Position numbers and translations under genes: made by a program
From: a virus
IMG/VR virus record: IMGVR_UViG_3300022562_002256
Coordinates: 124,001 to 188,000 of that record
Direction: 5' to 3' (one strand)
DNA length: 64,000 bases
The notes under the pieces: model-generated
The model's database searches: none
What the model was told of the DNA's origin: nothing
Seen by the model: only the letters and a program-made list of their open reading frames with translations
Shown: positions 1 through 64,000 of the stretch, piece by piece
Layout of the letters: each line of letters starts with the position of its first letter
Numbering within the stretch: the first letter of the stretch is position 1

Positions 1-22
1 TCACCCGCCTCGCCGTGCGGGT

Positions 23-652
23 TCATGTCGACGCCCGTTCGGTCCCCGGGGGCGCCTCATCGTCGACCATCTCCCATGCCCGGCTGTAGACCACCTTTGC
101 GAACAGCGCCGCGACGCCGGTCAACTGCTTGTACCTGAACACGGCGTCCTCCTCGATGCCGAGCTTCGTAGCGATGTCCGCGTCAGAAAGCCCCTGCTCG
201 ACCAACTTGCGGATCAGGTCCGCATCCAAGTCCACTTGATGCACCCCGCGCGCTTTATTGAACCTCCACGTGGCAGCAAGCCGCTGCGCCATCGTCAGCC
301 GGAGCATCACCAGGGGCAGGTAGTCACAGTCGAGCCACCCAACACCGAGCACGAGCTTGCGGTGTGCCCCGTCCACCACCACGAACCGCTCCTGGTCATC
401 ATCCCAGATCACCACGATCGGGAAGCAGAAGCCGCTCTCGACGATGTTTTCGACGAGGCACTCGAGCTTATCCCCGCTCACGTTGTTAGGATTATACAGA
501 TTTTCCAGAACAAGTACGGGGCGCACCAGCCAGGTGTTGCAGCACGGCACCTCGATCCGGCCGCGAGTGCGCGAGGTGATGAATACCGGCTCGAGTGCTG
601 CGCGCGCCGCGTGAAACTGCTCAATCGTGTCGATGCACACTACCGACATCAC
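23..652 (-). CDS. ibrB: IbrB-like ParB/sulfiredoxin-fold protein
   Basis: About 209 residues. The DGAHR motif at residues 94-98 is the nucleotide-binding signature of the ParB/sulfiredoxin fold, and a helix-turn-helix-like stretch follows at about 155-175. It lies directly after the PAPS-reductase-like gene, whose stop overlaps its GTG/ATG start; this is the gene pair known as ibrA-ibrB in enterobacterial prophages. Family knowledge: IbrB works with IbrA, and related pairs have been proposed to act in DNA modification or gene control. The biochemical role here is inferred only. The start may be GTG at 652 or ATG at 649. Confidence 0.75.
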   Translation of the reverse strand: MMSVVCIDTIEQFHAARAALEPVFITSRTRGRIEVPCCNTWLVRPVLVLENLYNPNNVSGDKLECLVENIVESGFCFPIVVIWDDDQERFVVVDGAHRKLVLGVGWLDCDYLPLVMLRLTMAQRLAATWRFNKARGVHQVDLDADLIRKLVEQGLSDADIATKLGIEEDAVFRYKQLTGVAALFAKVVYSRAWEMVDDEAPPGTERAST

Positions 653-1791
653 AGCACCTCATCGTAGTAGCGGATCAACTCATCGCGAGGGTCGGGGCGG
701 TTGTCCACCACCAGGTTGTTCTCGTAGTCGTTCAGCGCCACCTGTCGGCACTGCTGTCGAGCCACGTACTCGTTCGTCAGATGGCGGCGGAACCGCTCGA
801 CGAACAGGTGCCTTCGCTCTTCATCGGGGTGGGTGGCCAGCAAGAAGTCCCTGTACGCCACCCACGATCGGAAGTTTTTCGGCAGCTTGGCGACACGGAA
901 CATCTTTGCGTCCCGCCCCGTCTCCGCTGCAAGCGCGATGCCCTTCACGCGCTTGAGGAGTCGGTTGTACGTCGCGGGCTCGAATTCCTGGAGGTCGGTG
1001 AGGCACTTGAACGACTTCTCGTGGATGAGCGACGAGACGCGCATCGCCTCGGGCGCGTACCCCTTCTTGTGCTGGAGGTCGTAGATCTTGGAGTACCTCA
1101 CACCGTGATCGTGGACGTACCGCCAGATGTCGTGGAACTGCCAATCGTAGATCGGGTAGAGTGTCCAGTTTTCCTCTTTTCTGGTGCCCCAGTAGACCGA
1201 GTGATCGCCGATGGTGACTGGGTTCTTCGCGACGGCGCGCCAGCGGTTGATCGACTCTCCGCTCGCCCGGATGCCCACCAGGAACGCGGTCCGCGAGTAG
1301 CACCGCGAGAACGTGTCGATCACGTCGTAGAAGCCGAACCCCTTGTTCTTGTCGCGGATGGTCTCCTTCTCCGGCGGCCAGAATTTCGCCTTGATCGCGT
1401 CGTCGCGTTTGTGGCGCATCCAGGTCTTGTGCTTGCCGGGATCCCACGCGCCGAGCTGCCCTTCCTCGCGACTCGTCGCATTGGTGAGGTTGAACGGGAT
1501 CTGGAGCCACTGTTTGATGGTCACCCCGGGGAACAGCTCCATGAGGTAGGCCACTTGCTCGACGCTGCTCTGGTACATGACCTCCTCGTCGAGGACATGG
1601 ACGCCGATGCGCACTCCCCGCCGCGCCGCCTCCGTCAGGGCGAGGTGCGCGAGCACCGTGCTGTCCTTGCCACCAGACACCGACACGATGATCCCGTTGA
1701 GCGAGCCGTCCGCCACCCGGTCGAACACCCACCCGATGCGACGCTGTGCGGCTTCGAGGACCGACTCACCCGTGAAGTGCTGCCTGGGCAT
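649..1791 (-). CDS. ibrA: IbrA-like PAPS-reductase-family (DUF3440) protein
   Basis: 380 residues with the N-type PP-loop SGGKDST at about 39-45, typical of PAPS reductase/ATP pyrophosphatase enzymes, then a long C-terminal region like DUF3440 (IbrA). I see no ECG(I/L)H motif of true sulfate-assimilation CysH, so a role in nucleic-acid chemistry or regulation is likelier than sulfate reduction. Start chosen at ATG 1791 because a GAGGAG ribosome site lies 8 nt upstream; a longer reading frame exists but lacks support. Overlaps the next gene by 4 nt, so the pair is translationally coupled. Confidence 0.75.
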   Translation of the reverse strand: MPRQHFTGESVLEAAQRRIGWVFDRVADGSLNGIIVSVSGGKDSTVLAHLALTEAARRGVRIGVHVLDEEVMYQSSVEQVAYLMELFPGVTIKQWLQIPFNLTNATSREEGQLGAWDPGKHKTWMRHKRDDAIKAKFWPPEKETIRDKNKGFGFYDVIDTFSRCYSRTAFLVGIRASGESINRWRAVAKNPVTIGDHSVYWGTRKEENWTLYPIYDWQFHDIWRYVHDHGVRYSKIYDLQHKKGYAPEAMRVSSLIHEKSFKCLTDLQEFEPATYNRLLKRVKGIALAAETGRDAKMFRVAKLPKNFRSWVAYRDFLLATHPDEERRHLFVERFRRHLTNEYVARQQCRQVALNDYENNLVVDNRPDPRDELIRYYDEVL

Positions 1792-2686
1792 CCGCCAGTC
1801 TCCTCGCCCACCCCTCGAACCGTTCCTGATACCACCGCTCAGCCTTCGTGTCGGCCACCAACACATCGACCGTGCTCTGCCGTGTGATGGCGAGGAAATC
1901 CGTCATGTCCAGGAAGTTGTGTGGCAACTCGAGCACCGTCCGGTGCACCTCGTCGCGCACGTCGCGGTAGGTAGCCAAGTTGGGTAGTCGGAAGCGGTTG
2001 TTGCGCCCGATGTACGAACGGGCGGGGTCCACGTGCGCGAGCTTCGCCTTCCCAGTGACAAGAAGCAGGTTCCGCGGGATCTGATGGGGGTCCTTCTCCG
2101 GGTCGCCGCGCACCATGTCGAACAGCGCAGCCCGCTCCTTGGCATAGGCGGCATGCACGGCCGCGTCCGTGGTGATGTGGTGGAACCGAAAACTCACCGG
2201 CGTCGGCGTGTGGTGGAGCGAGGCTTCCCGCAGCAACTCGCGGGTGAGCGTGCGTTCGTGCTTCCACCTGCTCTCGGTAACGAAATCGAACAGCACCCCG
2301 AAGTCCTCGACGGTGTCGATCATGGGGAGGTACTGGAAGACGAGGCAGTGGGGCGTCTGGAGTAGGTAACGTCGGATGCAGTTATAGGACAGATCGTAGC
2401 GGTCCTGCACCCGCATGCACTCATTCAGCACGACCAGCACCGACGGGTCGATGCGTTGCTGGAGGTCGTAATACACCCGGTACCAGAAGACCTTGGCGTG
2501 CTCGACGTCGTGACACGGAAGCACGTCGACAGGAAAGCGGCGATGCGGTGGCGAGATGAGGACCACCTGTTTGATGCCGGCGTGCCCGGCCACGTAGCGT
2601 CGCACCACGTCGGCCTTTGCCGCCCCGTCGAGCCCTAGATAGATCGCGCGGTCCAACGCCACCTCACGGAGTTCTCGGCGATCCAT
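1766..2686 (-). CDS. unknown protein in the ibrAB/methylase operon
   Basis: About 306 residues, not recognised. It has mixed alpha/beta character without membrane segments or clear catalytic motifs. It overlaps the methylase-like gene upstream by about 50 nt and ibrA downstream by 26 nt, so it is part of the same transcript and probably of the same process. Start is ambiguous between ATG 2686 and GTG 2695. Confidence 0.7.
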   Translation of the reverse strand: MDRRELREVALDRAIYLGLDGAAKADVVRRYVAGHAGIKQVVLISPPHRRFPVDVLPCHDVEHAKVFWYRVYYDLQQRIDPSVLVVLNECMRVQDRYDLSYNCIRRYLLQTPHCLVFQYLPMIDTVEDFGVLFDFVTESRWKHERTLTRELLREASLHHTPTPVSFRFHHITTDAAVHAAYAKERAALFDMVRGDPEKDPHQIPRNLLLVTGKAKLAHVDPARSYIGRNNRFRLPNLATYRDVRDEVHRTVLELPHNFLDMTDFLAITRQSTVDVLVADTKAERWYQERFEGWARRLADAQAALHG

Positions 2687-3261
2687 CCGATGCACGTGGC
2701 GTTGATATCACTCATGGTGAAGCGGCCCCCACGCTCTACAAACGCCCGACCCGTGTTGCCATATCCACAGCACGGGTCACCCACGTGCAAGTATCGTGCC
2801 GCGAGATCATCGAGCACGTCGGTGGTGACATCGCCATCCGGTGCGAGCGTCGTGCGATAGACGAGCGCGACGCACCGCCCATTTCGATGGAGGTCATCGG
2901 GGAACCTCAGCGCGAGGCTCTGCTCCGGCGCTGGCATGTAGCGCACCAGGGATGGCGCCGTGACGATGCACGCCGGCACGGCCATGCGACTGACCATCCC
3001 CGACAATGCCTCCAGGTATTCGGCGAACGACGTCGTCCCCTCGCTCCCCGCGCGGTCCTGAAAGATCCTGTAGCCGGGGCGCCACGCCATCTCGGTGTAG
3101 AGCACGTCACAGTCACCATACTCGGCCGGAAGTACCCCTCCGTGCGCGGCCATGTCGTACACGAACGCGACCGACCCGTCGCGTTCGAACCGCTCGGCAG
3201 GCTGCGCGTCGTTCGGCGGATGAAGGGCCGAGTGGTAGGTTACACGTGCTTTCGTAGCCAT
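2635..3261 (-). CDS. divergent DNA methyltransferase-like protein, degenerate catalytic motif
   Basis: 208 residues. Near the C-terminus DPCCGYGNTG is a good AdoMet-binding motif I, followed by a motif II-like SDIN. At the place where an N6-adenine/N4-cytosine methylase carries (D/S)PPW, this protein has TEMAW. The order (catalytic region before motif I) matches the active methylase encoded next to it, with which it overlaps by 22 nt. It may be an inactive partner subunit or have different chemistry; this is inference. Confidence 0.6.
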   Translation of the reverse strand: MATKARVTYHSALHPPNDAQPAERFERDGSVAFVYDMAAHGGVLPAEYGDCDVLYTEMAWRPGYRIFQDRAGSEGTTSFAEYLEALSGMVSRMAVPACIVTAPSLVRYMPAPEQSLALRFPDDLHRNGRCVALVYRTTLAPDGDVTTDVLDDLAARYLHVGDPCCGYGNTGRAFVERGGRFTMSDINATCIGWIAENSVRWRWTARSI

Positions 3262-3854
3262 TCGGCAGTCCTATCGAGGCGTGTGGCGTTGAGTTCTGTG
3301 CCCCGGAACGTCGCCCCGATGGCGTGAGTGACGCGCGCTGTCATACCAAGGCCGGTGCACGGGTCGAGCACCACGGTCCCCGGCTGCACGCAGGCGTTGA
3401 GCGCTGCCCTGGTCACCCCCTCACCGTGTGGCGGCACCGGCATGACGACATTGACGTCGGTCGCCCCGTAGAGCGACAGCGTGTTCGGCAATGGCTTTTT
3501 CTTGGGGCCATAGAGGATTGTCCATCGACGGCGCGGTGGGCGTCCAACGCTGGTCATCGCCGCGTCTAACTCGTCAACCCACCTGATGCCCATCTCCACG
3601 AACACCGGCGCGGCGGGGCGCGAGAACGTCGACACGGCAGCACAAAATGCCGCCAAAAAGCCGGGCCACGACGTGCGCGGCTCCGCTCCTCGAGCCATCA
3701 CGGTGTGCCAATAGCGCTGATTCCCCGGGCCCCACGGCGGGTCGCTGTACACCACGTCGGCGAGTTCATCACCCATGAGGGTCGCGACGACCCCCGATGT
3801 CAGGTCGCCGCACAACACCCGGTGCTTGCCGATCTCAAGAATTTGCCCTAACAC
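3240..3854 (-). CDS. DNA methyltransferase (DPPW class)
   Basis: 204 residues. It begins with the LEIGKHRVLCGD-type segment common in ParB-associated phage methylases, has the catalytic DPPW at 38-41 and motif I DPCTGLGMTA near 160. The order IV then I is that of beta-class amino methylases. Probable product is N6-methyladenine or N4-methylcytosine. GTG start; its first codons overlap the end of the upstream gene. Short for the family (no clear target-recognition insert). Confidence 0.75.
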   Translation of the reverse strand: MLGQILEIGKHRVLCGDLTSGVVATLMGDELADVVYSDPPWGPGNQRYWHTVMARGAEPRTSWPGFLAAFCAAVSTFSRPAAPVFVEMGIRWVDELDAAMTSVGRPPRRRWTILYGPKKKPLPNTLSLYGATDVNVVMPVPPHGEGVTRAALNACVQPGTVVLDPCTGLGMTARVTHAIGATFRGTELNATRLDRTAEWLRKHV

Positions 3855-4180
3855 CTTTTCTCGGTCCCTTTAACCACCGTGATGAGCGCCGGGTGGCGGC
3901 CGTGCTCGTCCGCCACCACATAGAACCGGAGCCTGTGCGGACGAGCACCACGCCACAGATCGGCGAGCTTCCCATCGATTAGGTAGGGAAGGGCACGCAC
4001 ACGATGAGCTCGCTCGCTTTCAACGATGAGGCACTCGAGCGCATCGGCAAACGATGCGCCAGGTACCACCCGTTTGCGGTACCGGCGCACCGCATGAGGC
4101 GTGATAAACCACCGGCCACGTGCTCCCACGACGCCACCATAAGGCTCCACCACCGTGTCGCAAGGCGGCGGTATCGTCAC
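3848..4180 (-). CDS. small unknown protein
   Basis: 110 residues. The segment ITPHAVRRYRKRV followed by a C-terminal FYVV...ALITVVKG strand recalls small RelE/DUF4258-like folds, but I cannot assign a family. GTG start overlapping the upstream stop (GTGA). Confidence 0.6.
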   Translation of the reverse strand: MTIPPPCDTVVEPYGGVVGARGRWFITPHAVRRYRKRVVPGASFADALECLIVESERAHRVRALPYLIDGKLADLWRGARPHRLRFYVVADEHGRHPALITVVKGTEKRC

Positions 4181-4485
4181 GTGCCGTACCGGCGAGTCAG
4201 GGCAGCCTTGCCAGCATCAATGAGCGCGGCGGGGTCCTGGCCGATCTCGCGACAGAACCCTGGCCGCTGCACGGCTTGCCACGCCCGCTCGATGGCGGCG
4301 GTATCGTCACCATGGCCACCAAGGCTCGCAGCGAGACGCAGGGCGCGCCGCCAGTCGCCGACGGCCACCAAGCGCCTGAGCGTGTCGCGAGGCCGCTCAG
4401 GCTCGCCTTCCGCCCTACCGCTGGGCATCGTCGGCGGCCGTGGTCGCCTGGCACCGACCTTGGGCATTCGGATCATGGCGGTCAT
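4177..4485 (-). CDS. small basic unknown protein
   Basis: 102 residues with a basic, proline-rich N-terminus (to about residue 33) and a helical C-terminal half. Start ATG 4485 overlaps the previous stop as ATGA. Not recognised. Confidence 0.6.
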   Translation of the reverse strand: MTAMIRMPKVGARRPRPPTMPSGRAEGEPERPRDTLRRLVAVGDWRRALRLAASLGGHGDDTAAIERAWQAVQRPGFCREIGQDPAALIDAGKAALTRRYGT

Positions 4486-4937
4486 GGACGGGGCCCGCGC
4501 GCCGCCAGATCCTTGAGCGCCTTGCCGACCGGGGTGGCGGCGTAGTCGCCACCGGCGTACACCTCGTCGGCGGAATCGAGACTTGGGAAGCACTTCATCG
4601 TGGGGTCGTCGTCACGCCGCTCCGCCACGGCGCCAAAGAACTCATCAACCCGCCCCACAGGCACATCGACCACTGTCATCGTCAGCGATGGTAGGTCAGC
4701 CACCTCGTACAGCCCGGTGTCGGCAGCGAGCACAGCCGAGTGGCCCAAGTGAGTTGCCCACTCCACGCAATCGGTTGCGGCGGCGTCCATGAGCACATGG
4801 ATCTTCCCCCGCACGATCTGCTGCCACTGCCCCCCGCACGCCTGGATGGCACTCGTCTCTTGCATGGGTCGTTGCGGATGCACGATGCGTGCCATCTCGG
4901 CACTCAGCGTCGTCGACTCGTCGGCCGGAGTACCCAC
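4482..4937 (-). CDS. unknown protein
   Basis: 151 residues from GTG 4937, or 137 from ATG 4895, which lies just after the upstream stop. No known motif. The 34-nt overlap with the upstream gene is long for this operon, so the later start or a small sequence error is possible. Confidence 0.55.
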   Translation of the reverse strand: MGTPADESTTLSAEMARIVHPQRPMQETSAIQACGGQWQQIVRGKIHVLMDAAATDCVEWATHLGHSAVLAADTGLYEVADLPSLTMTVVDVPVGRVDEFFGAVAERRDDDPTMKCFPSLDSADEVYAGGDYAATPVGKALKDLAARGPRP

Positions 4938-5473
4938 GACGCCACCTCCGCATATCCGACCGCCTTGCCATCGACGAACACGTCCACCACAGGGGTGTCG
5001 GACTCGACCGACGCCATCGTGCCGCTGGCGATGTCGCCAAGCAACCTCTCTGCGACTTTGAGCGCGTTTCCGTACCCCTCAGCGTATTCCTCGGCACGGT
5101 CGGTCGTGCCGATTGGGCAGCGTGCAAGAGTTGCGATGGCGTCTATGGCGTAGATCACCCCGATGTCGATCGCGGTGCGCCCGCGATAGGCCCCGCCTCG
5201 ATCCATCACGGCCCGCAGACCTCGGTCGATGTCGCCAAGTGTTACCCGCTCGCCGGCGGGGCCGACCAACGTTGCTGCGTCGTCGGCGGCCGTCGTCCAC
5301 CCCCGGTTCTGAAGGTAGCGCGAATATGCCCCTACGAGGTGAGATCTGGAGCTGCTCACAATGACATCGATTGGGTTGCCATCCTCGTCATGGACACGGC
5401 ACGGCCACCGAGGGATGCCGCTCTTGAGCATCCGACAGACGCCGAGCGTGTCGAGTTGTTCTTGTATCGTCAT
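4904..5473 (-). CDS. unknown protein
   Basis: 189 residues starting at ATG 5473, 5 nt after the upstream gene. The C-terminal segment FVDGKAVGYAEVASWVL looks like a beta-hairpin domain. No recognised family; co-transcribed with its neighbours. Confidence 0.6.
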   Translation of the reverse strand: MTIQEQLDTLGVCRMLKSGIPRWPCRVHDEDGNPIDVIVSSSRSHLVGAYSRYLQNRGWTTAADDAATLVGPAGERVTLGDIDRGLRAVMDRGGAYRGRTAIDIGVIYAIDAIATLARCPIGTTDRAEEYAEGYGNALKVAERLLGDIASGTMASVESDTPVVDVFVDGKAVGYAEVASWVLRPTSRRR

Positions 5474-5477
5474 GGTG

Positions 5478-6092
5478 TCACTCGCGAGGGGACACCGGCG
5501 CGGCAGCGCTGGGCACCACCACCACCGGCACGCTGGCGGCACGACACTGCGCCACGACCGAGGACACGTGGTCGGGGCGGAGCGGCGCGTCGAAGCCGGC
5601 GATGACCACGAGGTCGACGCCTTCTAGATTATGAAGGCGGCATGCCGAGCAGATGGACGGAAAGGCCGTAACCGAGTAGCGCTCATGACGCTCGCACGGC
5701 GCGCAATCGAGAATCAGGTCCTCAAGGGGCTCCACAACCAGCACGTGGGGCTTCGCCTTTACCGCGAGCAGCGCAGGCAGACCAGCAAGGTCTGCCTGTC
5801 GCCGCACGTGAAGCGCGGGGATCGACCTTGCCTCGTCAACGGCACGCCAAACTGAGAGGTCTTGCGTTGGCACGACGAGATACTGCTCCTTGGCCAACAG
5901 CGTCCAGTACACCAACGGAATACCACCGTTCCGGTTGATGACAATTAGCGAGGCGTCAGGTCTGACTCCGGTGGCGGCCAAGGTCACAATCACCGTCGAG
6001 GAGCGCGACACGATCCCCGGCGCGCACACCACGACCTGCGCGTCGGGAAGAGCCGCACCAGCTCTCCAGTCCCACGCCGCCCACGTCGTCAT
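5478..6092 (-). CDS. DUF5131 (Gp37/Gp68)-related paralogue A
   Basis: 204 residues. It shares with three other proteins here (21181-21909, 21902-22459, 38397-39290) the N-terminal PDAxxVVCAPG motif, an IPALHVRRQADLAxLPxLLAV segment, and LRPDHVxxVVxQCRxAxVPVVVV near the C-terminus. The last block resembles the WVRSLRDQC-AAGVPFFFKQWGEW region of DUF5131 phage proteins. It lacks the canonical N-terminal iron-sulfur cysteine motif, but has two CxxC pairs at about 145-165. Function unknown. Start ATG 6092 overlaps the upstream 28-residue gene (ATGA). Confidence 0.6.
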   Translation of the reverse strand: MTTWAAWDWRAGAALPDAQVVVCAPGIVSRSSTVIVTLAATGVRPDASLIVINRNGGIPLVYWTLLAKEQYLVVPTQDLSVWRAVDEARSIPALHVRRQADLAGLPALLAVKAKPHVLVVEPLEDLILDCAPCERHERYSVTAFPSICSACRLHNLEGVDLVVIAGFDAPLRPDHVSSVVAQCRAASVPVVVVPSAAAPVSPRE

Positions 6093-6175
6093 TGCAGCCC
6101 CAACGCCGTTGCGAGCGCGTCGTCGTCCACCCACATGAGCATGATGCTCGCCGAGGGGATTCTAATCGCTGTCAC
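6089..6175 (-). CDS. 28-residue microprotein
   Basis: A GTG-started 28-codon frame that exactly fills the gap: its start overlaps the upstream stop (GTGA) and its stop overlaps the downstream start (ATGA). That double overlap, the pattern used throughout this operon, is the only support for it. Confidence 0.45.
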   Translation of the reverse strand: MTAIRIPSASIMLMWVDDDALATALGLQ

Positions 6176-6561
6176 GTGGCCACCTCATCGGTCAACACCA
6201 CCACCGTGTGCTCATCAGGAAGAACCGACACCACGCCCCGCACGTCGTCGCGCTGAAGCCACTCGTCAAGCATGTCCTGGAGCGCCTCTCGCGCCGCCCG
6301 TGGAAGCTCGGCGTCCCCGTGGTGACCTTCAAGGGCGCGATCGATGATGTCGTCCGCATCGATCGCGAAGGGCCGTGTGCGACCACCCCACACCCACTTC
6401 GGGGGCTCCTCTCCATCATCGTCCACCGCGCTGAGCAGATCGTCAACGCTGTCGTAGTACGTTTCGTCCTCGAGCCCCCGGAACACAGGGCCCGCCCACT
6501 CGGCGGCGGGCACCTTCCGTGCCGTGCGGTAGCAGCGAGCCCCGTACGTCTCGTATGTCAT
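6172..6561 (-). CDS. unknown acidic protein
   Basis: 129 residues from ATG 6561 (ATGA overlap with the gene upstream). Acidic, with a central helix DADDIIDRALEGHHGD and a C-terminal valine-rich strand. Not recognised. Confidence 0.65.
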   Translation of the reverse strand: MTYETYGARCYRTARKVPAAEWAGPVFRGLEDETYYDSVDDLLSAVDDDGEEPPKWVWGGRTRPFAIDADDIIDRALEGHHGDAELPRAAREALQDMLDEWLQRDDVRGVVSVLPDEHTVVVLTDEVAT

Positions 6562-7367
6562 AAGCCCTCTCCAGTGGTGGTCGGGGCCGCCTTGAGTATC
6601 CGCGCGAGGTGGTCGGGGATGTACACCCCACACGTCGGGCAGCGGTGGTCCTGCCCGCTGCACGGCTCGAGACGCTCGCCATCGCAACCCCCCTGGCATG
6701 CCCCGGGCGCGTCGGCCAAAATCTCGGCAACCACCTCAGCGCGCGTCATGTCGGGGAACCTCGTCCGCCCCCGGCCCGCGTAGCGCAGGCGCACACCATC
6801 GACACACCGCACGATTGCCTGCTCAATCATGCTGACCGGCCACGCTCGGTCGGTGCCGCGCCCCGCCTCGATTTGCCTCGCTTCCTCTTCGCCGATAACC
6901 CATGCTTGGTCCACACCATAAGTGTATCCCATCCCGCCGACTCGCCACCACACCACCGCGTCGCCACAGCACGTTCGTCTGTCCTGGATGCAGTAAAGCT
7001 GCTCCGATGGTTCCTGCGCGATGGCGTCGCGTCCAGCCAAGACCTGCGCCACGAACTCCGTGGCACGTTCGCGCAGCGTCACGGGGTCCACACCAACAGC
7101 GCGCAGTTCCTCGTCGGCTTCCTCGTCGGTCATGGAGGCGAGGCGCGCGAGCTCTGCGCGGTCCTCCGGCGTCAGCGCGGTGGTGTCGCCTGGCGCGCGG
7201 GCCGTGGCATCGCCGTCGAATTCATCAAGCGCCGCCCGCAACTCGCACAAATCGTCGCTCCACGACCCACTTAGCACCTCGATATCGGTGAGCCGCTGCT
7301 CGGCAACCCGAGCCCAATGAACCAAGTTTGCGACCCGAGCATCCGCCGGGCCATTCTCACCACTCAT
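6558..7367 (-). CDS. unknown protein with C-terminal Cys-rich tail
   Basis: 269 residues from ATG 7367, preceded by a GGAG ribosome site. The last about 38 residues (CQGGCDGERLEPCSGQDH..CPTC..YI..HLARIL) are clearly related to the tail of the NADAR protein at 10242-10846, including four to five cysteines that could bind zinc. The rest is helical and unassigned. The shared tail suggests a common targeting or protein-binding module. Confidence 0.65.
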   Translation of the reverse strand: MSGENGPADARVANLVHWARVAEQRLTDIEVLSGSWSDDLCELRAALDEFDGDATARAPGDTTALTPEDRAELARLASMTDEEADEELRAVGVDPVTLRERATEFVAQVLAGRDAIAQEPSEQLYCIQDRRTCCGDAVVWWRVGGMGYTYGVDQAWVIGEEEARQIEAGRGTDRAWPVSMIEQAIVRCVDGVRLRYAGRGRTRFPDMTRAEVVAEILADAPGACQGGCDGERLEPCSGQDHRCPTCGVYIPDHLARILKAAPTTTGEGL

Positions 7368-7408
7368 ACGTTCTCCATATGTCACGGACGAGTGCAACAA
7401 CGCCAGGG

Positions 7409-8353
7409 TCACGGGGCTCCGCACAGCGCCTCCAGGGCATTCAGCCACGGCACAGGCACGGCGGCTGGCGGCCACCGGAGCGTGTTGCGGATGACCAACT
7501 CCCCCGTATCAACCCGCGACGCCGCTCGCGCTGCCACTCGCCGGGGGGCGGTCACCGCGGTCAGGTCGAAGCCGCCATACAACTCCCGCGTCCGCGGCGT
7601 GTCGCTGTTGCTCACGATCAGCAAGCACCCCCGTAGGTCGAGCTCGCGATAGACGGCGGCAAGGCGCGCATGCTCGGCCTCTGACCAGGCACCGCCAGCG
7701 TAACTCGTGAAGTCGCTCGTCGCGCTCAGCGGCACGTAGGGGGGGTCCAGGTACACCACGTCCCCCGGCTGTGCACCGCGTTCCGGCTCAAGGAGGTGCT
7801 CGTAGCTGGCCGCGAAGATGTGGGCGCCTTGCAGCGCCCGGCTCGCGGCGTAGATGTTGCGGCGGTCGTACACGGCGCGCCGCGGGTTCTTCCCCCACGG
7901 CGTGTTGTAAAGCCCGGCGCGGTTGAACCGACAAAGCCCGTTGAAGCCCATCTTGTTCAGGTACAGGAAGACCGCGGTGAGTTCACAGTCGTACATCCGC
8001 GCCTCGCCGCTCAGGTGCGCGTTGAACCGGGCCCGTTCCTCGAGGTATCGAGCCTCGCCGTTGGGCGCCTCGCCATTGCGACCGTGAGCCCGCACCAGGG
8101 CGTCCACGTTGGCCATCACGTTCGCGGCGTTGTCGCGAATCTCGCGGTGGAGCGCCACAAGCGACTCGTTCACGTCGGACAGCACCGCGCGAGGTGGCTG
8201 GAGGTAGAAGAACATCGCGCCGCCACCCACAAACGGCTCCCGGTACACGCGCTCGTTGATGTCGCGCGGCATGAGTTGCGCGAGCCGCGGTGCCAGCGCC
8301 CACTTGCCCCCAACCCATTTCAGGTACGGCCGCGCTTCTTTGGTCACTGACAT
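7409..8353 (-). CDS. dam: Dam-type DNA adenine methylase (D12 class)
   Basis: 314 residues. LKWVGGK at 11-17 and EPFVGGGAMFFYL at 39-51 are motifs X and I; VLSDVNESLV follows; the catalytic DPPY is at 203-206. All are in the canonical alpha-class order. It methylates adenine N6, probably at a short palindrome, and could protect phage DNA from host restriction. ATG 8353 chosen because LKW must lie near the N-terminus. Confidence 0.9.
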   Translation of the reverse strand: MSVTKEARPYLKWVGGKWALAPRLAQLMPRDINERVYREPFVGGGAMFFYLQPPRAVLSDVNESLVALHREIRDNAANVMANVDALVRAHGRNGEAPNGEARYLEERARFNAHLSGEARMYDCELTAVFLYLNKMGFNGLCRFNRAGLYNTPWGKNPRRAVYDRRNIYAASRALQGAHIFAASYEHLLEPERGAQPGDVVYLDPPYVPLSATSDFTSYAGGAWSEAEHARLAAVYRELDLRGCLLIVSNSDTPRTRELYGGFDLTAVTAPRRVAARAASRVDTGELVIRNTLRWPPAAVPVPWLNALEALCGAP

Positions 8354-8490
8354 CGCCGCACCACCCGCTCGATGAGAGTTATCTTGCATCGCAAACACCC
8401 ATCCGGTGGCAGCGCAAGCCCGAGAGCCCGTGCCAACCGCAGCACGTTCGCCCACCGGGCGCGCCACAACTTCGGGCGATCGATGGTCAT
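8344..8490 (-). CDS. 48-residue small protein
   Basis: Starts at ATG 8490 (ATGA overlap with the upstream small gene) and ends 10 nt inside the methylase gene. Basic and helical with one CxxC. Not recognised. Confidence 0.5.
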   Translation of the reverse strand: MTIDRPKLWRARWANVLRLARALGLALPPDGCLRCKITLIERVVRRCQ

Positions 8491-8642
8491 GGCCCAGCCC
8501 TCATACCAACCGTCGCCGGAACCGCCTCTCTGGTGAACGACGCCCCGAACGGGTGGCGCGGGTCGAACACTGTCGCGCTCTCGCGGTCCACAGCGCTCGG
8601 CAGCCGCTCCGGCGCACGCGGCTGGGACCAATTGGCGTTCAT
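8487..8642 (-). CDS. 51-residue small protein
   Basis: An ATG-started frame that overlaps both neighbours by ATGA, filling what would otherwise be a 148-nt gap. No known motif. Confidence 0.45.
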   Translation of the reverse strand: MNANWSQPRAPERLPSAVDRESATVFDPRHPFGASFTREAVPATVGMRAGP

Positions 8643-8890
8643 GTATCCTCGCGGCACAGGCTCGGAAAGCGGGTCTTAAAAAATTGGACTACCAGCGCCA
8701 AGTCGTCGTCCGGTATGACGGACGTTTCTGACAGAAGCGCTTGCACCCGTTTCAGGCTGAACCCTGCCATGCCCCACGTCAACACGAGGAGCAGCACCAT
8801 GCGATCGTGCTGATTTTCTGGGTTGGGGCGATGATACCCCGCGGTTGTGATTTTCCCGGATCGACAATCTCGACACCCACATGCTTTCAT
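8639..8890 (-). CDS. small Cys-containing protein
   Basis: 83 residues from ATG 8890 with an AGGTGA ribosome site. The N-terminus KACGCRDCRSG has three cysteines and may bind metal; a hydrophobic helix follows. Function unknown. Confidence 0.6.
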   Translation of the reverse strand: MKACGCRDCRSGKITTAGYHRPNPENQHDRMVLLLVLTWGMAGFSLKRVQALLSETSVIPDDDLALVVQFFKTRFPSLCREDT

Positions 8891-8911
8891 GATCGTCACC
8901 TGCGCGTGGTC

Positions 8912-9193
8912 TCACCCGCCCCCCGGACGCGCCCACCAAAACCGCGTAGCCGCCTCCTTGCACGCCGCGACCCACCGCTCGACGACATCAGGGCCGTCGC
9001 ACTTGTCGCAAACGATGAAGTTGCCAGCCGTCCCCGGGCGGTCGTTCGCATAGACAAGTCGGAACATGTCGCCCACGGCAAACTTGTGCCCGCACAAGTA
9101 GCATCGGAAGCGCTCCCCGGGCTTGCCGCCACCCCACGCAGCCTTGCAGTTCGCCTCGGTTGCTGGACGAAGGGGTCGTTCAAAAATGTTCAT
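8912..9193 (-). CDS. small zinc-ribbon protein
   Basis: 93 residues, ATG 9193 with AGGAGA 8 nt upstream. CYLCGHKF and CDKCDG form a CxxC...CxxC zinc ribbon. Such proteins are common unknowns in phage accessory operons. Confidence 0.65.
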   Translation of the reverse strand: MNIFERPLRPATEANCKAAWGGGKPGERFRCYLCGHKFAVGDMFRLVYANDRPGTAGNFIVCDKCDGPDVVERWVAACKEAATRFWWARPGGG

Positions 9194-9220
9194 GGGGGCC
9201 GTCTCCTGAACGTGTCGTCA

Positions 9221-9703
9221 TCACCTGTGTCGGACCACCTGAAGCAAGGCGTATGCCACCCGACCATCTTGCAGCGCCTTGAGCGCCTCGTCCGTCCACC
9301 ATGCCGACCACATCACAGCCCGTCTCATGACGAGCAGTTCGCGCCACAGGGGATTGCCCATCGGTGGTGCTCGGTCAGGCGGCGGCAAGGGTGGCATACC
9401 GCCAGTCTCGGCGCCGCCCGACGAGTGGTACTCATCCATCGCTTTTTCGTGCTCCCATGCCGCGACCACTCGCGCCGTGGCCTGGACCACAAGGTCGTGG
9501 TCGCCGAGTTGCAGCAGCCTCTCTCGGGCCTTGACGCGACGCAGGGCGACTCGTACCTCATCAGGCAGCTCGAGCCACGCTCGCCGCGCGTCAAGCCGCC
9601 CAGGAACGCCGCGCCACTGCGCGACGAGTCGGCGCCACCACGATGCCCGGGGAGGCCGGCGCCGGGTTTGCGGGGATGGCTGTGTGCGGTAGACGCGGGT
9701 CAC
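9221..9703 (-). CDS. unknown protein, basic N-terminus and helical middle
   Basis: 160 residues from GTG 9703, which overlaps the upstream stop (GTGA) and has a GAGGGG ribosome site. No recognised domain. Confidence 0.6.
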   Translation of the reverse strand: MTRVYRTQPSPQTRRRPPRASWWRRLVAQWRGVPGRLDARRAWLELPDEVRVALRRVKARERLLQLGDHDLVVQATARVVAAWEHEKAMDEYHSSGGAETGGMPPLPPPDRAPPMGNPLWRELLVMRRAVMWSAWWTDEALKALQDGRVAYALLQVVRHR

Positions 9704-10245
9704 CGCGCCCCCCTCACCGCAAACCCTAGCCGAATCCGCTCCTCGGTGGTCATCGCCCACCGCACCAAGTTGTCGAGCGAGTCCGCGAAATCTGAGTCGC
9801 CATGCGCGCGACAGCCCCACCCGGTGTAGTCGCACCTGGCCCGCACCATGACGTAGCGGCCGTCCTTGAGCAACAGAGCGGCGATCCAAGAAGCATCTTC
9901 CTTCCGGTCTTCGGCGGCACATTCGGCGACATACCATTCATCACCATACCCTTCGTCGGCCGCAATCACCCGCTCGATGTCTGCCACGTCGAAGGGCACA
10001 ACCGAACCAGCGTACCCCTCCGACGGCCGAGTCTGGAACACCGTCGCCCGGGTGGCCCAGTCGTATCGCCACAGCGCCTCCGACAGCGCCGATGCCCAAT
10101 CTCCCGACTCGAAGTCAGCCGGTGATACCTCAGGGATCGGCGCTCCCCAACACGTGTGGCATGGGACCGCCTCGGTGTTCATCCCGCACCCGCCGACGTC
10201 CTCGTCGCTGTACCCGCGCCCCTTGCATTCCCCGCACGCCTTCAC
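9700..10245 (-). CDS. protein with DnaJ-like cysteine motif
   Basis: 181 residues from GTG 10245 (GTGA overlap with the NADAR gene). The start CGECKGRGYS plus CHTCWG later resembles a DnaJ central-domain zinc repeat. The remainder is a typical phage unknown ending in a helix. Role not known. Confidence 0.6.
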   Translation of the reverse strand: MKACGECKGRGYSDEDVGGCGMNTEAVPCHTCWGAPIPEVSPADFESGDWASALSEALWRYDWATRATVFQTRPSEGYAGSVVPFDVADIERVIAADEGYGDEWYVAECAAEDRKEDASWIAALLLKDGRYVMVRARCDYTGWGCRAHGDSDFADSLDNLVRWAMTTEERIRLGFAVRGAR

Positions 10246-10846
10246 GACACCACCCCGTAGCGCAGGATGCGCGCAATGCCGTCGGCGATGTATGTGTCGC
10301 ACGTAGGACACCAGTGCTCTTGGCCCGAACACGGCTCGAGGTAGTCGCCGTCGCACCCATCGAGGCAAGCACCCGGGTCGTGAAGCAAAATCGCCGCCAC
10401 GGCGAGCTCGCGCCGCCTGCGCATGAGCAAGCGCCCGAGCATGTTTTCGCCCGGCGCGGCGCAGTCGGTCCGGGCTCCGCACCGGCAGTCACCCCAAAAG
10501 TTGTCATGCCAGTCGTTGCCCTCGACGAGGATCTGATCTCCTGTGGCGATCAGGCGCTGCGCGAGCGGCGAGCCTTGCTCGAACTTCGAGCGCAGGCAGT
10601 CGCGCATCACACCGACCTTGACCGCTTCCCAGTCGTGGCGGAGCGGGAGCTTTCGCCCCTCGCGCTTGGCTTGTCCAGCGTTGAGGCTGCCGTAGCCGAC
10701 CATGAATGGCTGCCTGAGCCTTGCCACAAGCGTCTTGGCCGCCTGAAAGGCGTGCTCCACGCTGGGGTACTCTGCCCCCTCGAAAAACACACCGGTCTTG
10801 ACGAAGTTCGACAAGAAGGCGTTGTCGCCCCGAAACGACTCGATCA
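10242..10846 (-). CDS. NADAR (YbiA-like) domain protein with Cys-rich tail
   Basis: 201 residues. IESFRGDNAFLSNF at the N-terminus, YPSVEHAFQAAKT and WHDNFWGDC are hallmarks of NADAR proteins, which hydrolyse N-glycosidic bonds of ADP-ribose-like compounds. In phages such enzymes can reverse ADP-ribosylation-based defence. A C-terminal Cys-rich tail related to that of the gene at 6558-7367 is added. Start ATG 10846 places the domain at the N-terminus; an upstream ATG in frame is possible. Confidence 0.8.
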
Positions 10847-10854
10847 TGTTCCAC

Positions 10855-11115
10855 CTACGCGCAATCATCCCCATGGCCCGAGCCCGGTTCCGTCGAGTCC
10901 TCCGGCGACCCGCCGTTTGCCCCCGCATACGCCTTATTCAAGGCGTATGCTCGCTCATACTCGGGGTGCCCGGGACCGTATCCCGCTGGCTGATCGACGT
11001 GGGGCTTTTCACAGCGGCACCAGACAAAGTGACCGGCGATCCCACACGGGTCGCCAGCAGGATACGGGTTCGGGGGGCCGACGACACGAGCCATGGGCAC
11101 AACAAATTTGGTCAC
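10855..11115 (-). CDS. small unknown protein, first gene of the leftward operon
   Basis: 86 residues from GTG 11115 with a GAGG ribosome site. Two cysteines (FVWCRCEKPH) and a disordered C-terminus. It follows the leftward -24/-12 site at 11139-11154 and so heads the operon that runs towards position 23. Confidence 0.6.
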   Translation of the reverse strand: MTKFVVPMARVVGPPNPYPAGDPCGIAGHFVWCRCEKPHVDQPAGYGPGHPEYERAYALNKAYAGANGGSPEDSTEPGSGHGDDCA

Positions 11116-11138
11116 GGTATCACCTCAGCCTCGTTCCA

Positions 11139-11154
11139 TGCACAAACCGTGCCG
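11139..11154 (-). promoter_or_regulatory. -24/-12 (sigma-54-like) site
   Basis: CGGCAC...GTGCA with GG-N10-GC, facing left into the gene starting at 11115. Overlapping promoter region with the divergent site at 11173. Confidence 0.55.
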
Positions 11155-11172
11155 CGACGGGGACAACGCCCC

Positions 11173-11188
11173 CGGCACGGCCGTTGCA
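11173..11188 (+). promoter_or_regulatory. -24/-12 (sigma-54-like) site
   Basis: CGGCACGGCCGTTGCA, GG-N10-GC with a perfect TTGCA -12 box, facing right. The ATG at 11201 lies 15 nt after the -12 G. Confidence 0.6.
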
Positions 11189-11200
11189 CGCTCCCGGGGC

Positions 11201-12019
11201 ATGACCACCGACACTCTCGCCGTCCGCGCCACCGCCCGAGAGCTCGTCGCCGTGTTTCAGGAGGCTGCCGCCACCGTGCGCACGTGTTTCGGCGCGCTGC
11301 ATGCGGCTGAGGCGCGCCTCGCCGCCGCCTTCTCGATGGCGGATGGGTACGCGCGCATCCGGATCCCAGCGACCCGGTGCCACCACTCGGCCGAGTTCGA
11401 CCGGGCTGAAGAGTCCATCGCCGAGATGGCCCGGGACGCGTGGCGCGCCATCGTCGACCGACTCGACCTGCGCCGCCTGCTGTCCGTGGCACGCTATGAG
11501 CAACTCCAGACCGAGTTGGAGAAGGGGGCGCTCCCCGAGCTGACCGAGGACGCTGTGGTCGCCTTCGTACGGCGCTACGTCGACCAGATCGAGGAGATGC
11601 ACGACGAGGCTGTGGCCGAGGTGTTCGAGTTCCTGCGCCCCCGAAGTCTCGGGATGAAGCGCCTCAAGACCAACTCCGAGCTCGAGGTGCCAGCCAAGGT
11701 CATCCTGCGGTTGGTGGCGCGAGGTCCCATGGGGTACTGGCGGCTGCGTTATTGGAAGGTGGCACAAAACCTCATCGCCCTGGAAAACGTCCTCCACGCG
11801 CTTGATGGTCGTGGCATGGTGGCATCCAGCAGTCGGAGCGCCCTACAAACCGCGATCGAGGAGACCACAACGGGGACCGGGGAGACCGACCTGTTCTCGT
11901 TTCGGTGCTGCGAGAACGGGAACCTTCACTTGCGCTTCAAGCGACTCGACCTGCTCGCCCGGCTCAATGCAAAGGCGGGCGGCAAGCGGCTTCGGCCGCC
12001 GACAGCGCCCTGTGCGTAA
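11201..12019 (+). CDS. DUF4942-domain protein
   Basis: 272 residues from ATG 11201. The C-terminal FSFRCCENGNLHLRFKRLDLLARLN is characteristic of DUF4942, a domain often found near or fused to methyltransferases on plasmids and phages. Function is unknown. It converges on csf3, with a hairpin in the 47-nt gap. Nearly leaderless if the -24/-12 site upstream is its promoter. Confidence 0.75.
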   Translation: MTTDTLAVRATARELVAVFQEAAATVRTCFGALHAAEARLAAAFSMADGYARIRIPATRCHHSAEFDRAEESIAEMARDAWRAIVDRLDLRRLLSVARYEQLQTELEKGALPELTEDAVVAFVRRYVDQIEEMHDEAVAEVFEFLRPRSLGMKRLKTNSELEVPAKVILRLVARGPMGYWRLRYWKVAQNLIALENVLHALDGRGMVASSSRSALQTAIEETTTGTGETDLFSFRCCENGNLHLRFKRLDLLARLNAKAGGKRLRPPTAPCA

Positions 12020-12031
12020 ATCGTGCGCCTT

Positions 12032-12055
12032 CCGCCGCAGAATTTGCCGCGGCGG
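12032..12055. terminator. hairpin between convergent genes
   Basis: CCGCCGC and GCGGCGG arms (7 bp) around AGAATTTGCC, between the DUF4942 gene and csf3. A likely bidirectional terminator, though no T-run follows. Confidence 0.4.
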
Positions 12056-12066
12056 CCGTTGGCAAG

Positions 12067-12828
12067 TCATGCCTCTGCACCGATCCGCACGACCGGCACC
12101 ACGCACCGGGTCCGGGTCGCCTGGTGCCAATAGGGGGCGCGTGTCCCGTCCACACGCTCACACCACGACCCCGGTGCGAGCATGGCCGGGTCTGATATAC
12201 CTCCGTCGCGCACCAAAGGGAGCGACCGCTGCGGCGCCCCCTTCCACACCAGCGATCGGTCGGCGTCGAGCCGCGTGAACTCGTACCCAAGCACCGTCCC
12301 CAGCCCACGGTTGTGGTCCCGGCCGAGCCCGCCGATGAAGTCGAGCAGCGTGGCGACCTTGCCACGGTCGCCGAGCAGCGCGAAGTCCAGGTAGGGCGTG
12401 GTCAGCGTGGCCACGGGAATATTCAGGCTTTTCCCCCAGCCCCCCGAGATGCCCAACCGCTCGATCGCGTAGTGTTCCGCTCGCGCGCGCTTGCGGCGCC
12501 ACCGTTTCGACTCGACGGCGCACCGTGCTGGCCAGCCCCACGACGCGTGCGCGATCGGCCAGCCCCCGATCACCGAGTCCGCCACGGGGATCGGGATGTC
12601 GATCTTCGGCGTGCCGGCCGGAATCTCGGCGAACACGTCGTCGGGCAGCCGGCCGGTGGCGTCAAGCACCACGGCGAATTGGATGGCGCCGTCGATGGTG
12701 ATTGCGTCCCGTCCATCCCACGCAACCGGCGACGCCAGCCACACGCGCACCCGGAACGGCTCGACTCGGCTACAGCCCCACCGCGCGCGAGATCGGGTCA
12801 CCCACGGGGGTTCGACCCAGCCGATCAC
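12067..12828 (-). CDS. csf3: Csf3-like type IV CRISPR Cas5-family protein
   Basis: 253 residues from GTG 12828, overlapping the csf2 stop (GTGA). VRVWLASPVAWDGRDAITID near the N-terminus matches the ferredoxin-like RAMP start of Csf3 proteins, and two glycine-rich loops follow: GISGGWGKS at 126-134 and GGLGRDHNRGLG at 166-177. In type IV complexes the Cas5-like Csf3 caps the 5' end of the guide and processes or binds the crRNA handle. Length fits the family. Csf3 assignment is from motif recognition. Confidence 0.75.
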   Translation of the reverse strand: MIGWVEPPWVTRSRARWGCSRVEPFRVRVWLASPVAWDGRDAITIDGAIQFAVVLDATGRLPDDVFAEIPAGTPKIDIPIPVADSVIGGWPIAHASWGWPARCAVESKRWRRKRARAEHYAIERLGISGGWGKSLNIPVATLTTPYLDFALLGDRGKVATLLDFIGGLGRDHNRGLGTVLGYEFTRLDADRSLVWKGAPQRSLPLVRDGGISDPAMLAPGSWCERVDGTRAPYWHQATRTRCVVPVVRIGAEA

Positions 12829-14384
12829 GACGCGGCACCCCCGTCGCCCTCGCGCCCGCTGCGGCGTCGTCGACCGGCCTTTACGGGCCCCTTGGCGGCG
12901 GGTGGGGCTACCCCCGCGTCGCGCCCGGTCGGCGCGGTTTTGGCGGCACTCTGGCGCCGGCCTGGCCGGTCCTCGAGCAACCACGCGCGCAGCTCATCCC
13001 GGTGTTCCGCCACCCACGCCTGGTACACGGTCGGTGGCGGCAGCGGTGGTGCACTCCCGCCCGGGACATAAGCGACGAACCCCACCGCACCGAGCCCCCG
13101 GGCGTTCGCGGCGCCGACAAACCCGTCCTGCTGGAATTCTACGAGCAGATCGGCCATGCACGCCCCGGCCACCTCGCTCACGCCGTCCAGGCCGATGAGC
13201 TGAAATCTGTGCACCAACTGCACACCGGGGATGAGCACCTCCGTGTTGACCAGCATCTGCACGCCCTTGCAGTCCTCGATGTCCCGGTGGGCGTGGTGCG
13301 TCAGAAGTCTGAGTTGCGTGAGTGTGTCGGCCGGCTTCAGCGACGCCGTGAATTCGGGCAGCGTCATCGCGGCGCCATCGCGCGTCTTGGGCTGCAAGAG
13401 CGCATGCACCATCCACGCGTTCTCGCGGCACAGCAGGATCACGTCATGCACCCGGAGCAGCCCTCGCATGATCTGCCCATCAACAACCCCCGCGAACAAG
13501 TCCCACGCGGGGCATACCGCGCGAGCACGCCGCCGAACCGCCACGTCCACCGCATCGCCGTCCGCCCCCGCCTCAATGGTTCCGCCCGACAGCAGCGCGT
13601 GGGCCCGGGGCGCCGGCAAGTCCTGTGCGGTCAACCCGACAAGCTGCAGCATGCGCCCCATGATGATGTCACGCCAGCATCCGCGGACCGCGTTGCCCGA
13701 CACCAGCGGCACGATCGCGATCTCGCCTGTAACGGGTGACACCACGCGCTGTCGCCGAAACATGGTCACGTTGCCGCTCTTCTCGTCGTGACCATGAGCC
13801 ATGGGGGCGACCAGCGTCCACACGGCGGTGTATGCCCGGGGTGTGAGCAGGTCACCTGGCACCTCTGCGGTCCACGTCTCGGCACTGGCGGAGGCATCGG
13901 CCCACGGGGTGAACAACGCCTCCTCTCCGTCGACCGGCGGCGCCGTTGCGAAGGTGGCGAACAGCGCGGGGCTCTCCGTCACCGCAAGCCGGAGCGCATC
14001 GAAATCAATCGCTTTGCACACCGCTGTCCAGGAGACGGCTGCCGTGGTCTCGTCCGCCTCGGGATGCTCAATCTCCAGCACGCCCGCCGGCACGAGCAAC
14101 CGCGGGATGAGCACGTACACCGGCCGGGCCGTGATCTCCTTGCCTTCGTCGTTCTCAAAAGTCCCGCCCGTCTCATTTATGCTGAACCGCTGGCACAGCA
14201 TCCGGGTGAACTCAAGCGTCGACCGCGCGCTGGTCACCATGGGCACAAGGGCGTCGCGTAGTTCCTCGCTGATGTTGCGGCGGCGCCGCCGAGGAATGCC
14301 CTCCCAATCGACGCGGCGCCACAGTGCCCGGAGCAGGTAGGCCATGAGTGCGGTCGCGGCATGAATCGCAGGCGGTGTCGTCAT
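12825..14384 (-). CDS. csf2: Csf2-like type IV CRISPR Cas7 backbone protein with N-terminal extension
   Basis: 519 residues from ATG 14384, with an AGAGGA ribosome site. The core from about 183 to 440 shows Csf2 hallmarks: APMAHGHDEKSGNVTMFRR, VPLVSGNAVRGCWRD at 226-239, LLSGGTIEAG at 264-273, and a C-terminal GFVGAANARGLGAVGF glycine-rich loop. Cas7-like Csf2 forms the helical backbone on the guide RNA. Residues 1-182, mostly helical, are extra relative to an ordinary Cas7, and the last 75 residues are a low-complexity basic tail. Coupled to csf3. The neighbouring cysH makes this type IV-B-like. Confidence 0.8.
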   Translation of the reverse strand: MTTPPAIHAATALMAYLLRALWRRVDWEGIPRRRRRNISEELRDALVPMVTSARSTLEFTRMLCQRFSINETGGTFENDEGKEITARPVYVLIPRLLVPAGVLEIEHPEADETTAAVSWTAVCKAIDFDALRLAVTESPALFATFATAPPVDGEEALFTPWADASASAETWTAEVPGDLLTPRAYTAVWTLVAPMAHGHDEKSGNVTMFRRQRVVSPVTGEIAIVPLVSGNAVRGCWRDIIMGRMLQLVGLTAQDLPAPRAHALLSGGTIEAGADGDAVDVAVRRRARAVCPAWDLFAGVVDGQIMRGLLRVHDVILLCRENAWMVHALLQPKTRDGAAMTLPEFTASLKPADTLTQLRLLTHHAHRDIEDCKGVQMLVNTEVLIPGVQLVHRFQLIGLDGVSEVAGACMADLLVEFQQDGFVGAANARGLGAVGFVAYVPGGSAPPLPPPTVYQAWVAEHRDELRAWLLEDRPGRRQSAAKTAPTGRDAGVAPPAAKGPVKAGRRRRSGREGDGGAAS

Positions 14385-14491
14385 TCGGTCGTGTCCTCTT
14401 CGTTCTGTCCGTGTTTCGTGGCGAGGTCGACCCGCCGCTTCTATTGTAACACATCCCGCGACGGGTGTGAGGCGGCTGCACACCGGCGCGA

Positions 14492-14507
14492 TGGCACGAT
14501 GCATGCA
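14492..14507 (+). promoter_or_regulatory. -24/-12 (sigma-54-like) site
   Basis: TGGCACGATGCATGCA, GG-N10-GC, facing the rightward gene at 14545 and cysH beyond it. Confidence 0.55.
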
Positions 14508-14519
14508 TGTGGATGCGCC

Positions 14520-14532
14520 CGGGGGGGGGGGA
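14520..14532. repeat. homopolymeric G tract
   Basis: A run of 11 G (about 14521-14531) between the promoter-like site and the ATG at 14545. It overlaps the ribosome-binding region, and an ATG at 14513 lies upstream in another frame, so tract length would decide which frame that ATG joins. Confidence 0.5.
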
Positions 14533-14544
14533 GGACCAACCGCG

Positions 14545-14775
14545 ATGAGACGACGTGTCATTGTCGACCCGTACACGCCCGGTAGACACGTCAATGCGAT
14601 GACCATCGACGATGACACGGGCAAGCGAATTTTCGTCTTCCCCCGCCCCGGCAGCGTGGTCGTAGGTGTCTGTGAGCGCAAGAAGGCAGCGAGCGTTCTC
14701 CTACGAGTCGAGGAGGTTGACGACCTCCTCGCCGCCCTGCGTGACGCGAGCGCCGTGGCAGGAGGCAAACCGTGA
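14545..14775 (+). CDS. small unknown protein upstream of cysH
   Basis: 76 residues from ATG 14545, preceded by GGAGG. Beta-rich start (RRRVIVDPYTPGRHVNAMTIDDD) and a C-terminal helix VEEVDDLLAALRDA. Not recognised. Confidence 0.65.
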   Translation: MRRRVIVDPYTPGRHVNAMTIDDDTGKRIFVFPRPGSVVVGVCERKKAASVLLRVEEVDDLLAALRDASAVAGGKP

Positions 14776-14904
14776 CGCGCGCGAGGGTCGCCGTCCCTGA
14801 CGCGCTGGGACGCCAACGATGGTAAGCGTCTTCTAGACGGGCAGTCCGTCGCGTGGACAGCAAAACCATGGGTCTGGGCGCTGACATACTCGGTGGTCCG
14901 ATGA
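14772..14904 (+). CDS. small protein, probable single-base frameshift
   Basis: GTG at 14772 overlaps the upstream stop (GTGA). The first frame stops after 17 codons, but a +1 shift near 14796 joins a frame reading LTRWDANDGKRLLDGQSVAW to a stop at 14904. The joined product is about 43 residues. One extra C in the assembly would explain it. Confidence 0.4.
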
Positions 14905-14910
14905 CGTCGG

Positions 14911-15879
14911 ATGCGGGGCATGGCTGACCGCTCCCGGTTCGAGTCGACGTGCCCGTGCCCCGCGTGCGGCGGGTGCGCATGCCGGTGGCTGCTGCGTATG
15001 CCCGCTACCGTGTGCCAGTCTGTGCCACGATGTGCCTGCTCACGAGGGTTGGCTGCCGACGAGCCTGTCCTGTGGCCCACCGACGTCGCTGCGTGGGCCC
15101 GGTGGATGGCCGCGGCCCGCATCCATGCCCGCTCGGTGGCTCACCGCCGCGTTGTCGAGCAGGCACGGCGGGCGGTGGACCAGGCGCTTGTCGGCGCGTC
15201 GACGGCATGCGTGATGGTGAGCGCAGGAAAGGACTCGACCATCCTCGCGCACGTGGTGACGGCGTTGATGGGGCGGCACGACGTGACGTTGGTGTCCGAA
15301 AAAGATGACCTCGACTACCCGGGGGAGGAGGAGTACCTGCGGCTCCTCGCCGCGGAGTGGGGGGCAACGCTCCGCGTCGTACGGCCGCGCGTATCTCCAG
15401 CCGAATGGATTCGATCGCGAGGAGCCACACGCGCTCACCGGGCCGCGGATGACATCCACTCACGCGCGGCTGGGCTGAGCAAGGCGTGCTTTTATCGCGT
15501 GGTCGAGGCGGTCAACGCCGAGTACGATGTCGTGATGCTCGGTCTCCGTGCGCAGGAGAGCACGGTTCGACGAATCGTAAGGCACAGGCGGGGGCTGGTC
15601 TACACGCTCGCGTCGGGGCAGCGCCGGGCCAACCCGCTGTTCGATTGGCGAGGGCTTGACCTCTACGCCTACGCCGAGAGCCACAGCATCCCCCTGCTGC
15701 CGCTCTATCGGTGCATCGCGTTCATGCACGAGCGCCGGCCGTGGGACGTGCGTAAGGCGTGGTGGCTCCCCGGGGGCCATTCTACACGCAACGGCGGAGT
15801 CGCGTGGCTCAAGCACTACTTCCCCACACTGTATGATCAACTTTGCGAATGGATCCCAGGCGCGCCCGCCTATCGGTGA
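14911..15879 (+). CDS. cysH: CysH-like PAPS-reductase-family protein of type IV-B locus
   Basis: 322 residues. The PP-loop VSAGKDST at about 101-108 marks an ATP pyrophosphatase/PAPS-reductase fold, followed by DLDYPGEEEYL and a conserved GLRAQES segment. The ECG(I/L)H motif of assimilatory CysH is absent. The N-terminus is Cys-rich (CPCPACGGCACR, then CACS), a possible metal site. A CysH-like gene beside csf2 and csf3 is the defining association of type IV-B CRISPR loci. Start ATG 14911 or 14920. Confidence 0.8.
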   Translation: MRGMADRSRFESTCPCPACGGCACRWLLRMPATVCQSVPRCACSRGLAADEPVLWPTDVAAWARWMAAARIHARSVAHRRVVEQARRAVDQALVGASTACVMVSAGKDSTILAHVVTALMGRHDVTLVSEKDDLDYPGEEEYLRLLAAEWGATLRVVRPRVSPAEWIRSRGATRAHRAADDIHSRAAGLSKACFYRVVEAVNAEYDVVMLGLRAQESTVRRIVRHRRGLVYTLASGQRRANPLFDWRGLDLYAYAESHSIPLLPLYRCIAFMHERRPWDVRKAWWLPGGHSTRNGGVAWLKHYFPTLYDQLCEWIPGAPAYR

Positions 15880-15957
15880 GTCATCCCCCCTCTTGCGCTG
15901 GCTGTGGGGTGGGTTGCACATCAGTTTATGTGGCGGGTGTGGAGCGGGGGGGTAGGC

Positions 15958-15974
15958 GGCGCAAGGCTTGCGCC
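15958..15974. terminator. hairpin downstream of cysH
   Basis: GGCGCAAGGCTTGCGCC is an almost perfect palindrome about 80 nt after the cysH stop; no T-run. A weak terminator candidate. Confidence 0.3.
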
Positions 15975-15976
15975 GA

Positions 15977-15995
15977 ACCGGCAGAATTTACCTGC
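15977..15995. repeat. dispersed AGAATTTACC palindromic element, copy 1
   Basis: ACCGGCAGAATTTACCTGC, a variant of the GCCGGCAGAATTTACCGGC element found at 33440-33458 and, inverted, at 46833-46851. Lies in a gene-free stretch (15880-16142) upstream of a -24/-12 site. Confidence 0.45.
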
Positions 15996-16113
15996 GCCGA
16001 TCCGGCACGATTTCCCAAACGACACGACACCCACGCGACGCACACGTGGCGTAGCGCACGAAAGTCTTGCGCGCCTATTTGGGCACGCGCGCAAGAAAAC
16101 GAGGGCCGGAGTG

Positions 16114-16129
16114 TGGCACGGGCAATGCA
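16114..16129 (+). promoter_or_regulatory. -24/-12 (sigma-54-like) site
   Basis: TGGCACGGGCAATGCA, GG-N10-GC. An ATG at 16143 is 16 nt after the -12 G, but it opens only a 17-codon frame, and the site faces the end of a leftward gene. It could drive an antisense RNA. Confidence 0.45.
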
Positions 16130-16168
16130 AGAGTGCTTAGGCATGACCACGGCGAATCCATCTTCGCC

Positions 16169-16804
16169 TCACTCGATTGTATCGGCAGAAACTTGACTGT
16201 ATTGGTAGACCACATCGGCAAGATCAAACCGCCACCTTGCCACCATCTTGCGCCCGGGCGCCCCGTGGGTGGGCCACCTTGCTTCTGGCATCCCGGAGTC
16301 GCCTATCACCACCTCGGGCATCACCCACCGCATCCCCGCTGCGAGCACGGCGTCCTCGAGCGCCACCATGTCGTTCGCCCACGCCCGCAACACATCGTTC
16401 GGAAGGCGGTCCCACCGCGTGTCGTACCACACAAACCCGCCTCTTGTCGTACAGTGGACACCCTTCAATCGGAGGGCGTATCGCTCCGCTCGCTCTGACA
16501 TCGGCGTTCTCACGCTTCTGTACCCCAGGGCATCCTGCCCGGCATCGCGCCATGTCGGGCCAGTGGCATCGGCGTCGCCAAGGGCAAGCCACTCATCGGG
16601 TCTCCCAGACCGAACGCCGTGCCACACGCCGTGACCATCCTTATCGACCACGAGCGGGCGCCATTCCTCATTCAACGTCATGTGGGCGTTGCACCTTATC
16701 CGCTCGACGCGAAGCCACTCACACTCGGGCCGGTAGAGGCGCACGTCGGAACGCCCACACACGCTGCACGCGTACCTGTGGTAGTATCGGTTACCGCTGG
16801 TCAT
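16169..16804 (-). CDS. zinc-ribbon unknown protein
   Basis: 211 residues from ATG 16804 (ATGA overlap with the gene upstream). YACSVCGRSDV and a later C near 35 may bind zinc. The C-terminal half (WARWRFDLADVVYQYSQV-like) resembles common phage unknowns. Not assigned. Confidence 0.6.
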   Translation of the reverse strand: MTSGNRYYHRYACSVCGRSDVRLYRPECEWLRVERIRCNAHMTLNEEWRPLVVDKDGHGVWHGVRSGRPDEWLALGDADATGPTWRDAGQDALGYRSVRTPMSERAERYALRLKGVHCTTRGGFVWYDTRWDRLPNDVLRAWANDMVALEDAVLAAGMRWVMPEVVIGDSGMPEARWPTHGAPGRKMVARWRFDLADVVYQYSQVSADTIE

Positions 16805-17040
16805 GTCGGCCTCGCCCACCACTCCGTCTTGCACGTTGTGCAGACCAACCACTCCACGACATTGGCACACCGGCGCCACGCGTGGCACACACTGCACCAC
16901 TTTTCCACGACCGTCGTCTCCGTCGCATACAAAGGGGTGCTGATAACCACCCCTTGCATGGTCACAAGATCGACGGGCGCTCCAGTCAAGCGCTCGACGC
17001 GTCGATTCCGTTCTTCCCCGTGGGTGTGCATGCCAGCCAT
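16801..17040 (-). CDS. small zinc-ribbon protein
   Basis: 79 residues from ATG 17040, or 76 from ATG 17031, which is 15 nt after the -12 G of the site upstream. Two pairs, CSVC and CTTC, make a zinc ribbon. Confidence 0.6.
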   Translation of the reverse strand: MAGMHTHGEERNRRVERLTGAPVDLVTMQGVVISTPLYATETTVVEKWCSVCHAWRRCANVVEWLVCTTCKTEWWARPT

Positions 17041-17043
17041 CAA

Positions 17044-17059
17044 TGCACATACCGTGCCA
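17044..17059 (-). promoter_or_regulatory. -24/-12 (sigma-54-like) site
   Basis: TGGCACGGTATGTGCA, GG-N10-GC, facing left into the gene at 17031/17040. Confidence 0.6.
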
Positions 17060-17228
17060 ACGGTGAGCGGCGGCGTTCTCTTCCGCCGCGGGCTGTGTAG
17101 AACCGCCTTCCACCGCCATAGCCCATCTGTTATGCAATTTGTGCGCGCCGCGGCGGTAATTTTTACGCGCCGACTACTCGGCCTTCTGGGTGCTACGATC
17201 TGCTACCCCTCCGCCGCCCTACGCATCA

Positions 17229-17249
17229 CGACGTAAGTCACGTCGTGCA
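17229..17249. terminator. inverted repeat at the end of a leftward gene
   Basis: CACGACGT and ACGTCGTG arms separated by 5 nt overlap the stop of the gene at 17238. Terminator candidate without T-run. Confidence 0.35.
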
Positions 17250-17717
17250 TAAGTTGCGGGGGTCGCCGGTGTCTCGCATGCCACGCCGCAGTTTGGTCAG
17301 CTCGGCGTGGACCGAGTAGGGCGTCACCTGCCGGTCCACCCAGTCTCGCAACGCCGCCTCGTATGCCCACCGCTTGCCCCCCCGCGCCTTCAGCAGCGGC
17401 ACTGGATCGTGATCCCGGAGCGCCAACCGTCCGACCTCTGACTCGCTCATGCCGAGCACATGGGCAATGTCACGGCGCCCATGCACACGCGCCAGGGCGG
17501 TCCCGTCCGCGAGCACGCCACCGTTGAACGTGCGGGCCTTCCACTCGTCGAGCGCGCCCGGCTTTGCCCACGGCTGTCCCCGAACCGCCATCACCGGCAG
17601 CGGGTCGACGCGCCTACGCGCGTAAGCCAACACCGTGTCGGGGCACGACACGACGGCCAACCGGCGCGCTATGGCCTTCCAGCCGATGAGAGGGGGCGCC
17701 GATGGGGCTGTCAGCAC
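17238..17717 (-). CDS. DNA-binding protein with two winged-HTH/AlpA-like units
   Basis: 159 residues from GTG 17717, overlapping the upstream stop. Two similar units, LIGWKAIARRL..LPV and RRDIAHVLGMSESEVGRL..PVPL with GGKRWAYEAALRDWV, look like tandem MerR/AlpA-type helix-turn-helix domains, as in Nu1-like terminase small subunits or excisionase-like regulators. Which of these it is cannot be decided. Confidence 0.55.
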   Translation of the reverse strand: MLTAPSAPPLIGWKAIARRLAVVSCPDTVLAYARRRVDPLPVMAVRGQPWAKPGALDEWKARTFNGGVLADGTALARVHGRRDIAHVLGMSESEVGRLALRDHDPVPLLKARGGKRWAYEAALRDWVDRQVTPYSVHAELTKLRRGMRDTGDPRNLCTT

Positions 17718-18262
17718 GGCGGGCCACACCAGCCCCACCACAGGCTGATGAACATGTCGGCCGCCGCCGACAACGCCGCGTCGTGATCCTCGTAGATGCC
17801 GGTCACACGGTCGGGTTCGTCTTGCATGCGCACGATGCCGACGTGGCCGCCGCGGCAGAGCCCCGTCGTCGGGTATGGCCCATTGGGGAGCGCCTCCGTT
17901 ATGGCCCACGCAGCCCGCTGCATAGGCGACAGATCCGCCCATGCCACGCAGTGCGGATTCCCACCACACGCGGCGGCGTACGTCTGTTCGCCGGCTGACG
18001 GTGCCGAGTTGTCCACCGGCGCTGGAGGAGACTCACTCGCGTCCCAGCGCTCGACTATCGCGCCGGTGCCGGTGACATCGCGCATGCCCACCGCGCAGTC
18101 CAGAAATTCCCCCCCAGCGATTTCGCGCGCGCGCACGCCATGGGCGGTGTGGCCCCCACAGAACAGCAATACCGTGCTTTCCGCCAGCCCGTCAACCACG
18201 CGGCGCCGCCAATAGAGCCGCCCCGGCGTGGGCCGCCACGCCGCATCAATCACATCGCCCAT
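17711..18262 (-). CDS. unknown protein
   Basis: 183 residues from ATG 18262 with a strong GGAGGA ribosome site. N-terminal beta-rich domain (RPTPGRLYWRRRVVDGLAES) and Cys at CGGNPHC. Not recognised. First gene after the -24/-12 site at 18293. Confidence 0.65.
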   Translation of the reverse strand: MGDVIDAAWRPTPGRLYWRRRVVDGLAESTVLLFCGGHTAHGVRAREIAGGEFLDCAVGMRDVTGTGAIVERWDASESPPAPVDNSAPSAGEQTYAAACGGNPHCVAWADLSPMQRAAWAITEALPNGPYPTTGLCRGGHVGIVRMQDEPDRVTGIYEDHDAALSAAADMFISLWWGWCGPPC

Positions 18263-18292
18263 GTGCTTGCTCCTCCGCGAGCGCCCCCCACA

Positions 18293-18308
18293 TGCACGCC
18301 GTGTGCCA
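18293..18308 (-). promoter_or_regulatory. -24/-12 (sigma-54-like) site
   Basis: TGGCACACGGCGTGCA, GG-N10-GC, facing left. Here a conventional ribosome site and a leader of about 20 nt precede the ATG. Confidence 0.55.
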
Positions 18309-18312
18309 GCAC

Positions 18313-19530
18313 TCAGGGAGCGTCCCCGCGGAAATAGGACGCCTCGATGCGGGCGGGCCGCTCGCTTGGTGACGACGGGCGGCGGCCCGCCCTGTCGTCG
18401 CGCGGGGGGATGAGCCCGTGGAGTTGCGACTCGTCGGCAACCAAATCCCGCCGCCCCTCCATGAGGGCACGCATCCCAGCCGCGGGCACCCTCCGCAAGC
18501 GCGACTCCAGGCGACGTCGCGCCGCCGCAAGGATGCGCCGCACATCCGCGTCCGAAAGCCACGCCGACGCCGCGTTAATGGCCTCAGCCGCATCGAGCAA
18601 CGCCTCACGCCGGGCCGCCACCACACCGACACGTCGCACGCGCACGTCGGTCGGGCGCACATCGACCCCGCCTACCCACGCCCGATACATCAACACTCGC
18701 TCGGCCATAGGGACATCAGCGCCAGCGAGCGCTGACACTTCCGCCGGCGACAGGTCCGCCGCCCCTACCCCCCGCTCAGCGTCTACCCCCCGTTCGACCG
18801 TAGCAAGGCCCTTGACACCAAACTGCGCCGCCCTGGTCTCGCGACATTCGATCTCCCCCCATCGCGCCCGCGTCCGGCCCCGTGTCTCCGCCGCCCGGTC
18901 GAATGAAACCGCTCCCGCACCAAGCGGGCAGCGGGCCGCCGACGCCGCTGCCAACACGTGCTGCGCCGACCGGAACGGCGCGCGCGGGGTAGTCGTCTGG
19001 CGTTGCCGGATCCGTCGATCGCACGGGTCACCACTCAGAAGCGCCGCAACCGCAGGGTCATGCGCCCAGGGGGCCAGTGCCGCCACGATCGCCTCCCAGC
19101 CGCCACTGAGCAACGGGCGGAGGTCGTTGTTCTCGAGCGCGCGGAACGAAAGCGACACCATGCGCCGCACCTCGTCAGGGGATGTCCGCGGTGGCCGGAT
19201 GAACCGCCACCGCTCGTACGCCTCCAACAGGAGGGGGCAGTCGCGCTTTTCGTCGCGGAGGTTGTGCTCCGTCGCCCCGTAGGGCATGCACACGCGCCGC
19301 GTAGATGGCTTTCCGTATGCCGGTCGGCCCTGTGGGTAGTCGGCGACGTGGCGGCCCCGTGTGGGGGCGCTGTGTGCCACGGCGAGGCGTTCCGCCAGCG
19401 GGCGCTCGACCACATCACCCCACGGCGAGGTCGGATCCGCCGGGTCCAGACGCCGGACGCTCAATGTCGCTCGAGAACGGGGTGGCGGAGTATGTTCGCT
19501 CGGGATCTGTTGCACCTGGGGGGCTGCCAT
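18313..19530 (-). CDS. unknown 405-residue protein
   Basis: Starts at ATG 19530 with a GGAGAG ribosome site. Largely helical, arginine/alanine-rich, with no recognised domain and no zinc-finger cysteine cluster. Among the larger unknowns near the csf genes, so it was considered as a missing CRISPR large subunit, but nothing in the sequence supports that. Confidence 0.6.
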   Translation of the reverse strand: MAAPQVQQIPSEHTPPPRSRATLSVRRLDPADPTSPWGDVVERPLAERLAVAHSAPTRGRHVADYPQGRPAYGKPSTRRVCMPYGATEHNLRDEKRDCPLLLEAYERWRFIRPPRTSPDEVRRMVSLSFRALENNDLRPLLSGGWEAIVAALAPWAHDPAVAALLSGDPCDRRIRQRQTTTPRAPFRSAQHVLAAASAARCPLGAGAVSFDRAAETRGRTRARWGEIECRETRAAQFGVKGLATVERGVDAERGVGAADLSPAEVSALAGADVPMAERVLMYRAWVGGVDVRPTDVRVRRVGVVAARREALLDAAEAINAASAWLSDADVRRILAAARRRLESRLRRVPAAGMRALMEGRRDLVADESQLHGLIPPRDDRAGRRPSSPSERPARIEASYFRGDAP

Positions 19531-19563
19531 GCTCTCCTGTCTAGCACGGCCCCGGCATCTCGG

Positions 19564-20049
19564 CTAAGAGACATCGGCTTGCTCGCAGCAGCGAAGCAAC
19601 TCGGAGGTCAACAATCCACACGCCGCCGCGACCCGTCCCAACACAACGAGCGACGGCACCCGCTCGTCACTTTCCATCAAGGATATGTAGGGGCTGGTTA
19701 CGCCGACAGCCCGGGCGAGCGCCTTCTGGCTCAACCGCGCACTGACACGCGCGCGCCGCAGTCCTTTCCCACAGCGCAGACGGGCGTCAGCCTTTTCCGC
19801 CCTGGCGGCGTCATGCCTTATGGTGGCAGACTGATGCCTGTTCGCGAGGGATCGCAGGTCCCGTGCCAGGTTGGGGAACTCGCGTTCACAAGCGTCCGCA
19901 TACGCCAGCGCCGCCGGAACCGCATACGGGTCGTGGGCCCAATCGAGCACAAAGTACTCGCAACCCTCGTGCTTCGCCCCGGGCGCAGAACCGCCATCCG
20001 TGCGCTCCACCGTGAACTTCCTGTACACCCCTTCGCTTTTCTCACTCAT
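19564..20049 (-). CDS. XRE-family transcriptional regulator with N-terminal domain
   Basis: 161 residues from ATG 20049 (AAGGAG upstream). Residues about 100-150 (RVSARLSQKALARAVGVTSPYISLMESDERVPSL) are a Cro/C1-type helix-turn-helix. The N-terminal half is unassigned. A candidate phage repressor or regulator of the leftward genes. Confidence 0.8.
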   Translation of the reverse strand: MSEKSEGVYRKFTVERTDGGSAPGAKHEGCEYFVLDWAHDPYAVPAALAYADACEREFPNLARDLRSLANRHQSATIRHDAARAEKADARLRCGKGLRRARVSARLSQKALARAVGVTSPYISLMESDERVPSLVVLGRVAAACGLLTSELLRCCEQADVS

Positions 20050-20070
20050 CGCCAACTCCTTGATACCCTT

Positions 20071-20679
20071 TCACCGCCCCACCAACATAGCCCCCGGCAA
20101 GAGCCCCAAGCCCCGGGCAAGAGCAGCACAGAAACGCAGCTTTTCTTCAGCGCACCACCATCGCACGTAGTACGTGACGTCGACCATCTCACACCCCACG
20201 TCGACTACGTGGTCGACGCACCACCCCGTCGGTGCGAGTAGCGCACACAGTTCGGCATTGGCGGGGGGCGGGTCGCTGAACTGCCGCAACCACAGCATGC
20301 GCGCTCGGTGCGCTGCAATCACCTCGGCGGGGAGAGGGGTGCGTATGACGCTCTCCCCCCTGACCACAAGGCGCTCCCCCTCCCACCACCTATACCGCTC
20401 CCACGGCACGGTGTCATGCTCGATGAAGTGGGGCACGCAAGAGCATGGGCGCTCCGTTGGGTGCGCATCGCTCATCGTCTCCACGATGGTTACCTGCTCG
20501 CTGTAGTCGGGCGAGAACCACCACCAATCGCCGGCAGGTTCAAGCCCCTCAAACGTGACGGGTGGGGGCGTCGCGCCCAACCCCACCGCAGCAAGTGGCA
20601 CCCGCACGGCGAGGTGGGCGTGCCGGTGCTTGCTGCGCACCCCACGCATGAGACGCTTCCGTACCGTTCTAGCGTTCAC
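20071..20679 (-). CDS. unknown protein
   Basis: 202 residues from GTG 20679 (GTGA overlap). Beta-rich middle (FEGLEPAGDWWWFSPDY) and a Cys-containing C-terminal part. Not recognised. Confidence 0.6.
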   Translation of the reverse strand: MNARTVRKRLMRGVRSKHRHAHLAVRVPLAAVGLGATPPPVTFEGLEPAGDWWWFSPDYSEQVTIVETMSDAHPTERPCSCVPHFIEHDTVPWERYRWWEGERLVVRGESVIRTPLPAEVIAAHRARMLWLRQFSDPPPANAELCALLAPTGWCVDHVVDVGCEMVDVTYYVRWWCAEEKLRFCAALARGLGLLPGAMLVGR

Positions 20680-21184
20680 TTAGCCCCCACCTTGCGCGCC
20701 AACCACGCGCGCGCCTCCGGGCTCGCGGGCTCGACGTACACCAATGCGAGACCGTACCACCAACCGGTGTCGGCATCGCACGTGGTGCGACGCACGCACT
20801 TGACCACGAGCCACTCCCCCGCCCACTCTCCCGGCGCAGGTCTCCCCGCTCCATGGAATAGGAGTAGAGCGCGCTAGCGCGAGGGTCATCGATGTCGACT
20901 TGACATGCCCACCGCGCCGGATGGCGCCGCGGGTCGTCGGGGTACAAGCGAAGGCTGCACGCCGCGATCTCGCCCAGCATGAGGGCGCGCCACCCCTCGA
21001 TCGGTGTCGCATCGGGCGGGGCGTGGAGGTAGCACACCTTCGCACCGTCGGGGCGCACGTACACCGCCACCCGGCTGTAGTAGCCACACTCGACGCAGCA
21101 CGTGTGCTGCGTCGAGTAGCGCAGCAAGCGCCCACCCCCGCAGGTCGTGAAGGTGCACCCGCTGCACAGCGGTGGTAAAATCAA
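20676..21184 (-). CDS. Cys-rich protein, probable frameshift
   Basis: The first frame (TTG 21184) encodes an N-terminal zinc-finger-like part with CSGC, CCVEC and then SYSMERGDLRRES. Near 20830-20850 a -1 shift in a G-rich run joins EWLVVKCVRRTTCDADTGW and ends at 20676, where the stop overlaps the next start (GTGA). The second frame has far better codon usage, so the gene is probably continuous with one missing base in the assembly. Confidence 0.55.
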
Positions 21185-21909
21185 TGCCTTTCATCGCGCC
21201 CAAGCCAGTCCGGCATATCGCACACTTCAACGCCGTCGAGCAGACAGCCGGAGCGCGCGCGCCCGAGCGCGTAGTAAGTCCGGTTCTCGCACATCAGCCG
21301 TGTCGCACCGGCGCGCCACGCCGGATCGCGCATATCGACTTGTGACCAGCAAAGCCACTCCCCCCACCCCGCGAAGATCACGGGCACCTGAGCATCGCGG
21401 CACTGGTTGACCACCTCGCGCACGTGCTCGGGGCGCAGCCAGTCGTCGAAGCCGGCGACGACCACGATGTCCGGGCGCACACGTCGCACACGTCGCACAC
21501 TGCCCTCGGACACCCACTCCATTGTTCTCCGGTCGATGTGCCCCATCTCATAGAAAACGCGGCGTAGATCAATCGAGTCCATCGGCTCGACCAGAAGGCC
21601 GTGACGGGCGGCTTGCACCGCGAGCAGCCGCGAGAGGTCGGCCAAGTCCTCTTGGCGCCGCACATGACGCGCGGGGATGATTTCCCCACCCGCCTCGACG
21701 AGAAGTCCACCCACCTCCTTCGGATCCCATTCGCCGGCGCAGATGAAGGTCGAGCCCCGCCCCGCCGCCTCCGCAATTGTTCGACCACCCGGCCAAGTCG
21801 GCCCCGAGTCAAACAACCCCGGCGAGCACACCACAAGGGTGGCATCCGGAATCGGCTCACCGGTGTTCCACCGCCACACGCCCACTGTGCGCCGCGCATG
21901 CTCAACCAT
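21181..21909 (-). CDS. DUF5131-related paralogue B
   Basis: 242 residues from ATG 21909. The best of the four copies: PIPDATLVVCSPG, IPARHVRRQEDLADLSRLLAV, LRPEHVREVVNQCRDAQVPV followed by GWGEWL, and GCLLDGVEVCDMP at the end. The last two blocks match the FKQWGEW and GRLLDGxxxxxxP signatures of DUF5131. No N-terminal CxxxxxxCxxC iron-sulfur motif. Confidence 0.65.
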   Translation of the reverse strand: MVEHARRTVGVWRWNTGEPIPDATLVVCSPGLFDSGPTWPGGRTIAEAAGRGSTFICAGEWDPKEVGGLLVEAGGEIIPARHVRRQEDLADLSRLLAVQAARHGLLVEPMDSIDLRRVFYEMGHIDRRTMEWVSEGSVRRVRRVRPDIVVVAGFDDWLRPEHVREVVNQCRDAQVPVIFAGWGEWLCWSQVDMRDPAWRAGATRLMCENRTYYALGRARSGCLLDGVEVCDMPDWLGRDERH

Positions 21910-22459
21910 CGACGACCTCGTCGTCGTCGCCCGCGGCGACCCGCATGCTGGCTTCTCGGCATTGCTTTACAACGTCGGCCACGTGTTCTGGGTTGAGCGG
22001 GCCCCAAAATCCGCTCACAACCACGAAGTCCACCACGTCCGCGGGCGAACACCACGGGCCGTATCTGTGTTCGGGCTTGGATGGGGCGTACTTGCACAAC
22101 ACAGGGTGCACGTTCAGCCCCTCGACCGGGTCGACCACAATCGCACGCTGGCGAGATCGCACCGCGAGGAGATCGGGCAGTCGCGCAAGGTCCGAGAACC
22201 ACCTGAGGTACAGCGCCGGAATCATCCAGCTTGGCAAGTTGACGTTGTCAGCACACACGAACGTTTGTAGCGGCGCAGATGTAGGCACCACGAACGCCGC
22301 CCGCCGCTTCTCGCCATGGTCACGCATGGCGAAGTATTGGCCGTAGTCGCACCGGGCTAGCATCTCCGGCGCGCACACGACGACATCTGCGTCCGGAATC
22401 GGCTCGTGACGGTCCCACCGCCACGCACGGGGCCTGTCACGTGGTGCGTGCTTGATCAC
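21902..22459 (-). CDS. DUF5131-related paralogue C
   Basis: 185 residues from GTG 22459, with GGAGGTG and a GTGA overlap. It has PIPDADVVVCAPEM, an IPALYLRWFSDLARLPDLLAV segment and LNPEHVADVVKQCREASM, then ends before the WGEW block. Adjacent to copy B, so a tandem duplication with C-terminal loss. Confidence 0.6.
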   Translation of the reverse strand: MIKHAPRDRPRAWRWDRHEPIPDADVVVCAPEMLARCDYGQYFAMRDHGEKRRAAFVVPTSAPLQTFVCADNVNLPSWMIPALYLRWFSDLARLPDLLAVRSRQRAIVVDPVEGLNVHPVLCKYAPSKPEHRYGPWCSPADVVDFVVVSGFWGPLNPEHVADVVKQCREASMRVAAGDDDEVVDG

Positions 22460-22941
22460 GGCGCACCTCCGAATATCCACGGAACGGCGGCAATGGCATC
22501 CTCGGCGTCACGAATCCCATCCCGGTAGCGTCGCAGGCTCTCTCGCTCATACTCGAGAGCCTGCTCGGCCTCATGGACACGACTTTCCACGTCCTCGGCA
22601 CTCCGCCTCAGCCCGGAGAGACACCGCATTGCAAGATGCGCCGCCGCAATCCTAACACCAAGATCGATGTCGGTCTCCGTGGCCGTACGGATCCTGCATG
22701 GGACGGCGGTACCCTTCGCCTCGCGCGGGACACCGATCTCCGCGTGGGGTGGGTTGAGCCGCCAGCGCCGCCGTCCCATGTCATTCGGCCCTTTTTGGTC
22801 GTACGGGGTCTCGGTGATGTAATCACGCGAGCTCCCGCGGACCACTTTCGCCACAGCGACCACCTTGCCGTCAGCGATGCGCTCGATCGCTACGTGGTCG
22901 CCTACCTTGAACGCCCCCCCTTGCTCAGCGCCGCTCGTCAT
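22456..22941 (-). CDS. protein with N-terminal beta domain and C-terminal coiled coil
   Basis: 161 residues from ATG 22941. AFKVGDHVAIERIADGKVVAVAKVVRG is an SH3/KOW-like beta segment; from about 110 a helix rich in E/R (SAEDVESRVHEAEQALEYER) predicts a coiled coil. Function unknown. Confidence 0.6.
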   Translation of the reverse strand: MTSGAEQGGAFKVGDHVAIERIADGKVVAVAKVVRGSSRDYITETPYDQKGPNDMGRRRWRLNPPHAEIGVPREAKGTAVPCRIRTATETDIDLGVRIAAAHLAMRCLSGLRRSAEDVESRVHEAEQALEYERESLRRYRDGIRDAEDAIAAVPWIFGGAP

Positions 22942-23613
22942 CGTCCGCCTCCAACCATCGTGTTGTTGCCTCGGCCATGAGTGCTGCGAACACGTCGGCC
23001 GGCAATCGCTCTCGTGCCACGTCCACGAAAAGTCGCTCCTTCTCCCGGTGGACCGCGCGCGCCTCCACAGCCGCCGTCCGCTTGAATTGGGCGAGGATGC
23101 CGTGCGCCGCCGCAACTTCGCGCTTACGCTGGTCCCTCAGCGCCAAGAGCGCGTTGTACTCGTCTCGAGGCATGTACTCCCCCGTCCGCGCCGCGCGCGC
23201 TTGCGCCTCCCGGATGCGGCCCGCCAGAAGCGAGCACTCGGCCTCAAGCCGGTCTTTTAGGGCCCGTGCTTCTTCGTGGGTGGCTGGAGGCCGTGCTGAC
23301 TCCGTGGAGAGTGCCTGTGGGGCGCCCAGCGCAACAGGCACGGCATCGCGATCCGCACGTGCGCGCCACCACACCTCAATGCCGACGCCCGGGGGCGCCA
23401 TCACGGCGTCACCCAGCACGTCGGCCGACCAACAAGCGAGCACTCGATCGCCTGTAAAGGGTTCGGCGGCACGCTCAACGTGCAGTGCGCGACCACATCG
23501 GACGACGCATGACATCGCACACGGGGCTCGCGCAGACCAAGGTCGACAGCCCACGCCGTGCCGATCACTGGGCCATCCAGCACCCCCGCCACCAACCGTG
23601 CCATCACCGTCAT
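22925..23613 (-). CDS. unknown protein with coiled coil, probable frameshift
   Basis: ATG 23613 overlaps the upstream stop (ATGA) and begins MTVMARLVAGVLDGPVIGTA, but that frame ends at 23401. A -1 shift near 23510-23530 joins the frame reading RALHVERAAEPFTGDRVLAC through a helical region (HEEARALKDRLEAECS) to 22925. One base is probably missing in the assembly. Confidence 0.5.
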
Positions 23614-23966
23614 GGCTCCTCTGGTGGCAATTCCCGTGCCACCCACCGTGCGAAGTCGCCGAGCAGCTTGGGTAGCTCGCTGAGCCGCCCCTCCTCACGC
23701 AGGATGGTCGTCAAAAACCAACTCGACGGGCCACCATTAATCGACGCCACCCATCGGATCATGGCGTCACGGGTCTCAAACGGGTTCGCGCGGTGCGCCG
23801 CCGGGCGCAGGAGCAACTGTCGAGTTTCAACCAGGTTGTACATCGCCAGTTCCTGGGCGAACGGTGGCCCCCACATCTCCGGCGCGCGCTCATAGTTCTC
23901 GATCCATGCGCTCACCCGGGTGAGCGCGGCGTCGAACCCTTCAGCCTTTTTGGCGTCACTGGTCAT
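23610..23966 (-). CDS. small helical unknown protein
   Basis: 118 residues from ATG 23966 (ATGA overlap). Helical, with WGPPFAQELAMYNLVETRQLL. Not recognised. Confidence 0.6.
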   Translation of the reverse strand: MTSDAKKAEGFDAALTRVSAWIENYERAPEMWGPPFAQELAMYNLVETRQLLLRPAAHRANPFETRDAMIRWVASINGGPSSWFLTTILREEGRLSELPKLLGDFARWVARELPPEEP

Positions 23967-24514
23967 TGCTCGCCTCGTAGGCGGCACATCTCGGCGTATA
24001 ACCTCTCACCGGTGCCGCTGGCCTTTTCCTCGACGTACAACGCCTCCAACTCGCCCCACGCCCCGACGAGTGGCCCCCACCCCGGGTAGCGAGCCATCTC
24101 CCCGATGCGCGCGCGCCACTCCGGGAATTTGGCCAGCAGCCTGTGGCACCGGCCGAAGTCGGCCGGGTCAAGTGGCGGACTCGGCCCCCACGTCGACTCG
24201 GCCGCCATGCCCTGCATGTGACGCCAGATGGCCACCGACGAGATCCCCGTGTCTCCCGACCGAATCCACTGCTCGGGCGTGGTGACGTTCAGTTCGACGC
24301 ATCGGTCGTAGGTGTGCCCCAACCGCAGGCACGTCGAGCACCTCACGTCGGGCGGCTCGCGACAGTCCGCGTGCTCATCCGCGAACGCCTTCAGTGAGGC
24401 GAGGTAGATTGACATCGGCACGGGCATGGAGATCGCGTACGACTCCCCGCAATGATTGCACTGGAGTCGCCCGAGGTCGCCAGCTACCACGTGGCTGCGC
24501 TGTGTCTTTTCCAT
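23963..24514 (-). CDS. zinc-finger unknown protein
   Basis: 183 residues from ATG 24514. CNHCGESY with a later HADC and CSTC indicate one or two zinc sites in the first 60 residues; the rest is helical. A typical phage accessory unknown. Confidence 0.6.
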   Translation of the reverse strand: MEKTQRSHVVAGDLGRLQCNHCGESYAISMPVPMSIYLASLKAFADEHADCREPPDVRCSTCLRLGHTYDRCVELNVTTPEQWIRSGDTGISSVAIWRHMQGMAAESTWGPSPPLDPADFGRCHRLLAKFPEWRARIGEMARYPGWGPLVGAWGELEALYVEEKASGTGERLYAEMCRLRGEQ

Positions 24515-24903
24515 AACCTCCTAATAACGCCTTGGTCACCCCTAGGTGACCAAGGATTCCGGTCGCACATCGCGTGGTGCCGCTTCGTGCCACGTCCCCG
24601 GCACTTTCGGCACAGGTTGTGGCACTGCCTCGCCCGCGCTTGCCGCTCTTGGCCAAGCACCGTGGCCCGCGCCGCCGGGACCACCTCGACCCGGACGTCG
24701 GGGGGCAGCACAATCGCCGACGTGTCAGCGATGGCAGCGACGGTGTCCCACCACTCCGGCACGTTCGCCAACCGCGCGACGGTGATCATGCGGAGCGGAT
24801 GTCGCCGACGCTCGGCGTAGCAGAGGCGCACATACTCCCGCTGCTCGCGGCTCCATGGCACCGGCCACGCCAGCCACGGGTCGGCAATGCACGCGGTGTC
24901 CAT
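24484..24903 (-). CDS. unknown Cys-containing basic protein
   Basis: 139 residues from ATG 24903, which overlaps the upstream stop. CHNLCRKCRGRG with a later C could bind zinc. Not recognised. Confidence 0.55.
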   Translation of the reverse strand: MDTACIADPWLAWPVPWSREQREYVRLCYAERRRHPLRMITVARLANVPEWWDTVAAIADTSAIVLPPDVRVEVVPAARATVLGQERQARARQCHNLCRKCRGRGTKRHHAMCDRNPWSPRGDQGVIRRLWKRHSAATW

Positions 24904-25538
24904 CACGTGGTGGCCACCACCACATCCGCCGTGTCTACTTCCCAGGAGCGAATCGGGTCGCGCCACCCGCGGACGTGCTCATCCATCCATGCCTCGACAT
25001 CCTTCTCGAGCGACCGAAGGCGTTCGTCGCGCACCGGCCAATCGAGTTGCCCGACGGGAAGACGGGGAGACTGGTAGACCACGGCACCCGCAGTATCGCT
25101 CGATGCATCCAGCACCTCAACATAATCGGCCGGATAGGGGGCGGCGGCGTCGCCGTGCCGCCATCGCAGCACAAACCGCGGCACGAAGCTCATGCGCGCC
25201 CGGCGGTCGCAAACCGCGGCGTTGTAAAAGATCCGCGCGCGCTGTCGGCCCCGCTCATCGCGCAACTCCGACAACATCGGGTGGGTGGTCGGAGCCTTCG
25301 ACCACCCTGTCGGGAGTTTTACGTTGACGAACAAGGGATCACCCGCCACCGGACCCTCGATCACCCCTCCCAGCGCCGTGAACAGCTCCGCGCCACGCTC
25401 GCCCATGTCCGACGGGAGCGATGTGCTTTCCGCCAGTTCGCGCTGTCCTCGCGCCTCTTGGGCCTCGATGCCGCCAGGCGTATCCGCTGTGATGATTTTG
25501 ACCGCCATCGGAAGCCTCGTCGTGTTCGTGATGCTCAT
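24903..25538 (-). CDS. conserved phage unknown
   Basis: 211 residues from ATG 25538. RLPMAVKIITADTPGGIEAQEARGQREL, LPTGWSKAPTTHPMLSEL and RARIFYNAAVCDRRARM are blocks I associate with a widespread phage protein of unknown role. No catalytic motif seen. Confidence 0.65.
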   Translation of the reverse strand: MSITNTTRLPMAVKIITADTPGGIEAQEARGQRELAESTSLPSDMGERGAELFTALGGVIEGPVAGDPLFVNVKLPTGWSKAPTTHPMLSELRDERGRQRARIFYNAAVCDRRARMSFVPRFVLRWRHGDAAAPYPADYVEVLDASSDTAGAVVYQSPRLPVGQLDWPVRDERLRSLEKDVEAWMDEHVRGWRDPIRSWEVDTADVVVATT

Positions 25539-25783
25539 GCTCGTTCTCGCCCTTCCTTAACCGCCCGCTCCAACGGACCCGGTTCTCGCTCCTCTGTCGA
25601 CGGTTGTGCCGAATACAGTGTCACCGTCAGCCCGCCGACCGAAATGGTCACCGTCTTGCTCGCGGCGGAGTCGGCTACCATCGCTGCCACTGCGCGTGCC
25701 CGCGGGGCCACCCATCGGCGCGCGCTCATGCCGACGGTGTGCACATCACGTGCCAAGCCCCGCGCTACATCACCAATCTTCAC
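25535..25783 (-). CDS. small unknown protein
   Basis: 82 residues from GTG 25783; its end overlaps the next start (ATGA). N-terminal helix with alanine/arginine, then beta-strand TVTISVGGLTVTLY. Confidence 0.5.
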   Translation of the reverse strand: MKIGDVARGLARDVHTVGMSARRWVAPRARAVAAMVADSAASKTVTISVGGLTVTLYSAQPSTEEREPGPLERAVKEGRERA

Positions 25784-26144
25784 AGATGTCCTCCAACACG
25801 TCCGCCGCGACCGAACGGATCGTTTCGCTCGGATCGTTCGACGCGCACCTTCGTATGCGCTCGATGACATCATCACTGGGGTGTCGCGCCAGCCCATACA
25901 GCGCCCCCTCCCTGACCATCGATGACTCGTGGTCGAGCAACGGGATAAGCGCGGATGTCACGCGTTCGGCGTCGAGCGTCAGGATGTACCCAGCGTGCTC
26001 GGCGGCAAACGTGAGGTCGTACGGCGCCAACCCGCCACCCCTGATCGAGCCAAGGAGAGCCTCCGGCTCATGGCGTGCCTGCCAGATGAACATAGCCTCA
26101 CACGAGCTCGACCACGTAGGCCGGGCGACGTCATCCGCTCTCAC
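25770..26144 (-). CDS. HEAT-like repeat protein
   Basis: 124 residues from GTG 26144 (GTGA overlap). HESSMVREGALYGLARHPSDDVIERI and NDPSETIRSVAADVLEDI are HEAT/armadillo-type helical repeats, a protein-binding scaffold. Confidence 0.6.
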   Translation of the reverse strand: MRADDVARPTWSSSCEAMFIWQARHEPEALLGSIRGGGLAPYDLTFAAEHAGYILTLDAERVTSALIPLLDHESSMVREGALYGLARHPSDDVIERIRRCASNDPSETIRSVAADVLEDICEDW

Positions 26145-26665
26145 CGATGCCTCCCCGTGACCGGCACGCCGTAGCGCCTGCACATCGCTACGAACTGCTC
26201 CCGCAACTCTGGCAACTCGGCGCGCGGGTAGGTTGGCGCATCGCGCCTCAGCTCCGGAACCGCCTTGCACGCGATGCGCTTCACGTCGGGCCCGAACAGG
26301 CACCGCCTCACCTCGAGCTCACGCGCCACGGCTGCAACAGCCGCCTCCAACGGAACCAGCAACCCCACCGCAGCCTGGCGCATGGTAAACACCGATCGGT
26401 CACAGAAACCATACCGCTTAAACGGTGCGGCGTCGTGCTCGTTGACCCCCCTCGCGCCCTCCGCCACCGACCCCGCCCAGGCGATGATGCCGGCCACCAG
26501 CGGGTCCTCCTTGGCTCCACGACGCCGGGCGGTGCCACAGCATCCACGCCCCTGTTTATCGCTCACGACAACACCTCCGACCACGATGCCACACGCGAGG
26601 GCGGCCACCGCGTGCCCTGCCTCATGCCGCGCGATCGACGCCAATCCGGGCTTCTTACGTGCCAT
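26141..26665 (-). CDS. zinc metallopeptidase-like (HExxH) protein
   Basis: 174 residues from ATG 26665. HEAGH at 14-18 within ASIARHEAGHAVAALACG resembles the catalytic motif of M41/FtsH-type peptidases, and a later acidic segment could supply the third zinc ligand. There is no AAA domain, so it would be a stand-alone peptidase or a pseudo-enzyme. Confidence 0.6.
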   Translation of the reverse strand: MARKKPGLASIARHEAGHAVAALACGIVVGGVVVSDKQGRGCCGTARRRGAKEDPLVAGIIAWAGSVAEGARGVNEHDAAPFKRYGFCDRSVFTMRQAAVGLLVPLEAAVAAVARELEVRRCLFGPDVKRIACKAVPELRRDAPTYPRAELPELREQFVAMCRRYGVPVTGRHR

Positions 26666-26697
26666 GTGTGGCACCATAACCACGGCCGAGCCGCGTG

Positions 26698-27012
26698 TCA
26701 GCCGTACACCGGCCGCATCTGCTCGTCGAACCTCGGCGGCTTCCCCTTGAGGGCTTCACGCACCTGCCGAGCCGACCACTGGTCAGGCATGACATCCCAT
26801 TCGCACAGCACCAACATGCGGTTGATCTGCAGCAGTTGCGCCGCCGTGAAGCGATCATTGAACGACTCGGCGGTGGCGTCCATGTTGGAGCGCAACAGGC
26901 GGATTTCCTCCGCCCCCGTGAGCACCTCGCCGTCCACAACCAACCTGCCCCGTTCGACTCTGTTCTTGGCCTTGTCCATGATCGCACTCAGCTTGCACGA
27001 TCCATGCCACAT
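26698..27012 (-). CDS. small helical unknown protein
   Basis: 104 residues from ATG 27012 with CAGGAG upstream. Central segment VERGRLVVDGEVLTGAEEI followed by helices. Not recognised. Confidence 0.6.
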   Translation of the reverse strand: MWHGSCKLSAIMDKAKNRVERGRLVVDGEVLTGAEEIRLLRSNMDATAESFNDRFTAAQLLQINRMLVLCEWDVMPDQWSARQVREALKGKPPRFDEQMRPVYG

Positions 27013-27029
27013 GGCGACGTCACTCCTGG

Positions 27030-27125
27030 TCAGTCGCTGGCTCCGGCACCACGTCGATCCGTACCCGCTCGATCCGTGCCGCGCCCCCGGTCCACCTCGA
27101 CCTGCGACCCGTAGGTGAAGCACAT
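27030..27125 (-). CDS. 31-residue small protein, first in leftward operon
   Basis: ATG 27125 with GGAGAG upstream; the frame ends 18 nt before the next gene. Low-complexity arginine/aspartate-rich. Support is only position and ribosome site. Confidence 0.4.
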   Translation of the reverse strand: MCFTYGSQVEVDRGRGTDRAGTDRRGAGASD

Positions 27126-27521
27126 CACCCCATTATTTCTCTCCGGTGCCCGTGCTTGCGTGGCGTCCCACCCCCGCGAGGGTGGCCATCGGCGTTGCCT
27201 CGCCTTGCGTGTTTCGATGCGCCGGAGTGCTCCACGCACCCACGCCCATGCGAGGCGCCACCATGGCGCCGGCGGGGCGCTGCTGGCGACCCACGGTAGG
27301 GCGACCCGCTCACAACGTCTCAGCCCTTAACGAGTCAGCCCTCTCACTCGCTCAGGCCACGATGCGTGCACGGGCACCCTTTCAAAATGGCGCCCACCAT
27401 CCGGGCGAGGCCGCGCGGTCGTCGATCGACTCGTCCGACCACGGCGCGGGCGTGTTCAGTATTGACTGTGGCTTGACGCGCGCGGCGCGGCGACCCACCT
27501 TCCCACCATGCGAGGTGCCCC
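27126..27521. other. divergent intergenic region
   Basis: About 395 nt between leftward and rightward genes. I see no credible gene; reading frames through it have poor codon pattern. It should hold the promoters for both sides, but no GG-N10-GC site with the CAC box is present. An AATAAT stretch before 27125 is a weak -10 candidate. Confidence 0.4.
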
Positions 27522-28148
27522 TTGAAGCGTCGCTCCGCGCAACTCGCGATCGTCGACCTTGGCGCGCCGGCGCCGTCTACCTGCCGGCTGTGCGGGGCGC
27601 CAAACAAGCCCAGGTGTCCTTACTGCGAGAATGTTCTTCTGCGCCCCGGCTCTGCATCGTGGCGACGGTGGACGCGCGGGCTCATGGCGACCATGCAGAG
27701 CCGGCTGCGAGACGCCGGTCTCCACGGGCTCATCGCTGACACGGCGTCGGCTCTCTTCGCGGGGACGAGCGTTCCTGACGTTGCGATGCCACACATCAGC
27801 GACATCGCCGCGCAACCCATCTCCGTGCGGGCGTATTGGCTCCTGGTCGACCGGGCGGTGATGCGCAGTCACTTCCTGCGCATCGCATGGGACCGCGGTC
27901 TGCCGGGGGCCGAAGCCGAGGGGTGGGCGGAACGGCTCGCGGACATGTGGACCGAAGAGCAGGCGAGGACCCGTGTGCGCGTGGAAGCGCCAGCGTTGCG
28001 GCTGCGTGTCGAAGTGCCGACGACGGGCGCGCGGGTGGTGCTCGATGATGATCTGGCACGGGCGGAGGCAGAGCGGCTTGCGGCAGAAGAAGCCGACCAC
28101 GCCGCGCGCGGCGTGGGGCAGTTGAGGGTCCTGACGCCGACCGCCTGA
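27522..28148 (+). CDS. zinc-ribbon protein with coiled-coil tail
   Basis: 208 residues from TTG 27522 with GAGG upstream. CRLCGAPNKPRCPYC is a compact zinc ribbon; the middle is helical and the last 40 residues (ARAEAERLAAEEADHAARG) form a coiled coil. Not recognised. Convergent with the next leftward gene. Confidence 0.6.
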   Translation: MKRRSAQLAIVDLGAPAPSTCRLCGAPNKPRCPYCENVLLRPGSASWRRWTRGLMATMQSRLRDAGLHGLIADTASALFAGTSVPDVAMPHISDIAAQPISVRAYWLLVDRAVMRSHFLRIAWDRGLPGAEAEGWAERLADMWTEEQARTRVRVEAPALRLRVEVPTTGARVVLDDDLARAEAERLAAEEADHAARGVGQLRVLTPTA

Positions 28149-28154
28149 CGGTGG

Positions 28155-28494
28155 TCACCGCGAGCGGATCACACGCCTGCGTGGGCGCGCCGCTGATCTT
28201 TTCAATTCGGCCAGAGCCCCTTCAAGGGCGCGGAGTCGTTCCTCGGCGCGATCGGCACGTTCCTCCGCCTTCTCGAGATCCTCGTCGGCCTCACGCAAAC
28301 GCATCTCGGCCCGCCGCGCGAAATGCGCCGCGAGGACGCAGCCGCCGCTGGCCGTTCGGGCCGTCGAAACGGATCATCCGGTGGTTGGAAGCGGGGGTGG
28401 TGGTCCCGTCCGCGTTCTCGCGCGAGGGGACCACTACGGTGATCGCGGTGTTGTCGTGACGGCGATGAGGACGGCGAGGATTATTGGCGTTCAT
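28155..28494 (-). CDS. small protein with coiled-coil end, frameshift or two overlapping genes
   Basis: ATG 28494 opens a frame (NANNPRRPHRR..MIRFDGPNG) that stops at 28291. In the +1 frame EMRLREADEDLEKAEERADR continues as an obvious coiled coil to 28155. Either one base is extra in the assembly near 28305-28320, or a second gene starts at ATG 28304. The ATG 28494 lies 16 nt after the -12 G upstream. Confidence 0.5.
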
Positions 28495-28507
28495 GTCTAG
28501 ACCATCT

Positions 28508-28523
28508 AGCACGTGCCGTGCCA
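28508..28523 (-). promoter_or_regulatory. -24/-12 (sigma-54-like) site
   Basis: TGGCACGGCACGTGCT, GG-N10-GC, facing left; ATG 28494 is 16 nt after the -12 G. The next 227 nt up to 28750 hold no convincing gene. Confidence 0.55.
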
Positions 28524-28749
28524 AGACCGCCGCTCACTGAGCGCGTGTGGCGGCATGCGAGGCGAGGCAGCACTGCTACACGGCCTTGCGTCGGAGTCGT
28601 GTCGCGCCTCGCGCGCAACAACTGCGCGGCCGAATCCGGGATGTTCTGGATACGCAAGGGGTGTGCCGTTCGTAGACCGGCGTGTTCGATGCCGAAAGCG
28701 AACGGTGCGCCGGCGTTGCGCGCTTCGCGCAAACCGTTCGTGCGATGTT

Positions 28750-29982
28750 CTACATCCGGGGACTGCCTGTTCGCACTGGCGCCAGTGCGGACGCCAGCGT
28801 GGCAACCAACTCGCCGAGCCATGCGGAGGCGGCCAATTGCGCGTCCTCCGCGCTGGCAAACGAGGCGGGATGGGTGACATCACCCGCGCTCAATTTCCAA
28901 CGACCAGGGTCGAAGTATGCTCGCTGGACATCAACGCATATCGGGCCGACTGTGGCCCGATAGCCCACCTGCCGCCCATCCCACCGCATCTCCTCCCAGG
29001 CAAAAGCGCGATCACCCCCAGCGATGATGATCGATGGCGGCTTGGCGGCCTTGCTGCAGTCGCCGACTGCGGCTCTGCGTGCCTGGATGTCGCCACCCAG
29101 CAGCTCGGTGAGGCGCTGGTAGGGATCACCGTTGTGGGTGACGACCTCGGAAAAGCCAGCCGCCGCCGAGTGCCCGCCACCCCCGAACCGCTTGGCAATG
29201 GCCGCGACATTCACCCCGGCGTGGGATCGCAGTGCCCAGTCGAGCATCACCCCCTCTGACTCGTGGCGGTAGGCGAAGGAAGCCACGATATCGGCGTCGT
29301 GGATGACGTCACACACCTCCGACCGGACATCGTAGTCGGAGACCACTGCCACCCGGTGCCCGCCCACGACAAGCCGGACGGCGGTGGCGGCTGCACGCGT
29401 CACGCGTGCAGCCGCCTTGTCGGCCAAGATGGGCCCAATGTTGTCGAGAAGCGGCATAGCGCCGCTGAGCCCAAGCTCGAGAAGGCGCGGGAGTGGCACA
29501 AACTTGAGGGCGAGTGTCAAGGCGTAGGCGCGGTCCCAGTCCGGGTCACCCCGTTGCCACGTGTCGTAGATGCCCACAAGCCGAGCGAACTCATCGATGC
29601 GGTGAGGCACGTCGCGTCGACCCCGAATTTGCGTCCACGCACGAGCGGCGAGAACCGCCCCACTCACACCGGGCTCCGTGGCCTCGTCGGCAAAGACACC
29701 ACGGTCCCCGAACGCAGCCACAATATCTGCAGCGCCCTTGTGGTGGTCGAGGACCACGGCTCCCGCATCGACGAAATCGCGGATGCGCTCGCGAGGAGGC
29801 GTCATGTCACAGAAGAGCAAGCCCGGTTCTGCCACAATGTCGCGATGAGCCGCGGAGGCGTAGTGGACAGCACGTACCCTTGCCGTCGGCAGAGCATCCA
29901 TCAAGATGAGCGCCGATGCGTGGCCATCGGCGCAGTCCGCATGCACCACGATGGTGGTAACGCCCAACTCGTCAAGCATCAT
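28750..29982 (-). CDS. DHH-family phosphoesterase
   Basis: 410 residues from ATG 29982 (AGGAGG upstream). HADCADGHASALI, VVLDHHKGA with DHH at 79-81, and GGGGHSAAAGF near 290 are the DHH and DHHA1 motifs of RecJ/NrnA-type metal-dependent phosphoesterases. Likely substrates are single-stranded DNA, nanoRNA or cyclic dinucleotides; a role against nucleotide second-messenger defence is possible but unproven. About 100 C-terminal residues beyond DHHA1 are unassigned. Confidence 0.85.
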   Translation of the reverse strand: MMLDELGVTTIVVHADCADGHASALILMDALPTARVRAVHYASAAHRDIVAEPGLLFCDMTPPRERIRDFVDAGAVVLDHHKGAADIVAAFGDRGVFADEATEPGVSGAVLAARAWTQIRGRRDVPHRIDEFARLVGIYDTWQRGDPDWDRAYALTLALKFVPLPRLLELGLSGAMPLLDNIGPILADKAAARVTRAAATAVRLVVGGHRVAVVSDYDVRSEVCDVIHDADIVASFAYRHESEGVMLDWALRSHAGVNVAAIAKRFGGGGHSAAAGFSEVVTHNGDPYQRLTELLGGDIQARRAAVGDCSKAAKPPSIIIAGGDRAFAWEEMRWDGRQVGYRATVGPICVDVQRAYFDPGRWKLSAGDVTHPASFASAEDAQLAASAWLGELVATLASALAPVRTGSPRM

Positions 29983-30097
29983 CGGTCCTCCTGTCAGCGA
30001 TGCGCTGCCGAAGTTGATCGTGAGTCGGCGGCTCCACAATGGCGCGCGGGCCGAGCGAGGTGACGAGGCGGGGTCGGGTGGTCGTCGTGGTAGGCAT
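29972..30097 (-). CDS. 41-residue small protein
   Basis: ATG 30097, 16 nt after the -12 G of the site at 30111; the stop overlaps the start of the DHH gene. Threonine- and arginine-rich. Probably leads translation into the DHH gene. Confidence 0.55.
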   Translation of the reverse strand: MPTTTTTRPRLVTSLGPRAIVEPPTHDQLRQRIADRRTDDA

Positions 30098-30110
30098 GCT
30101 AGACTTGGGG

Positions 30111-30126
30111 TGCACTTTCCGTGCCG
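30111..30126 (-). promoter_or_regulatory. -24/-12 (sigma-54-like) site
   Basis: CGGCACGGAAAGTGCA, GG-N10-GC, facing left into 30097 and the DHH gene. Confidence 0.6.
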
Positions 30127-30150
30127 AGCGATGTCGTACGCGCCCGATTG

Positions 30151-30719
30151 TTATGCGGCCTTGCGGGCCGTGGCGCGGGTGCCTGCCGACATCCCCAGGT
30201 GCACATCGAGCGCTGGGCGGGGCTGCCTGCCGATCTCGCGCCACCAACGCATTCTGGCGGCCAGGCATCCGCCGGGCTCCTCAAAGTCATGGTTTCCGCC
30301 CCGCCCCTCAAGAGCTAGTGCGTTTAGTTCGGCATGTGTAATCCCTCGCCTACCTTGTCGGCCCCACCCGACTGCGCAAACGCTCTGCGCGCGGTCGTCG
30401 GTTACGAGGAACCCGTCCATGTTTTCGTGCCAGCGGGATCCGATACGGATCCCGCCGGGCGCCCGAAGCCACTCGGGCCAGGCCGTCCAGATTCGGAGCG
30501 CGCGGCGCTCGCCAAGCGACTCGACGTGCTCGACAACGCCGTCTAGAAGCGAATCTCCGGGCTCGACCTCACCCGCGTGGATCACGCGCTGCACGCGCGT
30601 GAAGCCGCGGTCGTCGATGGGGCCCACCGGTAGCACGTGGAGTGTCGTCAAGTCGACACTCCGGCCGCCATCGAAATGGATCCGCACGGCTCTGCCATGC
30701 GTCCAGCGCAGGTGTACAT
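30151..30719 (-). CDS. unknown protein, start in another frame (frameshift)
   Basis: A ribosome site AAGGAG precedes ATG 30719, but that frame ends after 22 codons; the long frame (RAVRIHFDGGRSVDLTTLHV..PVGPIDDRGFTRVQ to 30151) lies -1 to it and has no good start. One missing base just after the ATG would give a protein of about 188 residues. No family recognised. Confidence 0.55.
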
Positions 30720-30757
30720 TCGAACTCTCCTTTGGCTGCCTTAGTCCGCCGCTCTCA

Positions 30758-30773
30758 TGCACGTGGCGTGCCA
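30758..30773 (-). promoter_or_regulatory. -24/-12 (sigma-54-like) site
   Basis: TGGCACGCCACGTGCA, GG-N10-GC, facing left; a leader of about 27-30 nt with ribosome site follows. Confidence 0.6.
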
Positions 30774-30777
30774 ACGA

Positions 30778-31113
30778 CTACCGCACCCGCACCTCCGCCC
30801 AGGAGTCATGACACCCCGGCGCGGTCAGGTCGACGCCCCGCCCGTTCACGACACGACCGTGGACCGCCGCAATTGCGTGCAGTCGGCTCATCGCCGCTTC
30901 CGTGGTGGCATACCACCACAGCGTTTCGCCGCGCCAAGTGGCATACCTCATGGCCAGAACCGCGCCGCCCTGTGGGCGCAGCCGAACGTCGACCCCCTCG
31001 TCACAGAGGAGAACGGGATCCCCGCTCCGCCGCGCGCGCTCGGCCGCGATCTCGACCTCAAGGCGGGCCAACTCATCAAGCGACATACCTACAAGATTAC
31101 CTACAAGACTCAT
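30778..31113 (-). CDS. unknown protein
   Basis: 111 residues from ATG 31113 with AGGAAG. N-terminal helix (SLDELARLEVEIAAERARR) then a beta-rich part (LLCDEGVDVRLRPQG..YATW). Not recognised. Confidence 0.6.
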   Translation of the reverse strand: MSLVGNLVGMSLDELARLEVEIAAERARRSGDPVLLCDEGVDVRLRPQGGAVLAMRYATWRGETLWWYATTEAAMSRLHAIAAVHGRVVNGRGVDLTAPGCHDSWAEVRVR

Positions 31114-31496
31114 CGTGATTCTTCCTCGACGTGCCGCCACCGCTCCTCTGTGGTGACCCACCACGCCCACCCTGAGCGCTGGACCTCGCGCTCGAGGAAG
31201 CGCTCTTTCGCAGCTTCCGCCCGCTGCTCGGCGGTCTTGACGGCGGCCATGATGAGATCGTGCTCCTCCTTCGCGAGAGCTCGGCCCGGGGGAAGGAGCC
31301 GCTTGCGCTGAACGCGCAGGTCAACAAGCGCGCGTTCAAACCGGCGCTTGGCACGACGTGCACGACGTGCTCGACGTCGTGCTTGCGGTGCCCAGTAATC
31401 GTGCGCACCCGGATCATCACGCTCAGGCTCATGGTGTCGGCGCAAGCCCCCACGGCCCGGACGAGCCGCATAATGGGTCACGATCAAGTTGCTCAT
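31110..31496 (-). CDS. basic protein with central coiled coil
   Basis: 128 residues from ATG 31496. Residues 38-110 are rich in R/K/E (RRARRARRAKRRFERALVDL) and likely a long helix. End overlaps the next start (ATGA). Possibly nucleic-acid-binding. Confidence 0.6.
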   Translation of the reverse strand: MSNLIVTHYAARPGRGGLRRHHEPERDDPGAHDYWAPQARRRARRARRAKRRFERALVDLRVQRKRLLPPGRALAKEEHDLIMAAVKTAEQRAEAAKERFLEREVQRSGWAWWVTTEERWRHVEEESR

Positions 31497-31780
31497 ATCG
31501 CTCCTTTCCGCGTCTCTTCAACCAAAGCCGCCGCTCTCGCGGCGTGACTCTCCCACCCAATTCCATCGGCCATGAAGCCGACGATCGCGTATAGAAGCGC
31601 CGACAAGGCCGGCGCGTCCAGGGTGATGTCGTACGCGAGGGCGTTCATGTCGACCTCGCTGTAGTCCGCCCGCCGCTCGAGCCACCGCTCCACGCGTTCC
31701 ACAGCCTCAGCCACAAGGGGCTCGGCGGCGAGTGCGCTCTGCGCCGCGATCACGCGGCGCGCCGTGTCGGCGAGGGTCAT
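31493..31780 (-). CDS. small helical unknown protein
   Basis: 95 residues from ATG 31780; overlaps both neighbours by 4 nt. Helical, acidic; no motif. Confidence 0.6.
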   Translation of the reverse strand: MTLADTARRVIAAQSALAAEPLVAEAVERVERWLERRADYSEVDMNALAYDITLDAPALSALLYAIVGFMADGIGWESHAARAAALVEETRKGAI

Positions 31781-32277
31781 CGCGTCCTCTGGCCGCGCCG
31801 TGCCTTGCACGCCGAGACCGCCCATCGGCATCGCCGCTCACGGCGGGTAGAGATGCGCATCTCCGGGACCGGAGCGCAAACCTGGTCAGACTCGGGCTCC
31901 CGCTCGGGCTCAGGGATGAAAAACCGATAAGATGACGACGTCGCCCCGAACAGCGCGCCAGCCATGCGGCCAGCCACGCGCCCCTCCACGCACACGCCGT
32001 GGGCGAACACGGCCTCCGAGCTGGTCTGGGTCAGACCATACCTCCCACTATAGACGCTGATTTTTTGGATCAACACTTGCGGCTGCGCCGCGAGCCACTC
32101 GCGCACGGCAGGCCACGATGAGCCAAACATCGCGGCGTCCAGTTCGAGCCACGACCCTTGTCGGTCGACCCCCGTTGCCACCTTGGACAGGCTGCCCGCG
32201 GGCAGCCTGTACTCCGCCTCGATGGCAGCGTAGTACGCTGCCCGAGCCGCTATCACGAAGGAAAGATTTGCTTCCAT
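31777..32277 (-). CDS. unknown protein
   Basis: 166 residues from ATG 32277 (AGAGAG upstream). N-terminal helix AARAAYYAAIEAEYRL, beta-rich middle, basic C-terminus. The reading frame is open further upstream, but that part belongs to the preceding gene; the promoter-like site between the two supports this start. Confidence 0.65.
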   Translation of the reverse strand: MEANLSFVIAARAAYYAAIEAEYRLPAGSLSKVATGVDRQGSWLELDAAMFGSSWPAVREWLAAQPQVLIQKISVYSGRYGLTQTSSEAVFAHGVCVEGRVAGRMAGALFGATSSSYRFFIPEPEREPESDQVCAPVPEMRISTRRERRCRWAVSACKARRGQRTR

Positions 32278-32299
32278 TGGTCTCTCTAGTTGTTTTGTA

Positions 32300-32315
32300 T
32301 GCACGTGCCGTGCCA
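32300..32315 (-). promoter_or_regulatory. -24/-12 (sigma-54-like) site
   Basis: TGGCACGGCACGTGCA, GG-N10-GC, facing left; leader of about 12 nt to ATG 32277. Confidence 0.6.
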
Positions 32316-32324
32316 CGGGTGCGC

Positions 32325-32778
32325 TCACCCGTCTCTGAGTTTCATAAGCGCGCGGTCGTCCACACCGACCGCGCTGATGACGATGAGTCCTCGCTCGGCG
32401 CACCGCAGCGCGAAGGCGAGACGGTCCTCGAGCGTCGAATCGTTCAACAAGGGCACTGAGAGCATAGAGCGCACGCAACTCGTCATTTTTCACCAGCGCG
32501 AGATCTTGCGCGGGCCTCAGCGGGATGACTCCACGGATCCCGTGGAGCGGGTCAACGGTGGTTCGGTCGCGGTGGGCTGGCAGACCGAATTCGCACTGTT
32601 CGAAGGGGCAGTGAGCACCCCCGTGCCACGCCGCGTCGTGCCCATCGCGCGGCTCGAAAGAGCGACCGAGGGCGACCTCCGAGTCACGGCAGTCGCCGCA
32701 CAGGTCGGCCCCCGAATCGAGAGCCCCGCTCGCGAGCCGGTCACATCCGTTCGCACACATGGTCGTCCAGATATTCAT
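32325..32778 (-). CDS. zinc-finger protein, probable frameshift
   Basis: ATG 32778 with AGGTGGG. CANGC and CGDC near the start suggest zinc binding. The frame reads into the next gene unless it shifts +1 near 32440, where YALSALVERFD joins LEDRLAFALRCAERGLIVIS and stops at 32325, just before the next promoter-like site. The assembly probably has one extra base. Confidence 0.55.
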
Positions 32779-32786
32779 TTTCCCAC

Positions 32787-33116
32787 CTATAAAAGGCGCA
32801 CTTCGTGCGCCACAAGGCGACGCGCCTCGTCGCCTTCGCGCGTACGCGCCGCGACCAAGGCGGCGATGCGACCGCGGGCCGCGCCGAGCGTCGTGGCGTC
32901 AACCTGGGCTCGAGCCCAGAGTGCGTCGCTTTCGGCGTCCCAGGCAGCCTGGGCGCCGAGGTCGTCGGCGGGTGCGCCAGGGAACAGGGGCCGCGGTCGG
33001 GCGGCGAGCCACTCAAAATGGGTGGTCCGAGCATACGCTCGGACTAGGTGCGCGGTCTTTGCGTCGAGGCGATGCGCTCGGCGGCGGCGGCGGAGTCGGC
33101 GTGCTCTGGGGTTCAT
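32787..33116 (-). CDS. arginine-rich unknown protein
   Basis: 109 residues from ATG 33116, 15 nt after the -12 G upstream. Strongly basic N-terminus and alanine-rich helices. No motif. Confidence 0.6.
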   Translation of the reverse strand: MNPRARRLRRRRRAHRLDAKTAHLVRAYARTTHFEWLAARPRPLFPGAPADDLGAQAAWDAESDALWARAQVDATTLGAARGRIAALVAARTREGDEARRLVAHEVRLL

Positions 33117-33128
33117 GTCCTGCTGTCT

Positions 33129-33144
33129 TGCACTGTCCGTGCCA
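33129..33144 (-). promoter_or_regulatory. -24/-12 (sigma-54-like) site
   Basis: TGGCACGGACAGTGCA, GG-N10-GC, facing left; ATG 33116 follows 15 nt after the -12 G. Confidence 0.6.
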
Positions 33145-33256
33145 TCGTGGCGCGGCAACCGCACGGCGCGCTGGTCGTGTGCGGCCTTACGGTGGCGGAT
33201 CGGCGTCGATCCACGCCGTGTCAATGATTTTGGGCACTTAGCCGCGCCGGCGGGGC

Positions 33257-33359
33257 GTGGCATGTTGCCACACCGTGGCAGACCGCCACACGTCGCAGAA
33301 CCAGCACTCAAGTGGCTGCCAGCACGCGGTCCTGGAACAAATCCGTGGCAGAACGCCAC
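33257..33359. repeat. three GTGGC-N5-GCCAC palindromes
   Basis: At 33257-33271, 33275-33289 and 33345-33359. The first two centres are 18 nt apart. They look like operator or activator-binding sites upstream of the leftward promoter at 33129. Confidence 0.5.
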
Positions 33360-33435
33360 AACCAATACTGAACACGGCGCCGGGGAGAGCGGGAACACCA
33401 CGCCCTCACGCCCCACCGCCCGCGCGCTTCTTGCG

Positions 33436-33600
33436 TTTAGCCGGCAGAATTTACCGGCACCTGCTGACAGCCGGTTGAGCGCTAGATCGTGCGTGCCGAC
33501 GTGAGCGGATTCACCGACTCGGCAAAATCGACGCGCAAACGGTGCGCCAAGGGGCGATAGTCCAGAATCGTGGAGCGGGCTGTTCGCCCCGAATTGTGCC
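33436..33600 (-). repeat. dispersed intergenic repeat, copy 2
   Basis: Read leftward, this matches 46700-46880 over about 130-160 nt with many substitutions. It includes the core palindrome GCCGGCAGAATTTACCGGC at 33440-33458 and a following TTTGCGCGTCGATTTTG block. Non-coding; lies upstream of -24/-12 sites in both places. Confidence 0.55.
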
Positions 33601-33644
33601 GCAAACGCAAGAGCGCACGCGGAGACGTCCCTCCCCTCGCCAAG

Positions 33645-33660
33645 TGGCACGGTGCGTGCA
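33645..33660 (+). promoter_or_regulatory. -24/-12 (sigma-54-like) site
   Basis: TGGCACGGTGCGTGCA, GG-N10-GC, facing right; ATG 33674 is 16 nt after the -12 G. Confidence 0.6.
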
Positions 33661-33673
33661 AGTAGGTTTGGAC

Positions 33674-33919
33674 ATGAACAACAACGCCGCCGCCACCATC
33701 GCCCACCTTGACGCCGCCGAGCTCACCCTGGTTCGTGAGCTGGCCAGCCTCAACGCCGACCTTCGCGCCCATGCGGCAAGCGCGGGCCCCATGTGGCTCG
33801 CCGCCACCCGCAACACCAAGGCGGGCCTGGAGAGTGCGCTCCGCCAGACCAGGATCACCCGTCGCCGGGCGGTCGCCGAGTGGAACAGGCAAGAAGCCAT
33901 CCGAGAGGGCGACCTGTAG
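33674..33919 (+). CDS. small helical unknown protein
   Basis: 81 residues from ATG 33674. Alanine-rich helices (TIAHLDAAELTLVRELASL) and a basic C-terminal helix. Probably nearly leaderless. Confidence 0.65.
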   Translation: MNNNAAATIAHLDAAELTLVRELASLNADLRAHAASAGPMWLAATRNTKAGLESALRQTRITRRRAVAEWNRQEAIREGDL

Positions 33920-33942
33920 AGCTGAAAGGGGGCGCGCTTCGG

Positions 33943-33971
33943 TTGACGGCGCCGCCGAGCCCCCTTATGAT
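33943..33971 (+). promoter_or_regulatory. sigma-70-type promoter
   Basis: TTGACG at 33943-33948, a 17-nt spacer and TATGAT at 33966-33971: five of six matches in both boxes. ATG 33978 lies 7 nt after the -10 box, so this transcript would also be leaderless. Confidence 0.55.
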
Positions 33972-33977
33972 CGGGGT

Positions 33978-34340
33978 ATGGCAAACGGGGCCGTCGTGGG
34001 TGGGGGTACAGCCGCCGGGGATTGGATAGGATGGCTGATACTGGGATGCTTGGCCTTGGTGGGGGGGGTGTGGCTCGCCGCCCACCTCGCAGCGCACTGG
34101 GAAGACATCGCTCACTGGTGGCGGATCCGCCGTTACGCTCTCCGACATGCCGACAGACTCCTTACCGAGTCCCGGGCTTACGACGTGCTGCAAGCCACCA
34201 TTCGCCGTCTCACCGCTGAGAGGGAGGCGCTCCACCGCGAGATTGAACATCTTACCGCCGAAAACGCTGGGCAGCGCCGCCTTCTTGAAGAGGGGGACCA
34301 CAACCGGATCAGCGTGTTCCGTGTCGAGAGCCTCCGGTGA
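33978..34340 (+). CDS. membrane protein with coiled-coil tail (spanin-like?)
   Basis: 120 residues from ATG 33978. One membrane segment at about 15-35 (WIGWLILGCLALVGGVWLAA) and a C-terminal coiled coil (AEREALHREIEHLTAENAG). The layout is like an inner-membrane spanin or other small lysis protein, but could be any phage membrane protein. Confidence 0.6.
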   Translation: MANGAVVGGGTAAGDWIGWLILGCLALVGGVWLAAHLAAHWEDIAHWWRIRRYALRHADRLLTESRAYDVLQATIRRLTAEREALHREIEHLTAENAGQRRLLEEGDHNRISVFRVESLR

Positions 34341-34543
34341 GCGCGCATAGAGACGACCAACTGGCGACGTGTCACGACCATCGCAGCGTGTTCCGTGAGC
34401 GGCCGGCAAACTTCGATGAGTTGGTCGCGTTCGAGCGGCGGATGCTCGAGACACGTGGCTGGGTCCAATTCGTCGACGACCACAACCGGGCGCAGCGGGT
34501 CTACCTGTCGTCGCGGCGCCCGGCGCCACCCGCAAAGAAGTAG
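34337..34543 (+). CDS. small unknown protein
   Basis: 68 residues from GTG 34337, overlapping the upstream stop. No membrane segment or lipobox, so it is not an obvious Rz1 partner. Confidence 0.55.
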   Translation: MSAHRDDQLATCHDHRSVFRERPANFDELVAFERRMLETRGWVQFVDDHNRAQRVYLSSRRPAPPAKK

Positions 34544-34609
34544 GGCAGCAACGCCGTCGGTCTTGCCAGGCTTGACAGCCGGGCGGATCGCGCTAGTTAG
34601 AGCGGCAGC

Positions 34610-36574
34610 ATGCCCACGCCGCCCTACGCCCGCCTCGGAGTCCGCGTCAACGGCGGCGCCCCCCAATACGGTGGCATCACCGTGGCGCACGGCGACATGG
34701 TGCAGATCGTTGCCGAGAATACCGCTTTTTGGGGGTCGCCTGCGGCGTTGTGGACGATCTACGAGTACCCCGATGGGTGGACGGGGCCGGGTGCCCCCTG
34801 GGTTGCCACCGTGGTGCCCCAGCCCAACGGTCTCCCCGACGCGACCGTGTTCGTGTACGCGGGCAACACGTTCCCCCCGGCGTTCGCGGTCCCTGTCGCG
34901 CCGCAGTGGGGGAAGTTCCTCCTTTCCCTGCTGGTCAACGGCGGGGTGTCCCAGACGGTCCCCCGGGAGACTTTGTACGACGAGGCCACGTCCTTTCAGG
35001 TGCTCAGTCCGCTCGGGTTCGGCGACGTCGCGTTCCGAGAGACGAGCCAGTGGGGGGCCTGGCGGGGGTGGGCTGGGCCTCTCAAAGAATTCCTGCGAGA
35101 CGCCGACACAGCCATCGCCGCCGCCGGGGCGCTGAGCGACGCAACACCGGCTGCCATAGGCACTGCTGCCGCCGGCGTGTCGGTGGCGGCGTCTCGTGGC
35201 GACCATGTGCACGCTGTAGGCGAGAACCTGGTGTTTCCCGCGACGGGCACCACCACCATCGCGAAGGCTCAAGCAGCCGCCGTTGGGTTGCTTACGACGC
35301 TGCGGGGGCAACAGGGGGCTGTCGGCAGCGCCGGTGGCACGTTGGAAATCGGGCCCGGCGCGGGCGGGACGCCGGACGTCGACTCGCCGGGCGGCTTAAC
35401 TGTCAACCTCCAAAGCGATGGAGTGGCGAGCGGGGTGCTCACGTGGTCGGCCGGCGCATTGGGGTCGTTTCTCACCCTGGGTTACGACAGCGCCACCACA
35501 TCTGTGAGCGAATCCACCACAAGACCGACGCTCTTGCGCAACTCTGCCACCGACCATCGGTGGCAGATCGGTGGCAATGACAAGGCCACGCTCACTGCGA
35601 CGGTGATGACGCTGCAGGGCATCGGGTTGGTGACCGATTATGTCGCCACGGCCTCGACGGGGGTGGCGGTTACCGGTGCACTCCGAGGGACATCCTCAGC
35701 CCCCCTTGTGGCGTTCCGAGAGACCGGAGGGCTGTACGACATCGTTGCGCTCGCCTCTCTAGGCGACAACAAAACGTATGTCGGAGACGAGGTGGGTGAA
35801 GGGACCGTCGTTCGGGCGGGGGCGACCAAAGAGGTGCATGTCGAGATCGATGGCGCCACCGTATACCTCCGCGTGACCGAGACATCGGTCAAATTCCTGC
35901 AAGATATCACAGTGCTGGACGCCACCAAGCTGACGCTCGCCGCAGCGCAGTCGCTCTACGTCGACACCCACCAGGCAGTCTCGCTCACCGGAGGGTTCCT
36001 GACGCTGGGGTCCGACTCGGAAGGGGGACTCGATCTTCGCATCGATGGGGGCAACGAGCATCGGTTGTTGGTGTCGAACGTCCCGGTTTTGTCGGTCGGC
36101 GGCAACTACGCCACGCTGGGGGGCACATTCACCTCAAGCGGGACGAACGCACCCACGTTTCAGGTGAGTTTTCCGCTGAAGACGGGGACACGGGGAGCGT
36201 CCACCCTGCGCGATGCGCTCGAGGCTGGATACGTCACCACCACCGACGCGACGACCACCACCGCCTACGAAGCGACACTGAGCGACAACAGCATCGCGAC
36301 ATACGAATTCGACGTGGAGGCTCGCGACCCCGCCACCGGCAACAGTGCGGGCTACAAGCGACAGGTGCGCGTTAAGCGCCACGGCGGCGGCGCCGCGACG
36401 ATTGTGGGGACTGGACCTCGCACGCTCGGCGTCGATGACGCCGACGCCGGTGCCGCCGGATGGACGGTTGGGGTGGACGTGTCGGTGAACAACGTTCGCG
36501 TCCGAGTGACTGGCGCGCTTGGCGTCACGGTCAAGTGGTACGCGAGCGCCAAAGTAGTGGAGATGGTGCCATGA
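34610..36574 (+). CDS. phage tail-fibre-like structural protein
   Basis: 654 residues from ATG 34610. Threonine/glycine-rich beta-repeats throughout, with AAAGVSVAASRGDHVHAVG near 190, a motif (RxDHxH) seen in many tail fibres and also in the head-module protein at 55997. Probably a virion-surface protein contributing to host attachment. A TTGACA at 34572 with a poor -10 is a weak promoter candidate. Confidence 0.7.
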   Translation: MPTPPYARLGVRVNGGAPQYGGITVAHGDMVQIVAENTAFWGSPAALWTIYEYPDGWTGPGAPWVATVVPQPNGLPDATVFVYAGNTFPPAFAVPVAPQWGKFLLSLLVNGGVSQTVPRETLYDEATSFQVLSPLGFGDVAFRETSQWGAWRGWAGPLKEFLRDADTAIAAAGALSDATPAAIGTAAAGVSVAASRGDHVHAVGENLVFPATGTTTIAKAQAAAVGLLTTLRGQQGAVGSAGGTLEIGPGAGGTPDVDSPGGLTVNLQSDGVASGVLTWSAGALGSFLTLGYDSATTSVSESTTRPTLLRNSATDHRWQIGGNDKATLTATVMTLQGIGLVTDYVATASTGVAVTGALRGTSSAPLVAFRETGGLYDIVALASLGDNKTYVGDEVGEGTVVRAGATKEVHVEIDGATVYLRVTETSVKFLQDITVLDATKLTLAAAQSLYVDTHQAVSLTGGFLTLGSDSEGGLDLRIDGGNEHRLLVSNVPVLSVGGNYATLGGTFTSSGTNAPTFQVSFPLKTGTRGASTLRDALEAGYVTTTDATTTTAYEATLSDNSIATYEFDVEARDPATGNSAGYKRQVRVKRHGGGAATIVGTGPRTLGVDDADAGAAGWTVGVDVSVNNVRVRVTGALGVTVKWYASAKVVEMVP

Positions 36575-37158
36575 CGAACAGGTCGTTTCTGGGTATTTGT
36601 GTGTTGGTTTGCACTATCAACACTCCGGCGCTCGCGCAGCCGCTTGTGTGTGGCTGCCAGGTGGTTGGCGAGAACGACGGGTACTCGGTTGAACTCCTAA
36701 CCGCCGCCGGGGAAACACTGAGTGGGCGAATTGGCGGCGAACTGATGTGGTACACGGAGAACAACCAGACCGGCCCGCTGACAGTGTTCGCTGGTGCCGT
36801 GCACGCCCGCACGTTTGCCGCCACCCCTCCTGTGTTCGTGACGGGAAACATCACCGTGACGCCGGACATGATGACGGTGGTTGTCAACCCGGACGGCGAC
36901 ACGGCGGTGGTCAGCCTTCCAGTCGCGCTCTACCAGCCGGGGCAGCGGGTGACCATCAAGCAACTAGGTCAGGGTGCGGTCGACGTTCATGGAGCGTTTT
37001 CGTGGTATTTGCAGGCTCCGGAAACGATTGATGGCAGCCCGTCGTACATGCTTCCCACTCCGGTCGGAAGTGGCTGGCCGGCGGTCACGCTGGAGGCGTG
37101 GGTGTCGGAAACGTGGCCCTACCGTTCGGGTTGGGTCATCGTGGGGGCGTACCAATGA
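36571..37158 (+). CDS. secreted or envelope unknown protein
   Basis: 195 residues from ATG 36571 (ATGA overlap with the fibre gene). A signal peptide is clear: basic start, hydrophobic core, and ALA-Q cleavage at about 23. Beta-rich mature part with one Cys pair (CGC). It may be exported to the periplasm during late infection. Confidence 0.65.
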   Translation: MTNRSFLGICVLVCTINTPALAQPLVCGCQVVGENDGYSVELLTAAGETLSGRIGGELMWYTENNQTGPLTVFAGAVHARTFAATPPVFVTGNITVTPDMMTVVVNPDGDTAVVSLPVALYQPGQRVTIKQLGQGAVDVHGAFSWYLQAPETIDGSPSYMLPTPVGSGWPAVTLEAWVSETWPYRSGWVIVGAYQ

Positions 37159-37176
37159 GTCGGCGGTCGGGGAACA

Positions 37177-37602
37177 ATGACCGCCGCCGCCACCGACTCC
37201 GAGCGAGTCAGCCCCCTGCCGGAGCCGAGCAGCTCGGACCCGAGGATATCGCTTCCGACGGCGCCGTTGCCCGACGACCCATCGGTGTACAGCACGTTCG
37301 ATCCGGCGCTGCGGCATTCTTTTTTACCGCCGCTGCCGACGTCGACGCCGATCCCCCCATCATCGACGGCGCCGTCCACGAGCGCCACTTCCGGTTTGAC
37401 CCCCCCTGACCCCCCCTTGGAGATCCCCATGAGTGACACCATCCCCCCGGTTGCCGCACCTAGTCCGGATGTCACGACAACCGAACCCCCACCCCGCCCG
37501 CCGAAGGACGACGGTTGCATCCTCCGGCGCTGGCCGGTGGTGGGCGCGCTTGTCGTCGGCGTCATCGTCATCGCTGCGGTTGTTTGGGCGGTGATGCGGT
37601 GA
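37177..37602 (+). CDS. proline-rich protein with C-terminal membrane anchor
   Basis: 141 residues. Residues 1-110 are Pro/Ser/Thr-rich and disordered; VVGALVVGVIVIAAVVWAVM at the end is a membrane helix. Its third-codon-position GC is much higher than that of a competing frame from 37155. A tail-anchored envelope protein, perhaps in lysis. An internal start at ATG 37429 with GGAG is possible. Confidence 0.55.
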   Translation: MTAAATDSERVSPLPEPSSSDPRISLPTAPLPDDPSVYSTFDPALRHSFLPPLPTSTPIPPSSTAPSTSATSGLTPPDPPLEIPMSDTIPPVAAPSPDVTTTEPPPRPPKDDGCILRRWPVVGALVVGVIVIAAVVWAVMR

Positions 37603-37907
37603 CTGCCCCGGCGGAGGCGTTGTTCGGCGTCGATCCGCTGGTCATCGCGCTGGTCATGCTCACCGCAGCGCTGCTATTTCTCATGCCATGCGCGCCCCTC
37701 CTCTTGGCGCTGTGGACGATGGTCCGCCGCGAGGGGCGCCTCGAGGTTGAGGCGCGAGCCGAGTTCGTCCGCGCTCAGACAGAACGCATTCATGCCCGGG
37801 TCGAGCTCGCGCGAGTCCGAGCGACATCACGCGCCACGGTTGGGTTTAGACCCGACGGGGCCCCGCCCTCTCGAGGACCAGCCAGCCGACCTGCACCAGC
37901 GCCATAA
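37599..37907 (+). CDS. small membrane protein with coiled-coil
   Basis: 102 residues from GTG 37599 (GTGA overlap). One strong membrane segment (VIALVMLTAALLFLMPCAPL) followed by a charged helix. Holin- or spanin-like layout; not assigned. Confidence 0.55.
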   Translation: MTAPAEALFGVDPLVIALVMLTAALLFLMPCAPLLLALWTMVRREGRLEVEARAEFVRAQTERIHARVELARVRATSRATVGFRPDGAPPSRGPASRPAPAP

Positions 37908-38400
37908 GCACGGCCTGGACCCGGCCCTGATACGCCTGGATCGCAGGTACGAGCAGTGCTGCACCGTCGAAGAGCAGCATCCCCGTGGCGCAGACCACGG
38001 TGATGTCCACCCCGCTGCGGCCCACGACTGGACGTTGGCGACGGCACCGCCACCAACCAACCGCCCCCACGGCGACGGCGCACAGGCTCGGCCAAAACTG
38101 CGCTGGCCCCCACCATGTGGCGGTGCCCGGTGCACAGCCCACAGCGAGCGCTGCCCCTAGCCACGCGACAGAAAGGGCCCGCCAACGCGTCGCCCATGTG
38201 TCCAGGTAGGCCAGGGCGTTGCAGCCCGCGACGGCGACATATACGGCCAACTGGACGCGTGCAGGGGCGTCCAGCCACACGAGACAAGCGTACGCGAGCG
38301 ACACGGCGAGGCATGTCGTCACTGGCCAGTGACGGCGGCGGCGGCAAACGATAATGGCGGCTGGGACAAGCGCAGCGAGCGAGAGAGCCGCACCGATCAC
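37846..38400 (-). CDS. polytopic membrane protein
   Basis: 184 residues from GTG 38400 (GTGA overlap with the gene upstream). Five to six hydrophobic segments. No family recognised. Convergent overlap of 62 nt with the rightward gene ending at 37907. Confidence 0.55.
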   Translation of the reverse strand: MIGAALSLAALVPAAIIVCRRRRHWPVTTCLAVSLAYACLVWLDAPARVQLAVYVAVAGCNALAYLDTWATRWRALSVAWLGAALAVGCAPGTATWWGPAQFWPSLCAVAVGAVGWWRCRRQRPVVGRSGVDITVVCATGMLLFDGAALLVPAIQAYQGRVQAVLMALVQVGWLVLERAGPRRV

Positions 38401-39290
38401 GCGCGATCCCCGCAGGGCCGAAAAGAGTCCCCCGGGGTGAGGTCGGCCAGCGGCGTCAACCACGATGGCACATCCTCCTCGACGTGGCCGGAAAGCAGCC
38501 TGCCGGAGTTTGCGGCACCGACATGTTTTGCGAGTAGTCCGGTGGGCTGCTCGACCCAGTGGCGCGATTCACAATAGGACAAGGCGCCGGTACACACACG
38601 GTACGAGGACGAGCCCTCGTATACTGCGGTCAACCACTCACCCCAACCCAAAAACACGGCAGGCGTATCGACGGCACGGCACTGGTCGAGTACTTTGCGA
38701 ACGGAGGTGGGGTCGAGGGGGTTTTTGATGCCGACGACCACCACAAGGTCAACCCGGGAGGCCGCGCTGATTTGCCCCAAGTCGATTGGGGCAAGCGGTT
38801 CGATGACAAGTGCGTGCCGCGCCGACCGCGCAGCGAGCAACGCGTCGAGCCGCTCCATATCCCCCTGGACCCGCACAAGAAGCGCTGGGATGACCCGGGA
38901 TGGCGGCTCGTCACCGTCCTTCCAATCGGACCCAGGCACAACAAAGTAGCGCTCCGGGCATCCCCACACAGCATAACGGGCCACCGCCCCATGCACGGTG
39001 CTGTCCGATGAAAGCCACGGAGCGCACACGACGCAGCGCGCGTCGGGGACTGGTTCGCCCGTCGGCCAATCCCAAAAGGCGTAGACGAGTGGGTCGGTTG
39101 GCCGCACGTTCCACCGCCGGGAGAATTCGTTTTCGGACAAATGGCGCTCCATCGTCCCGTCTGCGTGGCGCACGTGCCAAGGGTATGGCGTGCCAGCCTG
39201 ATGGCGGGCCATTCCAAAAGCTGTGGGGTCGTCGCGCCGCACCACGGGGATGGTGAGGGCGCCGTCGCCGTCTGGGCAGTAGTCACTCAT
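38397..39290 (-). CDS. DUF5131-related paralogue D
   Basis: 297 residues, the longest copy. An N-terminal extension of about 75 residues precedes PVPDARCVVCAPW; then IPALLVRVQGDMERLDALLAA, LDPTSVRKVLDQCRAVDTPA, FLGWGEWL and SGRLLSGHVEEDVPSWL. The WGEW and GRLL blocks are the DUF5131 C-terminal signature. No iron-sulfur cysteine motif. Lies 15 kb from copies B and C. Confidence 0.65.
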   Translation of the reverse strand: MSDYCPDGDGALTIPVVRRDDPTAFGMARHQAGTPYPWHVRHADGTMERHLSENEFSRRWNVRPTDPLVYAFWDWPTGEPVPDARCVVCAPWLSSDSTVHGAVARYAVWGCPERYFVVPGSDWKDGDEPPSRVIPALLVRVQGDMERLDALLAARSARHALVIEPLAPIDLGQISAASRVDLVVVVGIKNPLDPTSVRKVLDQCRAVDTPAVFLGWGEWLTAVYEGSSSYRVCTGALSYCESRHWVEQPTGLLAKHVGAANSGRLLSGHVEEDVPSWLTPLADLTPGDSFRPCGDRA

Positions 39291-39504
39291 GATGCCCTCG
39301 TGGTGGCAGTGAGCCTATCGCTCCGCGGAGAAGGCGTAGGTCCCACTCGGCCTCGGCGCGGGTGTGGCGCCACACTGGTTGGGCGGCGTCATCGCACAGC
39401 GCGACCAGCGCATCCATCGCGTTCTCGGATGGAAAACGGATGAGCGCAACCGCTTGGTAGAGCGGCCCGGTCGCGCTCATCCGCTCCTCGATGAAAAGGC
39501 TCAT
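39283..39504 (-). CDS. small unknown protein
   Basis: 73 residues from ATG 39504, 16 nt after the -12 G of the site upstream; its end overlaps the next gene. No motif. Confidence 0.6.
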   Translation of the reverse strand: MSLFIEERMSATGPLYQAVALIRFPSENAMDALVALCDDAAQPVWRHTRAEAEWDLRLLRGAIGSLPPRGHHE

Positions 39505-39517
39505 GACTCGCGCCCTA

Positions 39518-39533
39518 TGCACGTGGCGTGCCA
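39518..39533 (-). promoter_or_regulatory. -24/-12 (sigma-54-like) site
   Basis: TGGCACGCCACGTGCA, GG-N10-GC, facing left. Pairs with a divergent site 28 nt away. Confidence 0.65.
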
Positions 39534-39560
39534 ACCGTCGGCGGTAGGTGTCGAGTGGCG

Positions 39561-39576
39561 TGGCACAGCGCATGCA
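39561..39576 (+). promoter_or_regulatory. -24/-12 (sigma-54-like) site
   Basis: TGGCACAGCGCATGCA, GG-N10-GC, facing right; ATG 39590 is 16 nt after the -12 G. Confidence 0.6.
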
Positions 39577-39589
39577 GGACACTCGTTTC

Positions 39590-39928
39590 ATGGTGAGTGT
39601 TGTGATGCATGATGCAATTCTCCGCCTCGCGCGCGGCGAGTTTACCACCGACCTGGCGCGGGTGTGGCGGCGCCTGCCGACCGAATGCCGCCACGACGGT
39701 GCCGCCGCGGCACGCGCGGCGCGCACCGTTCGGATGCACACCAGTCGGTGGAGGTCCGACGGGCATGGCGGGTGGGTGCATGTGAACGGGCTCGGATTTC
39801 AGACGGTTGCCCTTGTCCACGGTTGGCACCGTGGCTGGGTTCTGATCAAGCCGTCGGGGGTGCGCCTCTGGTATCCATCCCCCGCAAAGGCTATCAGGGC
39901 GTGGGCCAAACGCCGTCCACCTTGCTAA
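39590..39928 (+). CDS. unknown protein
   Basis: 112 residues from ATG 39590. N-terminal helical part, then beta-rich WVHVNGLGFQTVALVHGWHRGWVLIKP. Not recognised. Confidence 0.6.
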   Translation: MVSVVMHDAILRLARGEFTTDLARVWRRLPTECRHDGAAAARAARTVRMHTSRWRSDGHGGWVHVNGLGFQTVALVHGWHRGWVLIKPSGVRLWYPSPAKAIRAWAKRRPPC

Positions 39929-39946
39929 AACGCGTGGCCCGGCAAC

Positions 39947-40165
39947 ATGAATAATTCAATTGAGCACAAGACGACGGTCGGGGCGCTTCATGTCACGTGG
40001 AGCGGCGGTGTGCCGACGTGGGAAGCGGATGACCCCGCCCCGCCATCGGGCGGCGGGTGGAAGTTGGCGGCGACAGCGACGGGCGAGTTCGTCGATGGCT
40101 ATGCACCAATCATCCGAGATTGGGTCCGCGACACCAGGCCTAAGGTGAGCCGGGTGCCGATCTGA
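39947..40165 (+). CDS. small beta-rich unknown protein
   Basis: 72 residues from ATG 39947. Not recognised; lies 18 nt after its neighbour in the same direction. Confidence 0.55.
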   Translation: MNNSIEHKTTVGALHVTWSGGVPTWEADDPAPPSGGGWKLAATATGEFVDGYAPIIRDWVRDTRPKVSRVPI

Positions 40166-40215
40166 GGCGCCGCTGTGGGGCGCGCCGCCGCCCGCCGTGC
40201 TAAGGTTGGGGGGCG

Positions 40216-41238
40216 ATGAAGTTCAGCGCCTTCGCCCCCTTCGGGATGTTTGCCTTCAGCTCCAAGCCGACCCACGCGGAGGCGTTCTACCGCTCGATGG
40301 TCGCGGCGGTGGGCAATGTGCCGGGGTCGACCGTGGCGAAGGGGACCATCTCGACTGCGCCTGGCACCCGCATGGAGGCAAAAATCTACGCGGACGCTAT
40401 GGCCTTCGCTCGCGCGCGCTACCTGCTCGAGCACGCGGGGGCCCAGCGTCTGCCGGAACAGCTCACGGAGTTGCTCCCCACCCGCGAGACCGAGTACCAG
40501 ATCGTCCCCGGGTTCCGTGACACCGTAACTGAACGGCGGCGGGCCGTCGCGGCTCGGATGATGTTACCGCGAGGGGCGGCAAAGACGGAGGTCGAAAACG
40601 CGTTGCTCACCCTTCTCGGGCCGGCGTTCATCGCCTATCGGCCAACCCCCGCGAGCGAGGCGACTCAGTGGCCGGTGTCGCTTGGCGACCAACCCCAAAA
40701 CCTCCAACTGCCGTCGGTGCCACGCAGGTTGGTCCGCCTACTCGATCCGATCACGATCGGGCTAGGCTCCCCTCAATTTGTGCGGTATGAGCGCGTGGTT
40801 CCGGACACATCGGACTCCCCGCCGCTCCACGTGCTCCTCGTAGGGGACACGTTGGTGTTTGATGCCGGCAACCTCGACATGGCGGAGACACTGACCGTCA
40901 CGGAACTCGGGTCCGTACAGCTCGTCCCGGGGGGCCCGACGTACGCGACGCTCGAGGCGACGTTCAACAACCCGCACGCCACGGGGGCGGTCGCCACGAC
41001 AGCACCGTGGCCCGTGTGGGTATCGTCGAAACGCAACAACTTGGTGGTGCTCACCGGGCCCGCCGCCGAGGACGCGGAGACTCGCCGCAAGACCGACGAG
41101 CAACTCGCGCGCCAGCTCCGCGGAGTGAGCACATGGTACATTGCGGGCGAGTCGTCGCCGGGCAGCATGACGACCGGACCGTTTCAGGTAGGGATTGGCA
41201 AGCTAGGAATCACCACCATAGGACTCATCGTCCTTTAG
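40216..41238 (+). CDS. putative virion/tail-associated protein
   Basis: 340 residues from ATG 40216 (GGGGGG upstream). The first 150 residues (EAFYRSMVAAVG, ARARYLLEHAG, LLPTRETEYQIVPG) resemble tail-end or baseplate proteins of several phages; a beta-rich part follows. Assignment as structural is tentative. Confidence 0.5.
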   Translation: MKFSAFAPFGMFAFSSKPTHAEAFYRSMVAAVGNVPGSTVAKGTISTAPGTRMEAKIYADAMAFARARYLLEHAGAQRLPEQLTELLPTRETEYQIVPGFRDTVTERRRAVAARMMLPRGAAKTEVENALLTLLGPAFIAYRPTPASEATQWPVSLGDQPQNLQLPSVPRRLVRLLDPITIGLGSPQFVRYERVVPDTSDSPPLHVLLVGDTLVFDAGNLDMAETLTVTELGSVQLVPGGPTYATLEATFNNPHATGAVATTAPWPVWVSSKRNNLVVLTGPAAEDAETRRKTDEQLARQLRGVSTWYIAGESSPGSMTTGPFQVGIGKLGITTIGLIVL

Positions 41239-41472
41239 CGGATGCTCGGACTCGCCCATCGGCTCGAAGGGGTCGACGGCCAGCCGCCCGAGAGGCGACA
41301 GATCACGCCGTTGATCACCGCGCTTCCCCGTCAAGTAGCCAGCGCGGATGAGTCGGCGGATGGCTGCTTCAGGAAGCACATGGTCGCCCACCTTCCACCG
41401 CCGACCATCGCGTACGGCGCCGTGTGTCCCAACGGCGCCCAAGATTGCTCGCTCAGCGGGTGTTATGCCCAT
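41203..41472 (-). CDS. small winged-helix-like protein
   Basis: 89 residues from ATG 41472. TPAERAILGAV..EAAIRRLIRAGYLTG looks like a compact winged helix-turn-helix. It follows a 23-residue leader frame overlapping its start by 10 nt. Confidence 0.55.
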   Translation of the reverse strand: MGITPAERAILGAVGTHGAVRDGRRWKVGDHVLPEAAIRRLIRAGYLTGKRGDQRRDLSPLGRLAVDPFEPMGESEHPLKDDESYGGDS

Positions 41473-41534
41473 AGTCCACGGAACAGGGGCGCAAGGACAC
41501 GAGCTGCGAGGTAGGCTGGGTTTAACGTTTTCAT
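41463..41534 (-). CDS. 23-residue leader peptide
   Basis: ATG 41534, 18 nt after the -12 G of the site at 41550; stop overlaps the start of the 89-residue gene. Similar in size and arrangement to the frames at 46952 and 51054. Confidence 0.45.
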   Translation of the reverse strand: MKTLNPAYLAARVLAPLFRGLWA

Positions 41535-41549
41535 GTTTCCGTGTTCGTG

Positions 41550-41565
41550 TGCACGGCTCGTGCCA
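41550..41565 (-). promoter_or_regulatory. -24/-12 (sigma-54-like) site
   Basis: TGGCACGAGCCGTGCA, GG-N10-GC, facing left. The mobile element begins only about 32 nt upstream, so any upstream activator site has been displaced. Confidence 0.6.
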
Positions 41566-41684
41566 TCATGCCGCCTGGGTGACCGGTTGGGCCGGGTACT
41601 GCTCAACTTTGGCCGTGAGTGCTAAAAATCGCCTATCGTGTAGAGACTTTCGTGATCGAACGACGCATGGTTGATCCCGTCGCT

Positions 41685-41767
41685 ACACGGAGATCAACGG
41701 ACTGAGCCTCCCAGGTGGGCAAAACCAGGGAGGCTCTCAGTCAATCACCGAAGACACGGAGATCAAC
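41685..41767. repeat. direct repeat and hairpin at left end of the element
   Basis: ACACGGAGATCAAC occurs at 41685-41698 and 41754-41767. Between them GAGCCTCCC (41704-41712) and GGGAGGCTC (41728-41736) form a 9-bp stem, a terminator- or attenuator-like hairpin before the gene at 41769. Confidence 0.5.
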
Positions 41768-41768
41768 C

Positions 41769-42188
41769 ATGGCAGAACAGAGCACACCGGCCCGCGTGGG
41801 CCAAGAAGAGGACCCTTTCATCGCCCTGCTCGGACGGCACACGGGCGCCATCGTGCGCATGACCGCGGTGCTCACGAAGCTCTCGGGGCGCCTGGACGCG
41901 CTCGAGACACGCCTCGACATCCCCAAGAAGCCCGCGGACGAGGATGCTCCTGTCCCCTTCGCGATCGGGATCGACGGGCGCGCCTTGCTCCACGTCGACC
42001 ACGTGGACATGTCGGACGGGCGGCCCTACCCCACTTGGGAAGGCGTGATGCTGAGCGAGCAGGGGACCGCCGAGCTGCTCACCTATGCCGCGGACGGTGC
42101 GTTCGACGCCGCCGCGAAGATGGGCGCGTGGCTCAAGAAGATGCGCCAAAAGGCCAGCGAGACCGCGGCGGAAGGCGAGGAACCGTGA
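41769..42188 (+). CDS. unknown passenger protein
   Basis: 139 residues from ATG 41769. Helical start, then VPFAIGIDGRALLHVDHVDMSDG. Not recognised. Coupled to the next gene (GTGA). Confidence 0.6.
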   Translation: MAEQSTPARVGQEEDPFIALLGRHTGAIVRMTAVLTKLSGRLDALETRLDIPKKPADEDAPVPFAIGIDGRALLHVDHVDMSDGRPYPTWEGVMLSEQGTAELLTYAADGAFDAAAKMGAWLKKMRQKASETAAEGEEP

Positions 42189-42520
42189 CGCTGCGCCTCG
42201 TCCGAGATGAGCCTCCCAAGGCTCCGACCAAGCGGCGCAAGGGCGAGCGACGCCCCGTGCTCACCGCGGACGAAGAGAAGCGCTTCCGTGCGGCGATGCG
42301 CGGCTTGGAAGGCGCCTTCGGGTCGTGGTCGTGCCTCGCAGCCGCGATGGACGTCGACCCCGGTGCGCTCCGCCGCATGATGCGCGGCAGTGCGAGCGTC
42401 TCCGGTGAGATGGTCGTCAAGGCCATGAAGGCGAGCGGCTTGAGCCTCGCGGATCTGCTCGGCGGTCCTGTCCTCGCAACCCGGTGCCGCGCGTGCGGTG
42501 CCGTCAAGAGGGCAGCATGA
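42185..42520 (+). CDS. HTH passenger protein
   Basis: 111 residues from GTG 42185. CLAAAMDVDPGALRRMMRGSASVSGEMVVKAMKASG fits a Cro/C1-like helix-turn-helix; a CRAC pair closes the protein. A likely DNA-binding regulator. Confidence 0.65.
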   Translation: MTLRLVRDEPPKAPTKRRKGERRPVLTADEEKRFRAAMRGLEGAFGSWSCLAAAMDVDPGALRRMMRGSASVSGEMVVKAMKASGLSLADLLGGPVLATRCRACGAVKRAA

Positions 42521-42705
42521 AGCCCTTGATCGGTCACGAGAGGACGCGAGCCCGGCGCGCGGTTGAAGCCCTTCGACCGTACGATCGCACGGTTGTTGCC
42601 CGCTTGCTCGACATGAAGCGCCACACCGTCCGCTACATCCTGGACGGCAGGATGCTCCCCGGGCCGCGGTTCCAAGCGGCTGTCACGCGCGTCGTCTCGC
42701 CGTAA
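42517..42705 (+). CDS. small HTH-like passenger protein
   Basis: 62 residues from ATG 42517 (ATGA overlap). VVARLLDMKRHTVRYILDGRMLPG is HTH-like. Confidence 0.55.
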   Translation: MKPLIGHERTRARRAVEALRPYDRTVVARLLDMKRHTVRYILDGRMLPGPRFQAAVTRVVSP

Positions 42706-42762
42706 CCTTTCTCACCCTACAGGCTCACCCCACGAAAAGCTTGCTTCCCAAGCTTATGGGCC

Positions 42763-42790
42763 TTGACATCTGTCCAGCTCAAGCTAGATA
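42763..42790 (+). promoter_or_regulatory. possible sigma-70 promoter
   Basis: TTGACA, 16-nt spacer, TAGATA before the next rightward gene. The -10 box is poor. Confidence 0.3.
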
Positions 42791-42931
42791 GAGGTCGAGC
42801 CTGCTGTCAACAGGCCCAACATGCCGAACCGCTTCACCGGCTCGGGAACGGTGTTTCCACCGCACGTGTGGGCATGGTGCTCATGCGTTCTGAGTTCGTC
42901 AAGTGGTTCTCGCGAAGTAGGCACGATAGAT

Positions 42932-43423
42932 ATGGATAGTCCTTACTACGATCATTTTGTCAAAATCTGCTTCAAGCTGAGGGCGCGCAATCGCGCATGC
43001 GTCAATGCGGCCGATGGCATCGTCCAAGATTTGCGGCATGCGTGCGGTGACACGACGGAACGGAATCCGCGCCGCGTTCAATGCGTCCCCCCGGAACCGC
43101 TAAATGATGGTGAGCGTAAGATTGGCCGAGAAGGACAATATGCTATCTCGCCTAACGGCGTTCTGCGGCAACGCCTGCGAATAACCATCACGTCTGTTGC
43201 CACGGAGGAGCCGGAGATTCTCGATCTTGACGTGCTCATTCGACAGGAAACAAAACACAAAGAAACAAGCTTCGTGAGTGTCACGTTGACATCCCTTGAC
43301 GGAACCGCTGTCGATTATTCGCCTGACAGCCGCGTCAAGGCCATAAGTGACACCCTAATGCAGCAAATCGCCAACGAAGTCGAGCGCCTTCTGGAGGCGC
43401 GACTTGGCGGCTCGACGCAATGA
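42932..43423 (+). CDS. unknown low-GC passenger protein
   Basis: 163 residues from ATG 42932; an upstream ATG at 42821 would add 37 low-complexity residues. Base composition is clearly more AT-rich than the phage genes, showing a different origin. Not recognised. Confidence 0.55.
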   Translation: MDSPYYDHFVKICFKLRARNRACVNAADGIVQDLRHACGDTTERNPRRVQCVPPEPLNDGERKIGREGQYAISPNGVLRQRLRITITSVATEEPEILDLDVLIRQETKHKETSFVSVTLTSLDGTAVDYSPDSRVKAISDTLMQQIANEVERLLEARLGGSTQ

Positions 43424-43579
43424 TCTGGTGTCTACGATGATTGGTCCTGTGGGGGGAACCGTTGTCGCACGTATCCCAATCTCCACCCCATCCGTGTTAA
43501 TGATCGGTATGTAGTAGACACCGCGTGCATCGGGCTTGATGGTTGTGAGGTGACTGCGTTGCTCGGCGTGGTTGTTCAT
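43355..43579 (-). CDS. small passenger protein
   Basis: 74 residues from ATG 43579; overlaps the previous gene by 69 nt in the opposite direction. No motif. Confidence 0.5.
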   Translation of the reverse strand: MNNHAEQRSHLTTIKPDARGVYYIPIINTDGVEIGIRATTVPPTGPIIVDTRSLRRAAKSRLQKALDFVGDLLH

Positions 43580-43597
43580 GGGTCAATTTTGACCCAT
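43578..43597. promoter_or_regulatory. palindromic operator overlapping a start codon
   Basis: ATGGGTCAA and TTGACCCAT arms (9 bp) around TT, overlapping the first bases of the leftward gene at 43579. Confidence 0.5.
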
Positions 43598-43610
43598 AGG
43601 CACGGCGCTG

Positions 43611-44705
43611 TCAAGTCTCATCATCAAACAGCTTGAGCTGCGTCCCCTTCGGAGGAAGCGGCTTGCTCGGCTTCACCGCCGATGGCTCGCTCTGCGCTGT
43701 CTTCTCGGGATGAGCAGCCGCCCACGCGAAGAGATCACCCTGCCGTTCGGCCATCGCCGCAGGCGTCGGAGCGGGCTTGCTCCCCGGCGTAGGGACGGCA
43801 CGAAGCCAGACGCCGGTGCTCGTCTTCCGCGAGGCACCTGGCGCGCCTGGACGCGGCGTGAGGGGTTGCGGACTCGGAGCTTCCCCTTCGGGTTCGGACA
43901 GGCACGCCGCGACGAACTCCTCAGCGCTCCACACGTGGTCCGTGATGCCCGATTGCATCGCGGGGGTCACGCGCAGGGCCATGTGCACACGACAGAAGTT
44001 GAAGAAGCCTACGTACGCGCTGATCGAGGCGCGGTGATGCGCGAGCGTCTTGGACGCGCCCGTGCCTCTCCGGACGAGGCGCCGTAGCTGCGTCCTGAAC
44101 GAGAGGTTGAGCCGCTCCGCGTGCGACGTGGAGCACTCGTCCAGGTTCGGCGCTCCCCAGATCGTGCGCTTCGTCATGCCGGGCCCGTCGCTCTTCAGAC
44201 GACCGCGCTTGCCGCCGTTGAAGCTCTTGACGACCTGCGCATAGTCGATGTCGGTGAACGCCGCTCCGACAGCTCGGGGGTAGCCGGGGTACGCGTCCGT
44301 CGACAGCACGGGGATCGTGACCAGCCTCGCTCGGAGGTCCGCGAGGAACGCGTCCGTGGTCTCTTGGGTGCGCTTACCGACGCGGTACGACACGACGAGC
44401 TTCGCGGTCTTGGCGCTCGCGAGGTACACCCACTGCTCGCCGATCGCGTCGTCATGCACCTCGGGGAGGTTCTTCTCCCTCACCTTGACGTAGCTGTGCA
44501 GCTCGTCCCCTTCGATGTGCTCGATGCTCAAGCCGCGGACGAGGCGGTCATGAACACGGTCGTACCCCTGTCCGATCGCGAGCAAGAGGCGCAGGACCGT
44601 GGGTTGACTGACGTCGGTCAACCTCGATGCGGCACGCACCCCCGCCCCCTCCATGAGGTGCGCAAAGACCTCGGCTTGACGCGACAGCGGAAGCACGTTC
44701 GCCAT
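43611..44705 (-). CDS. IS1-family-like transposase with clamp-binding-like tail
   Basis: 364 residues from ATG 44705. N-terminal HTH (RAASRLTDVSQPTVLRLLLAIG), then DDE-type blocks: HIEGDELHSYVKVRE, LSTDAYPGYPRAV and a later SHAERLN..FRTQLRRL. The C-terminal 100 residues end with GDLFAWAAAHP and GTQLKLFDDE; QLKLF matches the beta-clamp-binding consensus QL(S/D)LF. The same tail occurs in the protein at 47837. Confidence 0.8.
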   Translation of the reverse strand: MANVLPLSRQAEVFAHLMEGAGVRAASRLTDVSQPTVLRLLLAIGQGYDRVHDRLVRGLSIEHIEGDELHSYVKVREKNLPEVHDDAIGEQWVYLASAKTAKLVVSYRVGKRTQETTDAFLADLRARLVTIPVLSTDAYPGYPRAVGAAFTDIDYAQVVKSFNGGKRGRLKSDGPGMTKRTIWGAPNLDECSTSHAERLNLSFRTQLRRLVRRGTGASKTLAHHRASISAYVGFFNFCRVHMALRVTPAMQSGITDHVWSAEEFVAACLSEPEGEAPSPQPLTPRPGAPGASRKTSTGVWLRAVPTPGSKPAPTPAAMAERQGDLFAWAAAHPEKTAQSEPSAVKPSKPLPPKGTQLKLFDDET

Positions 44706-44997
44706 GGGGCTTGCCTCCCAAGCGGTTCGGCTCCATGCTCCCTCTCGTGACGCGTCGGGTGGACCTACCGCTTGATGCTCCGCCCTGCGCTGGACATCCC
44801 TCCGTTGCAGGGCGTTTTCGTTGGTAGATCCAAGATAAGGCTTTGAAACAAGGCGATCTAGCTCTTTTTTCTCCACAGGGACGTAGGATGTCCGAGCTGC
44901 TTCGTGTGTCATCGCTGCGCTTCCGTGTTGCATGCCGTGTGTGTTGCTTCTGCCGGACGATGAGCGTCAGACTGCTAAAGTTTGAAACCTCGACTGC

Positions 44998-46296
44998 TCA
45001 ACTTTGAGCACTACCTTGGGCCGTGTCGACCGGCTCAGCCACAACCCGACTCAGCACCGTTTGCTTGGCCCCCTCATACTCGCCATGCCGCTTCACTTTG
45101 CCGGCGAGCGTGTAGCGCCGCCCCACGTCGGCGAAGGTGATGGCGGACACGCCGGACTCGTACCACACGATCGTCGCACCGTCGACGGTGCGAGCTTTGA
45201 TCATCGTGCTGTACCCGAACCTGCCATCGACGCCGTGGACGAAGTCGATGGCGACCGGCTCGGTGGAAAGCACGGTCGGCGCGCCCTTGAGAGGCTGCCC
45301 CCGCTTGCCCACCTTGGCGGGGAGGCCGAACGTGACTTTCTCGCCGATGCCGCCGAGGTGGATGTTCACCTGGGGCCGGGCCGCACGCTCTGCAGCCGCA
45401 CGGGCACGCGCCACCGCTCGCTGGTAGGCAACAATCATGCTCGCGGCGAGGCCAGCCGTCTTGGCCTCCACCAAGCCGGTGCGCGCGATGGCCCGCAGGT
45501 TGTGGAGGTAGTCGCCCTTGTCCGTGGCGACGTCGGCGTCAGTGAGCGACTCAGCCCACTGCTCGGCGGCGTCGGCCATGGCTCTGTGCTCGTCGGTGGG
45601 TTCGGCGCGCACGGCATCGGCGCCGCGTGCGGTCAGGCTGGCCCATGCCCTGTCCGCAGTGGCCATGGAGGCGGTTTCTCGTGCCGTCGTGCGCGAGACC
45701 CAGCCCCAGTCGTCGTGGCCGACAAACCAAGCCACGTCAGCCAGAAACTCGGCCAGCGTGAGGACGTTGGCGCCCCGGGTGCCACCACACCCCTCCATGC
45801 CGTCAGAGGCGATGGCGCGCGCGTCGGCGAGCATGGAAGCCCGCGCCGCAAGGCGGACCCCGCTGTCGTCACCGAGGAAGTCGTTAATGCAGGTCGAGCC
45901 GACCTGAGCGCTGCGGCCGTCGTCATGGCGCACGACGTAAGTGTCGAGGCGACGTCGCGCGGCGCGGCAGTGGTCGCACTGCGGCCCGCGGGTGCGGTAC
46001 TCCGGGGGCACCGTCTCGTCGGGGCAGGCGTGGACGACGTTCTCGCCGTCGAGGTGCTGCAGGGTGGCGACGAAGGTCCACCCCGCGTACCGGACGCGGG
46101 TGTCGACCATTGTCAGCGGCACACGGGTGACCCAGCCGTAGTCGGGATCGGGGACCAACTCCCACTCGGTCTGGGCCTTGCCCCACGACCACTCCAGAAG
46201 CGGGAGGCCCTTGCGGGCGGCGCGCTTGTTCAGGGCGTGGAGAGCGTGCTCCACGCGCTCACGGTTGGCGAGAAGGACTTCGTATACGGTGGTCAT
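44998..46296 (-). CDS. large unknown phage protein with zinc-finger
   Basis: 432 residues from ATG 46296 with GGAAGG upstream. GWTFVATLQHLDGENVV, CDHCRAARRRLDTYVVRHDDG and VGSTCINDFLG are blocks of a widespread phage protein of unknown function; the end (YTLAGKVKRHGEYEGAKQTVLSRV) is an OB-like domain. The last two or three codons come from the transposon end, so the C-terminus has been slightly altered. Confidence 0.7.
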   Translation of the reverse strand: MTTVYEVLLANRERVEHALHALNKRAARKGLPLLEWSWGKAQTEWELVPDPDYGWVTRVPLTMVDTRVRYAGWTFVATLQHLDGENVVHACPDETVPPEYRTRGPQCDHCRAARRRLDTYVVRHDDGRSAQVGSTCINDFLGDDSGVRLAARASMLADARAIASDGMEGCGGTRGANVLTLAEFLADVAWFVGHDDWGWVSRTTARETASMATADRAWASLTARGADAVRAEPTDEHRAMADAAEQWAESLTDADVATDKGDYLHNLRAIARTGLVEAKTAGLAASMIVAYQRAVARARAAAERAARPQVNIHLGGIGEKVTFGLPAKVGKRGQPLKGAPTVLSTEPVAIDFVHGVDGRFGYSTMIKARTVDGATIVWYESGVSAITFADVGRRYTLAGKVKRHGEYEGAKQTVLSRVVAEPVDTAQGSAQS

Positions 46297-46316
46297 CGCG
46301 GCGTTCCTTCCGTGGC

Positions 46317-46619
46317 TTAGTCGTCGTACCATCCGTCATCGTCATCGCAATCGGCGGTGTGGTTGGGGGCATCGAGGAGGATCGCGTCCTCCTCGGCCGG
46401 GGTCAACTCACCGCCCCATACAACCATGATCGACCGCCCGAAGGCGTCGAGGACCAGGTTCCCCGCCTCGTCGCGCTTCTCGACGAGGATCTCGTCGATC
46501 TCGGCGTCGGCCGGCTCACCGACAGACCGGTCGGCGGGATAAAGGATGACGCAGACCGTCAGTTCGACCATCTCGTCATCTCGCTCGACCTCGTACCCCA
46601 TCTCGATGTGCGTCGTCAT
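46317..46619 (-). CDS. small acidic protein
   Basis: 100 residues from ATG 46619, 15 nt after the -12 G upstream. Very acidic C-terminus (CDDDDGWYDD). No motif. Confidence 0.6.
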   Translation of the reverse strand: MTTHIEMGYEVERDDEMVELTVCVILYPADRSVGEPADAEIDEILVEKRDEAGNLVLDAFGRSIMVVWGGELTPAEEDAILLDAPNHTADCDDDDGWYDD

Positions 46620-46631
46620 GCCGTCCCATGT

Positions 46632-46647
46632 TGCACGGTCCGTGCCA
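46632..46647 (-). promoter_or_regulatory. -24/-12 (sigma-54-like) site
   Basis: TGGCACGGACCGTGCA, GG-N10-GC, facing left. Confidence 0.6.
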
Positions 46648-46699
46648 GGTGACGTCGACGCCCCTGGTTGTTGTGGGCTTGTGTTTGCGGCGCATCTCC

Positions 46700-46880
46700 G
46701 CTCGGCGGGGGGCGCCCCTTCGAATCTGGAAAGCAGGGTTCGCACGCGCGGTTTGCGCGTCGATTTTGGCGAGTTGGTGAATCCGATCACGGTGGCACGC
46801 ACGATCTGGCACTCAAGTGGCTCTCAGATTATGCCGGTAAATTCTGCCGGCCAAACGCAAGAAGTGCGCACGTCTCAGGG
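46700..46880 (+). repeat. dispersed intergenic repeat, copy 3
   Basis: Matches the inverted sequence at 33436-33600. Contains GCCGGTAAATTCTGCCGGC at 46833-46851 and GCACTCAAGTGGCT, also found at 33304. Lies between two outward-facing -24/-12 sites. Confidence 0.55.
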
Positions 46881-46923
46881 AGGCGAGTCCACGGGCGGCG
46901 GTGGCACGGCGGCCTGCGCGCCA

Positions 46924-46939
46924 TGGCACGCATTGTGCA
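46924..46939 (+). promoter_or_regulatory. -24/-12 (sigma-54-like) site
   Basis: TGGCACGCATTGTGCA, GG-N10-GC, facing right; ATG 46952 is 15 nt after the -12 G. Confidence 0.65.
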
Positions 46940-46951
46940 ACGAGGACCGTC

Positions 46952-47029
46952 ATGGGCACACACATCATTGCGGATATAGGGGCGCCGCCGTCCGGCGCAT
47001 GCACCGTGTCAAGCGAGGAGGGGTCGTGA
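46952..47029 (+). CDS. 25-residue leader peptide
   Basis: ATG 46952; its stop overlaps the GTG of the next gene (GTGA). Same architecture as the leaders at 41463 and 51054. Confidence 0.45.
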   Translation: MGTHIIADIGAPPSGACTVSSEEGS

Positions 47030-47270
47030 GTCGCCACTACTATGCCGCCATCGTCACCGATGGCATGCGCCCCGTAGCCTGGGGATGTGGGACGAGCGGT
47101 CGGCGGAACGTGACGCAACCAGGTGGCTCGACGTCGAAGCGATGGGGCTCACCACAGCCCGCGTCACACGCCGGCAATACCTCGCCATCAAGGCGGGGAC
47201 GCCGGGTTGCGACGACTTGGGTATTGTCGTCAAGGTGCGAGCCGATGGACGCCTGATGGTGACGACGTGA
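47026..47270 (+). CDS. small protein, probable frameshift
   Basis: GTG 47026 opens HYYAAIVTDGMRPVAW; at the GGGG run near 47080 a -1 shift joins WDERSAERDATRWLDVEAMG, which ends at 47270 with a GTGA overlap to the next gene. Both halves have good codon usage only in these frames, so a missing G is likely. About 81 residues. Confidence 0.5.
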
Positions 47271-47716
47271 GCCCCAGGGAAGAACTGGCCGCCATTGATG
47301 CGGAGATCGAACAGCTCGAGGCACGGCGCGCGGCGATATACAAGGCGTCGGCCGCATCCGCCGACCTCGCCGACAAGGTGTGCGACGACCACCTTGCCGA
47401 GTTGCTGTCCGAACCACTGCCGCGGATGCACTACCCGGTCATCGTCGCCGGGTTCACCTGGCGCCCCGGCGCTGCGTACATGGTCCCCAACCGCCGTCAG
47501 AAGCCGGGGGTCACGACGTGGGTGGCCGTGCGGCCATGCGACGACACGCGCACGTACCTCGGCGTGCTCGTCGGCGACATCGCGACCATGCTCGATGTGC
47601 GCTACAACTCGAGCGCCGGTGTGATGGAGGTGGCACCGGCGCTCTACAACCCGGCGATTTGGGTACCTGATCTCGCGCGGCTCGTGTTTGGCCTGGGGTC
47701 GTGGTGGGGGGAGTGA
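47267..47716 (+). CDS. unknown protein with N-terminal coiled coil
   Basis: 149 residues from GTG 47267. EELAAIDAEIEQLEARRAAI is a coiled coil; the rest is beta-rich. Not recognised. Confidence 0.6.
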   Translation: MSPREELAAIDAEIEQLEARRAAIYKASAASADLADKVCDDHLAELLSEPLPRMHYPVIVAGFTWRPGAAYMVPNRRQKPGVTTWVAVRPCDDTRTYLGVLVGDIATMLDVRYNSSAGVMEVAPALYNPAIWVPDLARLVFGLGSWWGE

Positions 47717-47805
47717 TCACGACCCCAGATGGGCTCCGCCAGATCACCGATGCGGACATCAGCAACGTCTGGTATGTCCGGGCGCTGAGGGACATGGGTG
47801 GGTGA
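47713..47805 (+). CDS. 30-residue small protein
   Basis: GTG 47713 overlapping the upstream stop (GTGA); 30 codons. Only coupling supports it. Confidence 0.4.
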   Translation: MITTPDGLRQITDADISNVWYVRALRDMGG

Positions 47806-47836
47806 CGCGCCCTGCGGGTGTTGGTAGAGAAATGAT

Positions 47837-48130
47837 ATGGCTCGAACCAAGAAACAACCAGCACAATCCATGCCAGGCGCACCGATCAGCGACGACCGCG
47901 TGGCGGACGACTCGATCGCGCGCAAGCCCCTTCCTGGAGGATGCCCGGTCCAGCTTTGGCCCGTGGAACTGGCGTCGGGGCTTCGCGTGGTCGAGCCCCC
48001 AGCGCACGGTGATCTCTTCGCATGGGCGGCGTCAAGGCCCGCTCAGGGGACACAACTCAAGCTGTTCGATTCCGCGGGCGGGGTCGGTGATGACGATGAC
48101 GGACATGGGAGGACCACGCCCCGAGGATGA
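47837..48130 (+). CDS. small protein sharing the transposase C-terminal tail
   Basis: 97 residues from ATG 47837. GDLFAWAASRPAQGTQLKLFDS nearly repeats the transposase ending, including the clamp-binding-like QLKLF. It may be a remnant of another insertion or a small clamp-binding protein. Confidence 0.6.
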   Translation: MARTKKQPAQSMPGAPISDDRVADDSIARKPLPGGCPVQLWPVELASGLRVVEPPAHGDLFAWAASRPAQGTQLKLFDSAGGVGDDDDGHGRTTPRG

Positions 48131-48257
48131 TGAGGCGCCACCCGAGCGGCTTCCGGAACGGCCGGCGGTGCGCGCAGTGATCCATGGCGGAGCGCCTCGC
48201 AAGCCATGCCCGCGGGCCCATGCTTGGCACGGCACGTGCAAGCGTGCCCCGGCATGA
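48090..48257 (+). CDS. 55-residue small protein
   Basis: ATG 48090; its stop overlaps the start of the DUF262 gene (ATGA). The last third spans the -24/-12 site at 48225. Low-complexity proline/glutamate-rich. Confidence 0.4.
   Translation: MTMTDMGGPRPEDDEAPPERLPERPAVRAVIHGGAPRKPCPRAHAWHGTCKRAPA
48225..48240 (+). promoter_or_regulatory. -24/-12 (sigma-54-like) site
   Basis: TGGCACGGCACGTGCA, GG-N10-GC, facing right; ATG 48254 is 16 nt after the -12 G. Confidence 0.65.
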
Positions 48258-48814
48258 AGGCGCCCATCACCAACACCGCCCGGGTCGCTATAGGCTTCCG
48301 CGATGTGCCTCGGTTTCCAGAAGCACGCTACGAGATCACGGTCGATTGGCGTGACCTGGAGGGTCACATCGGAGCCATCGACAAAGATCGTGGGTTCGTC
48401 ATGGAGCCGGACTACCAGCGCGGTCACGTGTGGACTGACGCGCAGCGGTCGGCTTACATCGAGTACGGGCTCATGGGGGGCGAGTCGTCGATGGTAATCA
48501 CCGTCAACTGCGCTGAGTGGATTTCCGGACTTGACGCGCAGGTCGAGTTACTCGATGGGCTGCAGCGTGTCACGGCGGTGAGGATGTTCCTCCGCGGCGA
48601 TGCCACAGCGTTCGGACAGCGCGTGCATGAATTTGGAGACATCCGCCGTTGTCGAGCGGGCTTCCGGTGGCGCGTGCTCACGCTCGCGACGCGGGTGCAG
48701 GTGCTCCGGCAATACCTGCTCATGAACTCGGGGGGTGTTGTTCACTCGCCCAAGGAGATCGCGCGCGTGCGGGCGTTGCTGGACGCGGCGCAAAGAGAGG
48801 GTGACGCCGCGTGA
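48254..48814 (+). CDS. DUF262-domain (ParB-like) protein
   Basis: 186 residues from ATG 48254. PDYQRGHVWT at 52-61 and LLDGLQRVTAV at 99-109 are the DUF262 signatures (the QR of DGQQR-type motif is kept). DUF262 occurs in GmrSD-type restriction enzymes of modified DNA. Here it is a single domain without the HNH (DUF1524) partner. Confidence 0.75.
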   Translation: MKAPITNTARVAIGFRDVPRFPEARYEITVDWRDLEGHIGAIDKDRGFVMEPDYQRGHVWTDAQRSAYIEYGLMGGESSMVITVNCAEWISGLDAQVELLDGLQRVTAVRMFLRGDATAFGQRVHEFGDIRRCRAGFRWRVLTLATRVQVLRQYLLMNSGGVVHSPKEIARVRALLDAAQREGDAA

Positions 48815-48933
48815 CATTTTGGCCATGGCAGACCACGCCGATGGGATGGACGAATCCCGGGCTGAGACCCGAGACCGCCCGAACCAGCAACACCAACGGA
48901 GGCACACATGACTTGTTCTGTAAGTTGCACTGA
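48811..48933 (+). CDS. 40-residue small protein
   Basis: GTG 48811 overlapping the DUF262 stop; ends 26 nt inside the next gene. Tryptophan/proline-rich. Confidence 0.35.
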   Translation: MTFWPWQTTPMGWTNPGLRPETARTSNTNGGTHDLFCKLH

Positions 48934-49609
48934 CGCCGGATTTTCACGCGTTCACGCGTTCGTTCCCTCTCACACGTCTGCGTTTGTGGTGGACACGGAC
49001 ACGTATGCTGGTCACTTCGAGCGTGAGCTCGTTGCCCATATGACAGGTCACGTCGGCGACTGCGGCGTGGGGGACGCCCTGGCCGCGGCGGCCCGCGCCG
49101 AGTTGCCATCGCGTGTGCGGGAATGGGCGGATGCGCACGTCGTGAAGCTGCCAGCCGCGGATGAGCAACGGTGTTGCAGGCCGGCCGGCCTCGTTCCAAC
49201 GCCAGGCTGGTTCAACACCGGCCTGGGTGACCACTTCCCCGATGGCACGTCGACCGAGGTGGTGAGGGCTGCGTACGAGAAGGCCGCGCGGGCGGAGCTC
49301 GCCTATCGAGCGGATGGCCTGGAGCGACAGCGAGCAAGCGCCATCATGCGACCGGACATCGAAGCGATCGACGCCGCCCTAGTGGAGGCACGGGAGTGGA
49401 CGGAGAACCTCTTGGCGCAAGGCCCGGGCCGCTACGCCGCCTACCTGTCCGTGGCGGTCTGGCTCGCCGCGCCACCACCCGAGTGGGTGGTAAAGACTTT
49501 CAAGGAGCGGGCCTGGTCGTTCCAGGCGTTGCCGTCGCCAAAGCACAAGCCACACGCCATCACGGGATTCCGCTATCAGTTCGGCGATGGCACCACGCGA
49601 GCGGCTTAG
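48908..49609 (+). CDS. unknown protein
   Basis: 233 residues from ATG 48908 with CGGAGG. Helical, one Cys pair (CCRPAG). Not recognised. Confidence 0.65.
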   Translation: MTCSVSCTDAGFSRVHAFVPSHTSAFVVDTDTYAGHFERELVAHMTGHVGDCGVGDALAAAARAELPSRVREWADAHVVKLPAADEQRCCRPAGLVPTPGWFNTGLGDHFPDGTSTEVVRAAYEKAARAELAYRADGLERQRASAIMRPDIEAIDAALVEAREWTENLLAQGPGRYAAYLSVAVWLAAPPPEWVVKTFKERAWSFQALPSPKHKPHAITGFRYQFGDGTTRAA

Positions 49610-49622
49610 ATAACCACGGCGT

Positions 49623-49638
49623 TGGCACGCTTTGTGCA
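49623..49638 (+). promoter_or_regulatory. -24/-12 (sigma-54-like) site
   Basis: TGGCACGCTTTGTGCA, GG-N10-GC, facing right. A leader with a short hairpin (CTCGCGC/GCGCGAG) precedes ATG 49677. Confidence 0.65.
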
Positions 49639-49676
49639 ACGCCCAAGCACATCTCGCGCTTGTTCAACGCGCGAGT

Positions 49677-49958
49677 ATGGAGATGCTCATGCCAACCAGA
49701 AAAATCGCCGATATGCCGCTCCCCGACCAATGGCGGCGGGTGTGCACGCATCCCGAACACAACCCGCCATCGATGATGGTGTACCAACCCGGGGTGTACG
49801 AGCACACGTGTCCCGGGTGCGGTCGACGCGTAACGTTCACCGTGCCCATGGTGTGGTGGTCTACTAAGCCGCTCGCGTGGTGCCATCAGCCGAGCGATGA
49901 CGATGCCTCTGCTCAGGCTTACAGGCGGGGCAGAGCGACGCTCCCGCCGACCCTATGA
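49677..49958 (+). CDS. small zinc-ribbon protein
   Basis: 93 residues from ATG 49677. A single clear CPGC plus a further C and H residues. Not recognised; coupled to the next gene (ATGA). Confidence 0.6.
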   Translation: MEMLMPTRKIADMPLPDQWRRVCTHPEHNPPSMMVYQPGVYEHTCPGCGRRVTFTVPMVWWSTKPLAWCHQPSDDDASAQAYRRGRATLPPTL

Positions 49959-50506
49959 GATATCGCTGCGCCGGCGGCGTGGTCTACTCGGCGCGTGTGG
50001 ATCACCGCGCCGACCCGGACGCGTTGATGGTCACCATCAGGCCGCTGGCCAGCGATGCGCCTGACCTTATCGGTTCCGCGTTCGCCCCGTCGCATCAGAT
50101 ATGGTCTGCGGCCATGCGTGCCCGAGATGAGGCGGCCGAGTGGCGGAGGCGGGGTGACGACCTGTTGGAGGCACCTACCGCGGTCGAGAGGGTGGCATGC
50201 TACGCGCGCGCAGAGCGGATCGAGGCTGAGGCGTGGGCGGCATACATGCCAGCGTTCATGGCCGAGATGCGTGTCAGTGCGGGGCTGCCTCCAAGTCGGT
50301 GGGGGCCCGGCGAGCGGGCGGCGGACCAGCGCGGGGTGGTAGCGCGACGGGACGCGTGGGAGCACGTGCTCAGCCGCGATCGTGTGGTTGTGCTGTGCTA
50401 CTGTGTGGTGGCACCGTTGCCGGCTGAGCTGCGATGCCATCGGGTGTTGCTCCGGCGAGACATCTTGCCGGCCATGGGCATGAGGGACGGCGGTGAGCTG
50501 CGGTGA
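49955..50506 (+). CDS. unknown helical protein
   Basis: 183 residues from ATG 49955. Mainly helical with WRRRGDDLLEA and a C-terminal hydrophobic helix. No motif. Confidence 0.6.
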   Translation: MRYRCAGGVVYSARVDHRADPDALMVTIRPLASDAPDLIGSAFAPSHQIWSAAMRARDEAAEWRRRGDDLLEAPTAVERVACYARAERIEAEAWAAYMPAFMAEMRVSAGLPPSRWGPGERAADQRGVVARRDAWEHVLSRDRVVVLCYCVVAPLPAELRCHRVLLRRDILPAMGMRDGGELR

Positions 50507-50515
50507 ACCCGGCAC

Positions 50516-50531
50516 AAGTGCCCAGGCACTT
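50516..50531. terminator. hairpin between convergent genes
   Basis: AAGTGCCCAGGCACTT is a small inverted repeat in the 49-nt gap; no T-run. Confidence 0.3.
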
Positions 50532-50555
50532 CAGTGGGAGAGGCCGGCGCCGACA

Positions 50556-50981
50556 TCACGATGATGGAGGGCACTCGTGTTGGTCCCACGGCGGAAACGG
50601 GAACTTGAGCATAGCGACGCGGACGTCGAAGGGCTTGTAGACGCCGCTTGCGATGAGCTTTCCGTCGACCAGACGGACGGTGCCGCTCCACGTGTGCCCG
50701 AAGGGCTCGCTGTTCCATGACCATGGCTCGCGGCTCACGAGCGAGCAGCCCGTGTCAGCGAGCAGCCCGTCGAGGTCGGTGGGGAGCACCAAAGTCGTCC
50801 ACCCCTCGATACCGTGCGCGGGGTCGGCGTAGAACAGAATGGCGCGCGTGGCGAACTGGACATCGCCGCCAACCAACCCCACCTTGAGGATTTCGTAGGG
50901 CCTGGCGATCGTGGTGGGATCGTCGACGAAGCGGCTTCCGCACTTGGGGCAGAGGAGGATGGCGGGGAGGGGTGTATCCAT
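50556..50981 (-). CDS. zinc-finger-containing unknown protein
   Basis: 141 residues from ATG 50981, 15 nt after the -12 G. CPKCGSRF at the N-terminus; rest beta-rich. Not recognised. Confidence 0.6.
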   Translation of the reverse strand: MDTPLPAILLCPKCGSRFVDDPTTIARPYEILKVGLVGGDVQFATRAILFYADPAHGIEGWTTLVLPTDLDGLLADTGCSLVSREPWSWNSEPFGHTWSGTVRLVDGKLIASGVYKPFDVRVAMLKFPFPPWDQHECPPSS

Positions 50982-50993
50982 AAGCGCGTCCTG

Positions 50994-51009
50994 TGCAAGA
51001 CGCGGGCCG
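50994..51009 (-). promoter_or_regulatory. -24/-12 (sigma-54-like) site, variant
   Basis: CGGCCCGCGTCTTGCA, GG-N10-GC with TTGCA but no CAC; facing left, divergent from the site at 51029. Confidence 0.45.
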
Positions 51010-51028
51010 CCTTGAGGGGCGGCCCGGG

Positions 51029-51044
51029 TGGCATGGATCGTGCA
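51029..51044 (+). promoter_or_regulatory. -24/-12 (sigma-54-like) site
   Basis: TGGCATGGATCGTGCA, GG-N10-GC, facing right. Confidence 0.5.
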
Positions 51045-51053
51045 TGGTGGCGG

Positions 51054-51125
51054 ATGGAGGAACAGATGATAACAGCACAGGCAGCGATGGATCGGCTCGC
51101 ATCGAGGGACAGTCAGGCATTATGA
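51054..51125 (+). CDS. 23-residue leader peptide
   Basis: ATG 51054 is 12 nt after the -12 G; its stop overlaps the next start (ATGA). Confidence 0.45.
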   Translation: MEEQMITAQAAMDRLASRDSQAL

Positions 51126-51439
51126 CAACCCCCGTGAGCGCGGACGTCACCGAGCGCTACCTGCGCGCGAAGGGGTGGACCAAGCGGGGTGCTTGGTGGG
51201 TGAACCCCGACCACTCGCGTTCGGTGTGTCTTCAATATGTCGCACACGAGGGAGTCGGTGCGCTAACCCCACGTGAACTAATCGAGATTGGTATTTGCGT
51301 GGCGGTCGACCACCTCCAGCGTCGCGGCACGCCACCGGGCACGCACGCCGATCGAGTGCAGGTGGTGGCGGAAGGCGAGCTCCTCGCGCTGGTCGGGTTG
51401 ACCCTCGAGGCGTGGGATGCGACGAAGGGGCCAGCATGA
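51122..51439 (+). CDS. small unknown protein
   Basis: 105 residues from ATG 51122. Beta-rich start (RYLRAKGWTKRGAWWVNP) and helical end. Resembles other small phage unknowns such as 34337-34543 in the GW..V..D segment. Confidence 0.6.
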   Translation: MTTPVSADVTERYLRAKGWTKRGAWWVNPDHSRSVCLQYVAHEGVGALTPRELIEIGICVAVDHLQRRGTPPGTHADRVQVVAEGELLALVGLTLEAWDATKGPA

Positions 51440-52143
51440 CGACGTTGTACTTCGGGCCGCCCCCGCATATGGACGTGGTGCGCAATGTCTTCCACGACGT
51501 CGTGCCTGGACCAGCGGCGGTGAGCCCTGCATATCCGACGGTGCTCATCGGAGTCGGCGCAGAAGGGTGCGCTGCTCTCGCGGAGGTGTTGGCCGTTGCC
51601 AGCCAGCAGATGCATCGCGGCCTGCGCGGTGTGGTCCTTGTCGACCCCGTGGCGCCGTACGCGGCTCGGCGCCGCGTGCATGTCGCGCAAGGTCATGGGC
51701 CGGAGTGCTATGTCGATGAGATCCCGCTCGGTCCGCTCGAGCGGTTCCGGCGGATAGCCGAGGCGTGTCGCAACGGCGAGCCGTGGGCTGACGGTGAGCC
51801 CAGCCGGTTGCGGTTTGTCATCGCATGCAGCCCGGTCGCACAACGGTGTGCCGAGTGCGCGGCGAACACGGTCCCCGGTTGGGTGTCGGTTGCGTTTTCG
51901 CGCGCCCACCAACCCTGCTGTGCCTGCGGCGGTACGGGGCGCATGCTTTCCAGTGCCGAGGTGGCTCACGAGTTGTCCGGCGGAACGACGGTGCCGCGGG
52001 GCGGTCTGTGGCTTGGCCGCCTGTGGTCGAGTGGTGGAATGTCGGTCATGACCTACGCGGACCGGGGCAAACTCGCTCTCCACGCGGCAGTGGCACACCT
52101 GGCGGCGCTGTTGGCTGATTGTGGCACCGAGGAGGCGAGATGA
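51436..52143 (+). CDS. paralogous unknown, copy 1
   Basis: 235 residues from ATG 51436 (ATGA overlap). TTLYFGPP, VLIGVGAEGCAALAEVLAVAS, CACGGTGRMLSSAEVAHELSGG and PRGGLW recur in the next gene. The N-terminal half looks like a Rossmann-type domain and the CxxC pairs may bind zinc. Function unknown. Confidence 0.65.
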   Translation: MTTLYFGPPPHMDVVRNVFHDVVPGPAAVSPAYPTVLIGVGAEGCAALAEVLAVASQQMHRGLRGVVLVDPVAPYAARRRVHVAQGHGPECYVDEIPLGPLERFRRIAEACRNGEPWADGEPSRLRFVIACSPVAQRCAECAANTVPGWVSVAFSRAHQPCCACGGTGRMLSSAEVAHELSGGTTVPRGGLWLGRLWSSGGMSVMTYADRGKLALHAAVAHLAALLADCGTEEAR

Positions 52144-52712
52144 CCACTCTCTATTACGGGCCGGCTGAGCAACTCGGTACGGTCCGCGAGGCGTTTCCAA
52201 ACGCCCAGCCCGGGTTGCCTGCGGCCGTGGGGCCATCTCCGCAGGTGCTTGTGTCGGTGGGGGCCGACGGGTTTGCCGACCTCGCCTACGTGCTCGCGAG
52301 CGCCGGCGAGCAAATGAAGGGCGGGTTGAGGGGCATCCTGCTTTTTGACCCGTGCTGGAGGGGGCCGGGCGTCGAGTCGGTCGTGGGAACGGGGAACCCC
52401 CTCGCCCACCTGGCGGCCCGCGCCGCGCGGCATGCCCCGACCGAGTTGTGGGTTCTTATCGAGTGCAGTCCGCGACTAAAATCCTGCTTTGGCTGCGGTG
52501 TGGCGGCCCAGCCATGTCAGGTCTGCGCGGGCGCAGTGACGTCCAGTGCCGAGGTGGCGTGGCACCTGTCCGGCCGCCGCTCGATGCGGCGCGGTGGCCT
52601 GTGGATGGAAGGGGGTTTGGTGATCATCACTCACCCGGATAGGAGCGATATTGATGGCGTGGCCCTCGGGCCAGCGGTAGCTCGCCTTGCCAGGAATGTG
52701 GGGGCGTCATGA
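52140..52712 (+). CDS. paralogous unknown, copy 2
   Basis: 190 residues from ATG 52140 (ATGA overlap). Clear tandem duplicate of the previous gene: TTLYYGPA, VLVSVGADGFADLAYVLASA, CQVCAGAVTSSAEVAWHLSG and RRGGLW, with internal deletions. Confidence 0.65.
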   Translation: MTTLYYGPAEQLGTVREAFPNAQPGLPAAVGPSPQVLVSVGADGFADLAYVLASAGEQMKGGLRGILLFDPCWRGPGVESVVGTGNPLAHLAARAARHAPTELWVLIECSPRLKSCFGCGVAAQPCQVCAGAVTSSAEVAWHLSGRRSMRRGGLWMEGGLVIITHPDRSDIDGVALGPAVARLARNVGAS

Positions 52713-53413
52713 GTTGCGTGTACTTCAACACCCCCGACGGGTGGGCCCGCCTCGCCGGTGCTGAGCGCTACCATGCCGCTCATGTGGCGGAGGCCGTGGG
52801 GCTCACCATGTTACTCGACGCGGAGTGGGATGCGCTTGTCCCTCAGCCAAACGTCGCGGTTGGTCACCGCACGCGGGAGATGCTGCGGGTGTTGCTGAGC
52901 GTGTCCGCTGAGGACTACGCCTACCAACTCCCCGACGGGAGCCGTCATGGCGTTTGGCAGACGCTCCTGAATACCGCCATCGCCACGGGGGCAGACCCCG
53001 TGTGCCTGCTCGCGCACATCCACGGTCAGTGCGAGATCCATTGCTACACCGACGGCGAGCACCGTGAGTGGCTCGCGTCGATAATCGAGTCTGGGCGGCG
53101 CGTCAACGTGATGCGCCCCAACATGGGATGGGAGGGCGTCGTGAGCCTGCTCCGGTCATCCTCGGTTCATCCGGTCGTGATGAGCTACAGCGTGACGGAA
53201 GGCTTTCCTAACTCGGCGGTGGCACAGTGGGATGGCACAGGTGAGGCGTGGGCCGCGCTGCCCAAAGCCGAGCAGTGGCGACTCGCGACGGGAGGGCTCC
53301 GAGCGACGCGGAAGGGCTGCCGGTTGGCGCCCGAGACGCTGCGCCGCGGGTTTGGCACAGGGCTGAGCGCGTTCGATGTGGTGCATGCGCTGAAGCCCGT
53401 GCGGGGGCAATAG
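52709..53413 (+). CDS. unknown protein
   Basis: 234 residues from ATG 52709 (ATGA overlap). EWLASIIESGRR and similar helical segments; no recognised fold. Confidence 0.6.
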   Translation: MSCVYFNTPDGWARLAGAERYHAAHVAEAVGLTMLLDAEWDALVPQPNVAVGHRTREMLRVLLSVSAEDYAYQLPDGSRHGVWQTLLNTAIATGADPVCLLAHIHGQCEIHCYTDGEHREWLASIIESGRRVNVMRPNMGWEGVVSLLRSSSVHPVVMSYSVTEGFPNSAVAQWDGTGEAWAALPKAEQWRLATGGLRATRKGCRLAPETLRRGFGTGLSAFDVVHALKPVRGQ

Positions 53414-53415
53414 TC

Positions 53416-53610
53416 ATGGACGACGAGCCGGATACGCTGATCACAGCGGACCGCGAGTTCATCGAGGGAATGCGCGGAGCGTCGTTGCCCGACCTCGACA
53501 CGATGCTTCGGTGGCAGTGCGGCGAGCCGTGGCGCCGCATGGCGGTCCTTCGGGCGATGGCTCGCCGCCGTGGCGAGCGCATGCCGGCGGTAGACGACGT
53601 GATGATTTAG
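53416..53610 (+). CDS. small unknown protein
   Basis: 64 residues from ATG 53416. Helical and arginine-rich; last gene of the rightward accessory operon. Confidence 0.55.
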   Translation: MDDEPDTLITADREFIEGMRGASLPDLDTMLRWQCGEPWRRMAVLRAMARRRGERMPAVDDVMI

Positions 53611-53627
53611 CACTACTCCTTACGTCG

Positions 53628-53656
53628 GCCCGTGGCACAAAGTGTGCCACGGGCCG
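53628..53656 (+). terminator. strong hairpin after accessory operon
   Basis: GGCCCGTGGCACA and TGTGCCACGGGCC form a perfect 13-bp stem with a 3-nt loop, 17 nt after the last stop. No T-run follows. It separates accessory genes from the head module. Confidence 0.6.
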
Positions 53657-53897
53657 CTCCATCTCGGCTCGGCGCCCGGTGCGGTATGGTTGGCAGCTAC
53701 AATTAGCGTGCAAGCTGTCGGCCGGTTCTCGGCACCATGCGCGCCGCTGCTGTGCCAGGGTGTGCCTACACTCGCGCACGCGGTGTGCCCTCGCGGGGTG
53801 ACGTGCGCATTGGTAGACCACCTCACGGCCGGGGGCGCTGCTTCGCCGCGCTCCTTCTCGGCGCTTCCGGCCGCCTTTTGCTCATGGAGCCAACCAT
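53657..53897. other. gap before portal gene
   Basis: About 240 nt without a convincing gene. A late promoter is expected here; TACAAT at 53698 is a possible -10 but I see no -35. No terminase precedes the portal, unlike in most phages. Confidence 0.35.
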
Positions 53898-55451
53898 ATG
53901 GCACGCAGGCCCCGGAGGGTGGCAACCCCCGCCCCGACGGGCCAGCGTTCGGCGCCGCTCCCGACATCCCAAGTCGACCATCGGCCCGCAAGCACGATCG
54001 TCCTGGCCCCGGCGCCCTGGGTGGACCGCTACCCGACGATGCTCGGGTCGCAGATCACGGCCCAATACATCACGTCCGCGATCCGGATGTGCATGTCCGG
54101 CTACCGGCGCGAGTATGTCGACCTGCTTGATGAAATGTTGGTGGGTGAGCCGACGGCGTTCGCCTGCCTCACCCACCGGATCAACTCGGTGTCGAGCGCG
54201 CGGTTGATCATCACGCCGGCCAAACTACGTGTGGGGCATCCCGACGCCGACCTGGCCAAAGAGATCGCCGACGACCTCGAGTGCCAGATCGATGGGATTC
54301 CGGAGTGGCAGAGCGCGCTAGGGCGGCTCTTGTGGGGCAACTACTACGGCGTGAGCGCCACGGAGATACTGTGGGACCGAACCGCCGACGGCTGGACGGT
54401 CGTTGGGCTGGACCAGATCAATTCGCGGCGGCTGAGTTATCCCGACTCGATGAGCTGGCAGCTCCGGATATGGGACCAGGCTGCAGGAGTGGTTGAGCCG
54501 GGGAACATGACCACGGGGATGTACGGCCTCGCCCCAGAGGAGTTCCCCAACAAGTTCATCATTTTTCAGTCCTCGGTTCGAGGCGACTACCCTACGCGTG
54601 AGGGGCTCGGTCTGCAGCTCCTCTACTGGTTTGGCCTCAAGGGCGTGGGCGCGCGCGGGTGGGGGCAATTCATCGAGCGATTTGGCAAACCGTGGGTGCA
54701 TGGGAAATACTCCACGGCGGAACCAGACATTCCTAAGCGGGCGGCGACCCCCGAAGACATCCAAGCGCTCGATGCAGCGCTCGCGGCGCTCGGGTCGGGG
54801 TTCCTATCCTCAGCGGCGCTCCCCGACTCGGTTGACATCCAATTGGACGGTCCCGGGCTGACCAGCGCTGGATCGACGGGAACAGGGCACGAGGCGCTGG
54901 TCAAGTATGTCGACCAGATGATCGAGGAGGTCATCCTCACGCAGAGCGGCACGACGACGCAGGGACCGAACGGGTCGCGAGCGGGCAAGGAGACGATGAA
55001 GGAATCCACCAGGGAGACCTTCAGATTCGATGCGCGATGCCTTGCCGACGTGCTTCAAAAATACCTAATCAGCGCGCTCATGCGGCTTCGGTGGCCTGGG
55101 CTTATGCGGCTCGCACCCAAGATCGGGCTCCATGTCGAGAAGCAAGACCCCCTCGCGAACATCGAGCTCGCGGCGGAAGCAGCGAAGGCTGGGCTCCCGG
55201 TGGACGCTGACAAGGTTGCCGCGGAGAACGGCATCCCGCTGATCCAGGCGATCAAGGGTCATCCCCCCCGTCGAATGTACCCGGTCAAGCCCGTCGAACC
55301 GTATGACTTGCCCATCGTTAGGCCGCCGCAAGACAAGGCGCTCGCGGACGGGGGCGACACGGCGACTGAGGATGCCCCAGAAGGGGCTGCCGAGGGCGAC
55401 GACCAACAACCCAACGATTCAAACAACTCAGCCGAGGACTCGGCAGAATAG
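53898..55451 (+). CDS. phage portal protein (DUF935, Mu gp29-like)
   Basis: 517 residues from ATG 53898. YVDLLDEMLVGEPTAFACLTHRINSV, DGWTVVGLDQINSRRLSYPD, WGQFIERFGKPWVHGKYS and the SGTTTQGPNGSRAGKE loop are typical of the Mu-type DUF935 portal. It forms the dodecameric ring at the head-tail vertex through which DNA is packaged. Confidence 0.9.
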   Translation: MARRPRRVATPAPTGQRSAPLPTSQVDHRPASTIVLAPAPWVDRYPTMLGSQITAQYITSAIRMCMSGYRREYVDLLDEMLVGEPTAFACLTHRINSVSSARLIITPAKLRVGHPDADLAKEIADDLECQIDGIPEWQSALGRLLWGNYYGVSATEILWDRTADGWTVVGLDQINSRRLSYPDSMSWQLRIWDQAAGVVEPGNMTTGMYGLAPEEFPNKFIIFQSSVRGDYPTREGLGLQLLYWFGLKGVGARGWGQFIERFGKPWVHGKYSTAEPDIPKRAATPEDIQALDAALAALGSGFLSSAALPDSVDIQLDGPGLTSAGSTGTGHEALVKYVDQMIEEVILTQSGTTTQGPNGSRAGKETMKESTRETFRFDARCLADVLQKYLISALMRLRWPGLMRLAPKIGLHVEKQDPLANIELAAEAAKAGLPVDADKVAAENGIPLIQAIKGHPPRRMYPVKPVEPYDLPIVRPPQDKALADGGDTATEDAPEGAAEGDDQQPNDSNNSAEDSAE

Positions 55452-55459
55452 GACTCACT

Positions 55460-55951
55460 GTGGCACTCTTCCCCAGCGTCTCGTACCTGATGGACCGTCC
55501 TCGCGAGACGGTGACGAAGGAACTCCTTGGGCGAGTTCATGATGCTATCGCGATTGAAATGGCCGGCAAGACAGCCCACTGGTCGGCGCGCGGGCCGCTT
55601 CGCGAGCCGCTTCACAGCATCAGCGACCGAGTGGCAAAGATGGGCCGAACGCACGCCGAGAACTGGGCGGAGCGTGCCGCCGCCCTTGGCGCCACGCCGT
55701 CCGCAGGGGTGTCGATGTCGTCGCTGCCAGCGTACCCGGAGGGGCTGGTTCGGTGCGAGGACCACATCGAAGCGCTGCTGACCATGTTGCGGGCCTACCA
55801 AGAGAATCTGCTCCGCACGGTCAATGCGGCTGCAGCGGTCAACGACGGTGTGACCGCGAACGATGTGCCGACCTACATGAAAGAGGTCGACGCGGTGGGG
55901 TGGGCGTTGCTGGCGCAGATGCCGCCAGCGCAGACCGGCACATCGACGTAA
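55460..55951 (+). CDS. dps: Dps/ferritin-like protein
   Basis: 163 residues from GTG 55460 (AGGA upstream), 8 nt after the portal. TAHWSARGPLREPLHSISDRV...THAENWAERAAALG matches Dps. Ferroxidase ligands are all present with the spacing of E. coli Dps (12, 4, 11, 4): H40, H52, D56, E67 (Asp in E. coli), E71. It should form a ferritin-like dodecamer or bind DNA/iron; its place inside the head module suggests it is packaged or acts in late infection. Confidence 0.8.
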   Translation: MALFPSVSYLMDRPRETVTKELLGRVHDAIAIEMAGKTAHWSARGPLREPLHSISDRVAKMGRTHAENWAERAAALGATPSAGVSMSSLPAYPEGLVRCEDHIEALLTMLRAYQENLLRTVNAAAAVNDGVTANDVPTYMKEVDAVGWALLAQMPPAQTGTST

Positions 55952-55996
55952 CAATCTATCACGGGTGGCTACAACCCCGAAAGACTTGAGGAACAC

Positions 55997-57061
55997 ATGA
56001 CAACGGTGGTGGTCATCGATCGGCAGCAGATCGGCTACAACGTTCAGGAAATCGGCAATAAACTGTCCGAGTTGTCCGAGCAGGTGAGTGCGGACCTGGC
56101 GGCGCTCGAAGGCGCGGGTGGCGGTCTGGACTGGAAAACCAGCGTGGTGCTCGCAACGGGCGCGCCGCTCCCGGCAAACACGCGGACGGACAACGTGCTT
56201 CTCGCCGACGCGGACGGGTTTCTTGGGTCCATCGATGGCGTGGACACGGGCACGCTGACCCCTCCCTTCCGGGTGTTGGTGAAGGACGAGGTGGCGGGCG
56301 AGAACAACGGCATCTTTCTCGTCACGTCCGTTGGCGGGCTCGCCGCTAAGTGGACGGCGACGCGCACGACTGACGCCGACACGAGCGACGAGGTGACCAC
56401 CGGGATGCAAGTCCCGGTCGAGACCGGCACGGAAAACGGCGGTCTCATCTTCCGTCTCGCGACCGCCGCCCCGATCACGCTGAACACCACACCGCTGTCG
56501 TTCGTCGATGCGCGCGGGCTGGCGACGACAGCGCCGGCGGACGTCACGAAGGCCGCCGCCGAGGTGGGGACATCGACCGAGGTGGCGCGGGCCGACCACA
56601 AGCATGACGTCTCGACGGCAGCGCCGGGGGCGGTGGCGATCGGCGACGCGGCAGCCGAGGGTGTGGCCACGTCGCTGGCGCGCTCTGACCACACCCACTC
56701 AGTCGCGGGGGCGGTCGCGGTCGATGTGGCGCTGGCCAACGCAGAAGGTGTTGCGACCACGGTCGCCCGGAGCGACCACGCGCACAACAGCCTGAACCAG
56801 CGCTTCCAACTCACGCTGGTGGCTGGCACGGCAACCAAGGCGGCGGGGGTTACGGTCACTGCCAATACGCGGGCGACGGTCACGCTGGTCACTCCAGGCG
56901 CAGGAGTGTCGGGGACGCGGTATGCGGTGGCGTACAGCATCGGTGCCCCGGGTGCTGGCTCGATCACTGTCACGGCGAAAGACAGCGCGGCCGGCGACAA
57001 CACGGTGATCACCGACGTTTCGGTGCTCGACGTGGTGTGCGTCGAGGCAGCCGCGGTCTGA
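55997..57061 (+). CDS. fibre-like virion protein
   Basis: 354 residues from ATG 55997. Three RxDHxH-type repeats (ARADHKHDV, ARSDHTHSV, ARSDHAHNS) between 195 and 275 as in tail fibres and collar decorations, then a beta-rich tip. Repeat relation to the protein at 34610. Possibly a head fibre. Confidence 0.65.
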   Translation: MTTVVVIDRQQIGYNVQEIGNKLSELSEQVSADLAALEGAGGGLDWKTSVVLATGAPLPANTRTDNVLLADADGFLGSIDGVDTGTLTPPFRVLVKDEVAGENNGIFLVTSVGGLAAKWTATRTTDADTSDEVTTGMQVPVETGTENGGLIFRLATAAPITLNTTPLSFVDARGLATTAPADVTKAAAEVGTSTEVARADHKHDVSTAAPGAVAIGDAAAEGVATSLARSDHTHSVAGAVAVDVALANAEGVATTVARSDHAHNSLNQRFQLTLVAGTATKAAGVTVTANTRATVTLVTPGAGVSGTRYAVAYSIGAPGAGSITVTAKDSAAGDNTVITDVSVLDVVCVEAAAV

Positions 57062-57074
57062 AAGGTCGGTTAAC

Positions 57075-59156
57075 ATGACCACCAACCAAGTCCTGTTGGA
57101 CCTCGGACCGGGGGACGTCCACATGCCCCAGCCGCTCGGCGTTGTGGCTCCCCCGCCCCCGAAAGCGGGTGGACGTCGTACGCTGAAGCCGCTCACCACG
57201 GAGGAGCGGAACGCGCTCCCCGACTCAGCCTTTGCGCTGCCGAAAGAGCGGCGGTATCCGATCCACGATGCGGCCCACGCGAAAAACGCGATGGCGCGGC
57301 TCGAACAACAAAAGAGCCGGATGTCGGGGACAACGTACGCGAGAGCGCGTGCAAACATTTTGAAGGCGTACAAGAGGTTTGGGATCAACCCGCCGGCCGA
57401 GTCAAAGAAGACCAGCGCGCTCATCCGAACGGCGGGGTTGTCGATCCATGTTCAGCACCGCCTTGCGGCGGAAGGGGCCACCGGCGTGGTCGGTCAGAAA
57501 GGGGCCCAGGAGCCCACGCAACTGCTCCGGGCGGTTGAGGTGTCATCGAGGACCATCGGCGATGTTCTGGGGGCGACCGAGGCCGCTGCCGGTGCGGCTG
57601 GGGGCGATGCGTCCGTGCCTGTCTGGAACCAGATCGCGAAGCTCGGGCAATGGGCGGGGCACCCGAGTGGGCCATTCCAGATCACGCGCAAAGATGTCGC
57701 GGACATGGTGCGAAACTTCCGCGCGTCGCAGAACCGTCGCGTTGCGATTGACTTTGAGCACGCGAGCGAGGCCGACCCCACGAAGGGGTCGATCCCGACG
57801 GAAGGCGCTCCGGCGCAAGGGTGGATCATCGACCTGCAGGATCGCGGTGCGGACGGGTTGTGGGGGTTGGTGCAGTGGCTTGAGCCGGCGCGCAGCTATA
57901 TTCGCGAAGGGAAGTACCGCTACTTCTCCCCGGCGATCCGATTCAAGTCGAAAGAGCGCGAGTCGGGGGATGACGCGGGCGCTCGCCTGACGTCGGGCGC
58001 CCTGACCAACAACCCCTTCCTGGATGGGATGATGCCCATGGCCGCAAAAGACACTGGGGCGGGGCCGGCCGCTCAGGGGAGTGGCGGTGCCAAGCCGGGG
58101 TCGACGGAGTGGTCGACAGGTCCGGATGGCACGCTTGTGACGCTGACCTACGCTCACACGCCGGACGAATACATGCCGCGGATGCGGGCGGTGCTCAAAC
58201 TCGAGCCGACGGCGACCGCAGCCGAGTGCATGGCGGTGGTGAAGCGGCTTCAGGAGTACTTTGACATCGCTGGCCAAATGGTGTGCGTGTGCCAGGGCGT
58301 TGACCTGGGGGCGTACATGCCGGCGATGCGCGAGATGGTGGCGGCGCCGCTCGGGTGCACGTGGGAGCATGTGTTCGAGGTGTTCGAGCAACTGCTCGAG
58401 TGCCTCATCGGTGACCAGGACGACGACTATGACGAGGAGGCCGCGCCGTCCTCGCGAGGAATGAGGGATACGATGACCACTGTGACCACTGAAAAGATCG
58501 AGGAAATCACGCTCCGTGCGGGGGCGGCGGAGGCGAAACTCAAGGACGCCGAGGAGAAGGCCACGGCGTTGACGGCGCGGCTCCAGGAGGCTGAGAGCAC
58601 GATGACGGCGCTCCGGGCGTCGGAGGCAAGCACCACGGCGAAGGCCACGGCATTGGAGGGGAAAGTCGCTGAACTCACGCTTCAGCTCAATGACAAGACC
58701 GGCAAACTGTCGACGCTCGAGACGGAAATCGCAGGGTTCCGCGAGGCCGAAAAAACCCGCCTTGTGGCCGAGCGGGGGGCGCGGGTGGATGCCACGCTCG
58801 CGACCTACGGTGAAAGCCGTAGCCTCAAGCCGGCCGATCGCGATACGCTGCTGACCCTGCTGACGGTGGACCCGGCCGGGTATGAGCGGATGTACCCGTC
58901 CGTCCCACCGGGGCAGGCGCACTTGCTCACCAATCTCAACCGCCAGGCCGGCGGCACAGGCTCGGGGAGCGCGGGCCCCGGGAGTCTCGCCCCCCCCGAG
59001 ATGACCGATGGCGTGCAACTGGCTGCTCCGGGCGACACCGCGTTTGCGCTGTCGCAGAGGCTCCGCAAGGAGAGAGGGCTGGATCTGGCCGACGCGGCGG
59101 TGCTGGCCAGCAGGATGATTCTGGCGCGCGACGCACGTGCGCGGGGTGGCCGCTAA
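57075..59156 (+). CDS. prohead protease/scaffold fusion (Mu I-like)
   Basis: 693 residues from ATG 57075. N-terminal RYPIHDAAHAKNAMARLEQ segment, then the Mu I-like protease region (NRRVAIDFEHASEADPTKG, GWIIDLQDRG, YFSPAIRFK, TSGALTNNPFLDGM at about 220-325), and a long E/A-rich coiled coil at 470-570, typical of a C-terminal scaffold. It processes the prohead and guides assembly. Confidence 0.8.
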   Translation: MTTNQVLLDLGPGDVHMPQPLGVVAPPPPKAGGRRTLKPLTTEERNALPDSAFALPKERRYPIHDAAHAKNAMARLEQQKSRMSGTTYARARANILKAYKRFGINPPAESKKTSALIRTAGLSIHVQHRLAAEGATGVVGQKGAQEPTQLLRAVEVSSRTIGDVLGATEAAAGAAGGDASVPVWNQIAKLGQWAGHPSGPFQITRKDVADMVRNFRASQNRRVAIDFEHASEADPTKGSIPTEGAPAQGWIIDLQDRGADGLWGLVQWLEPARSYIREGKYRYFSPAIRFKSKERESGDDAGARLTSGALTNNPFLDGMMPMAAKDTGAGPAAQGSGGAKPGSTEWSTGPDGTLVTLTYAHTPDEYMPRMRAVLKLEPTATAAECMAVVKRLQEYFDIAGQMVCVCQGVDLGAYMPAMREMVAAPLGCTWEHVFEVFEQLLECLIGDQDDDYDEEAAPSSRGMRDTMTTVTTEKIEEITLRAGAAEAKLKDAEEKATALTARLQEAESTMTALRASEASTTAKATALEGKVAELTLQLNDKTGKLSTLETEIAGFREAEKTRLVAERGARVDATLATYGESRSLKPADRDTLLTLLTVDPAGYERMYPSVPPGQAHLLTNLNRQAGGTGSGSAGPGSLAPPEMTDGVQLAAPGDTAFALSQRLRKERGLDLADAAVLASRMILARDARARGGR

Positions 59157-59205
59157 CCATTTGACGGTGCGCTGACGTCACGGCGCACAGAAACCAGAGG
59201 AACCG

Positions 59206-59652
59206 ATGGCTTACGAGCAGGACGGCGGCTACCAGATTTCTGGTGGCGATCTGCCGTGTGGAAATTACACCGCGGCGGACATCCCCGCCGGCCGTATTGT
59301 GCTTTTGGATACGGCGAACACTATCGACACCGCGGGGAAACCGAGGGGTGTGGTTCTCCCGAGCGCCGGTGGCGGCGTGGTCGGGACGTTTGGCATCACC
59401 TCGACGAGGCATCCCGCCATCTCGACGGCGGGCTATCCGGGCCAGGGGCTTGTGCGCGTTGTGGGCTCGTACCCGGTGATTGCGGATGGCGCGATCACGG
59501 TCGGTGACTACGTGCAGGCGTCGGACACGGTCGGAAAATTGGGGTACGCGAAGCTCTGTGCAGCGGCCACTGAGCAAGTCGGGCAGGCCATGAACACGGT
59601 TGCCGACGGGCAGGTCTGCCACGTTTTGATCTGCAAGGCGCGTAACGCGTAA
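59206..59652 (+). CDS. DUF2190-like capsid-associated protein
   Basis: 148 residues from ATG 59206. Beta-rich with GRIVLLDTANT, RGVVLPSA and VGDYVQASDTVGKLG segments that match small head proteins of the DUF2190 type, between protease and capsid genes. Probably a decoration protein. Confidence 0.7.
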   Translation: MAYEQDGGYQISGGDLPCGNYTAADIPAGRIVLLDTANTIDTAGKPRGVVLPSAGGGVVGTFGITSTRHPAISTAGYPGQGLVRVVGSYPVIADGAITVGDYVQASDTVGKLGYAKLCAAATEQVGQAMNTVADGQVCHVLICKARNA

Positions 59653-59685
59653 CATCTGCGTGGGCGCAGGGAAAGAGACAAGAAA

Positions 59686-60804
59686 ATGACTACGGTAGAA
59701 AGGCTTGCCCCAGGCGACTTTGTGCAGGTCGACCTGGCAAACAACGTCGTGAGGATGCGCGACGTTGGTACGGGGCAGATCATCACCCTGGACCTCGGGC
59801 CAGCGGACGTGCACTTCGAGCGTCCGTTGGCGACCTACGCGGCTGGGTATGCGCTCGACCGCGAAAACCTGATCGCCGATCAGGTGTCGCCGGTTGTGCT
59901 CACACCGTCGGCCTCGGACTACTTCTACAAGTGGTCGAAGGACGACGTGTTCAAGCGCGTCAAGAGCGCGGTCGCCGTGCCTGGTGGCAACGTGACGGAG
60001 GTCTCACCGCAGCAGTCGACCGTGCCGTTCCGCACCGTGCAGCGTGCGGTGCGGACCAGCCTGCCGAGTGAGGTCCAGGCCAACGCCGACCCGGCCGTTG
60101 TGCTCGGGCGTCGCGTGTTGGACATGCCGCTCGACAAGCTCCTGCTCGAGCGCGAGTTGCTGGTGGCCGAAAAGGTCACCGACCCGGCGAACTACACCGC
60201 ACCGTACAAGCGCACGCTGGCGATCGACGAGCGGTGGAATGGCGGGTCGAAGTCCAACCCGGTCGAGAACCTCTTGGAGCGGGTTGAAGCGTCGCTGGTG
60301 CCCATCACGGGCATTGCGATGAGCCTGCGCACCTACAACGCGTTCAGCACGAACGCCCAGGTGCAAAAGTTCGTCGCGTCCAAGACGGCGCTTAAACCCC
60401 GGTTTGGTGCCATCGACGCGAACGACTTCGCGGCGTTCCTCAACCTGCCTCCGTTCATCATCGGGGCGCAGAAGTACATGGGCCCGTCGGGCGTGATGGA
60501 CTGGGTGTGGGGCAATAACGTGGTGCTTTTCACGAAGCCCAAGAGCATGCCGCCGATGGGCACGCCCATCTCCTTCAACACGTTCCGCTACACCGGCGGT
60601 ATCGCGTCTGGGGTCAATGCGCAACAGGCCGCAAACTTCGGCTCGGTCTCAATCGAGAACGGCTGGGGTGTGCGGACCTACTACGACCCCAACCGAGGGC
60701 CGCAGGGCTCCAAGGTGTGTGTGGCGTTCGTGCAGGACGACGAGTTCTTCGTCGAAGAGGCGGTTTCTGGCCTCATCGAAGGCGCCTGGCAGACCCCGCC
60801 CTGA
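59686..60804 (+). CDS. major capsid protein
   Basis: 372 residues from ATG 59686. Placement after the protease/scaffold and decoration genes, and content (HK97-like major head; YALDRENLIADQVSP at the N-arm, FNTFRYTGGIASGVNAQQ and FVQDDEFF near the end) support the major capsid role. Forms the head shell. Confidence 0.8.
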   Translation: MTTVERLAPGDFVQVDLANNVVRMRDVGTGQIITLDLGPADVHFERPLATYAAGYALDRENLIADQVSPVVLTPSASDYFYKWSKDDVFKRVKSAVAVPGGNVTEVSPQQSTVPFRTVQRAVRTSLPSEVQANADPAVVLGRRVLDMPLDKLLLERELLVAEKVTDPANYTAPYKRTLAIDERWNGGSKSNPVENLLERVEASLVPITGIAMSLRTYNAFSTNAQVQKFVASKTALKPRFGAIDANDFAAFLNLPPFIIGAQKYMGPSGVMDWVWGNNVVLFTKPKSMPPMGTPISFNTFRYTGGIASGVNAQQAANFGSVSIENGWGVRTYYDPNRGPQGSKVCVAFVQDDEFFVEEAVSGLIEGAWQTPP

Positions 60805-60853
60805 GCAGTGAGCCTGGGTTGAGTTTTCGTGTGCGGGCGAGCGGGTTAGAGCC

Positions 60854-61303
60854 ATGGGACAGTACATCTCGGTCGCTGACCTGCTCGCCGCGCTGGGGGA
60901 GACGGTGCTCAACGCCACGGCGGACGATGACAACGATGGCACGCCGGACCCGGCCGTGCTCGCGTTGGTCATCGAGGAGGCCGAGGCGGAGGTAGACTCG
61001 TATCTCTACGGGTTTTTCACCTTGCCGTTGATGGAGCCGACGGACCCGCTGGTTCGTCTCGCCTCGCTTGACTTCGCGGTGGCGTTCCTGATGGAGCGCC
61101 ACCCGGAGTACGTGCGGGACCGTGACGCACAGTACGGGAAAGACCGCTACGCCAGGGCCAAGGAACGGATCTTGCGTGTGCAGCAGGCTCGGCAGCGCCT
61201 CCCTCGCGAGGAGACCAAACAGACGCCGAAGAACGTGGGGGGCATCGTCATCGACGGTGGCACGAAGTTCTTCGGCGGCGTCGGCGAGGGGTGGGGGTGG
61301 TGA
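60854..61303 (+). CDS. Gp36-like (DUF1320) head-tail connector
   Basis: 149 residues from ATG 60854. YISVADLLAALGE start and EVDSYLYGFFTLPL, LDFAVAFLMERHPE match Mu gp36/DUF1320 proteins, which act as head-completion or connector proteins. Confidence 0.8.
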   Translation: MGQYISVADLLAALGETVLNATADDDNDGTPDPAVLALVIEEAEAEVDSYLYGFFTLPLMEPTDPLVRLASLDFAVAFLMERHPEYVRDRDAQYGKDRYARAKERILRVQQARQRLPREETKQTPKNVGGIVIDGGTKFFGGVGEGWGW

Positions 61304-61331
61304 TGTCGGCTCCGGTGGTTACGATGCAGGC

Positions 61332-61679
61332 ATGACCAAACCGCGCCCGGCGGGCTTTGCGCTGACCCTCGGTGAGGATGCGAGGGCGCTTGCATTCGAG
61401 CGTGCTCTGGAGTACTTGCGCGCACAGGGCGTTGACACGGACGCGTTAAGGGCGCAAGTCCGCGAGGTCTCCGAACCCGTGGATGACGACGTGCAGGCCG
61501 GGTCGCTCGGCCTGACCACCGACGAAGTCCTGCAACGCTACGATGCGGCGAGGGCGTGGCTGGCATCCAAGCCGGAATGGTGGCGGGAAGCGTACGACGA
61601 GGCGTACCGCCGCGACAAGGGTGCGGTGCGCGAAGAACGGCGCGCACGCGTGGGTTTAGGTTGCGGTCATGCCAAATGA
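61332..61679 (+). CDS. unknown protein in the head module
   Basis: 115 residues from ATG 61332. Helical; ARALAFERALEYLRAQG. No motif. Confidence 0.6.
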   Translation: MTKPRPAGFALTLGEDARALAFERALEYLRAQGVDTDALRAQVREVSEPVDDDVQAGSLGLTTDEVLQRYDAARAWLASKPEWWREAYDEAYRRDKGAVREERRARVGLGCGHAK

Positions 61680-61911
61680 CTCCATGGCGGTTACCGACAG
61701 GGTGTTGCTTTGCGCGTGCCTACGCACTGCCATAGGGCGCGTCCAATGCGGCGTGCGATGCTTGCTACCTACGGGCAGGTGGGGTGTGGTGATGGGGTTC
61801 TACACGCTTTTGCGTGGGAATTTTGTGACAGTGTGTGATCCCGTGAAAGGGTACGTGATCCTAGACGCCGCGCAGCAAGCGCAGATTATGCCCGTCATTG
61901 GGTCGGCGTGA
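61669..61911 (+). CDS. small unknown protein
   Basis: 80 residues from ATG 61669 (overlaps the upstream stop), or 39 from ATG 61793 with GGTGGGG upstream; the second has better codon pattern. No motif. Confidence 0.45.
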   Translation: MPNDSMAVTDRVLLCACLRTAIGRVQCGVRCLLPTGRWGVVMGFYTLLRGNFVTVCDPVKGYVILDAAQQAQIMPVIGSA

Positions 61912-61923
61912 GGCACTCCAACC

Positions 61924-63039
61924 ATGGCTGACCAATTCGGCGCGCTCCCTCTGCCGGTGCCGGTCCCGGCCGCGCGAGACGACCTCGTCCCACCGATCCC
62001 GGCGGCTCGCACCTCGCTCGGCGACCCGTGCCTCGATACGCTGTTGTCGTACATCGCGGCGGTGCTGGAGTACCTCCTAACGTCGGCATGGGCAACCCGC
62101 GCGCCCGGCTCGCAGATCAACCGGGCGGCGCGCTTCCTGAGCACGAACGACCCCCGCGAGGGGAACCTGTCGGACAACCAGGTGCCGGGGCTGTTTCTCT
62201 TTCGCTCGAAGGGGCAGACATCCTCGAAGTACGCGGCGGACCTACCATCGACCGAAGAGGTGCTGATCCTTGATTGGGTGCTCCCCGCGGACGCTCAGTT
62301 CAAGGACAAGGCCCGTGGCAACATAATCAACGCGATCACCAAGGCGTTGGTTCTTGCAATCGAGCACGGGGTGCATCCCGCCTGGGTGGTCGCGGCGGAC
62401 CTCGCTCAACCCACGGCGGTGAGGCTTGATGCAGCGACGCCGGTAGCTCCGACGGTATACAGCGACGCCGACCTCGATGGCGCGATTGGCGGTGGCACGG
62501 TCTACGCGGCGCGTCCCGTGACGGTGACGACCGCCCCGCGCGCGGTGCCGACGTACAACACCACCGACCCGATTGTAGTAACGGGGACATTGCCCACGGG
62601 GCAGGGGTGGACCGACACGCTCTACCTGACGGACCCGCTCGGTGGCGAGACCGTTGCCACGGGCTGGAACTTTGCGAGCGCGCAGAGCGTTGCGGCTCCT
62701 GCGCAGCTCTTGGCGTCAGGGTCATGGTCGTTTGGGTTTGCGGATAGCCCAGAGAAGCCCTACGGATCGCCGGTGCGGCGCTACGCCGGGTTGCTTTACT
62801 CGCGGTGCGGTGTGGGGGAGCGGACCACGCTCAAAGTCACGCGAGGAAGTGGGCGGGACGCCGCCTCGACGCTGGAATACCAGATGTTTGAGTTCGAGAT
62901 ATACGTCCACGAAATCTACCGCGTCGATCAGTCGGTCTTGCCGACGTGGGCCGACGCCGCCGAGGGGATCGGTATCAGGATTCAGGAGACTGTCGCCGGG
63001 ACGCCGGAGATCTACCAGACGGCGGACCTCGACGCGTAG
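61924..63039 (+). CDS. putative virion protein
   Basis: 371 residues from ATG 61924. Mixed beta-rich (DPIVVTGTLPTGQGW, LYLTDPLGGE) domain follows a helical N-terminus; position after the connector suggests a head-tail or tail-joining protein. Not identified. Confidence 0.55.
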   Translation: MADQFGALPLPVPVPAARDDLVPPIPAARTSLGDPCLDTLLSYIAAVLEYLLTSAWATRAPGSQINRAARFLSTNDPREGNLSDNQVPGLFLFRSKGQTSSKYAADLPSTEEVLILDWVLPADAQFKDKARGNIINAITKALVLAIEHGVHPAWVVAADLAQPTAVRLDAATPVAPTVYSDADLDGAIGGGTVYAARPVTVTTAPRAVPTYNTTDPIVVTGTLPTGQGWTDTLYLTDPLGGETVATGWNFASAQSVAAPAQLLASGSWSFGFADSPEKPYGSPVRRYAGLLYSRCGVGERTTLKVTRGSGRDAASTLEYQMFEFEIYVHEIYRVDQSVLPTWADAAEGIGIRIQETVAGTPEIYQTADLDA

Positions 63040-63047
63040 GGTGCTCG

Positions 63048-63257
63048 ATGATGGCTGACTGCGAGGCGATACGCGAGCAGCTCTTGAGAAGCCGCTCGCC
63101 CGAGGAGTTTGCGGAGGACGCGGGGCTGTCGGACGATGTGATCGACCGCGCCTTGGAGGAAGGCCGTCGAGCCGCTGCCCAGGTGACGGCGGCGCATCCG
63201 GGCTTGCCGTGGTTCGGGGCGGTCGCCGGGCCCGTCACGCTGGAGGTGAGGCAGTGA
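63048..63257 (+). CDS. small helical protein
   Basis: 69 residues from ATG 63048. PEEFAEDAGLSDDVIDRALEEG; may be a small HTH. Convergent with the next leftward gene (23-nt overlap). Confidence 0.5.
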   Translation: MMADCEAIREQLLRSRSPEEFAEDAGLSDDVIDRALEEGRRAAAQVTAAHPGLPWFGAVAGPVTLEVRQ

Positions 63258-63645
63258 CGGACCTCAGCGTCAGAACGGCGGTGGCAACCTTGCCGTCGTA
63301 GTCGAAGGACAGGTCGGGCGGCTGCGCGAACCGGAAGTCGTGTGTCATCCCGTCGATGGTGATGCACGAGCGGCACAACATCTCGCTGCCCCGCACCTCT
63401 GCCTGCACGACACGGCCGTTGGTGGCTGGATCATCCTCGCATGTCACCTGCATCCCTACGGGCGGCAGCAGCGATGTGAGGTCGGCTGGCGGTGGCGGTG
63501 AATCCGGGGCCGTAAGCCTCTTGAGGTCTTCCTCAAGGACGTTCATCCCAGCGATGTCTACGGCCCACGCCTCGATCGTCGTCGGCGTGACCTCGGCGTC
63601 ACCGCCCCGCATCCCCGCTTCGAATAGCCTCACCCAACTTTTCAC
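63235..63645 (-). CDS. unknown protein
   Basis: 136 residues from GTG 63645 (GTGA overlap). Acidic, beta-rich C-terminal half. Not recognised. Confidence 0.55.
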   Translation of the reverse strand: MKSWVRLFEAGMRGGDAEVTPTTIEAWAVDIAGMNVLEEDLKRLTAPDSPPPPADLTSLLPPVGMQVTCEDDPATNGRVVQAEVRGSEMLCRSCITIDGMTHDFRFAQPPDLSFDYDGKVATAVLTLRSVTASPPA

Positions 63646-63950
63646 GTCGACACCGCCGCGCCTTCCTTGGCCCCCTGCTCCTCAAGCAGCTCGGTGAGGC
63701 GGATGAGCCGATCGGCCAAGGCTTGATAGTCCGGGAACGGAGTTCCAGGCTCGCGCCACGCCGTCCGGAGCGAGACGCCGAAGCTACACGCCCCCATGTC
63801 GGTCCACACTCCGATCATGACGTAAGCCTCGTCGACCGACGCGATCATTCCCCGCCCCACCATCTCCTCGGCGATGTCCACCGGGAGACGGCCTTGGATC
63901 CCGCTGACCGACATTTGATCCCATAAATACTTTGCGGACTCGATGTCCAT
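63642..63950 (-). CDS. unknown protein, start of a leftward pair
   Basis: 102 residues from ATG 63950. Helical. Its promoter would lie in or beyond the last 50 nt of the window. Confidence 0.55.
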   Translation of the reverse strand: MDIESAKYLWDQMSVSGIQGRLPVDIAEEMVGRGMIASVDEAYVMIGVWTDMGACSFGVSLRTAWREPGTPFPDYQALADRLIRLTELLEEQGAKEGAAVST

Positions 63951-64000
63951 GTCCGAAACCTCCGTCCGGCAACCATAACCACTCCCCGGGAGCGAGCCAC

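What the first reader, a model, noticed from the sequence alone, without database searches (positions are those of the whole stretch)
11139..51044. Dispersed sigma-54-like promoter regulon of at least 21 sites
I counted 21 intergenic or gene-end sites with GG-N10-GC, 17 of them TGGCAC or CGGCAC followed by GTGCA. Nearly all point at the gene immediately downstream, on both strands, and several are divergent pairs. The consensus TGGCACG-N4-GTGCA differs from the textbook TTGCA in one base. Phages with many sigma-54 promoters are not something I know of. The motif is also a near-palindrome, so it could instead bind a phage regulator.
Basis: partly seen in the sequence, partly recalled or inferred. 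Interest (0 to 1): 0.9.

Follow-up and report, generated by a model that had tools for sequence, protein, structure and literature searches.

The report
Phage genome with many sigma-54-like promoters
A large uncultured phage carries about 40 near-identical promoter-like sites, almost all pointing at small genes that start 12-13 letters later, which suggests that it runs a whole set of genes through a bacterial sigma factor (sigma-54) not known to serve phages on this scale.

Summary
The window is part of a 198-kb virus record. YGGCAC-N5-GTGCA occurs 43 times in the record (1.0 expected from shuffles) and 16 times in the window (0.2 expected). 38 of 43 lie in non-coding DNA. Neighbouring sites are divergent 11 times and convergent once. 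None lies in the replication or head gene blocks.

New evidence makes it a promoter rather than an operator. 30 of 43 sites have an ATG 11-15 nt downstream (expected 7%), in the context GNC-ATG and mostly without a Shine-Dalgarno. Several others have longer leaders with one. If the conserved purine at -3 is the transcript start, GG sits at about -24 and GC at about -12. The motif is asymmetric (A, not C, at base 16). The -12 element is RTGCA, not TTGCA.

At least five other phage contigs, largely unrelated, share motif and spacing; Mx1, Mx4, Mx8, Mx9 and phiCbK have none. Polyangia (myxobacterial) chromosomes show 25 such sites against 0 in the control. The phage has no RpoN or enhancer-binding protein, but has three sigma-70-family genes, one behind such a site.

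Best reading: a host-sigma-54-type regulon with near-leaderless mRNAs. RpoN dependence, activator and host remain unproven.

The parts
4879..4894 (-). sigma-54-like site TGGCACGCATCGTGCA, ATG 13 nt downstream, ORF 4485-4865 (127 aa)
11139..11154 (-). site CGGCACGGTTTGTGCA, GTG 23 nt downstream behind an SD-like GAGG, ORF 10858-11115 (86 aa); back to back with next site
11173..11188 (+). site CGGCACGGCCGTTGCA (textbook TTGCA form), ATG 12 nt downstream, ORF 11201-12016 (272 aa)
14492..14507 (+). site TGGCACGATGCATGCA (ATGCA form), SD-led ATG 37 nt downstream, ORF 14545-14772
16114..16129 (+). site TGGCACGGGCAATGCA, ATG 13 nt downstream (17-codon ORF)
17044..17059 (-). site TGGCACGGTATGTGCA, ATG 12 nt downstream, ORF 16804-17031
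18293..18308 (-). site TGGCACACGGCGTGCA, ATG 30 nt downstream behind GGAGGAG, ORF 17714-18262
25740..25755 (-). site TGGCACGTGATGTGCA, no clear downstream start
26994..27009 (-). site TGGCATGGATCGTGCA, ATG 14 nt downstream, ORF 26701-26979
28508..28523 (-). site TGGCACGGCACGTGCT, ATG 13 nt downstream, ORF 28294-28494
30111..30126 (-). site CGGCACGGAAAGTGCA, ATG 13 nt downstream, ORF 29975-30097
30758..30773 (-). site TGGCACGCCACGTGCA, ATG 38 nt downstream behind AAAGGAGAG (short frame, under 40 codons)
32300..32315 (-). site TGGCACGGCACGTGCA, ATG 22 nt downstream (short frame)
33129..33144 (-). site TGGCACGGACAGTGCA, ATG 12 nt downstream, ORF 32790-33116; divergent partner of 33645
33645..33660 (+). 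site TGGCACGGTGCGTGCA, ATG 13 nt downstream, ORF 33674-33916
33145..33644 (.). divergent intergenic region with the repeated module: GTGGC-N5-GCCAC dyads, AGCCACTTGAGTGC and GGCAGAATTTACCGG elements; candidate enhancer region
39518..39533 (-). site TGGCACGCCACGTGCA, ATG 13 nt downstream, ORF 39286-39504; divergent partner of 39561
39561..39576 (+). site TGGCACAGCGCATGCA, ATG 13 nt downstream, ORF 39590-39925
41550..41565 (-). site TGGCACGAGCCGTGCA, ATG 15 nt downstream (23-codon ORF)
46632..46647 (-). site TGGCACGGACCGTGCA, ATG 12 nt downstream, ORF 46320-46619; divergent partner of 46924
46924..46939 (+). site TGGCACGCATTGTGCA, ATG 12 nt downstream (25-codon ORF)
46648..46923 (.). divergent intergenic module (family ii) between two sites
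47860..47875 (-). weak site TGGCATGGATTGTGCT, no downstream start; possibly chance
48225..48240 (+). site TGGCACGGCACGTGCA, ATG 13 nt downstream, ORF 48254-48811 (186 aa)
49623..49638 (+). site TGGCACGCTTTGTGCA, SD-led ATG 50 nt downstream, ORF 49689-49955
51029..51044 (+). site TGGCATGGATCGTGCA; ATGs 9 and 21 nt downstream, the second behind GGAGGAAC

Best explanation
The sites are -24/-12 promoters of the sigma-54 type, read by the host's RpoN holoenzyme with a host enhancer-binding protein, and they drive a dispersed regulon of small accessory phage genes. Shown by sequence: a tight asymmetric motif TGGCACG-N4-RTGCA, in intergenic DNA, pointing at genes, with ATG a fixed 12-13 nt after the motif in the context GNC-ATG. 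Inferred: transcription starts at the conserved purine at -3 of the ATG, so C of the GC lies at about -11/-12 and GG at about -24, and the mRNA has a 2-3 nt leader. Inferred: activators bind dyads 50-200 bp upstream, and divergent gene pairs share one enhancer region. Inferred: one site (record 23514-23529, outside the window) starts a cascade, since it lies just upstream of a phage sigma-70-family gene.
For: 43 sites against 1.0 expected; 38 of 43 non-coding; 11 divergent pairs, 1 convergent; ATG at 11-15 nt in 30 of 43, p about 1e-25. G at -3 in 13/13 and C at -1 in 13/13 of the 12-nt class; in the 13-nt class 13/19 G and 17/19 C, against 27/78 G at -3 in Shine-Dalgarno genes. At longer distances a Shine-Dalgarno appears (7 core sites). 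E. coli sigma-54 work places the start 19 bp from the motif centre and names GG and TGC as the positions that rarely deviate, not the T replaced here (PMC4591121). TTGCA sites at the same spacing occur in this phage (window 11173) and, next to GTGCA sites, in two related phage contigs (L208, L209). Phage contigs G003, G005, G006, G008, G009 share motif and spacing but no common protein, and none has a GAFTGA-bearing frame, which points to a host factor. Spacing controls in IMG/VR: 17 stretches against 4, 24 against 6 for GTGCA and 42 against 6 for TTGCA. Polyangia genomes: 25 against 0 and 35 against 3 for GTGCA, 17 against 1 for TTGCA; many downstream genes look like lipoproteins or secreted proteins. 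Upstream dyads (arms of 7 or more) in 48% of sites of the other phages against 18% in shuffles.
Against: Base 12 is G (53) or A (8) and rarely T (7), unlike the textbook TTGC. Conservation is tighter than usual for sigma-54 regulons: 40 exact against 24 one-mismatch sites. The record encodes no RpoN and no enhancer-binding protein, and its host is unknown. It does encode three sigma-70-family proteins. In G000 upstream dyads are not more frequent than downstream of the sites, and the conserved elements are mostly copies of two duplicated modules. Mx1, Mx4, Mx8 and Mx9, phages of a myxobacterium, have no site. The reversed-pattern control used for Polyangia does not keep dinucleotide content.
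Confidence: 0.62

Rival explanations
1. The motif is a promoter for one of the phage's own sigma-70-family factors (genes at record 22641-23429, 77556-78608, 95491-96246), giving a phage-specific gene class.
For: Three such genes are present, with regions 2 and 4, and phages commonly use own sigma factors for gene classes (general knowledge).
Against: The two conserved blocks are 5 bp apart and end about 10 nt before the inferred start, with no conserved -10 hexamer; sigma-70 family promoters need about 16-18 bp between -35 and -10. Only G009 of the five other motif-bearing phage contigs shows a homologue by phmmer. Polyangia chromosomes carry the same architecture.
Confidence: 0.13
2. The sites are operators for a phage or host DNA-binding regulator (near-palindrome GCACG-N3-CGTGC), like the dispersed operators of L5-type repressors or a LexA box, sitting at a fixed place in otherwise ordinary promoters.
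For: GCAC-N5-GTGC is an exact dyad, base 11 is mostly C, and G at base 12 completes the symmetry.
Against: Flanks are strictly asymmetric: base 2 is G in 44/44 and base 16 is A in 43/51 and C in 3/51. Distance to ATG is fixed at 12-13 nt and no other promoter element is conserved around it. The same site and spacing recurs in phages without a shared protein.
Confidence: 0.13
3. A different, undescribed host initiation factor (not RpoN) reads a -24/-12-like promoter whose -12 element is RTGCA.
For: Purine at base 12 in nearly all near-leaderless sites of five other phages (G 24, A 4, C 1, T 0).
Against: TTGCA sites at the same spacing coexist in this phage and in L208/L209. The deviating base is not among the critical sigma-54 positions (PMC4591121). 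No second factor with GG-N10-GC recognition is known to me.
Confidence: 0.1

Closest known systems
Sigma-54 (RpoN) -24/-12 promoters, consensus TGGCACG-N4-TTGC(T/A) (as given for Myxococcus in PMC7910581)
   Same: GG-N10-GC spacing, TGGCACG block, T/C at base 1 and A/T at base 16, inferred start 11-12 nt after GC, divergent genes sharing upstream dyads
   Different: G or A in place of the first T of TTGC; near-leaderless mRNAs; about 40 sites in one phage; no phage RpoN or bEBP
CtrA-controlled promoters of pili- and flagellum-tropic Alphaproteobacteria phages (PMC9437464)
   Same: A phage carrying many sites for a host master regulator in its promoter regions
   Different: CtrA is a response regulator with another motif and those sites have a focused distribution; phiCbK has no site of the present kind
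Dispersed operators of L5-type mycobacteriophage repressors (from memory)
   Same: Many short asymmetric sites in intergenic DNA, oriented with transcription
   Different: Here the distance to ATG is fixed and the site occupies the core-promoter position
Start-associated sequences of cluster K mycobacteriophages (from memory)
   Same: Conserved element just upstream of start codons of small genes
   Different: Those contain the ribosome-binding site; here the near-leaderless genes mostly lack one, and sites also act at longer distance with a separate Shine-Dalgarno

Membership tests
Sigma-54 (RpoN) promoters | GG-N10-GC core with TGGCAC block | tested here: met
   43 exact YGGCACN5GTGCA sites against 1.0 in shuffles
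Sigma-54 (RpoN) promoters | TTGC at -12 (consensus preference, not among the positions called critical in PMC4591121) | tested here: inconclusive
   Base 12 is G 53, A 8, T 7 in this record; three T sites have ATG at 11-15 nt
Sigma-54 (RpoN) promoters | Transcription start about 12 nt after the GC | tested here: inconclusive
   Only inferred: ATG at 12-13 nt after the motif, conserved purine 11-12 nt after C; no RNA data
Sigma-54 (RpoN) promoters | Transcription depends on RpoN | not testable with these tools
   Host unknown; no RpoN gene in the record
Sigma-54 (RpoN) promoters | Enhancer sites 80-200 bp upstream and an AAA+ activator | tested here: inconclusive
   Dyads in several phages but not above the downstream control in G000; no bEBP in the record
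Sigma-70-family (-35/-10) phage promoters | Two hexamers about 17 bp apart with the -10 near -7 to -12 | tested here: not met
   Conserved blocks are 5 bp apart and no -10 hexamer is conserved
L5-type or LexA-type operators | Dyad-symmetric site, or a variable distance to start codons | tested here: not met
   Asymmetric flanks and a fixed ATG distance
Start-associated sequences | Element contains or abuts the Shine-Dalgarno | tested here: not met
   Most near-leaderless sites lack an SD; others have a separate SD farther downstream

The most novel reading that the evidence does not exclude
A widespread but undescribed way of phage gene control: largely unrelated phages, probably of Polyangia-like or other bEBP-rich hosts, place dozens of accessory genes under host sigma-54 through an RTGCA variant of the -24/-12 promoter that yields near-leaderless mRNAs, so that phage accessory genes respond to host enhancer-binding proteins and, in this phage, feed a cascade to a phage sigma-70-family factor.
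Probability: 0.4. Interest if true: 0.88.

Novelty: new variant of a known kind. Interest (0 to 1): 0.72.

Why it matters
Phages normally use the host's main sigma factor, own sigma factors or own polymerases. Sigma-54 needs an ATP-driven activator, so a phage regulon on it would tie accessory gene expression to host signalling such as starvation, envelope stress or development. My literature searches (open-access papers only) found no phage described with an array of RpoN-type promoters. The fixed start context also gives a simple handle for finding such phages and their hosts.

Tried and rejected
A very loose motif search (3 mismatches) shows no excess over chance. Phage-encoded RpoN or bEBP: none; the weak AAA+ hit in G008 is an Mg-chelatase/ComM-like frame by my reading of its sequence. 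Myxococcus xanthus phages as relatives: Mx1, Mx4, Mx8, Mx9 have no sites. Host identification by protein homology: DnaB gave no genome hit, head protease and DnaN only remote phage hits. A G006 protein has relatives in 3 of 290 Polyangia genomes, but the contigs holding them carry only one near-leaderless site of this type (TTGCT form, ATG 12 nt on), so this does not settle the host. Conserved upstream elements first looked like enhancers of the whole regulon, but they are mostly copies of two duplicated intergenic modules.

Full report
WHAT THE WINDOW IS. The window is bases 124001-188000 of a 198,045-bp IMG/VR virus record, G000, GC about 66%. It is a tailed phage: portal, Mu-like head protease and major head protein lie at window 54021-60801. 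A baseplate J protein, DnaB, RecD2, a DNA polymerase III beta clamp and methylases lie elsewhere in the record. No close relative is in the phage collection at megablast level for window 11139-30000. The host is unknown.

YGGCACN5GTGCA occurs 43 times in the record against a mean of 1.0 in 20 dinucleotide shuffles, and 16 times in the window against 0.2; the reversed pattern gives 3. 38 of the 43 lie in the 18% of DNA that my gene calls leave non-coding. Neighbouring pairs within 600 bp are divergent 11 times, convergent once. None of the 43 lies in 60-105 kb (replication) or above 175.5 kb (head genes), where 14.7 would be expected.

IT IS A PROMOTER. 30 of 43 exact sites have an ATG 11-15 nt after the last motif base, against 7% expected, p about 1e-25. 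Nearly all of these are at 12 or 13 nt and have the context GNC-ATG: in the 12-nt class G at -3 in 13/13 and C at -1 in 13/13. The context is tied to the ATG, not to the motif, and is much weaker in Shine-Dalgarno genes (G at -3 in 27/78). Where the start codon is farther away (23-53 nt), a Shine-Dalgarno is present (7 core sites). This is what promoters with a fixed start point and near-leaderless or leadered mRNAs would give, and it argues against a ribosome-binding element. The motif is directional: base 2 is G in 44/44, and base 16 is A in 43/51 where dyad symmetry would ask for C.

WHICH FACTOR. If the transcript starts at the conserved purine three bases before ATG, C of the GC is at -11/-12 and the GG at about -24. 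A ChIP-seq study of E. coli sigma-54 places starts 19 bp from the motif centre and lists GG and TGC, but not the preceding T, among the bases that rarely deviate (PMC4591121). The one base that differs from the consensus, G or A for T at base 12, is that less critical base. TTGCA sites at the same spacing occur in this phage (window 11173) and stand beside GTGCA sites in the related contigs L208 and L209.

OTHER PHAGES. A scan of IMG/VR for the motif with ATGA 12-13 nt on gave 17 stretches; a spacing 6 nt longer gave 4. With GNC-ATG: GTGCA 24 against 6, TTGCA 42 against 6, though part of the TTGCA hits lie in repeats. G005 (36 kb), G006 (62 kb), G008 (124 kb), G009 (44 kb) and G003 (63 kb) carry several near-leaderless sites each; base 12 is G 24, A 4, C 1, T 0. 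L203, from a 73-kb contig, has nine. G006 and G009 are related, but no protein is common to all, and none has a GAFTGA frame. So a shared phage regulator is unlikely and a host factor likely. Mx1, Mx4, Mx8, Mx9 and phiCbK have no site.

CELLULAR GENOMES. Of 41 hits of the strict pattern in GTDB representatives, seven are from Polyangia by record title. In 290 genomes of that class the GNC-ATG form occurs 25 times, the reversed control 0; in 78 genomes GTGCA 35 against 3 and TTGCA 17 against 1. Many genes behind them look like lipoproteins or secreted proteins by eye, in keeping with the view of sigma-54 as a controller of the cell exterior (PMC3162934, title and abstract). Sites are sparse (0-3 per genome), so this shows that the architecture exists there, not that Polyangia are the hosts.

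UPSTREAM ELEMENTS. Several divergent regions of G000 hold one of two repeated modules, with three GTGGC-N5-GCCAC dyads or with GGCAGAATTTACCGG, both sharing AGCCACTTGAGTGC. G005 has TGACAACAATTGTTGTCA, G006 and G008 share GTNACGTNAC, and G009 has GTGAC-N7-GTCAC upstream. In the non-G000 set dyads with arms of 7 or more occur in 48% of upstream regions, 18% of shuffles and 20% of downstream controls; in G000 33%, 17% and 49%, so no excess over downstream there. I treat enhancers as plausible, not shown.

WHAT IT CONTROLS. 45 downstream proteins were scanned: only three match Pfam families (DUF4942, GmrSD_N, CxxCxxCC) and the PHROGs scan lists four families, one member each. They are mostly short orphan proteins, as expected of accessory or host-interaction genes. 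One site, record 23514-23529 (-), lies just upstream of a sigma-70-family gene (22641-23429): a 24-codon leader ORF starts 13 nt after the site and its TGA overlaps the TTG start of the sigma frame. The phage has two more sigma-70-family genes. They are the main rival as readers of the motif, but the geometry does not suit them and the motif-bearing phages other than G009 show no homologue.

VERDICT. A real, strongly non-random promoter set of -24/-12 type. Host sigma-54 is the best reading (0.62). The RTGCA form, the near-leaderless starts and the use by a phage on this scale are the new parts.

Noticed in passing
record 22641-23429 (-), 77556-78608 (+), 95491-96246 (+) (L012, L014, L015): Three sigma-70-family proteins (regions 2 and 4), paralogous to each other, in one phage.
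   Followed up: partly
record 48186-49349 (L013:8186-9349): Phage-encoded DNA polymerase III beta clamp (387 aa, three DnaN domains), about 27% identical to clamps of other phages.
   Followed up: no
record 15258-15502, 46665-46936, 106259-106574, 157145 onward (family i); 23530, 49749, 57150, 117612, 119540, 170648 (family ii): Two families of repeated intergenic modules of about 250-330 bp between divergent promoters in front of different genes, rich in inverted repeats.
   Followed up: partly
record e.g. 51065, 54618, 69196, 73208, 88773, 103589: A second promoter-like class: GGTTAT about 9-10 nt before ATG or with TTGACA about 17 bp upstream; suggests leaderless starts from sigma-70-type promoters too.
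   Followed up: partly
window 53633-53649: Perfect 17-bp palindrome TGGCACAAAGTGTGCCA in the gap before the portal and head genes (54021 onward), a fully symmetric version of the motif.
   Followed up: no
record about 32.2 kb (L012): Sequence GGGTTCGAATCCCGCC followed by GCGTCCACTA resembles the 3' half of a tRNA; ARAGORN finds no whole tRNA there.
   Followed up: no
L203 (IMGVR_UViG_3300014613_000025, 73 kb): Another phage contig with nine near-leaderless sigma-54-like sites in 13 kb.
   Followed up: no
L208 and L209 (IMGVR_UViG_3300046535_000926, IMGVR_UViG_3300046514_000372): Two related phage contigs with conserved TTGCA and GTGCA sites at the same spacing to ATG, a useful bridge between the two forms.
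   Followed up: partly

What the first reader, a model, noticed from the sequence alone, without database searches (positions are those of the whole stretch)
12067..15879. Type IV-B-like csf2-csf3-cysH locus in a phage
Csf2 (Cas7) and Csf3 (Cas5) hallmarks are legible in two overlapping genes, and a CysH-like gene with a PP-loop stands divergently next to them. That is the gene set of type IV-B CRISPR systems, known mostly from plasmids, with unknown function. Here it sits in a virion-encoding genome, without a recognisable csf1, array or adaptation genes. It may be a minimal RNA-binding filament repurposed by a phage, for competition or DNA modification.
Basis: partly seen in the sequence, partly recalled or inferred. 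Interest (0 to 1): 0.9.

Follow-up and report, generated by a model that had tools for sequence, protein, structure and literature searches.

The report
Phage CRISPR type IV-B without csf1
A large bacterial virus carries a stripped-down, array-less relative of a CRISPR complex (type IV-B) in which two building blocks are fused into one protein and the subunit that in related systems reads target DNA is missing, which makes it a natural test of what this mysterious system really does.

Summary
On the minus strand a Csf2 (type IV Cas7) gene overlaps a Csf3 (type IV Cas5) gene by 4 nt. A CysH-like PP-loop gene stands divergently beside them. The CysH's best database relatives are the CysH of plasmid type IV-B loci, not ordinary phage PAPS reductases. 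The record is a tailed phage (terminase, portal, protease, capsid). It is 198,045 bp with an exact 144-bp terminal repeat, so probably complete.

(1) The first ~170 residues of Csf2 are the small subunit Cas11, fused in frame. (2) csf1 is truly absent: profiles that find csf1 in all other 83 csf2 loci, and in held-out control records, find nothing in this record. There is also no array, cas1, cas6 or dinG.

Type IV-B in viruses is not new: it is published for archaeal viruses, prophages and some phages, and I find it in isolated Skermania phage SPI1 and in many IMG/VR records with terminases. New here are the csf1-less architecture and the Cas11-Csf2 fusion; I found no report of the fusion in the open papers searched.

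Most likely it builds an RNA-loaded filament that needs no PAM/DNA recognition (guide-RNA sponge or counter-defence), with CysH modifying a nucleotide or bound RNA. That function is inferred, not shown.

The parts
12825..14384 (-). cas11-csf2 fusion gene, 519 aa: Cas11-like small subunit (residues ~5-167) + Csf2/Cas7 (residues ~183-476) + basic C-terminal tail
   Evidence: PADLOC typeIV_Cas7 1.9e-42; PDB 7jhy; coding statistics and start context GAAGAGGACACGACCGAATG
13884..14372 (-). Cas11 domain of the fusion (residues ~5-167), helical, with an extra ~45-residue insertion
   Evidence: hhalign score 38.0 to the Cas11 profile vs max 19.0 in 200 shuffles and 21.2 in 162 other genes; PADLOC typeIV_Cas11 E=0.004; AlphaFold2 pLDDT 76, helical
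12957..13838 (-). Csf2 (type IV Cas7) domain, residues ~183-476
   Evidence: AlphaFold2 model; VIA Z=16.7 to IV-B Csf2 7jhy_a and 17.6 to a Cas7 of the IV-A1 complex 8rc3_E; 19 of 23 near-invariant columns kept
12067..12828 (-). csf3 (type IV Cas5), 253 aa, GTG start inside the csf2 stop (GTGA, 4-nt overlap)
   Evidence: PADLOC Csf3_0_IV 2.1e-24; 10 of 10 near-invariant columns kept; junction sequence
15049..15879 (+). cysH-like gene (type IV-B CasCysH), PP-loop SAGKDS; frame open from 14911 but 14911-15048 has atypical codon statistics
   Evidence: PF01507 2.6e-9; IV-B CysH profile 1e-61; groups with IV-B CysH of L068/L069; no Cys in the E. coli CysH C239 column
14443..14471 (-). sigma-70-like promoter match upstream of csf2 (CTCACA-17-TACAAT, extended -10)
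   Evidence: consensus scan, 1 found vs 0.4 expected; weak

Best explanation
This is a minimal, csf1-less variant of the type IV-B CRISPR effector encoded by a tailed phage. Shown: a fused Cas11-Csf2 backbone/small-subunit protein, a Csf3 and a CasCysH-type PP-loop protein, with no csf1, array, cas6, cas1 or dinG in the record. Inferred: the fusion protein polymerises on short host RNAs (as the Mycobacterium IV-B complex does on heterogeneous ~55-60 nt RNA), with Csf3 capping an RNA end and Cas11 held at fixed 1:1 stoichiometry along the filament. Inferred: because Csf1 is the subunit that reads the PAM and steers the displaced strand in IV-A complexes, its loss means that target DNA recognition is not the job here. 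The filament most likely sequesters or marks small RNAs (guide RNAs of host defence or other regulatory RNAs) as a counter-defence, and CysH, which has an ATP-binding PP-motif but no sulfonucleotide-reductase cysteine, supplies an adenylation-type step on the bound RNA or on a nucleotide. Likelihoods: identity as a IV-B derivative ~0.95; csf1 genuinely absent ~0.9; the RNA-sequestration/counter-defence function ~0.4.
For: Identity. Cas11 domain. Absence of csf1: a 40-sequence profile finds nothing above 5.6 bits, while leave-out tests recover every known csf1 at E<=1.1e-10 without homologues of 35% identity or more; a second profile on the unsplit record finds none, but hits all five held-out control records at 1e-23 to 1e-80; 83 of 84 csf2 loci have csf1. 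The record is probably complete: exact 144-bp terminal repeat. The csf2-csf3 4-nt overlap leaves no space or debris for csf1 between them. Constraint: 19/23, 10/10 and 12/13 near-invariant columns are kept in Csf2, Csf3 and CysH. No array, Cas1, Cas6 or DinG helicase. Filament on heterogeneous RNA: PMC7937560. Csf1/Cas8 reads the PAM and guides the non-target strand in IV-A: PMC11519345. The sponge hypothesis and the reductase-dead, PP-motif CysH: PMC8175902. Neighbours look accessory: a NADAR-domain gene and a D12 methyltransferase.
Against: One metagenome-assembled genome with no close relative, so neither selection nor recurrence of the csf1-less form can be measured. Csf1 may be replaced by an unrecognised phage protein or supplied by a resident plasmid. 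Csf2 has lost two residues of the otherwise conserved T-R-x-D-D motif (the alignment is uncertain there), which could mean relaxed constraint. No function has been shown for any IV-B system. The counter-defence role rests on analogy and neighbourhood.
Confidence: 0.42

Rival explanations
1. CysH is the point of the system: the csf2-csf3 RNP is a guide or scaffold that brings the PP-loop enzyme to nucleic acid, so that RNA or the phage genome is chemically marked (for example adenylated) to hide it from host defences. Csf1 is not needed because no DNA duplex has to be opened.
For: cysH is kept beside the two genes although csf1 was lost, and 12 of 13 near-invariant residues are intact. The reductase cysteine is absent throughout the family while the PP-motif is invariant. 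CysH is almost always linked to IV-B (PMC8175902).
Against: No modification has been shown. A second PAPS-reductase-like gene of another kind (649-1791, DUF3440/IbrA type) could serve phage DNA or sulfur chemistry independently.
Confidence: 0.25
2. Competition by borrowed guides: the complex takes crRNAs from host CRISPR systems and silences rival phages or plasmids. The large-subunit role is supplied by a host or plasmid Csf1/Cas8 or by an unrecognised phage protein.
For: IV-A systems act in inter-element competition by transcriptional silencing (PMC11656645). Csf1-less IV-A2 systems exist (PMC11519345). Use of host adaptation machinery is documented for IV-A3 (PMC11656645).
Against: The Mycobacterium IV-B complex does not enrich co-expressed crRNAs (PMC7937560). 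No array, Cas6 or DinG in this record. No csf1-like gene.
Confidence: 0.18
3. Decaying remnant: the phage recently acquired a IV-B operon, lost csf1 and keeps the rest without function.
For: csf1 is present in every other locus. Long branches of Csf2, Csf3 and CysH.
Against: Three intact ORFs with normal codon-position bias, a clean 4-nt translational overlap, and most near-invariant residues kept. No frameshift or csf1 debris.
Confidence: 0.1

Closest known systems
Type IV-B CRISPR-Cas (Mycobacterium sp. JS623 Csf complex, PDB 7JHY; plasmid loci of Rhodococcus, Gordonia, haloarchaea)
   Same: Csf2, Csf3, a Cas11 domain and a CasCysH-type gene; no array, no adaptation genes, no Cas6; carried by a mobile element
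   Different: no csf1; Cas11 fused to the N-terminus of Csf2; encoded by a tailed phage (divergent cysH also occurs in some Rhodococcus plasmid loci)
Type IV-B of Skermania phage SPI1 (KR011061, Orf40-44) and of IMG/VR contigs found here
   Same: IV-B genes inside phage genomes
   Different: those have csf1 and usually a separate cas11
Type IV-B of Bathyarchaeia 'Fuxiviridae' viruses (PMC10848311)
   Same: virus-encoded IV-B with cysH in the locus
   Different: Fuxivirus has csf1 and a mini-array; the host is an archaeon
Cas11-Csf2 fusion clade of IV-B (L022, L028, L051-L056, L060, L062, L063, L066-L069, L071-L075; e.g. Sulfuriferula multivorans prophage)
   Same: N-terminal Cas11 domain fused to Csf2; Csf2, Csf3 and CysH trees place the window beside or within this group with moderate support
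   Different: those loci keep csf1; the window's Cas11 domain resembles free-standing Cas11 more than this clade's, so the fusion may be independent
Type IV-A2 (csf1-less IV-A)
   Same: precedent for a type IV complex without Csf1 (PMC11519345)
   Different: IV-A has DinG, Cas6 and an array; none of these here

Membership tests
Type IV CRISPR-Cas | Csf2 (type IV Cas7), the gene now used to define the type (PMC8175902) | tested here: met
   PADLOC 1.9e-42; fold match to 7jhy_a Z 16.7, E 7.8e-9
Type IV CRISPR-Cas | Csf3 (type IV Cas5) | tested here: met
   PADLOC 2.1e-24; leave-out profile E=1.7e-26
Type IV-B | Csf1 large subunit | tested here: not met
   no hit above 5.6 bits in the record; positive controls and leave-out tests pass
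Type IV-B | Cas11 small subunit | tested here: met
   present as an N-terminal domain of Csf2 by profile; structural comparison inconclusive
Type IV-B | associated CasCysH with PP-motif and without the reductase cysteine | tested here: met
Type IV-B | no CRISPR array, no adaptation genes, no Cas6 | tested here: met
Type IV-B | RNP filament on RNA | not testable with these tools
   needs purification; inferred from homology to 7JHY
Type IV-A | DinG helicase | tested here: not met
   PF13307 absent from the record, found in 10 of 14 control genomes
Type IV-C | Cas10-like HD large subunit in place of Csf1 | not tested
   no search was run with a IV-C large-subunit profile
Ordinary phage PAPS reductase / CysH | catalytic C-terminal cysteine (ECGLH) or membership of phage PAPS-reductase groups | tested here: not met
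   no Cys in the E. coli C239 column; IV-B CysH profile 206 bits (150 bits with close homologues and the query left out) against 65 and 46 bits for PHROG PAPS families

The most novel reading that the evidence does not exclude
A three-gene type IV-B (Cas11-Csf2 fusion, Csf3, CysH) that works without any large subunit: a target-independent RNA filament plus a PP-loop enzyme, used by a phage as a broad counter-measure against RNA-guided or RNA-regulated host functions. It would show that the core of the IV-B function needs neither Csf1 nor guides.
Probability: 0.35. Interest if true: 0.82.

Novelty: new variant of a known kind. Interest (0 to 1): 0.6.

Why it matters
What type IV-B systems do has been open since their discovery. 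A natural variant that dropped the subunit which reads DNA, fused the two filament proteins and kept CysH narrows the question to a three-protein set that can be expressed and purified. It argues that target DNA recognition is not the essential activity. The survey also shows that complete IV-B operons are present in virus records that encode a terminase (25 of 44 checked) and in one isolated lysin-encoding phage (Skermania SPI1) whose genes stand as 'hypothetical', which gives a laboratory system for knock-outs.

Tried and rejected
Close relatives of Csf2, Csf3 and the capsid protein in IMG/VR by single-protein scans: none. Csf2 and Csf3 by tblastn in 50,697 phage records: none; profiles were needed.

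Csf1 hidden in the CysH N-terminus or the Csf2 N-terminus: rejected. The Cys-rich frame upstream of cysH (14911-15048) has atypical codon-position GC and is probably not coding.

A structured guide RNA in the csf2-cysH gap: no unusual folding (z +1.0 and +0.7); no Rfam hits in the window. No short direct repeats or array anywhere in the record.

Structural proof of Cas11: the N-terminal model is helical (pLDDT 76), but Foldseek gave no significant hit. VIA gave only weak, uninformative matches (Z 3.0 to type I-A small-subunit-sized chains of 9cro, below gyrase rows at Z 3.4). 7JHY Cas11 was not among the listed matches.

Single origin of the Cas11-Csf2 fusion: the trees lean to the fused clade (Csf2 78/85 and Csf3 78/84 for fused + window; CysH 99/75 with L068/L069). 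But the window's Cas11 domain matches separate Cas11 (hhalign 33.5) and not the fused clade's domain (14.8, within shuffles), and with long-branch rows included the Csf2 placement is unresolved. Left open.
Full report
OBSERVATION. The window is bases 124001-188000 of a 198,045-bp IMG/VR virus record. On the minus strand an ORF of 519 aa (start 14384, stop 12825) matches type IV Cas7 (Csf2) with PADLOC E=1.9e-42 over residues 188-469 and the Csf2 of PDB 7JHY with E=2.1e-14. The next gene (12828..12067, 253 aa) matches type IV Cas5 (Csf3) with E=2.1e-24. The two overlap by 4 nt (GTGA), a typical coupled operon junction. Divergently, a PP-loop gene (stop 15879) matches the PAPS reductase domain (2.6e-9). 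The record encodes portal, head maturation protease and major head protein and a terminase, and begins and ends with the same 144 bases, so it is a tailed phage and probably complete.

CAS11 IS PRESENT, FUSED. The ~185 residues before the Cas7 domain are not noise: codon-position GC is the same as in the rest of the gene. A profile of Cas11 proteins from other IV-B loci aligns to residues 13-70 with hhalign score 38.0, against a maximum of 19.0 in 200 shuffles and 21.2 in the N-termini of 162 other genes of the record. PADLOC type IV Cas11 models hit it weakly (E=0.004). AlphaFold2 gives a helical domain (pLDDT 76) and a good Cas7 domain that matches IV-A and IV-B Csf2 structures with Z 16-18. 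A fold comparison of the Cas11 domain itself was inconclusive.

CSF1 IS ABSENT. I collected 84 csf2 loci (10 plasmids, one isolated phage, 66 IMG/VR loci with some overlap, 6 genome contigs, and the window). They were found through csf2, so the sample is not biased towards csf1. All others carry csf1 (83 of 83); the window does not. A csf1 profile gives at best 5.6 bits in the record, although leave-out tests recover every known csf1 at 39 bits or more when relatives of 35% identity or more are removed. A second csf1 profile on the unsplit record finds none, while it hits all five held-out control records at 1e-23 to 1e-80. There is no CRISPR array, Cas1, Cas6 or DinG-type helicase.

CYSH IS THE TYPE IV-B KIND. 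In plasmids its tblastn hits are mostly CysH proteins of plasmids that also carry csf2, many within a few kb of it. In 50,697 phage records the single hit is Orf44 of Skermania phage SPI1, which closes a previously unrecognised csf1-cas11-csf2-csf3-cysH operon. The PP-motif is intact (SAGKDS) and the reductase cysteine column holds no Cys in any family member. In a tree it groups with CysH of two loci of the fused clade (99/75), apart from the DUF3440/IbrA-type PAPS gene found elsewhere in the same window (649-1791).

RELATIVES. A clade of about 20 non-redundant loci (IMG/VR contigs, a Sulfuriferula multivorans prophage, several MAG contigs) also has Cas11 fused to the N-terminus of Csf2, but with csf1 kept, usually right behind it. 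Profile comparison of those N-termini with separate Cas11 proteins is significant (E=9e-11). Csf2 and Csf3 trees place the window beside this clade with moderate support (78/85 and 78/84). With long-branch rows kept, the Csf2 placement is unresolved, and the window's own Cas11 domain resembles separate Cas11 rather than the fused clade's. One or two origins of the fusion therefore remain possible. In L047 Cas11 is inserted inside Csf2 instead. Twenty-five of 44 IMG/VR records with csf2 also have a terminase hit, so the viral setting is real for many of them.

MECHANISM. Known: the Mycobacterium IV-B complex is a Csf2 filament with Cas11 on RNA of uniform length and mixed sequence, not on crRNA (PMC7937560). 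In IV-A, Csf1/Cas8 with Csf3/Cas5 reads the PAM, and Csf1 guides the displaced strand (PMC11519345). From this and the gene content I infer that the phage complex is an RNA filament that does not search DNA. CysH, with an ATP-binding PP-motif but no reductase cysteine, has been proposed to do adenylation chemistry (PMC8175902). The neighbourhood (NADAR domain, D12 methyltransferase) looks accessory. I therefore favour counter-defence by RNA sequestration or marking, at about 0.4, with CysH-led modification as the main rival. None of the functional steps is shown. Retention of 19/23, 10/10 and 12/13 near-invariant columns and intact frames argue against a dead remnant.

NOVELTY. Virus-encoded type IV-B is published (PMC10848311; PMC11656645 mentions phages and prophages), and type IV without csf1 has precedents (IV-A2, PMC11519345; PMC8175902). 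I found no report of a Cas11-Csf2 fusion or of a csf1-less IV-B in the open-access papers searched; the two main type IV surveys and the 2022 Cell survey of viral CRISPR were not readable here, so this is not proof of novelty. I rate it a new variant of a known kind.

Noticed in passing
L010 4946-8681 (Skermania phage SPI1, KR011061 Orf40-44): A complete type IV-B operon (csf1, cas11, csf2, csf3, cysH) in an isolated lysin-encoding phage, annotated as hypothetical proteins.
   Followed up: partly
L047 9380-10669: Cas11 is inserted inside Csf2 (after its first ~40 residues) instead of being a separate gene: a second fusion topology.
   Followed up: partly
L051/L057 7590-10918: Sulfuriferula multivorans contig, also listed as a virus in IMG/VR, with a fused cas11-csf2, csf1, cysH and csf3 a few kb from a terminase gene.
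   Followed up: partly
L028 10813-11445 and 13172-13822: Two different csf3 genes in one IV-B locus with a fused cas11-csf2.
   Followed up: no
window 23-652 and 649-1791: A pair resembling IbrB/IbrA (ParB-like protein and a DUF3440 PAPS-reductase-like protein). DUF3440-type homologues lie near type IV-B genes in at least seven other loci (L012, L013, L014, L020, L037, L043, L063); ParB-like homologues were found in six loci of the first set.
   Followed up: partly
window 10242-10874: NADAR-domain protein near the csf genes; possibly an antidote to DNA ADP-ribosylation defence (from general knowledge).
   Followed up: no
window 11138-12019: DUF4942 protein convergent with csf3; a homologue lies directly upstream of the fused cas11-csf2 in L028/L029.
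   Followed up: partly
window 43611-44705: IS1/IS66-like transposase gene inside the phage genome.
   Followed up: no
window 13335-13346 (residues 347-350 of Csf2): The T-R-x-D-D motif conserved in most csf1-containing loci is not recognisable here; it may be linked to Csf1 contact. The alignment is uncertain.
   Followed up: partly
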